Below, in pieces: positions 1 through 27,258 of a DNA stretch of 27,258 nt. Position numbers and translations under genes: made by a program. This stretch comes from a virus: the IMG/VR virus record IMGVR_UViG_3300010883_000334, positions 1 through 27,258 of that record; one strand, 5' to 3'. A model generated the notes under the pieces. The model made no database searches. It was not told the DNA's origin and saw nothing but the letters and a program-made list of their open reading frames with translations. Each line of letters begins with the position of its first letter. Position 1 is the stretch's first letter.

Positions 1-651
1 ACTTGTTGGACTGGGATAGAACCTCAAAAACTAAGTGAAAATAAAGAAATAGTACTTTCTAAGGCTGATGAGATGAAAAAAAATGGTGGTAAGTTAATAT
101 TGAAGAAATTGGCTTCAGACGAGTTTACCATCGCTCAAATTAAAAACCAAATCAGAAAAATAACAGCAGAAGGTATTACTTTAGATATTGTTGTTTTAGA
201 TTATATAGATTGTGTTATACCAGATAGGAGTTATAATGATGAATGGAAAGGTGAAGGTTCTGTTATGAGGAAATTTGAAGGTATGTGTCATGAATTAAAT
301 TTAGTTGGTTGGACCGCAGCACAAGGTAACAGGTCATCAATCTCCTCTGAAGTGGTAACAACAGACCAAATGGGTGGTTCCATTAAAAAAGCTCAAGTAG
401 GTCATGTCATAATTTCAGTGGCAAAAACACTACAACAAAAAGAATTGGGGTTAGCTACTATCGCTATCACCAAGTCTAGGTTGGGCCAGGATGGTATTAT
501 ATTTGAAAACTGTACGTTTAACAACGCTACATTAGAAATAGACACCCAATCGACACAAACCTTCTTAGGTTTCGAAGAGGATAAAACACAAAGAAACCGA
601 AAAAGAGTAATGGATGCTCTAGAAAGAAGGGAAAAAGTATTAAATAAATAA
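1..651 (+). CDS. DnaB/gp41-like replicative DNA helicase, C-terminal part (5' end outside window)
   Basis: The reading frame is open from base 1, so the ATG at 73 is internal and the gene begins upstream of the window. The visible ~216 residues look like the second half of a RecA-fold hexameric helicase, the ring enzyme that unwinds DNA ahead of the phage fork. Features seen are a Walker B-type strand VVLDYID (about 187-207), the motif TAAQGNR (313-333) matching the DnaB H4 'TQ-x-NR' signature, a strand VGHVIISVAKT, and TKSRLGQDG (469-495) matching the 'xKxRxGxxG' arginine-finger region near the end of DnaB proteins. Walker A must lie upstream. The last ~30 residues are highly charged. It is followed after 16 bases by the ribonucleotide reductase gene, consistent with a replication block. 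A RadA- or KaiC-type RecA protein is the main alternative but fits the H4 and C-terminal motifs less well. Confidence 0.82.
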   Translation, partial: TCWTGIEPQKLSENKEIVLSKADEMKKNGGKLILKKLASDEFTIAQIKNQIRKITAEGITLDIVVLDYIDCVIPDRSYNDEWKGEGSVMRKFEGMCHELNLVGWTAAQGNRSSISSEVVTTDQMGGSIKKAQVGHVIISVAKTLQQKELGLATIAITKSRLGQDGIIFENCTFNNATLEIDTQSTQTFLGFEEDKTQRNRKRVMDALERREKVLNK

Positions 652-667
652 AATAAAAATAAAAAAT

Positions 668-2593
668 ATGGAAATTTCAAATAAAATTTTATCGGACATA
701 ACTGTTCATATGAAGTATGCAAAATACACACCGGAGTTAGAAAGAAGAGAAACTTGGGACGAATTAGTTATGAGAAACAAAGCCATGCATATAAAAAAAT
801 ACCCAGAACTAGAGGGTGAAATACAAGAAAAATACAAACTAGTTCATGATAAGAAAGTATTACCATCAATGAGGTCAATGCAATTTGGAGGAAAACCAAT
901 CGAGATATCACCAAATAGGATTTATAATTGTGCGTACCTACCATTAGACCATATAGATTCGTTTAGTGAAACAATGTTCTTATTATTAGGTGGAACCGGT
1001 GTTGGGTACTCAGTACAAAAACACCATGTAGAAAAATTACCCGTAATAAGTAAACCATACCCTAAGAGGAAAAGAAGATTTTTAATTGGGGACTCAATTG
1101 AAGGTTGGGCTGACGCGATTAAGGTTTTAATGAAATCATATATGAATGGTGGTGGGTCTAGAGTAGAATTTGATTTTACAGACATTAGAGCTAAAGGAGC
1201 GAGATTAGTAACGTCAGGTGGTAAAGCACCAGGACCACAACCACTTAAAGAATGTTTAGTTAAGATAGAGGGTATACTATTAGAAAAAGAAAATGGTGAA
1301 CAATTAACCACATTAGAGGTACACGATATTATCTGTTATATAGCTGACGCTGTATTAGCTGGTGGTATTAGAAGGGCAGCTTTAATTAGTTTATTTAGTG
1401 CTGACGACGATTCTATGATATCTTGTAAATCAGGAAATTGGTGGGAATTAAACCCACAAAGAGGTAGAGCAAACAACTCAGCGTGTTTAATGAGACATAA
1501 AATTACTAAAGAATTTTTTATGGACCTTTGGAAACGTGTAGAACTATCAGGTGCTGGTGAACCTGGTATATATTTAAACAATGATAAAGATTGGGGGACA
1601 AACCCATGTTGTGAAATAGCACTTCGTCCATATCAGTTCTGTAATCTTTGTGAAGTCAACGTTTCTAATATAGAATCACAAGATGATTTAAACGAAAGAG
1701 TTAAAGTCGCAGCTTTTATAGGTACGTTACAAGCTGGTTATACTGAATTTCATTACTTAAGAGAAATATGGCAAGAGACCACAGAGAAAGATGCTTTAAT
1801 TGGGGTGTCAATGACTGGGATTGGTTCTGGTAAAGTTTTTGATTACGATATGAAAAAAGCTGCTAGTTTAGTTAAAAGAGAAAATACTAGAGTCTCCAAA
1901 CTACTAGGGATTAACCAAGCAGCTAGAACAACAACAGTTAAACCAGCTGGAACAACATCATTAACGTTAGGTACATCATCAGGAATACATGCTTGGCATA
2001 ATGATTATTATGTTAGAAGGGTTAGGGTTGGTAAAAACGAATCTATATACGCTTATCTAAATATTAACCACCCAGAATTACTAGAGGACGATTACTTTAG
2101 ACCTCACGATACAGCTGTTATTGGTATTCCACAAAAAGCACCTTCAGGTTCAATATTAAGAACCGAATCACCTTTTGACCTATTAGAAAGAGTTAAGAAG
2201 GTAGCAACTGAATGGGTACGTTCTGGACATAGAAAAGGTTCAAATTCACATAATGTATCAGCCACAATTTCATTAAAAGAAGATGAATGGGATGCGGCTG
2301 GTGAATGGATGTGGGAAAATAGAAATTATTATAATGGACTATCTGTGTTGCCATATGATGGTGGTTCGTACATTCAAGCTCCTTTTGAGGATATTACAAA
2401 GGAACGATATGATGTATTGATGAAACTATTAACAGACATTGATTTAACTAAAGTTATAGAATTAGACGATAATACTGATTTATCTGGGGAATTAGCTTGT
2501 TCTGGGGGTAGTTGTGAGATTGATGTCGACTTAAAATCTTTAAAAGAAACCGAAAAAGAAATTCAGTTAAGTGAAAAACAAACCACAACATAA
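668..2593 (+). CDS. nrdJ: Class II (adenosylcobalamin-dependent) ribonucleoside-triphosphate reductase
   Basis: Reduces ribonucleotides to deoxyribonucleotides for phage DNA synthesis, using a B12-derived radical and no oxygen. The 641-residue product matches the monomeric Lactobacillus leichmannii RTPR family (about 740 residues) at every functional cysteine. C88 in YNCAYLP and C325 in QFCNL are the active-site dithiol pair. C314 in NPCCE is the thiyl-radical residue, with N312 and E316 as catalytic partners. C611 and C616 in CSGGSC are the C-terminal shuttle pair. The C314-C325 and C611-C616 spacings of 11 and 5 equal those of C408-C419 and C731-C736 in the model enzyme. KPAGTTS (425-431) followed by GTSSGIHAWH is the class II loop. 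Residue 315 is Cys where Gly is usual (NPCGE). The leader is purely A/T-rich with no Shine-Dalgarno. The 3' end overlaps the next gene by 23 bases. Substrate level (NTP rather than NDP) is inferred from family similarity. Confidence 0.93.
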   Translation: MEISNKILSDITVHMKYAKYTPELERRETWDELVMRNKAMHIKKYPELEGEIQEKYKLVHDKKVLPSMRSMQFGGKPIEISPNRIYNCAYLPLDHIDSFSETMFLLLGGTGVGYSVQKHHVEKLPVISKPYPKRKRRFLIGDSIEGWADAIKVLMKSYMNGGGSRVEFDFTDIRAKGARLVTSGGKAPGPQPLKECLVKIEGILLEKENGEQLTTLEVHDIICYIADAVLAGGIRRAALISLFSADDDSMISCKSGNWWELNPQRGRANNSACLMRHKITKEFFMDLWKRVELSGAGEPGIYLNNDKDWGTNPCCEIALRPYQFCNLCEVNVSNIESQDDLNERVKVAAFIGTLQAGYTEFHYLREIWQETTEKDALIGVSMTGIGSGKVFDYDMKKAASLVKRENTRVSKLLGINQAARTTTVKPAGTTSLTLGTSSGIHAWHNDYYVRRVRVGKNESIYAYLNINHPELLEDDYFRPHDTAVIGIPQKAPSGSILRTESPFDLLERVKKVATEWVRSGHRKGSNSHNVSATISLKEDEWDAAGEWMWENRNYYNGLSVLPYDGGSYIQAPFEDITKERYDVLMKLLTDIDLTKVIELDDNTDLSGELACSGGSCEIDVDLKSLKETEKEIQLSEKQTTT

Positions 2594-2786
2594 AAACCCT
2601 ACCAAACCAACAACCAAAGATGTTTATTGGGAAAATGGGAAAATGGTTTTAACAGAAGAACACCACATAAAAAGAGGTAGTTGTTGTGGGAATGGATGTA
2701 AACATTGTCCTTTTTGGCCACCACACCTTAAGTTAAATAAAGAACTTAGAGGTAATATTTATAATAATAATGAAAGACCTAATTAA
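2571..2786 (+). CDS. Small CCGxGCxHCP cysteine-motif protein (DUF5522-like)
   Basis: A 71-residue protein with a central YWENGKMVLTEEHHIKRG stretch followed by C38-C39-G-x-G-C43-x-H-C46-P. This arrangement resembles the DUF5522 family of small proteins, which is common in Bacteroidota and has no established biochemical role that I know of. The four cysteines and nearby histidines could bind a metal or act as a redox centre; that is inference. The start is taken as the GTG at 2571 because an in-frame TAA lies immediately before it (2568-2570), and the first downstream ATG would cut into the conserved Y-x-x-ENG segment. The gene overlaps the reductase end by 23 bases and the next gene by 17 bases, so translation is probably coupled. 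No signal peptide or membrane segment is visible. Confidence 0.75.
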   Translation: MKNKPQHKNPTKPTTKDVYWENGKMVLTEEHHIKRGSCCGNGCKHCPFWPPHLKLNKELRGNIYNNNERPN

Positions 2787-2979
2787 AAAAGTATTAAGAG
2801 AAGAGTCGTATTGGCAACCCGAAGACGATAGGAAATGGGAATTGTTGGATAAAGATGTGAAATATGTTGTTGAAAGACTTATTGAACGTCACAAATCTAA
2901 TTGGGGGGAAGACCAATATGCTGTAATATCAGCCATAGAGGAAATTATAAACGGTATGTTTCAAAGGGTCGGAAGATAA
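2770..2979 (+). CDS. Small acidic/basic helical protein, unknown function
   Basis: A 69-residue product that I do not recognise. It starts at an ATG inside the 3' end of the preceding gene (17-base overlap). The composition is highly charged (many Glu, Asp, Lys, Arg), with two probable amphipathic helices, one around DVKYVVERLIERH and one around YAVISAIEEIINGMF. There are no cysteines, signal peptide or membrane segments. The N-terminus MKDLIKKVLREE is itself helical. It is the last gene before the tail module and is separated from it by a 24-base A/T-only spacer. The overlap with a well-supported neighbour and the absence of a better frame support it as a real gene; its function is unknown. 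Confidence 0.6.
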   Translation: MKDLIKKVLREESYWQPEDDRKWELLDKDVKYVVERLIERHKSNWGEDQYAVISAIEEIINGMFQRVGR

Positions 2980-3003
2980 TTTAAATTATAGTATTTATTT
3001 AAT

Positions 3004-3510
3004 ATGACAATAGCTAGAGAAAGATACGGTGTAGCTTTTCCATTCCAAGACAGTGATAGTGGTTTATTTTTAAAAACAACCACTAGTGTTGCTGAGGAAA
3101 CTAAGGCCAACTTAATACACCTTATATTAACAAGAAAGGGTTCAAGATACTTTTTACCTGATTTTGGTACCAGATTATATGAATATATATTTGAACCATT
3201 AGACAGTACCACATTCCAAGCTATAGATTCTGAACTTAGAGATGTAATAAAAAAATACATACCTAATATAATTGTAAATGAAATAAAGATTGAGAGTCTG
3301 GAGGATGTTAGGGAAAATGATAAAAAAATTAATGACTCCAACCACCCATCTATAATGACTAAAGAAAGTCCCATAGATACGGATTTAGATGATAGGATTT
3401 ATAGGGTTGCTGGTGATGGTACAGAAGAATATACAGCTAAAATCTTTATTGATTATAGCATAAAAGATGATGTCTTTGGTACTAGAGACTTTATTATTAT
3501 AAATTTATAA
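3004..3510 (+). CDS. 25: gp25-like baseplate wedge protein (GPW_gp25 family; P2 W-like)
   Basis: A component of the contractile-tail baseplate that, in T4 and related systems, sits at the inner baseplate where sheath polymerisation begins. The core at residues 35-97 has the family pattern: a helix NLIHLILTRKGSR, then the signature loop YFLPDFGTRLYEYIFEP, then a helix DSELRDVIKKYIPN and the strand IIVNEIKIE. The last strand, around KIFIDYSIKD, closes the fold. The protein has 168 residues, longer than T4 gp25 (132). The extra length is mainly a polar stretch at about 100-142 placed before the last strand. It ends one base before the gp6-like ATG, and this pair is the W-J order of P2-like tails. 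The leader contains GTATTTAT (2991-2998) but no Shine-Dalgarno. Earlier literature called gp25 a lysozyme; a structural role is better supported. Confidence 0.87.
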   Translation: MTIARERYGVAFPFQDSDSGLFLKTTTSVAEETKANLIHLILTRKGSRYFLPDFGTRLYEYIFEPLDSTTFQAIDSELRDVIKKYIPNIIVNEIKIESLEDVRENDKKINDSNHPSIMTKESPIDTDLDDRIYRVAGDGTEEYTAKIFIDYSIKDDVFGTRDFIIINL

Positions 3511-3511
3511 G

Positions 3512-5368
3512 ATGGCAGAGAAAAAAATAGCTTACACAGAAAGAGATTTTTTAGGGTTGAGAAATGAACTACTAAGGTTAACTAATATTTACTACCCAGA
3601 TTTAATTAAAAACGCTAACGACTCCTCAATATATTCAGTTTTTTTAGATTTGAACGCTGCGGTAGCTGACAACCTTCATTTTAATATTGATAGGACTTTA
3701 CAAGAAACAGTATTGGGGTTCGCTCAAGAAAGAAGTTCGATATTTAATATAGCTAGAACATACGGTCTTAAAATACCGGGAAATAGACCTTCATTAACAC
3801 TTTGTGATTTTTCAATTGTAGTTCCAGCTAGGGGTGATAAAGAAGACGCCCGTTATTTGGGTTTTTTAAGGAGAGGGGCTCAAGTAAGAGGTGGGGGACA
3901 AGTATTTGAATTATCAAATGATTGTGATTTTTCATCACCATATAACGTAGAGGGTGTTGTTAATAGAACTAAAATACCTAATTTAAATGCCAATGGTGTG
4001 ATACAAAATTATACTATAACTAAAAGGGAAGTTGTGGTGAATGGAGTTACAAAAATATTTAAAAAAGAAATTACAGACATTGATAGTAAACCATTTTTTA
4101 AGTTATTCTTACCAGAAAGAAACGTATTAGGTGTTACATCTATCATACAGAAAGAAGGTTTGGGGTATACAACATTGCCGTCAGGTTTAGAATTTATAAC
4201 AGCTAAAGATAGTAAATGGTATGAAGTAGATGCTTTAGCAGAATCAGAAATTTTTGAAATAGACCCAACGACACCAGCTGATGAACCAGGAATGAAAGTT
4301 GGTAAATATATTAATACGGATAAAAGATTTGTTAGTGAATTTACACCTGAAGGTTTCTTCTTTTTAACCTTTGGTAGTGGTAATAATAGGTCACAAAAAT
4401 TACTAGACGAATTTTCCAAATATGGGGTTAATGTTAACTTAAATAAATTTATGAATAACATTTCTTTAGGTTCAGCGGTTAGGGGTAACACCACACTTTT
4501 TATACAATATAGGGTAGGTGGTGGTAAAGCTTCTAATTTAGGGGCTGGAGCTATTAATTCTTTAGGGGTTATAGATTTTGTAGTTTCTGGTCCAGTATCA
4601 CTAATTAATAGTAGTGTTTCTAATAGTCTACAAGTTACTAATGTTACGTCAGCTATTGGTGGTGATGACCAAATGTCTACAGAAGAAGTGAGAAATTATG
4701 TAACTTTTAATTTTGCTGCACAAAATAGAGCCGTAACTATAAATGATTATGTGGCCAGAATTAGGACTATGCCCGCTCAATATGGTGCAGCGGCAAAGGT
4801 GGGTGTTACTGAAATAGAAAATAAAATAAGGATTAGTTTATTATCTTATTCACCTGAAGGTTCGTTAACTTCCAGTGTAAGTTCTACACTTAAAAATAAT
4901 GTAGCTGAATATCTTTCTAATTATAGAATGATAAATGATTATATAGAGGTTTCCTCAGCTAACGTTATAGATATAAGTTTAGATGTTGATGTTGTAATAA
5001 CCAACGACGTAAATCAAAGTCAGGTGGTGGGTAATGTAATTAGCACAACTAAAGACTTTTTTAACATAGACTCAAACGAGTTAGGTGAAACCATTAGTTT
5101 AAGTCAACTATATGGTAAAATTTCTGAACAACCAGGTGTTTTAAATGTTATAGATATTAGAGTTTTTAATGAATTCGCTGGGACATACTCAGACTCCCAA
5201 TCATCCCAACCGTACATGAGTCAATCACCAACTAACCCATCTAATAATAGAATAAATGTGGTGGACCAAACATTATTCTTTTTACCGGACGAAATACCAC
5301 AAATCAGATACCCAGATGTCGACATACGTGTTAGGGTAAAACAAATTGATAGGCCAAACTTCTCCTAA
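3512..5368 (+). CDS. 6: gp6-like baseplate wedge protein (baseplate J-like family)
   Basis: The principal wedge protein, which in T4 forms the (gp6)2-gp7 core and ring that changes shape when the tail contracts. The N-terminus (1-75) has the typical start of this family: AYTERDFLGLRNELLRLTNIYYP, then SSIYSVFLDLNAAVADNLHFNIDRT. The middle is a long beta-rich region. A J-like segment lies at about 383-435 and includes GGDDQMSTEEVRNY and NRAVTINDYVARI, the usual 'GGaDxE...NRAVTxxDY' signature. After this come a beta-alpha-beta repeat region and a proline-rich tail. At 618 residues it is close to T4 gp6 (660). It begins two bases after the gp25-like stop. The stop codon lies inside the ascending arm of a possible terminator hairpin. 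Confidence 0.88.
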   Translation: MAEKKIAYTERDFLGLRNELLRLTNIYYPDLIKNANDSSIYSVFLDLNAAVADNLHFNIDRTLQETVLGFAQERSSIFNIARTYGLKIPGNRPSLTLCDFSIVVPARGDKEDARYLGFLRRGAQVRGGGQVFELSNDCDFSSPYNVEGVVNRTKIPNLNANGVIQNYTITKREVVVNGVTKIFKKEITDIDSKPFFKLFLPERNVLGVTSIIQKEGLGYTTLPSGLEFITAKDSKWYEVDALAESEIFEIDPTTPADEPGMKVGKYINTDKRFVSEFTPEGFFFLTFGSGNNRSQKLLDEFSKYGVNVNLNKFMNNISLGSAVRGNTTLFIQYRVGGGKASNLGAGAINSLGVIDFVVSGPVSLINSSVSNSLQVTNVTSAIGGDDQMSTEEVRNYVTFNFAAQNRAVTINDYVARIRTMPAQYGAAAKVGVTEIENKIRISLLSYSPEGSLTSSVSSTLKNNVAEYLSNYRMINDYIEVSSANVIDISLDVDVVITNDVNQSQVVGNVISTTKDFFNIDSNELGETISLSQLYGKISEQPGVLNVIDIRVFNEFAGTYSDSQSSQPYMSQSPTNPSNNRINVVDQTLFFLPDEIPQIRYPDVDIRVRVKQIDRPNFS

Positions 5369-5407
5369 TTATTTACATAATTTGGATAGGAGTCTATTTT
5401 TGGTTTT
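5362..5407 (+). terminator. Possible intrinsic terminator after the gp25-gp6 pair
   Basis: CTCCT (5362-5366) can pair with AGGAG (5388-5392), and directly inside it AATTAT (5367-5372) can pair with ATAATT (5377-5382), leaving the tetraloop TTAC and a five-base bulge TGGAT. The stem is followed by a T-rich tract TCTATTTTTGGTTTT (5393-5407). The stem is short and A/T-rich and includes the gp6-like stop codon, so its strength is uncertain. It sits at one of the few gaps in this otherwise continuous operon, which makes a transcription boundary plausible. Confidence 0.38.
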
Positions 5408-5441
5408 ACAATAAGAAGTATTTATCATATAAAGTCATCTA

Positions 5442-8400
5442 ATGCTAAAAAAATTAAGAATAAGAACTGAAATAGGTGTTGATAAGGAAGTCACCTTTGA
5501 TTTAAATCAAGATTTTGATTTACTAGAGATTTTAAGTTTAAATCTACACCAAACAGATGTATACCCAAAAGACTGTTCTGAGTTTGGGGTTGTCTGTGGT
5601 AGGGTCTTAATAAATGGGGGTTTTGGTTTGCCAAACGCAAAAATTTCTATTTTTATACCACTAGATGAAACAGACGAACAAAACCCGCAAGTAAAAGAAC
5701 TTTACCCATATAAAACACAAAACTCTAGAAATGAGATGGGTTATAGATATAACCTACTACCAACCTCACCTAGTTATACCGGACACCTACCATCAGGAAG
5801 TTTTCCAGATGTGGATGACATACTTTTAACACCAACAGTTAGTTATGTCTATAAAAAATATTACAAATACAACGCTAAAACTAACGATGCTGGTGATTTT
5901 ATGATTTATGGTGCACCTTTAGGTGAACAATCACTAGTAATGAATGTAGACCTATCGGACATTGGTTGTTTTTCAATGGTACCAGAAGATTTTAAGTTAC
6001 AAGGATTCCCAGAAAGTGATTTTAATGGGGCCCAATTTAAAACTGGTTCTAATTTAGATTCGTTACCACAAATAATAATGATGTCGAAAGCTGTGGATGT
6101 AAGGCCTTTATGGGGTGATGACGAATCTGGGTGTGGAGCTTCGATTACTAGAGCTGATTTTGATTTAAGAGAGGCTGGAGCGATAGAGATAAAACCAACA
6201 TCGGTATTTATGGGTTCTATAGCTTCAGATAATGAAAAAAATTCTGTAAATAAACAATGTAAACCTAGAAGGGCTATGGGGGAATTATGTAGTTTAGTTC
6301 CACAAGCCGGTACTGTAGAATCGGTAAGGTTTACACCTTTTTGGAAAAAACAAGCCCGACCTAGTGGGTTTACGATAAACCCAGACCTAATAGAGGAAGT
6401 GCCAGTTTTAGAAAGATTTGACATTAATGGTGGTTTTACTATCGATGACAATGGTTCATTTTTACTTAATGTGCCTATGAATTTAGATTATGTTATAACT
6501 AACGAATTTGGTGAAAGAGAGTTGTCACCAGACCCAACAGTCGGAATACCAACCAAGGGTAAATATAGATTTAGGATAAAACCTTTAGAAACTACAGGTA
6601 GTGCTAGACAAAGAAGAAGAGCTGGGTTCCTAGTACCACAAATAAAAGAATATTATTCCACAACCTCTCTTACCATTCCAAGCCCAGCAACTGGACTTCC
6701 ATTGTTATTTAATACTAAAGCGGTAAGAAAGGCTTCGTATTACTTTGGTGTTGATTACTTTAGTTACGCGGAAGAATCTATTAATATGGGTGAAATTATT
6801 TCATGTAAAGACGTATTTTATGAGTTTAGTTATGGGAGAGCTTACGCTGTCTCACAATTTATCAATAAATGGAAAGCCAGACCCAAAGATGCCTTTATTG
6901 GGATAAAAGAAGTAGCCCCGAGAGAAGAAGATGATTGTGGCGGGCAAGCGGTAAAATTCCCAATAAATTCAGCAAACAAAAATGTAAATTTTGCTATAGT
7001 AATGAATCAATTTATCACTAGGTTTTTACAAGCTATATGGACGGCGGTGTATTTTATTATGGTAATGGTATGTACCCTTGTTGATGCGATAGCTGTCATT
7101 TTAGGTGTGATTTTAGGTTTTATAAATGGTATCATGTGTTTTATATGTGTTATAGTTTACGGGCTTCCTGGTGGTGGTACGGTTGGTTCATACTGTAATT
7201 GTTCCTCCTGTCCCTGCTCAAACGTTTCTTTCGCACCACCCTTCTCTTGTTCTAGTTTATTTGGGTGTTTACATTTAAGGGTTACTAAATACCCAGAGTG
7301 TGAAAAATGTGGTTGCTTTTCTACCGGTGGTGGTGGTGGGTGTACATCTGCTTGTGATGGTAGTTGTGATGATGACCCAGACGGTGACCCAGCAGACTAT
7401 ATAGATTGTTCAGGACCATCAATAGAGGATTACGCTTTGGAAGATGGTTGTTACAATATACAGTGGGATAATATTTTAGGTGCTATTAAAGATTTAATAA
7501 CTGGAGACCCAGGACCTATCGCTTCGATTGCTGATTGGAGAAAAAGAGAAAATCTATTTAGGTCCATGTGTGACGGTTTAATGAATTATTTTTGGAGTAA
7601 TAACTGGATTACAGGATTCCTATACGCCTTTCAATTTAAAGCTAAAGTAAAACCAGATAACGATGAAAAAGCTGGATTTAAAATTAAAATGTGTAATGAT
7701 TTAGTTGTTTTTCACCCAGACTCACAAAATTTTTATTATAGATGCACACCCTACTATTATGATATGACCACAAATACTGGATATTTTGAAGGTCAAGCAG
7801 CGTATGACGCACACTCATTCAACGCTTGGAACCTACTTAACCCGGTGGGTATATTAGCTGTACTAAGGGATGTAGCTAGTGTTACACCAGCAGCTGGAGC
7901 TAATAGAAGTAATATATTGTCACCTACAACAATTATGGATTTAGGTCCCTTAATTGAGAATATTGGTGAAATATGTGTTGAAACAGGTGGTTCTGCGGAA
8001 GGATGTTCCGTAGCTAACGATATTGGGGTAACGTCATTTACAGACCCCGGTGAGTTTATGTTTGATTCCGTTAATGAAATCGTAAACGCAAATTCAGGTT
8101 TAGTTAATTTTATAAACCTACAGACACCGTTCAAAAGAAAAGAAACTGGTGGTTGGTTTGCTGGTGATGGTAGAAGAAGAGAACTTAATGGTGGTATGGC
8201 CTCAATACTATCACAATTTAATGAAATTGGTACTGTGGAGTATGAATCGGCTGGGGACATTGGTATTTACTTATTCGGTGCAGATGTAACAACTTCAGGA
8301 CCTAACACTGTCCCAGCTGGACAGATTGGTACGGTCAATACAAGTTTTGCAGCTGGTAATGCTTTCTGGACCGCTGATGGTTTCGGTTGGGATTACGCAC

Positions 8401-8960
8401 CACCTGGAGCTGAAACAGCTTACCTTGGTGGTCCTAGTACATTTTGGCAATCAGATACTTTTAACGACAGTGTACACCCACAGGGTAGTACAGAATGGAT
8501 AAACGCGTTTTTACCTCAAGGACAACAATATTGGGAAGATAGGTCAGTCTCAGTTAAATACCCAGATTCAGTTCAATTAACTGTGGGGCTAACAACAGCA
8601 ACAACAACAAATCAGTCAGGTCCGGAAGTTAGAGACTGTCTTAATTTATTTTTAAGTAATTCTTCACAAATAGTACCATTCTATTCTTGGGATAAAGGGG
8701 GTCCAAATTATGGTGCACCCGATAGGTATATTGAAGGTGATTTTATGACGGGTACTGGTCAGATAACTGATGGTGATTTCCAAGATAGGTCAACTTGGGG
8801 GTTCCCGACCACACCTATAACATCCAACCAGACCCCTTCGATAATAGGGTTGGGTACTGGGTACCATTTTTATTTTGGTTTAAAACCAGGTGCTACTTCT
8901 TATGATTTATTCGCCAAGAAATATATCCCATTACAATATGACGATGAAATTTACCTATAG
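5442..8960 (+). CDS. Very large structural protein with N-terminal carboxypeptidase-regulatory-like domain, membrane-type segment and cysteine cluster
   Basis: A 1172-residue probable virion or baseplate protein that I cannot assign to a named family. Residues 48-175 resemble a transthyretin/carboxypeptidase-regulatory-like beta sandwich: VCGRVLINGGFGLPNAKISIF, later TNDAGDFMIYGAPLGEQSL, which fits 'T-x-x-x-G-x-F-x-I-x-x-x-P-x-G'. A similar strand pattern recurs around GGFTIDDNGSFLLNVPM (about 335-350). At 517-573 there is a long hydrophobic stretch rich in Ile, Val, Met and Phe, long enough for two membrane helices, interrupted by one Asp. It is followed at about 583-650 by a segment with about a dozen cysteines and a poly-Gly run. 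The C-terminal half is Gly/Thr/Asn-rich, like fibre or decoration domains. The next gene starts directly after its TAG. Its leader contains GTATTTAT (5418-5425). No signal peptide is present. Confidence 0.72.
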   Translation: MLKKLRIRTEIGVDKEVTFDLNQDFDLLEILSLNLHQTDVYPKDCSEFGVVCGRVLINGGFGLPNAKISIFIPLDETDEQNPQVKELYPYKTQNSRNEMGYRYNLLPTSPSYTGHLPSGSFPDVDDILLTPTVSYVYKKYYKYNAKTNDAGDFMIYGAPLGEQSLVMNVDLSDIGCFSMVPEDFKLQGFPESDFNGAQFKTGSNLDSLPQIIMMSKAVDVRPLWGDDESGCGASITRADFDLREAGAIEIKPTSVFMGSIASDNEKNSVNKQCKPRRAMGELCSLVPQAGTVESVRFTPFWKKQARPSGFTINPDLIEEVPVLERFDINGGFTIDDNGSFLLNVPMNLDYVITNEFGERELSPDPTVGIPTKGKYRFRIKPLETTGSARQRRRAGFLVPQIKEYYSTTSLTIPSPATGLPLLFNTKAVRKASYYFGVDYFSYAEESINMGEIISCKDVFYEFSYGRAYAVSQFINKWKARPKDAFIGIKEVAPREEDDCGGQAVKFPINSANKNVNFAIVMNQFITRFLQAIWTAVYFIMVMVCTLVDAIAVILGVILGFINGIMCFICVIVYGLPGGGTVGSYCNCSSCPCSNVSFAPPFSCSSLFGCLHLRVTKYPECEKCGCFSTGGGGGCTSACDGSCDDDPDGDPADYIDCSGPSIEDYALEDGCYNIQWDNILGAIKDLITGDPGPIASIADWRKRENLFRSMCDGLMNYFWSNNWITGFLYAFQFKAKVKPDNDEKAGFKIKMCNDLVVFHPDSQNFYYRCTPYYYDMTTNTGYFEGQAAYDAHSFNAWNLLNPVGILAVLRDVASVTPAAGANRSNILSPTTIMDLGPLIENIGEICVETGGSAEGCSVANDIGVTSFTDPGEFMFDSVNEIVNANSGLVNFINLQTPFKRKETGGWFAGDGRRRELNGGMASILSQFNEIGTVEYESAGDIGIYLFGADVTTSGPNTVPAGQIGTVNTSFAAGNAFWTADGFGWDYAPPGAETAYLGGPSTFWQSDTFNDSVHPQGSTEWINAFLPQGQQYWEDRSVSVKYPDSVQLTVGLTTATTTNQSGPEVRDCLNLFLSNSSQIVPFYSWDKGGPNYGAPDRYIEGDFMTGTGQITDGDFQDRSTWGFPTTPITSNQTPSIIGLGTGYHFYFGLKPGATSYDLFAKKYIPLQYDDEIYL
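6990..7390 (+). other. Hydrophobic membrane-type segment plus cysteine-rich segment within the 5442 gene
   Basis: Codons for residues 517-573 encode an almost uninterrupted hydrophobic stretch (FIMVMV, AVILGVILGF, CFICVIVYG) with a single Asp near the middle, enough for two transmembrane helices in a hairpin. It is followed by residues rich in Cys pairs (C-N-C, C-P-C, C-E-K-C-G-C), a run of five glycines and an Asp-rich stretch. Membrane insertion is inferred from hydrophobicity only. Confidence 0.6.
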
Positions 8961-10703
8961 ATGAGAAATAATGAAATTTTAAGAATAGTTAGGGGTTCAC
9001 AACGGTATGTGGGAGCACAAGATAATAATGTGAGAATACCGTATACTTTAGAATCTAACAATAAACCCCTAATACAAGGAAATAGAAATCTGGTGTTAAA
9101 TCTAGAAGACCAATACTTTAGAGAAAGGGAGGAAAGTTATATATATAGACTTTATGGTAAGGTTAGTGTTGTAACACAAAATGTTATTAGTGGTTGTAGT
9201 TACGATTTAGGTCCCTTCATAGATAGAAGTCTATACTACCACCCAACACCATCTTCATCCGCTGATACTGTCGCGTGTGGGTATCCAGCAAATGAATTCT
9301 TCAGTTTTATACCGTCAACAGCACTAACTTCCGCTCATAATTATAGTGAAGTAAATGCTTACCAAAATAATTGGACGGTATGCCAATCCTACATACAAGG
9401 TAGTGTAAGTGACTACCCTATGGAGTATAGGGTGATGAGTGCCTCCACAGAATCTTTACCAGCTATTACTTTTGGTGTGACTTACAACTCTGGGGATGGG
9501 ATACCATTTTATTGTAAAAATGTAACTATACAAGGAAAACAAGCGGTACAATTTATATGTTATGTGGACCACGGATTGTTAGATTATGAATATATTGTAA
9601 TACAGACTGGTGCGTCTATAGGTATGATAGGAACAACCAACCAAATCACAAGTTTAAATAATGTCACAACATTACCTATGTTTTCTTTAGGTGATGGGAC
9701 ATTAGGTAGTGAGAAAAAAATATTTAATGTTTTATTACAAGATAGTAATATAACTATAACTGATTATGATATGGGGGTATTTAAAAGACTTATAGACCCA
9801 GAAAATGTAGTTGAAACCTTATCACGATATTACGTACATTCACATGAAATATTAACAACCCCTAACGACTATAACTTAGATACCGCAGGTTTTGAATTAG
9901 GGATACACTCAAGAAAACAAAAAAACTTCCCAGCCATTAAATCACCACCTAACGGTGTTGGTCATGTTGTGGTGAAAGATGAGTACCCAGCTTTTTTATG
10001 GAATTTTAATAATGATTTAGATATTAGTGACTATTCTGATAACCTGGGAAGGCCATTAATGGATTTGTACGTTAGTATTTTTGTCGTAAACGAACCAAGA
10101 TTGTGGAAAACTAAAGAAGGGAGTCCAGTTGGTTTGGGTTGGGGGTGGAACTTTATACCAAATGGAATACAAGACCCATACCCAAACAATAACATAGAAC
10201 CAAATCTAACTACCCCTTGGAACTTACCACAAAGTGGTGATAGGTTTACGGGGGCTTTTGTTGAGTATAACGAATGGGAACTAACAGAAAGAATATTGTC
10301 GGAAGTTTACCACAAATTAACATTTAATAGTGAAGAGACAAATGGGTTTTCTTTCTATGATGGGGATTTGGGTGCTGGTGAAGAAATTGCTGGTGGATAT
10401 TACTACCAACCACATAATAGGGTACCTATAAAAAAACAATCTGAAGCGATAAATGTACATAAAAATTATGAATACGTATCAGAATTCTCAACATTCTCAC
10501 CATACGAAGGGTTATTTAGGTGGAGAGAACTACTACCTATTGGGTTTTATGAGTCAGAAACGAACGGTGTAGATTATCCATTTGTCAATGGAGCCCACTA
10601 CCCGTATACTAATCTAGTATTTAATATTAAACCTATAATAATAGATAAAGACTATACGGAACCACCATACTTAAAATTACCAACATACGATGACTGTGAA
10701 TAG
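8961..10703 (+). CDS. Large structural protein, unknown (tail/baseplate context)
   Basis: A 580-residue protein that I do not recognise. It starts immediately after the previous stop (zero spacing) and overlaps the next gene by 14 bases, so the three genes from 5442 are almost certainly co-translated and probably act together. The sequence is beta-type throughout, rich in Tyr, Asn, Pro and Gly, with no coiled coil, signal peptide or membrane segment. The N-terminal region is polar with a short charged patch, DQYFREREESYIYRLYGK (about 51-68). A few isolated cysteines occur (for example SGCSYD and VACGYP), in contrast to the cysteine-dense neighbours. Tryptophan- and tyrosine-rich strands around residues 380-450 would suit a protein-protein or ligand-binding surface. 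A virion structural role is inferred from position. Confidence 0.7.
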   Translation: MRNNEILRIVRGSQRYVGAQDNNVRIPYTLESNNKPLIQGNRNLVLNLEDQYFREREESYIYRLYGKVSVVTQNVISGCSYDLGPFIDRSLYYHPTPSSSADTVACGYPANEFFSFIPSTALTSAHNYSEVNAYQNNWTVCQSYIQGSVSDYPMEYRVMSASTESLPAITFGVTYNSGDGIPFYCKNVTIQGKQAVQFICYVDHGLLDYEYIVIQTGASIGMIGTTNQITSLNNVTTLPMFSLGDGTLGSEKKIFNVLLQDSNITITDYDMGVFKRLIDPENVVETLSRYYVHSHEILTTPNDYNLDTAGFELGIHSRKQKNFPAIKSPPNGVGHVVVKDEYPAFLWNFNNDLDISDYSDNLGRPLMDLYVSIFVVNEPRLWKTKEGSPVGLGWGWNFIPNGIQDPYPNNNIEPNLTTPWNLPQSGDRFTGAFVEYNEWELTERILSEVYHKLTFNSEETNGFSFYDGDLGAGEEIAGGYYYQPHNRVPIKKQSEAINVHKNYEYVSEFSTFSPYEGLFRWRELLPIGFYESETNGVDYPFVNGAHYPYTNLVFNIKPIIIDKDYTEPPYLKLPTYDDCE

Positions 10704-11664
10704 AATTCAAATAAAAAGGGGAGATGGGGATAAAAAAATAACAATCCCAATATCTAATGATTTTGACGAATCTTTAGGTAGAGAACAACTCATATCTTTA
10801 TATGAGAGGTCAGAAATGCAGGACAACATCAATATAACACAAGATTTTGAAACTACTAGATATAAACCAATAACTGATAATATTAACAATAGAATATATT
10901 ACCAAATGGGGTTTCAATTAACACCTAATAACCAACCCACTGGTGATATCGCAGACTACGTCCCAGATTACGCGGCAGTTGGGATAACACATATGGATGT
11001 TAATAGGAGGAAGTCAAATTATACTAAAAGTTTTTTTAAATTTGATTTTTACGACACACCAAATCCACAACAACAAAGATTATATTTTTCTATTGTTAAT
11101 CCAGCTAACAATGGTATGAATTTTGCTGATTTTGAGTGTCCAGGAATGCCACAAAACTTAGGGTGTTTAGCGGCTATTAGTAACGAACCTTTTTTACCCA
11201 ACGGAGATATGAACCCAAACTATGACCCAACTTCGTTTAGGTCAGCTCAGATAAAAGATTTAACCCAAGGTGGTCTAGGTCTTGGTCCATACTACTATGA
11301 CAAATTAGAAGGGTCTCTTTTTGAATTTTCTGCTGTAGGTAAAAAAAGTGAAAATTATTATATACAATGGTTAAAAGATAGAGAATTGGTGAAGTATAAT
11401 GTATTTTATATGAGTTGTAAGTTTTTTAATGCCGAAACTGGAGGTACACATAAATTTATCAATAAAGTACAACCAGCTCAAAAATTTGACATAAGTGCCC
11501 CTGACTATTTTTACTACCAAATAATATTTGACCCTATAAACTTTACATATGTGTTTAATGAATTTGACACCACACTTTACTCAGCTAATAATGGTATAGG
11601 TCCCCAAGTAGGTGGAGCACCAGGTGTTACGGGTATAAACTTCTATGAATACATAAACCCATAA
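10690..11664 (+). CDS. Structural protein, unknown (tail/baseplate context)
   Basis: A 324-residue protein without a recognisable family. The start is the ATG overlapping the previous gene by 14 bases, and the stop TAA shares its last A with the ATG of the next gene, a typical coupled arrangement. The N-terminus MTVNRIQIKRGDGDKKITIPI looks like a beta strand pair; the remainder mixes charged and aromatic segments (RRKSNYTKSFFKFDFYDTP, YYIQWLKDRELVKYNVFYM). There are only a few cysteines, one in ECPGMPQ and one in YMSCKFF, and no membrane segment. Its size and position suggest an adaptor or attachment component linking the large neighbouring proteins, but nothing in the sequence proves this. 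Confidence 0.68.
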   Translation: MTVNRIQIKRGDGDKKITIPISNDFDESLGREQLISLYERSEMQDNINITQDFETTRYKPITDNINNRIYYQMGFQLTPNNQPTGDIADYVPDYAAVGITHMDVNRRKSNYTKSFFKFDFYDTPNPQQQRLYFSIVNPANNGMNFADFECPGMPQNLGCLAAISNEPFLPNGDMNPNYDPTSFRSAQIKDLTQGGLGLGPYYYDKLEGSLFEFSAVGKKSENYYIQWLKDRELVKYNVFYMSCKFFNAETGGTHKFINKVQPAQKFDISAPDYFYYQIIFDPINFTYVFNEFDTTLYSANNGIGPQVGGAPGVTGINFYEYINP

Positions 11665-14600
11665 TGGAAATATATAAATATAAAATATGGACTGGTAATA
11701 TACCAGGTTCTTCAACTCCAGGATGTGAAGATAGGAAGTTAGTTATGCCTAGTAGAGTCACGCCAACAAGACCACAATCCTTAGATTGTGTACCTTGTGA
11801 ATCACTAGGTGACTCAATGATGGTGATGAATGCTTGTCTTGATTGTTATAATGGGTTAGTAAACCCCTGTTGTCCCAATAAAAAAGAAAGTTGTTGTGGT
11901 ATAACTGAAGACCCATGTTTAGACCTACATCAGATGAGTGTGGAAGAACAAAATAAATATTGTAGTAATTGTTTACGAAGAAAAAATGTTATCCAACAAA
12001 AGTTTGGTAATAAAACATTTAGGTTTGACACAATACCCAACACATTTAAAGACCCACTTAGAATGTGTGATTGTTGTAATAGAACTGAAAGACCAACAAC
12101 AACATCTAAATTAACAATATTTTTAGAACAAGATATTAACGATATGGGTCATTACGCAATGTGGGATGGTAGTATGGACCAACAAGATACCTTTTCTAAT
12201 TTTGTGGTTACTGGTGACTTATTAGATAACATGACGGTAAGTGTTTTAAATACTACAGATTTTAAGTTTTTTAAATTTCTAGAAAGTATACAATACACCA
12301 TTGATTGGGGTGAACCATTAAGTCCGGTTCAAACCATAACAGCCCCAATGGATACGGCTTTTAACCAATACACAGTTCCAGGTACTTACATTATTAATAT
12401 ACAAATGTCAGCACCATGGGGGGTTACATCTGTATCACATACTATTGCCGTACCTTACCAAACTGGAGCAAATATATGGGCAGCTGTAGCAAATACTGGA
12501 CAAACTTATACATTCACACCACCTGGTTTTACAACACCAGTTAGTATGGATTATGAAACTTCTGATTGGGGACCATTAGATAGTGGGATGGATATTAATG
12601 GTTATGTAACTTCTAATTACACAACAACACCTTACCCAATACAAGGATTTACAGATAGTATGTTGTCTTCTTTACAGTCTTATAACCCAGCGTTCACACC
12701 TGGTTTATCACCCGGTTATATAACTGGAAACATTGTTAGTGTCGCGGGACAATCTATATTACCAGATGGTTCTTTCGTGGATAATCTACAAGGTCAGATT
12801 ACCTCTTTTGACCCAGACCCCTTTGTAGGTTATACAGCTTACACAATAACTAATGGTACACTTAATTTTGAAATGTTTGACTTCGTAAATGGTGAAACAA
12901 TTTTTGAAACTAAAGGGTATGGTATGAACCCTGAAGATTATTTGTTAAGGGAGTGTGGGTATGCTATACAAGGTGTCTGTGACAGCTGTAATGTTTTACA
13001 AATTTACAATGACGGTGGGAATTGGGTACAACAAGATGTTTTTAACGATAGAGGTGTGTGGGACGTGGATGAAGAGTATGAACCAACAGATTTTGTTTTT
13101 CATGATGGTTGTTGTTATTATGCTATTAGTAGTGTTATAGCTGGTACAGCACCAGACCCTTTAGACCTAACATCTTCTTTTTGGAGGTTATGTTACGGTT
13201 CGTGTCCACTATCGTCACAATTACCGAGTAAGTATGATTGTATAGGGGGTACCTGTGTATTAATATCACCAACCAGTACCTATTACCCTACCGCCCAATT
13301 CCAAGGACCTACAACGGCTGATGCATTAACTGCCTGTGTAAGTAATCCCTGTGTACCAACTACTGGTGACCCAATACATTATAATTGTAATAATGGTATT
13401 TGCACACCAGTTTCACCATCAGCACCAGGTTGGTCTGGTGCTGACCATGTGGGTGTTGGAGCACTTGCACTATGTCAAGCTGCTCAATTAGCTGGTACTT
13501 GTGTTAATGTCACAACTAAATATAATTGTGTCCCAGACGGTAGTGGTGGGGCAAATTGCCAACCTACCCCAGCTGGTATATACCCAGACCTACTTTCGTG
13601 CCAAACTAATTGTACGGTAAATGTGGTATATTTTGATTGGTATTGTTCAGACGTAACACCAACAATACCAAACCCATCAGGACAAGCTTGTACGGCTGTA
13701 GTACAAGGAGACCCACCCCCAGGTAACGCTACAATCCCACTACAAGGTCCTTATGGTGATAAAACAACTTGTGAATCGGATGGTTGTGGCGTTAGTGTTT
13801 TAGAATACTATTGTGTTTGTACTTTACAACAAAATCAGACTATTGTTGACTTAGGTAGTGGTACACAATTTGGTGGAAATTCTTGTACTGGTATAAATAA
13901 TGGACCACCTGGTGGGTTTGCGACTATAGAAGATTGTGAAAATAATTGTATGACTTGGGAGTGTGATGGTCACGGAAATTGTAGTGGACCAACATCCATC
14001 ACAAATGGTGGTCAAGGTCTATTTTGTTCTGACACCACATTAGTAAACGGTGGTTTACAGTATTGGGATGGTGGTGGATATTTGGATATACCTGGTTGTC
14101 AAGATAATTGTCACGAACCAGACACTTGGGTGTGTATGGGGGGTAATTGTACAGAAGTTTTAGAAAGTGATACTACATGTATAAATCCCAACCACGTAGC
14201 AAATGGTACCTCATTTCCTGGTTCGTGTATTGATTGGTCATTTGCTAATAATATGCCAATACAAGGTTGTCAAAATATATCAGAACCTGGATGTAACGCT
14301 AATCTTAGTGCACAATGTGGTGGTGGGTGTGGTCCATGTAATAGTCTAGTTAATGAAATGAGTATGACCGAATGGCCATTTAGACAATATAGTTCTATGG
14401 ATTCCTATAACGCTTTTGATGTGGTAATAGGAATCAACTACACTAACTCACAAAACGATAGTTTACACAAATATTGGTATAAACCATTCCCAATATGTGA
14501 CCCAACTATGGGGGTTGTGATGGTTAATACGACACTTTATAATTGTGGTGACCAAGCTGTGATAGATATTTGTGAATCGTCAGCTTATGGAAATGGTACT

Positions 14601-14729
14601 TACCACCCTTGTACTGATTTAAGTGCACCTAGTTGTGATAACCCACCAATAATAAACATGTCAGTACCAACAGTGGCTGGACAATCTAGATTTATGTCAC
14701 AAACTTGTTGGGAACCATGTGATGGTTAA
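11664..14729 (+). CDS. Cysteine-rich repeat adhesin-like structural protein with PKD-like and possible CBM5/12-like domains
   Basis: A 1021-residue modular protein. Residues 1-140 carry many cysteine knuckles (CVPC, CLDC, NPCC, CCGI, CSNC, CDCC) that could bind zinc. Residues about 200-264 resemble a PKD domain: YTIDWGEPLS, then YTVPGTYIINIQMSAPWG, the 'DWGDG...YxxxGxYxVxLxxxxxxG' pattern common in adhesins. Residues about 452-510 (GVWDVDEEYEPTDFVFHDG, then CCYYAISSV and FWRLC) resemble a CBM5/12 chitin-binding-type module. Residues 524-877 contain about seven imperfect cysteine repeats, each opening with Y/W-x-C-x(3-9)-G-x-C or a variant and closing with C-x(3)-C or similar. The C-terminal ~140 residues have further Cys pairs. 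A role in binding host surface polymers is inferred from these domains. It has a one-base overlap upstream and 17 A/T-rich bases downstream. TATAAATA at codons 4-6 is probably chance. Confidence 0.75.
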   Translation: MEIYKYKIWTGNIPGSSTPGCEDRKLVMPSRVTPTRPQSLDCVPCESLGDSMMVMNACLDCYNGLVNPCCPNKKESCCGITEDPCLDLHQMSVEEQNKYCSNCLRRKNVIQQKFGNKTFRFDTIPNTFKDPLRMCDCCNRTERPTTTSKLTIFLEQDINDMGHYAMWDGSMDQQDTFSNFVVTGDLLDNMTVSVLNTTDFKFFKFLESIQYTIDWGEPLSPVQTITAPMDTAFNQYTVPGTYIINIQMSAPWGVTSVSHTIAVPYQTGANIWAAVANTGQTYTFTPPGFTTPVSMDYETSDWGPLDSGMDINGYVTSNYTTTPYPIQGFTDSMLSSLQSYNPAFTPGLSPGYITGNIVSVAGQSILPDGSFVDNLQGQITSFDPDPFVGYTAYTITNGTLNFEMFDFVNGETIFETKGYGMNPEDYLLRECGYAIQGVCDSCNVLQIYNDGGNWVQQDVFNDRGVWDVDEEYEPTDFVFHDGCCYYAISSVIAGTAPDPLDLTSSFWRLCYGSCPLSSQLPSKYDCIGGTCVLISPTSTYYPTAQFQGPTTADALTACVSNPCVPTTGDPIHYNCNNGICTPVSPSAPGWSGADHVGVGALALCQAAQLAGTCVNVTTKYNCVPDGSGGANCQPTPAGIYPDLLSCQTNCTVNVVYFDWYCSDVTPTIPNPSGQACTAVVQGDPPPGNATIPLQGPYGDKTTCESDGCGVSVLEYYCVCTLQQNQTIVDLGSGTQFGGNSCTGINNGPPGGFATIEDCENNCMTWECDGHGNCSGPTSITNGGQGLFCSDTTLVNGGLQYWDGGGYLDIPGCQDNCHEPDTWVCMGGNCTEVLESDTTCINPNHVANGTSFPGSCIDWSFANNMPIQGCQNISEPGCNANLSAQCGGGCGPCNSLVNEMSMTEWPFRQYSSMDSYNAFDVVIGINYTNSQNDSLHKYWYKPFPICDPTMGVVMVNTTLYNCGDQAVIDICESSAYGNGTYHPCTDLSAPSCDNPPIINMSVPTVAGQSRFMSQTCWEPCDG
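13233..14294 (+). repeat. Tandem array of about seven cysteine-rich protein repeats
   Basis: Successive units begin YDCIGGTC, YNCNNGIC, YNCVPDGSGGANC, FDWYCSDV, YYCVCTLQ, WECDGHGNC and WVCMGGNC. Each is followed by a Gly/Pro/Thr-rich stretch of about 30-45 residues and a second pair of cysteines such as CQTNC, CENNC or CQDNC. Unit length varies and DNA-level identity is low, so the array is old or under diversifying pressure. It lies entirely within the 11664 gene. Confidence 0.72.
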
Positions 14730-14746
14730 AATTAAAAAAATATAAT

Positions 14747-17700
14747 ATGTCAGCAACTTGGGAATTAGTAAAATTTGAAAAACAGGACCCTTCCGGAACT
14801 CCAAGTGGGGTGTTTGTTGGTATGGTGGGTAGGGTTGTGTATGGATACAACCAAATTAATGACCCAAACATATGTGCTTTAGGGAATTGTTGTCCTGCAG
14901 AGGGGGATGTAGCTAATTATTTTTTTCCAGGTAATTTTCACCTACCTCACGCTTGTTTTGGTATGCTAGGTCAAATGTTTTGGGATTACCCCCATGAATA
15001 TTTAAATGATGGTACATTAAACCCTAATTGGAATGGGTGTGCTATGCCACACCCCACAGCTACAGGTTTTAATACTTGTGGTTTTGGTACTGATAACGTT
15101 ATTATTAATACAGGTACCCAACCATGTGAGTGTGGTCTAGGTGAATTTTACACCGCAATACCTAACATAGATTTTACACAAACAGGTCCAGGAGTACAAT
15201 GGTTAATAGTTAATAACACTACAGGTAATGGACAATTAGATTGTTGTGTTGAAATTTTAAAGATTGTGGATAATCAAAGTGATTGGGACAATAATACGGT
15301 TACATGCCCTAGTCAATTTTTCCAGTCTTTACCAACACCCTCAACACAACCACCAGGTTCTTACTTACCACCTACTCTTTTTTGGATGTCGATAGGTGGG
15401 GTACCAACTAGTATAGTTGAAACAAATTGTGAAACTTGTGTTGGAAACCTTTATGGTTGCTTAGACCCAAACGCGATAAACACTTATTGGGATTGTAATG
15501 GTGTACATATACCCACAGTTTATGGACAAAATCCAAATTTAAACAGTGGTTGTTGTATATACCCTGGATGTCCAGACTCATCAGCGTTAAATTATGACCC
15601 AACAGATAATGATGGTTGTGGTACTTGGAGTAGTGGTTCTTGGGTGTCAGGAGGACCTACCGATACTAGTTGTTGTCAATACCCGGGGTGTAATGATAAT
15701 GTGACGGTTTTATGTTCTGTAGGTACACCACTACCAAACGGTGACCCAGGTCCTGTTGGGTGTGTGTCAAATTATGGTTTAGATTGTTTCGGAAATGTGG
15801 TTATACCGGTGACCGGTGGTATATTAGTAAACCCAGGAAGTAGTAATTGTTTCACTAACGAAATACCACCCTCACCAAACAATGATTGTTACTATGTTGG
15901 ATGTACGGACCAAACAGCTAGTAATTATACGCCAGGAGCTAATGGGTGTTTATACCCAGATTTAGACGGTACACAATGTTGTGAATATGAAGGTTGTATG
16001 GACCCAACAGCTGTAAATTATGGAGAATCTTGTAATGACCCGATGGTTATATACTCAGCAGCTCAATTGACAGCTCCTTGTGTACCCGATAATTGTATAG
16101 ACCCACCAGTGATTGGGTGTATGGATGATGGTTGTTGTGTTGATGGTGTGCTAATACTAGTAGACCCAACCGTGACAACACAATGTCCTAACGGTTTACA
16201 TTTATGTCCACAAGCGGGAAGTGGGGTGTCATTTAGTAGTAATTTCCCAGTAGGGTGTACACCAGGTGTTGATTGTGTTTCTTGTTCTTACGACCCTATG
16301 GCTGAAGAACAAGGAATGCCTTATGCGAATTACTGTACTTGTGAGGGTGGTTGGTATTGTGATTTAAGCAACAATCCGGGGTGCACACCAGGTGTTGATT
16401 GTTGTATAGATGTGTACGCTTCAACATTAATACAACCCTACTTCCCAACCACAGACCCAAACGTTTTTGGTCCTTGTGGTCCTAATACTGGTTATCCTTG
16501 TATTAATGCATTAGCAGATTGTAATGATATTTGTGAACAACCAGATTTAGAAGAGTGTGCTGTATTTGTAAATGATAGACAAGGTAATGTTTATTTTTAT
16601 GGTCCACCAGATACAGCACCTAATACTTTAACTTTCTTATTTCATGATGACCAATTTAATGAAAATTCACTACCTGATGGCACACCGTTATTCCCAGGTA
16701 GTGGTGGCGGTTACAATTTAGGGTGGCAAAGTGGTACAGGTTCTTGGGATATCGCTAACGCTATAGTTCCAGGTACCGTTCCAGAACAAAATAAAATATG
16801 GTTATATAGTTGTCGGGTTTTAGATATAGACAACACTTCAGCTAACTACGGTCAAGTTACGTTAGAAACTGTAGGGCCAAACATAGGACTCCCGAAAGGA
16901 ATTATAAGGGAATACGATATTACCATAAATCCTTTTAATGTCGGTAGTCCCATACCAAACCAACCAATGGGAGCCAACAATCCAACATATAATAGAGATA
17001 TAGACATTACTGATTTATGTCAAACCCATGGTTTACCAACAATTGATGCTTCTGGTAATGTTTTTAAAACAATAGGTAACGCTTTGGTTGCAAAAGACGA
17101 GTTTACTTTAATATCTGTTAGTGATGTTGTTTTAGAAATAGACATTAGTGGACCAGTAGGTGTAGCTACAGAATTATTTAAACTGCCTAATCCAACCTAT
17201 CCGGGTTTTAATCCGGGGTTTGCGACATCCCAAGCGGAATCTACGGGAGATGTGGTTGTGGATGTTAATACTGGAGATTTAACTATAACTTATTTTCATG
17301 CACCAAACGTTACTGGTAAATTAATTGGTAAATTTAGTTTAAATGCTGGTGTTGGTGGACAAATGGGTGACAGTGCAGGTAACCCAACTAATTGGTACGA
17401 GATACTTTCTAATGATACTGGGATATCACAGTTTTTTGGGTTATTTAGGTGGATAATAGGTGGTACCCCACAATGGTATGGAATCCAACAAAACCAAACT
17501 GGGGGTGAAATTTATGAATTTGACAACACAACCCTAACAGTAAATAATTCTGTTGGTTTAGTAACAACATTACCTCCGGATACATTATCTGTTCCACCAT
17601 TTAATGAAATATTAGGTGCGTCACAAAGAGATGGTTGTACAGCAGACGACCCTTGTGGTTGTATGGACCCTACGGCTTTAAATTACGACCCAAACGCGGT

Positions 17701-17938
17701 AGTTCACTGCCCACCATGTATATACCCACCAGAACCAAGATTTGGGTGTCTACCAAGATTAACAAAAGAAGAGTTTATGATGAACGTAGTTCAGAAACCA
17801 GAAACATACTCAGATGTATTTATTGAAAGAGGAAAAGTTTCTGTTTTTGAAAGACCTCAGAGATTAGCACAAGTATCCACAATTGGAGAATTAGAACTTC
17901 ACGGTTATGGATATTATAAAATTTTAACACAAGAATAG
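14747..17938 (+). CDS. Cysteine-rich structural protein with GC-x-DP-x-A-x-NY repeats
   Basis: A 1063-residue protein. The N-terminal ~230 residues are Cys/Gly/Asn-rich without a known domain. From residue 237 to about 520 there is a run of repeats built on G-C-x-D-P-x-A-x-N-Y followed 10-20 residues later by C-x-Y: GCLDPNAIN (237), GCPDSSALNY (274), GCNDNVTV (314), GCTDQTASNY (385), GCMDPTAVNY (416) and a degenerate GCMDDG (457). One further copy, GCMDPTALNY (971), stands near the end. I associate this repeat with Bacteroidota secreted proteins and marine viral proteins but know no established function. Residues about 580-960 are beta-rich and poor in cysteine, and could be a globular propeller or jelly-roll domain (inference). 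The last ~70 residues are charged and look like an attachment region. The leader is AATTAAAAAAATATAAT, with no Shine-Dalgarno. Confidence 0.75.
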   Translation: MSATWELVKFEKQDPSGTPSGVFVGMVGRVVYGYNQINDPNICALGNCCPAEGDVANYFFPGNFHLPHACFGMLGQMFWDYPHEYLNDGTLNPNWNGCAMPHPTATGFNTCGFGTDNVIINTGTQPCECGLGEFYTAIPNIDFTQTGPGVQWLIVNNTTGNGQLDCCVEILKIVDNQSDWDNNTVTCPSQFFQSLPTPSTQPPGSYLPPTLFWMSIGGVPTSIVETNCETCVGNLYGCLDPNAINTYWDCNGVHIPTVYGQNPNLNSGCCIYPGCPDSSALNYDPTDNDGCGTWSSGSWVSGGPTDTSCCQYPGCNDNVTVLCSVGTPLPNGDPGPVGCVSNYGLDCFGNVVIPVTGGILVNPGSSNCFTNEIPPSPNNDCYYVGCTDQTASNYTPGANGCLYPDLDGTQCCEYEGCMDPTAVNYGESCNDPMVIYSAAQLTAPCVPDNCIDPPVIGCMDDGCCVDGVLILVDPTVTTQCPNGLHLCPQAGSGVSFSSNFPVGCTPGVDCVSCSYDPMAEEQGMPYANYCTCEGGWYCDLSNNPGCTPGVDCCIDVYASTLIQPYFPTTDPNVFGPCGPNTGYPCINALADCNDICEQPDLEECAVFVNDRQGNVYFYGPPDTAPNTLTFLFHDDQFNENSLPDGTPLFPGSGGGYNLGWQSGTGSWDIANAIVPGTVPEQNKIWLYSCRVLDIDNTSANYGQVTLETVGPNIGLPKGIIREYDITINPFNVGSPIPNQPMGANNPTYNRDIDITDLCQTHGLPTIDASGNVFKTIGNALVAKDEFTLISVSDVVLEIDISGPVGVATELFKLPNPTYPGFNPGFATSQAESTGDVVVDVNTGDLTITYFHAPNVTGKLIGKFSLNAGVGGQMGDSAGNPTNWYEILSNDTGISQFFGLFRWIIGGTPQWYGIQQNQTGGEIYEFDNTTLTVNNSVGLVTTLPPDTLSVPPFNEILGASQRDGCTADDPCGCMDPTALNYDPNAVVHCPPCIYPPEPRFGCLPRLTKEEFMMNVVQKPETYSDVFIERGKVSVFERPQRLAQVSTIGELELHGYGYYKILTQE
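15455..16130 (+). repeat. GC-x-DP-x-A-x-NY cysteine-repeat array
   Basis: Six copies of a short motif start at 15455, 15566, 15686, 15899, 15992 and 16115, with a seventh at 17657. The clearest are GCMDPTAVNY and GCPDSSALNY. Most are followed by a closing C-x-Y or C-C-x-Y pair. Spacing varies from about 90 to 210 bases, so this is not a simple DNA tandem repeat. Confidence 0.75.
16253..16402 (+). repeat. 24-base direct repeat encoding GCTPGVDC
   Basis: Bases 16253-16276 and 16379-16402 are the same 24 bases except for one silent T/C difference in the first Cys codon. Both are in frame and encode GCTPGVDC, 126 bases (42 codons) apart. The near identity contrasts with the divergent repeats around it, suggesting a recent internal duplication or recombination. 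Confidence 0.8.
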
Positions 17939-17942
17939 AAAT

Positions 17943-18884
17943 ATGGCATTAGGAAATTATGGGATTAAAAGACCAGCAGACGTATCACCTAACGACGTAG
18001 AGATAATATATCACTACCAGGCTACAAGAGATGCTAACAGTAGTTTTACATTAGGTACTTTACCGTCCTCCGTTTTAACATATCACGTACATAACAATAC
18101 GACAGCTTCAAATGGTGCAATAGCCGGAACCACAATACTAGGTGGGTTATACCAACTAACACTACCATCGACAGTTTTTAGTAATAAGGGTTTTTATACT
18201 GTATATGTTAGACCGGTAGAAATTAGAACAGAAATTTTAGATTGTGGTGTTTTAGCCGCCCTACCGAATGTAAAAGGTTTAGTTATAGACCTAACCAAGG
18301 TACCAGCACAATTTAAAAATAGATTTGTAAATATGGGGTTAATTGGTTATAGGGTGGAATATATGAATTCAGACAATATACAATCTAATTTAGCTGGCAC
18401 TAAAATACCTAACTTTTTTAGAATAGTAACATCAAGTTTTTATTGTGAAAAATTAATGAATACAGCTGCTAACCCAAACAAAGTTTCACCAAGATATGCT
18501 TACACAGATTCACCCTCTAACTTGGTTTTTTTAACACTATCACCTAGTAGTGCACCAACCAACCAACCAAATGCGTTACCAGATATTGGAAAAGCAGGTC
18601 AAAAAATTATAATCACAAATACATATTTTAACCCAGTTGTGTTAGAAGTTGAAATGGCAGACCACGATTTTGATACGTTAGCTATAGGTTTATACGGTAA
18701 TCAAACCAAATCTATAGAGGATGGGATTTATACGATGTATGATTTATCCGGGGTTAATAACATTTATAAACAATATAATTTATTTGAAATTAGGGACCAG
18801 TTTGACGAACAGTTGTTTGAGGTTAGACAAGATAGGGGAAATCAAATAGATTTTAGTAAACAATTCGGCACAATAGTTAGTTAA
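17943..18884 (+). CDS. Structural protein, unknown, next to the gpI/gp7-like gene
   Basis: A 313-residue protein with no family I recognise. It follows the previous stop after four bases, and the next gene starts two bases after its own stop. The sequence appears beta-rich in the first two thirds (for example FYTVYVRPVEIRTEIL and VKGLVIDLTKVPAQF). The C-terminal quarter is acidic and strand-like (DFDTLAIGLYGNQTKSIEDG, then YNLFEIRDQFDEQLFEVRQD). It has only two cysteines, no membrane segment and no signal peptide. The moderate size, low cysteine content and position directly before the wedge-like gene suggest a conserved baseplate component rather than a host-range module; this is inferred from context only. 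Confidence 0.7.
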   Translation: MALGNYGIKRPADVSPNDVEIIYHYQATRDANSSFTLGTLPSSVLTYHVHNNTTASNGAIAGTTILGGLYQLTLPSTVFSNKGFYTVYVRPVEIRTEILDCGVLAALPNVKGLVIDLTKVPAQFKNRFVNMGLIGYRVEYMNSDNIQSNLAGTKIPNFFRIVTSSFYCEKLMNTAANPNKVSPRYAYTDSPSNLVFLTLSPSSAPTNQPNALPDIGKAGQKIIITNTYFNPVVLEVEMADHDFDTLAIGLYGNQTKSIEDGIYTMYDLSGVNNIYKQYNLFEIRDQFDEQLFEVRQDRGNQIDFSKQFGTIVS

Positions 18885-18886
18885 TA

Positions 18887-21800
18887 ATGGCAAATAACAA
18901 GAAATTCTACTACCCACCCGCACCAGGTAATGGTGCCGGTACTTTTAGTGATAATTTAGTGGGTTCACAATTCACTAATGGTTCACCGCAAATGACAATG
19001 GGTAATTTTTCCATAAGTAATAGTTCTAATTCTAAACAAAATAGAGATTTTAGTTTAGGTGGTTTTTCTGGACCCATAACTTTAGAACAATTAAGTGCTG
19101 GTGATGTTGAGTTAACTAAAAATAGTTTAAACAATAATTTATTAGTAGATTTTAATTATGATAGTAGTGATGTAAGCCAATTTGTACTTTATGGTTCATT
19201 AAAAGATAGGTTAAGGGTTGCGGCTCAACAAATTATTAACTTTTTTCCAGCAGCTTTATATTGTGATGGGATAAACCAAGTATACCACAATAAAGGTAAT
19301 ACGGTGGATAATATATCCTACGATGTTGTTTACGATAGAACAACCATTGTCGTATCTAAATATAAAATATCTAACCCATTCAATATTGAGTTTACGACTG
19401 ATGGTGAAATATTATTAGATAGTTCCTTAGAAATGGATTACTTAATAAATGACCCAACAACTGATAAAATCACAACAACTTCGGTTAAAGCACAAAAAGG
19501 AAAAATATCTCCACTTAGAAACTTTTCACTAGAATATAAAAAGTATTCTCTAAGTTTTAGTGGTAGTGGAAATACACAATACCGAGTGGTAGACTACACA
19601 CCAATAGAAAAAGGAACAACAGGACTGACTATTGTCATATCAGGAGCCCCATTTGGTACTACAGCTACAACATCAGAAACAGAATTTTACATAAAACCAA
19701 ATAATTTCGAAACTCAAAATCAATTTAACAACTTTGAGTCAGTAGAAAAATTCCTACTAAACCAACAAAGTGTTCCACAATATAAAGCAGAACTAACTTT
19801 GCCTAGACAAACCGAAGATGGTAGAAATTATAGTCACATAGAAGATATAATCTGGGAAAAACAAGATTTATGGAATATAGATGTTACTACACAAAAATAT
19901 ACGGACTACCTACAAAAACTTGTAGATGTAGGTAAAGAAATTGATGGGTATAAGACAAACCTAGTATCTAGGTTCCTAACAACTGGAGCGTTAAAAGATT
20001 TTGATACTGGTGAAAGAAAGGTGGAAAAAACTTTACAGATATATGGTAGAAGTTTTGATGAAGTTAAAAAATTCATAGATGGTATAGCTTACATGAATAA
20101 TGTAAGTTATGACGGTAAAAAGAATGTACCAAATCAATTACTTAGAAACCTATCAAAGATGCTAGGTTGGAAAACACCATCAACAACAACAAAAGAACAA
20201 TTTTTAGACACTATTTTAGATAGGTATGAACCACAATATTCTGGAGAATCAATAGGTGTAACACCAGCAGAATTAGATATTGAAATTTATAGGAGGATAC
20301 TAATGAATACATCCTACCTATTCAAATCTAAAGGTACACGAAAAGCAATAGAATTCTTATTAAAATTTATAGGTGCTCCAGAGGCACTAATTGAATTTAA
20401 CGAATACGTAGTTTTAGCTGATAATAGAATTAAAATGGGTAATAAAGTAAAAGACCCTAGATGTAACACATTGTTAGCTTTATTAAACGCTTCTACAAAC
20501 CCTAAAGGACCTAAAGGACCTAAAGGGTCACATAGTCCTAAAGGTCTAGTTTCATCGTCACTTAAAGATGTGGTTACGGTGGACCCTAGAACTAACGAAA
20601 CAACTATATCACCTACGTGGTTAAATGGTGGAAAAAAATCTACTATAGAACTAGAAGAAGCTATAGAATTGTTGGGGTGTTATGATGTTAGTCCAGGATT
20701 TCTAAATCAATACCAATCAGTGTCTGGTGGGTTAGCTACGACTAAGGCTTATCTGTACGATAATATAACCATGAACACCTACATGTCTTCCACTACAGAA
20801 TCACACGGTTTTACAAGAGAAGATTACCCGATAGACAAAGACGGATTCCCAACACAACCAAGAGAAACATCAAACTATTATTTTCAAAGAGGGTCTGGAT
20901 GGTTTGAGGAAACAGAAGAACACCATGGAGAAACTATTCTAGATTTAGAAAATTCTACACTAACTGGTTGTACCCCTAGTATAAAAACAAAATTAAATCA
21001 GTTTAGTTGGGGTGGTTTTTTTGGAAACCTACCACCGAATGTCACATCTAACGACCCTGGAGCTCCTTATCTTGAAAGATTTAGGAGATTCCCATACATG
21101 CATATGGGGTTTGGGTTAAAATCGGTAGTCGATGATAAAAAGTCTTGGGCAACAACAGATACGTTCGGTGAGATAGATAGGAATTATACTTTTGAAAATA
21201 ATAGATATGCTGGGTACCACACACATAATGAAAAGTTTATTTTAAATGTTAAAAATGTAGATATATTTTTAAATGTTGGTCAAGGGTTGGTTTATGATGT
21301 ATGGCAACAATCGGTTTTAAGTGGGTGTCCATTTAGTGGTGGTCCACTACCATTACCTTTCCCACAAAAGGGTGGGGTTGATGATACTGTAAGTTTAATA
21401 AATGGTAAAAATTATTCATTTAAAGATTTTGTACATACTTTTTGGAGTACGTTTATTAATGTAAAAAATAGACAAACAATAGATGATGGTAAAACAGGTG
21501 GGTATCCACTTCTACAAATACTATACCTAGATTATTTAGAACAAGTATGTGGTGAAAACAACCAATACACATATACAAAAATGATAGACTACGCACAAAG
21601 TCTAGGTACGTATTGGATTAGAATTATAGAACAATTAGTACCAGCTACAACATTATGGCAAGGTGGTGTGAAAGTTGAAAACTCACTATTCCACAGAGAC
21701 AAATTTTCATACAAACACTACCCAACTTACCCATTGCCAGGATTTAATAACCCACTTAAGGGGAATTACATCCCTGGTTGTATAGACCCATCCGCTAATA

Positions 21801-22360
21801 ATTTTAATTCTTTAGCAAATAGTAATGATGGAACCTGTACTTATGATTTAGGTGGTGGGGATGGTACGGTGAGAGATGTAGGGGGAACTTTTCCGTGGGT
21901 TGGGTTAACAAGTCCCAATACGGGGTCTACTTGTTCCTCCGGTTGTCAAAATACGGGTAGCACACTAAATAAAATAGACGGTACTGATGAAAATGGTATA
22001 ACAATAACAGACATACCCACTAAAACATGTTCTTGTTGTAGTTTACCAGAAAACAACTCTACCTTACAAATGAGACCATTAAGTGCTACATGTAAGTCTG
22101 TGTGGGCATCCTTTAGGGATTATAATGGGACCTCAGCAACCACATCAAACCAAGGTGTTAATAATAGTGTGAATTTAATTACAGAAACATTTGCGAGTAA
22201 TGTCTCCACAATAAACGGAGCTTATAATATACTTAGTACGATGAATAATAATATAATGTTTAGAGTTAAAAGACCATTACCCTTAAGTAAAAATAAGAAA
22301 GAACCGTGGGGGTATAAATTCGATTTAGGAAAACAAAAGTATCAAGACTATAATGGATAG
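18887..22360 (+). CDS. Giant baseplate protein with P2 gpI / T4 gp7-like core
   Basis: A 1157-residue protein. The region at about 310-510 looks like the tail protein I fold: a helical stretch, then QLLRNLSKMLGWKTPSTTTK, then DIEIYRRILMNTSYLF, and K482-G483-T484-x-x-A487-I488 followed by a helix ending in IGAPE. P2 gpI proteins share this 'LLxxLAxxLG...R...a...h..KGTxxAI' pattern, and gp7 is its proposed T4 counterpart that binds gp6. P2 gpI is only about 180 residues, so this protein carries very large additions. These are an N-terminal ~300-residue region, a collagen-like PKGPKGPKG insert (539-547), a long insertion and a G-C-x-D-P-x-A-x-N-F repeat (964) with C-terminal cysteines (CSSGC, CSCC). 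It overlaps the next gene by eight bases. The gpI assignment is moderate; a structural role is very likely. Confidence 0.66.
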   Translation: MANNKKFYYPPAPGNGAGTFSDNLVGSQFTNGSPQMTMGNFSISNSSNSKQNRDFSLGGFSGPITLEQLSAGDVELTKNSLNNNLLVDFNYDSSDVSQFVLYGSLKDRLRVAAQQIINFFPAALYCDGINQVYHNKGNTVDNISYDVVYDRTTIVVSKYKISNPFNIEFTTDGEILLDSSLEMDYLINDPTTDKITTTSVKAQKGKISPLRNFSLEYKKYSLSFSGSGNTQYRVVDYTPIEKGTTGLTIVISGAPFGTTATTSETEFYIKPNNFETQNQFNNFESVEKFLLNQQSVPQYKAELTLPRQTEDGRNYSHIEDIIWEKQDLWNIDVTTQKYTDYLQKLVDVGKEIDGYKTNLVSRFLTTGALKDFDTGERKVEKTLQIYGRSFDEVKKFIDGIAYMNNVSYDGKKNVPNQLLRNLSKMLGWKTPSTTTKEQFLDTILDRYEPQYSGESIGVTPAELDIEIYRRILMNTSYLFKSKGTRKAIEFLLKFIGAPEALIEFNEYVVLADNRIKMGNKVKDPRCNTLLALLNASTNPKGPKGPKGSHSPKGLVSSSLKDVVTVDPRTNETTISPTWLNGGKKSTIELEEAIELLGCYDVSPGFLNQYQSVSGGLATTKAYLYDNITMNTYMSSTTESHGFTREDYPIDKDGFPTQPRETSNYYFQRGSGWFEETEEHHGETILDLENSTLTGCTPSIKTKLNQFSWGGFFGNLPPNVTSNDPGAPYLERFRRFPYMHMGFGLKSVVDDKKSWATTDTFGEIDRNYTFENNRYAGYHTHNEKFILNVKNVDIFLNVGQGLVYDVWQQSVLSGCPFSGGPLPLPFPQKGGVDDTVSLINGKNYSFKDFVHTFWSTFINVKNRQTIDDGKTGGYPLLQILYLDYLEQVCGENNQYTYTKMIDYAQSLGTYWIRIIEQLVPATTLWQGGVKVENSLFHRDKFSYKHYPTYPLPGFNNPLKGNYIPGCIDPSANNFNSLANSNDGTCTYDLGGGDGTVRDVGGTFPWVGLTSPNTGSTCSSGCQNTGSTLNKIDGTDENGITITDIPTKTCSCCSLPENNSTLQMRPLSATCKSVWASFRDYNGTSATTSNQGVNNSVNLITETFASNVSTINGAYNILSTMNNNIMFRVKRPLPLSKNKKEPWGYKFDLGKQKYQDYNG
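20501..20545 (+). repeat. Nine-base tandem repeat encoding PKG (collagen-like)
   Basis: The unit CCTAAAGGA occurs at 20501-20509 and 20510-20518, with a third copy ending in G at 20519-20527 and a degenerate copy at 20537-20545. It encodes Pro-Lys-Gly three times, then a short spacer and PKG again. Codon choice is identical in every unit, pointing to slippage expansion. Confidence 0.85.
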
Positions 22361-25300
22361 TGTAGAAAAAAATATAAAAAATACCGGTAAATTAGTAAAA
22401 TACAGTAAGCTTATAGATTTAAGACAGGTTACTGATAGTCTACAAGTTAAAGTGTATGCTACTGGTTCACAATACGGTAAAAAATTTAATAAGACATTGT
22501 TTATTACAATGGATTACGATGTCTCAATCCCAGTACAGCTCTATATAATATATAAGGGAAAAAATTTAGTAGAAGGTTTTTTATATTTTAAATCGGAAGA
22601 TTTTAAAATGGGGGAAAATAAACTAAACAAAAAAGATTTTTCATCTGATTTTATTTTAAGATTGCACAGGGAAACTAACAGAACATTATCGTTAAAACAA
22701 GTGGGTACTAAAAGAGACAAATCCCTACTATCCACCCAAGAAATATTTTTACCAGGACAAACGGCAGCTCTACAAGTTTTTTCACCACCAAAGAACGGTA
22801 AATCACACCAAATAGAAATGTTATTACCGGGTATTGGTATAGACCCCACAACCAACGAAAAATCAGAAACAATTAAGAACTTACTATCGTTAGGTTTTGA
22901 TGTTGACATACGAGCTTTTAGTACCACAGGACCAATAACCAGTATATTTTTTAAAGTGGGGGCTCCAGGCACACATGTTGGGTTAGTTAGAAAATATTTT
23001 AAAAATAAAACTGGTGATATTGACAAAGTGACATTAGTAGAACCTAGAAGAATTAAAACATTAACTAAGGCACCTACCAGTTATCTAGAAATGAAAACCA
23101 AAGACCTAGAGTTGGGTCAAGTTAAGTTTAATTATTTTGACTACTTCCAATCGTTAAATCAAGAATATACAGACTACTATTTAAAATCTTCGGAAGTTTT
23201 TATAGTAAAAAATATAGAAAATTATAAATTTACTTTAGGTGATTTTTTAAAAGATAGTGAAAAAGAATTACCATATAACATATCTAGAAAATTAGAAAAT
23301 AATGAAATAGTAACTTCATCTCCATATTTTGATAGGGGGGTTAGAAAATTTCCATTAAGTTGGGTTGATGAGTTTAGGGATAATAAATTTTTTACAGATT
23401 TAAATAGGTGTGTCGATTTTAGTTTCTATAGTTCTGAACACCTTAATAGTTTTGAACAAAGTTTAAAAGAAATACAAATAGCTAATTTAGAGACGTATTC
23501 TTCGGAATACGGTAGTACTAAACCACGTACATATAATAGTATTAACCAGTGGGTAAACAGAACCAACCATGACTACTTTAACGATTTAACAATCACCAAC
23601 TACCCGGGAGGTGGACTTAAAAACTTAACTGTCTGCCCATCAAAAAGAACTAAAGTTACTGAATATGCTAAAAATAATATACAATACAAAGGTACCGAAT
23701 GTGCTTGTAAATACTCAAATGATAGTTCAGAAAAATTACAAACAATCATATCTAAACCTAACGTTAACGAACCTTGTTCAGAAACCTGTAGAAAAACACA
23801 GTTAGAGTTTGGGTATCAAAAATGTTGGACTTGTGAAATGGACTATTACTCACCAATATACGATTTAAGAAATGATTTTTTCGCCACAACTTACTCGACA
23901 ATAAAGGAATCTTTTAGTGCCGCGACTAAATATAGTGAATATACTTCAGGTAGTATTACGGGTTCAAACACTTACGATATATATATTTCAGGTAATGGGT
24001 TTACAGCTGTAACATCACCAACAACGGGGATAGTAATACCACTAAATAATATTAATAGAATAGAACATCGTCCTTTTATTGGTGTTAGTTCACCAGTCTG
24101 GGTACCTTTTAATTCTTGGCAAAGTCTTTCCTCACAAACGGGAACCACAAAGTCATTACCCGGGTCAGGTCCTGTTATAATACAAAGTGGTGACCCAACA
24201 AACTATACGATATATAAAAGTCTAAGTGGTGGGACATACAAGTTTCAATATAACGCTTATCTAGACTTTAAATATAAAGATACTAAATGGTGTGAATACC
24301 TAACAACTAATTATCTTTCAGGAACTACCTCATCAATATCGTACCCATCTACCGAGTATGAGATAAAGAGGTTAATAAATTCATCAATACTAGAATATGG
24401 TACCACTGAAGGTGAAACAGTAAAACAAGATACGGGTGGGGTTTATTTTCCCGGAAAAAATGGGTTAAATAACGATACTGGGTTATTAAATTTTAATTTT
24501 AATATATTTTTAGAAAAACAAACTACAAGTGGTATTATTAGTAATGTTGTAAGTACTACTGTTGGTGCTAGTTCAGTAACCAACACTTCAGCCAACCAAT
24601 ACTTAATCGAAAAAACTAATATTGTTCAAAACACATTTAGTGGTTTTAGTAATTGTTACTCTTCAGGTACTTCAGCCAATACAATATACCACACTAGAGT
24701 GCCTATCACGTTAGATACTGGTTTAATCAGTTTAAGTAGTGGTGAAACAATTATGTTAAAATATAATGTAACGTTTAATGCTGTATCTAAAGTTAGTGGT
24801 GGTGACGCTACAGTAGAGTTAAATTTAGGCCATAAAATTGATTTATCTGGTAGTTCAGTAGCATCACCGTTTTACCGGATAACTAAATATAGTCCAACGA
24901 CTGGTAATACAAGTAATTTACAAAAAAGTCTATTTGTTAACCCACAAAAAATCTCTAAACCACAAAAATTTATAGATGAAGGTGGTGTCGAAACTGAACA
25001 AACAACAAAAGGTACTTTATATGTGATAAATAATGGATACAACCCAATTAGTGCACCGGTAGTAACACAAGAAACATTTAAAAGTTTAACCTTTATTGAT
25101 AACGGATTAGAAAGCAAAACACTTGACTTGGATATGACCATAAATAAACCAAGTAATAATTGGGCTAGACAGATACAAGATAATCAATTAACAGATTACT
25201 ACATACCAAACCAAAAAGATTTGGTAGAGATAAAATCTGGGGTGGTAGTTTTTAATTTACCTAGGTACGACCAAAGAAATTCTGTTACTTGTAATTATAA

Positions 25301-26000
25301 ATTTCCACAGATAAGTCATAGTTACATTATAAAAAATGTAGTATCGAATGTTAGGGGGGTTGACAAAGAACATTACATAGTTGTTACACCAAAAGATAAA
25401 ATATACGTACCATGTTTCACACCTACACTACAAGAAAAATATGAACTAATTGAAAGTCAAATAAAGATTACAGAACAGATTGATAATGTGGACAACCAAC
25501 TAATCATAGATGGACAACCTATCATAATTAAAACAAGTAGGTCAGAACCATTAACACAAATAAAGGCGGATGAAGGTTTTAAATGTAGTTTTTATTGTGT
25601 TTGTCAAGATACAAAGTTGACTAAAGGGTTACACCCATTTTATGGTACTACAGATGTTATAACAGATACAGCAATATTTGATTGTGATGAATGTGAAGAT
25701 AAGGCTGAGGATTATTGTGGTGGGTTAGGTAAAACTTGTAAACCTAAAGTTTTTACAGAAGGTTGTATTGGGGATAAAAGTAATTTATATACATCTGGTG
25801 ATGAGTATTTACTTCCTAACGGAGATGAGTATGTTGGCTTTTATCACATACATGATAGTACACCTATGGTCGGGGCGGTACATAAGTCAGAGTCACATGA
25901 TGAACTAATACCCGTTATGAAAGAAGATTTTTATACGACCAATAAACTAAACTACACAACACCAACAACCACCAATAGTGGGGGTGGAGGTGGATATTAA
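22353..26000 (+). CDS. Giant structural protein with cysteine clusters and C-terminal GxYHIH motif
   Basis: A 1215-residue protein, unrecognised as a whole. Its ATG lies inside the end of the preceding gene (eight-base overlap). Residues 1-420 are basic and beta/alpha mixed with few cysteines, resembling a conserved core. A cysteine cluster (CACK, then CSETC, then CWTC) spans about 426-495 and could be a zinc knuckle. The centre (about 500-900) is Ser/Thr/Gly-rich and fibre-like. A second cluster lies near 1085-1145 (CVC, CDEC, and others). It is followed at about 1148-1190 by a short module with GDEYLLPNGDEYVGFYHIH and MVGAVHKSESH. The histidines of that module could bind metal, and I recall similar Y-x-G-x-Y-H-x-H segments in other phage structural proteins. 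The protein ends in Ser-Gly5-Tyr. Position between the gpI-like gene and a fibre-like gene suggests a baseplate-to-fibre connector; this is inference. Confidence 0.7.
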   Translation: MDSVEKNIKNTGKLVKYSKLIDLRQVTDSLQVKVYATGSQYGKKFNKTLFITMDYDVSIPVQLYIIYKGKNLVEGFLYFKSEDFKMGENKLNKKDFSSDFILRLHRETNRTLSLKQVGTKRDKSLLSTQEIFLPGQTAALQVFSPPKNGKSHQIEMLLPGIGIDPTTNEKSETIKNLLSLGFDVDIRAFSTTGPITSIFFKVGAPGTHVGLVRKYFKNKTGDIDKVTLVEPRRIKTLTKAPTSYLEMKTKDLELGQVKFNYFDYFQSLNQEYTDYYLKSSEVFIVKNIENYKFTLGDFLKDSEKELPYNISRKLENNEIVTSSPYFDRGVRKFPLSWVDEFRDNKFFTDLNRCVDFSFYSSEHLNSFEQSLKEIQIANLETYSSEYGSTKPRTYNSINQWVNRTNHDYFNDLTITNYPGGGLKNLTVCPSKRTKVTEYAKNNIQYKGTECACKYSNDSSEKLQTIISKPNVNEPCSETCRKTQLEFGYQKCWTCEMDYYSPIYDLRNDFFATTYSTIKESFSAATKYSEYTSGSITGSNTYDIYISGNGFTAVTSPTTGIVIPLNNINRIEHRPFIGVSSPVWVPFNSWQSLSSQTGTTKSLPGSGPVIIQSGDPTNYTIYKSLSGGTYKFQYNAYLDFKYKDTKWCEYLTTNYLSGTTSSISYPSTEYEIKRLINSSILEYGTTEGETVKQDTGGVYFPGKNGLNNDTGLLNFNFNIFLEKQTTSGIISNVVSTTVGASSVTNTSANQYLIEKTNIVQNTFSGFSNCYSSGTSANTIYHTRVPITLDTGLISLSSGETIMLKYNVTFNAVSKVSGGDATVELNLGHKIDLSGSSVASPFYRITKYSPTTGNTSNLQKSLFVNPQKISKPQKFIDEGGVETEQTTKGTLYVINNGYNPISAPVVTQETFKSLTFIDNGLESKTLDLDMTINKPSNNWARQIQDNQLTDYYIPNQKDLVEIKSGVVVFNLPRYDQRNSVTCNYKFPQISHSYIIKNVVSNVRGVDKEHYIVVTPKDKIYVPCFTPTLQEKYELIESQIKITEQIDNVDNQLIIDGQPIIIKTSRSEPLTQIKADEGFKCSFYCVCQDTKLTKGLHPFYGTTDVITDTAIFDCDECEDKAEDYCGGLGKTCKPKVFTEGCIGDKSNLYTSGDEYLLPNGDEYVGFYHIHDSTPMVGAVHKSESHDELIPVMKEDFYTTNKLNYTTPTTTNSGGGGGY

Positions 26001-26012
26001 AATTTATAAAGT

Positions 26013-27258
26013 ATGAGTGCATTTCTTAATGAATATTATGTTACCCCTACAGTATCTGGGGTTTCTATTGGTTCTATTAGTGTGGTTAATGTTAGTGGTG
26101 GTACAGGACCTTGGGTGGTAAGTTGGTCGGGGGCAACAGTAAATGGGTATGTAACATCTACTCTATGGGACCAAACTAATTTATCAGAAGGTCTTTATAG
26201 AGCTACAATCACTGATGCTAATGGTAATGTTGGGATAACAAATATTAATCTATTAGCCTATACAAACCCAACTTTTTCCGCTGGAGTAACGTCATATTCT
26301 TGTGTAGACAACCCAAATAAATATTGTGAAGTTACAGTTTATTCAGCTGGTACTAATAATGTTGATAGTCCACTTTCAGGTTCACAATCCGCGAGTACAT
26401 TTAACTATTCGTTATATAAAGATGGTAGTTTATTAAGACAAAGAACAATTGCCAGTGCCGAAACACAAACACCAGTGGTGTTTGAAAATTTAACTAATGG
26501 TGAGTATTTTTTAAGTGTCGGCAGAGAACAAAGTTTAACTCGACATTTTAAAGTTAGTGATTCACAATGTACAGCTTCAACTATAAGTGTTTCAGCTACA
26601 AGTAGTCCAGCTTTTAGACTTTCAGCTATAACATCAGCTTACACCCAAAACTCACATTTTGCTGGAGCTAAAGTTTTTTATGGTGGGAATGGTGTATCTA
26701 CTAATGCAGATATTTACACTACAGGTTTAAACAATTATAGTCATGTTTTAGATGGTGTAGGTCACTGGTTTTTTACTGGTAACACCAGTAGTGGTGGTGT
26801 GATGGATTACCCAAACATAAACCCTAATACCGCAAGAACCACAGATACTGGTAGGTTTTGGTATTTAGGTGTTAGTGGGTCTAGTGAATGTCAAGAAGGG
26901 TGGAATTGTTCACCTAGTGGTGTTGTGGGTGGTAACCCAGTTGTAGCTGCTTCACAAAAAGATTTAACTGGGGGTACTATAAATACTTCCGCTTACAGAG
27001 GAACTTTTTACTACCACCAATACCTTAATAAGTTCTTTGTTTGGGACTCAACAACAGGTTTAACTAATTCCGACTATGCTTGGGTAACATTTAACCCTTT
27101 AGCGGATAGAGGAACCAAAGGAGACCCGGTATCGACAGAGATACTAACTCAAAACAGTAACATATTCCAATATAAAATGTTAGCTCACGTGGGTGACACC
27201 AACATATTTCCATACATTGGTGAGTCTGACGTGGTTAAAGATTATAAAATATATGCTA
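26013..27258 (+). CDS. Fibre/adhesin-like protein with N-terminal SprB-like repeat (3' end outside window)
   Basis: An open frame from the ATG at 26013 continues without a stop to the window edge (415 codons), so the gene is partial. It starts 12 bases after the previous stop, behind an A/T leader (AAATTTATAAAGT) without Shine-Dalgarno. The first ~85 residues resemble a SprB-type repeat: GGTGPWVVSWSG, then LSEGLYRATITDANGN, matching 'GGtgpYxysWsx...LxxGxYxvxvtDaxGc'. SprB is the gliding adhesin of flavobacteria. The rest is Ser/Thr/Asn/Gly-rich and beta-type, with scattered cysteines and aromatic stretches (for example TFYYHQYLNKFFVWDS), as expected of a tail fibre. Position after the gpI-like gene matches the P2 H fibre slot. 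It binds the host, or joins such a fibre to the baseplate; the exact role cannot be read from this part. Confidence 0.74.
   Translation, partial: MSAFLNEYYVTPTVSGVSIGSISVVNVSGGTGPWVVSWSGATVNGYVTSTLWDQTNLSEGLYRATITDANGNVGITNINLLAYTNPTFSAGVTSYSCVDNPNKYCEVTVYSAGTNNVDSPLSGSQSASTFNYSLYKDGSLLRQRTIASAETQTPVVFENLTNGEYFLSVGREQSLTRHFKVSDSQCTASTISVSATSSPAFRLSAITSAYTQNSHFAGAKVFYGGNGVSTNADIYTTGLNNYSHVLDGVGHWFFTGNTSSGGVMDYPNINPNTARTTDTGRFWYLGVSGSSECQEGWNCSPSGVVGGNPVVAASQKDLTGGTINTSAYRGTFYYHQYLNKFFVWDSTTGLTNSDYAWVTFNPLADRGTKGDPVSTEILTQNSNIFQYKMLAHVGDTNIFPYIGESDVVKDYKIYA

What the first reader, a model, noticed from the sequence alone, without database searches (positions are those of the whole stretch)
1..27258. 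No GATC tetranucleotide found in the whole window
Reading the + strand line by line (GATC is palindromic, so this covers both strands), I found several hundred GAT trinucleotides followed by A, T or G, but none followed by C. AATC, CATC and TATC are all common, so ATC itself is not avoided. From my rough base composition, dozens of GATC would be expected. Asp before codons starting with C is written GAC (for example 932-934, 2177-2179, 2911-2913 and 4262-4264), although GAT is the preferred Asp codon elsewhere. This suggests purging of a restriction target (MboI/DpnII-type) or of a Dam-type or DpnI-type site. A general preference for C-ending codons before C may contribute but would not give zero.
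Basis: partly seen in the sequence, partly recalled or inferred. Interest (0 to 1): 0.72.

Follow-up and report, generated by a model that had tools for sequence, protein, structure and literature searches.

The report
Phage lineage purged of GATC sites
This viral DNA really contains no GATC, and hundreds of kilobases from its close relatives almost entirely lack it too, which most likely shows a family of viruses that dodges bacterial DNA-cutting enzymes by losing every copy of the enzymes' target.

Summary
Confirmed: GATC occurs 0 times in 27,258 bp (49 expected by a Markov model; 65 ± 5 by synonymous-codon permutation). The window is an IMG/VR fragment of an uncultured myovirus, probably of Bacteroidota. 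Eleven contigs of its clade (389 kb) hold 1 GATC against about 758 expected; a twelfth, G374, carries it (72 of 132). Of 240 distinct relatives, 129 hold none; a 318-kb contig has 0 of 883, while a syntenic sister, G029, has 364 of 469. The state changed 16 times on the tree, 14 forced. Strongly depleted tetramers are nearly all palindromes (186 of 2,551 tests; non-palindromes 4 of 44,523): the signature of restriction-site avoidance, driven to completion. No phage ORF searched matched Bacteroidota GATC nucleases, and phage methyltransferases do not track GATC retention, so I favour host-imposed selection. Known GATC-nuclease families occur in only 16 of 296 genomes of the presumed host order, so the enzyme is unidentified. 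The phenomenon is known (HF1 haloviruses; Rusinov 2018); the scale, repeated gain/loss and a clade where GATC survives mainly as GGATC/GATCC were not met in my paper searches.

The parts
1..27258 (.). whole window: GATC absent (GCGC also absent)
73..651 (+). C-terminal part of DnaB-like replicative helicase
   Evidence: PHROG 19, E 2.8e-24
668..2593 (+). class II (B12-type) ribonucleotide reductase; all 40 loci with a homologue in the bacterial genome collection (RNR plus flanks) contain GATC
2571..2786 (+). small cysteine-rich protein, probably DUF5522-like (my label by resemblance; the scanned set A1, which holds a member of its cluster, has one PF17653 match, not traced to that member)
3004..3510 (+). 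baseplate wedge gp25-like
   Evidence: PF04965, PHROG 261
3512..5368 (+). baseplate wedge gp6/J-like protein; marker used to find relatives
   Evidence: PF04865, PHROG 219
5442..27258 (+). large ORFs, probably structural/tail by position (5442-8960, 8961-10703, 10690-11664, 11664-14729, 14747-17938, 17943-18884, 18887-22360, 22353-26000, and an open frame to the end); five were scanned against at least one library and none matched

Best explanation
The window comes from a myovirus lineage (lifestyle not tested) whose genome has been stripped of GATC by selection from sequence-specific DNA cleavage in its hosts (shown: the purge, its palindrome specificity, its genome-scale and near clade-wide reach; inferred: the agent). 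Host nucleases that recognise GATC (DpnII/MboI-type, Sau3AI-type, or methyl-dependent DpnI-type) cut any phage copy that carries the site, so each new GATC is removed. These enzyme types respond differently to methylation (DpnII is blocked by and DpnI requires adenine methylation, PMC12707154 passage; that Sau3AI ignores it is recalled), so adenine methylation of GATC gives no general safety and losing the site is the general escape, which would take the count to exactly zero. Lineages that stop meeting such hosts regain GATC.
For: Zero with strong controls; 1 of ~758 expected in 389 kb of eleven clade contigs; 32 of the 33 nearest loci L001-L033 at zero; 129 of 240 relatives at zero, o/e bimodal, and 186 of 190 strongly depleted word-by-contig tests are palindromes (without GATC, 68 of 2,330 palindrome tests); 318-kb contig 0 of 883; what is missing in the zero class amounts to 3,601 expected coding sites over all flanks and phases and 61 intergenic ones in 28 GATC-free contigs; 16 changes of state on the tree, 14 forced by well-supported branches; zero and GATC-rich members in one metagenome, e.g. 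L054 0/30 and L349 92/96; no phage ORF searched similar to the Bacteroidota DpnII, DpnI or Sau3AI-type nucleases; genes of all three families occur in the presumed host order, and one genome there has C5-MTase, Sau3AI-like and DpnI-domain genes in a row.
Against: Known GATC-nuclease families are rare in the presumed host order: union 16 of 296 genomes, 13 over cut-off, far below the 54% of phage contigs at zero. The host itself is only inferred. A GATC-carrying lineage (L016, L209; G374 72 of 132) sits inside the window's clade. Twelve gene clusters occur in at least 4 of 11 long zero contigs and none of 4 long GATC-rich ones, so a phage factor is not excluded. Rusinov et al. hold that modification-dependent enzymes are nearly harmless to unmodified phages, which weakens the DpnI part.
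Confidence: 0.8

Rival explanations
1. The phage itself makes a GATC-cutting nuclease (to destroy host or rival DNA) and is immune because it has no GATC.
For: Zero is absolute over hundreds of kilobases, as an ever-present internal enzyme would enforce. Twelve gene clusters are in at least 4 of 11 long zero contigs and in none of 4 long GATC-rich ones; of six of them scanned against Pfam, one matched above cut-off (PF25735), one weakly (LRR, below cut-off) and four not at all.
Against: No ORF in a redundant set of 5,833 phage ORFs matched Bacteroidota DpnII, DpnI or Sau3AI-type nucleases at E 1e-6. For 289 of 431 ORFs of the 318-kb contig, no restriction-enzyme model stands in the complete PADLOC list of A5 or in the top 25 of the truncated lists of A4 and A6 (which show methyltransferases, helicases and one homing-endonuclease match). 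State changes 16 times among related phages.
Confidence: 0.05
2. Avoidance of methyl-directed mismatch repair (MutH nicking at GATC), as discussed for phiX174.
For: phiX174 lacks GATC and added sites lower its mutation rate (PMC5014478, passages).
Against: In 296 genomes of the presumed host order the 8 with PF02976 have frames of 417-481 aa, like Sau3AI and longer than MutH (both lengths recalled); other palindromes (CATG, TCGA, CCGG, CTAG) are purged in sisters, which MutH does not explain.
Confidence: 0.04
3. Codon or dinucleotide context bias (C-ending codons before C) plus chance.
For: AAC, TAC and CAC are also favoured before C.
Against: Codon-permuted expectation is 65 with minimum 51; the missing sites span all three codon phases and intergenic DNA.
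Confidence: 0.01
4. Another GATC-directed host defence, such as phosphorothioation-linked restriction or an unlisted modification-dependent nuclease.
For: The three nuclease families searched are rare in the presumed hosts; GATC is named as a phosphorothioation motif in archaea (PMC7230728, passages); winged-helix adenine-methylation-dependent endonucleases are described (PMC11037411, abstract start in listing).
Against: No positive evidence; such systems were not searched for here.
Confidence: 0.1

Closest known systems
HF1-group haloviruses (PMC7230728, passages)
   Same: GATC and CTAG completely absent from seven virus isolates of one group; authors infer strong purifying selection by host defences
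   Different: Archaeal viruses, few genomes; here 129 of 240 contigs of an unrelated uncultured family, one contig of 318 kb, with repeated gain and loss
Restriction-site avoidance in phages (Rusinov et al. 2018, PMC6286503, passages and first part of the Discussion)
   Same: Orthodox Type II sites eliminated in non-temperate dsDNA phages; GATC below expectation in 46 of 46 phages whose hosts encode the REase
   Different: There the host enzyme was known; here host and enzyme are unidentified and elimination is complete in many members
phiX174 GATC absence (PMC5014478, passages)
   Same: Genome devoid of GATC (20 expected)
   Different: 5.4-kb phage; the link studied is mismatch repair, and the authors call the forces unclear
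Microcystis phage Mel-JY01 (PP395634)
   Same: Remote relative (25% identical baseplate protein, 67% RNR); GATC 0 of 348 and CTAG 0 of 152 in 185 of its 190 kb
   Different: Recorded host is a cyanobacterium; CTAG purged too

Membership tests
Type II restriction-site avoidance by phage | site far below expectation with composition and codon controls | tested here: met
Type II restriction-site avoidance by phage | depleted words are palindromes | tested here: met
   186 of 2,551 palindrome tests against 4 of 44,523 others; without GATC 68 of 2,330
Type II restriction-site avoidance by phage | acts on DNA, so also in non-coding sequence | tested here: met
   61 expected and 0 seen in 50,346 intergenic bases of 28 contigs, which were chosen because they are GATC-free as a whole
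Type II restriction-site avoidance by phage | host encodes a nuclease for the site | tested here: inconclusive
   host unknown; 16 of 296 genomes of the presumed order have a DpnII, DpnI or MutH/Sau3AI hit; presumed class DpnII 9 of 295, MutH/Sau3AI 11 of 295
Type II restriction-site avoidance by phage | site presence lowers plating on the restricting host | not testable with these tools
   no culture
Mismatch-repair (MutH) avoidance | host has Dam and MutH | tested here: inconclusive
   PF02976 in 8 of 296, all long Sau3AI-like frames; host unknown
Self-protection by phage methyltransferase | GATC carriers encode a GATC MTase and purged phages do not | tested here: not met
   N6/N4 MTases in 5 of 50 long records, four GATC-zero and one GATC-rich; GATC-rich G029 (101 kb) has none found; MTase specificities unknown and contigs incomplete
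Phage-encoded GATC nuclease with self-immunity | phage gene for a GATC nuclease | tested here: inconclusive
   no homologue of three known families in 5,833 redundant ORFs; zero-only genes of unknown function exist

The most novel reading that the evidence does not exclude
GATC is a site that these phages cannot make safe by adenine methylation, because host populations carry complementary nucleases: DpnII-type for unmethylated sites, DpnI-type for adenine-methylated sites and Sau3AI-type for both, sometimes stacked in one operon (C5-MTase, Sau3AI-like and DpnI-domain genes in G092). This 'no safe state' trap would force purging to exactly zero even in a 318-kb genome fragment that encodes several methyltransferases. 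The clade in which GATC persists mainly as GGATC/GATCC would be phages with partial, overlapping protection.
Probability: 0.25. Interest if true: 0.68.

Novelty: new member of a known kind. Interest (0 to 1): 0.45.

Why it matters
It is a large natural experiment in restriction-site avoidance: many related phages, some with exactly zero GATC over 80-318 kb and some near normal, with 16 inferred switches. That would allow direct tests of how strong and how constant restriction is in nature, and site status might serve as a marker of host range for uncultured phages. The gap between purging (129 of 240 contigs) and known GATC nucleases in the presumed host order (16 of 296 genomes) points to unrecognised or strain-variable enzymes.

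Tried and rejected
Library artefact (GATC-cutting preparation): rejected, since several metagenomes yield both GATC-free and GATC-carrying members and a 27-318-kb GATC-free stretch could not come from a normal genome. Codon-context bias: rejected. Phage MTase explaining retention: not supported. Gene-content contrast: six clusters occur in at least 2 of 4 long GATC-rich contigs and in no zero contig; four were scanned: two glycosyltransferase-like, one small-molecule-methyltransferase-like, one without match; two were not scanned. The opposite set (twelve zero-only clusters) holds unknown proteins and is reported as evidence for a rival. The baseplate scan of bacterial genomes found no relative, so the host was inferred from the RNR scan and the lack of Shine-Dalgarno motifs; a Bacteroidota promoter-motif count was uninformative (56 against 49 for controls in the window's clade). 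Strand asymmetry of residual GGATC sites, suspected, did not hold on longer contigs. PADLOC lists for A4 and A6, and the Pfam and PHROG lists for A1 and A2, were cut at 25 families, so weak nuclease hits may be hidden. The listing of a search for Mel-JY01 showed no paper with that name (5 of 65 rows shown, ranked by terms held). The first script for the class comparison crashed on an N and was redone in part.
Full report
OBSERVATION. The window has no GATC in 27,258 bp. A maximal-order Markov model expects 49.3 (z -8.3, the most extreme of 256 tetramers), and within-gene permutation of synonymous codons expects 65.2 ± 5.3 with a minimum of 51 in 500. GAT before A, G and T, and ATC after A, C and T, are common. 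Asp before C is GAC 64 times and GAT never, against AAC 56/AAT 33 and TAC 50/TAT 18, so a general context preference exists but cannot give zero. GCGC is also absent (6.7 expected).

WHAT THE WINDOW IS. An IMG/VR virus record of 27,258 bp with a DnaB-like helicase end, class II ribonucleotide reductase, gp25-like and gp6/J-like baseplate proteins and giant ORFs: part of a myovirus. No tRNA or Rfam match. The named records found are remote (25-28% identity in the baseplate protein, 6 records: an uncultured 484-kb phage, Flavobacterium phages immuto, Microcystis phage Mel-JY01). Upstream regions of 204 ATG-starting genes of the window's clade show no excess of AGGAG, GGAGG or AGGA (AAAGG 6 against 1.8) and are A-rich, as recalled for Bacteroidota. 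Of 40 RNR matches in the genome collection 36 carry Bacteroidota names; the others are one Nitrosarchaeum, one Campylobacteraceae and two Rickettsiales MAGs, and some top matches lie beside phage-like genes. Host: probably Bacteroidota (inference). All 40 RNR loci, flanks included, contain GATC, mostly near expectation (lowest ratio 7 of 21.8). The labels marine and freshwater that I used while working rest on recall of sample numbers, not on a call.

REACH OF THE PURGE. Among the 33 nearest loci (L001-L033, 61-96% identity in the baseplate protein) 32 have zero GATC and L016 has 14 of 26. Eleven of this clade's contigs fetched whole, window included (389,154 bp), hold 1 GATC against about 758 expected; GCGC is 14 against about 124 (sums). 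A twelfth, G374, which holds L016's near-identical sister L209, has 72 of 132. The longest contig, 318,164 bp, has 0 of 883; its locus L253 was dropped as a duplicate of L252. The zero class, zero by definition, lacks 3,601 expected coding sites in every flank context and all three phases; 28 GATC-free contigs lack 61 expected intergenic sites. Remote relative Mel-JY01 has 0 of 348 GATC and 0 of 152 CTAG; immuto is normal, 136 of 143 in 42 kb.

PALINDROME SPECIFICITY. Among word-by-contig tests with at least 12 expected, o/e below 0.12 occurs in 186 of 2,551 palindrome tests and 4 of 44,523 non-palindrome tests, the latter being the mutually complementary CCAG and CTGG; GATC leads (118 of 221), then CATG 39 of 212, TCGA 11 of 117, CCGG 6 of 124, CTAG 5 of 156. 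Without GATC it is 68 of 2,330. Contigs are related, so tests are not independent.

EVOLUTION. On an 83-row maximum-likelihood tree the zero state needs 8 changes; on 241 rows (FastTree) 16, of which 14 are forced by well-supported branches; three sets of identical baseplate proteins fall in more than one class. Two syntenic 101-kb contigs, G027 and G029, have 0 of 271 and 364 of 469. One metagenome can hold both states, e.g. L054 0/30 and L349 92/96.

A THIRD CLASS. In a group of 23 contigs (chosen by fetch number L387-L414 and o/e 0.1-0.5; one clade with support 100) HGATCD is 24 of 269 expected while GGATCD is 122 of 102 and GGATCC 25 of 15. Over five longer contigs of this group (G379 represented by 40,000 of 42,591 bases; the locus of G385 had been dropped as a near-duplicate) the gradient is GGATCC 24 of 14, GGATCD 83 of 161, HGATCC 40 of 88, HGATCD 33 of 207 (sums); GATC-rich contigs show a milder tilt (1.39, 1.32, 0.85, 0.87). 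Members share sites by descent, so effective counts are smaller. It may reflect overlapping protection or a flank preference of the enzyme.

MECHANISM. Phage methyltransferases: PF02086 in 1 of 50 records, the remote uncultured 484-kb phage, and in 5 of 39; PF01555 in 5 of 50; PF00145 in 3 of 50. The five records with N6/N4 MTases are four GATC-zero and one GATC-rich, so they do not explain retention. No phage ORF of 5,833 (redundant) resembles the DpnII, DpnI or Sau3AI-type nucleases taken from Bacteroidota genomes; only neighbouring MTases match. Genes seen only in zero or only in rich long contigs exist and are mostly of unknown function. In 296 genomes of the order of G050, which is titled Flavobacteriaceae, so presumably Flavobacteriales: DpnII 2 (1 over cut-off), DpnI 7 (5), MutH/Sau3AI 8 (8), together 16 genomes (13); D12 MTase 76 (72). 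In 295 genomes of its class: DpnII 9 (9), MutH/Sau3AI 11 (10). One genome, G092, has a C5-MTase (63% identical to the PF00145 protein of L203), a Sau3AI-like nuclease and a DpnI-domain protein in a row. DpnII is blocked by and DpnI requires adenine methylation (PMC12707154, passage); that Sau3AI ignores it is recalled. I infer host restriction as the driver; the low frequency of known enzymes is unexplained and may reflect strain-level variation, other families or unsampled hosts. Rusinov et al. consider modification-dependent enzymes nearly harmless to unmodified phages, which speaks against a large DpnI share.

KNOWN WORK. HF1-group haloviruses lack GATC and CTAG in all seven isolates (PMC7230728, passages). 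Rusinov 2018 (PMC6286503, passages and first part of the Discussion) finds site elimination mostly in non-temperate dsDNA phages and GATC below expectation in 46 of 46 phages with matching host enzymes. phiX174 has no GATC (PMC5014478, passages). Seven paper searches touching GATC or site avoidance (listings of at most 25 rows each) showed no title on this phage family's purge; the library holds open-licence papers only.

VERDICT. Observation confirmed and explained as an extreme, almost clade-wide case of a known strategy. Interest lies in scale, reversibility and the missing enzyme.

Noticed in passing
L387-L414 clade (e.g. L391, L398; G363, G371, G379, G382, G385): GATC survives mainly in GGATC/GATCC context: HGATCD 24 of 269 expected, GGATCD 122 of 102 in a group of 23 contigs that forms one clade.
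   Followed up: partly
L511 967-4029 (genome G092, contig C24): Three genes in a row: C5-methyltransferase-like, Sau3AI-like nuclease and a 162-aa DpnI-domain protein, which together could cut unmodified and adenine-methylated GATC.
   Followed up: partly
eleven contigs of the window's clade, window included: GCGC is also nearly purged: 14 seen, about 124 expected; G374 2 of 18.
   Followed up: no
G030, G042, G041, L071, L072: Other palindromes are purged in single lineages: CCGG 0/41, CATG 0/43, TCGA 0/18, CATG 1/34, ACGT 0/13.
   Followed up: no
Microcystis phage Mel-JY01 (PP395634): GATC 0 of 348 and CTAG 0 of 152 in 185 kb; CCAG also low (33 of 185); its RNR is 67% identical to the window's.
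   Followed up: partly
G010:12172: The single GATC in the 389-kb set; could be a transient mutation or a sequencing error.
   Followed up: no
G354 196266-209478 and elsewhere: Genes shared by several long GATC-free contigs and absent from four long GATC-rich ones, mostly without Pfam match.
   Followed up: partly
G027 about 57687-75183: Run of genes that probably includes many of the glycosyltransferase and nucleotide-sugar matches found for this contig's proteins; matches were not traced to single ORFs.
   Followed up: no
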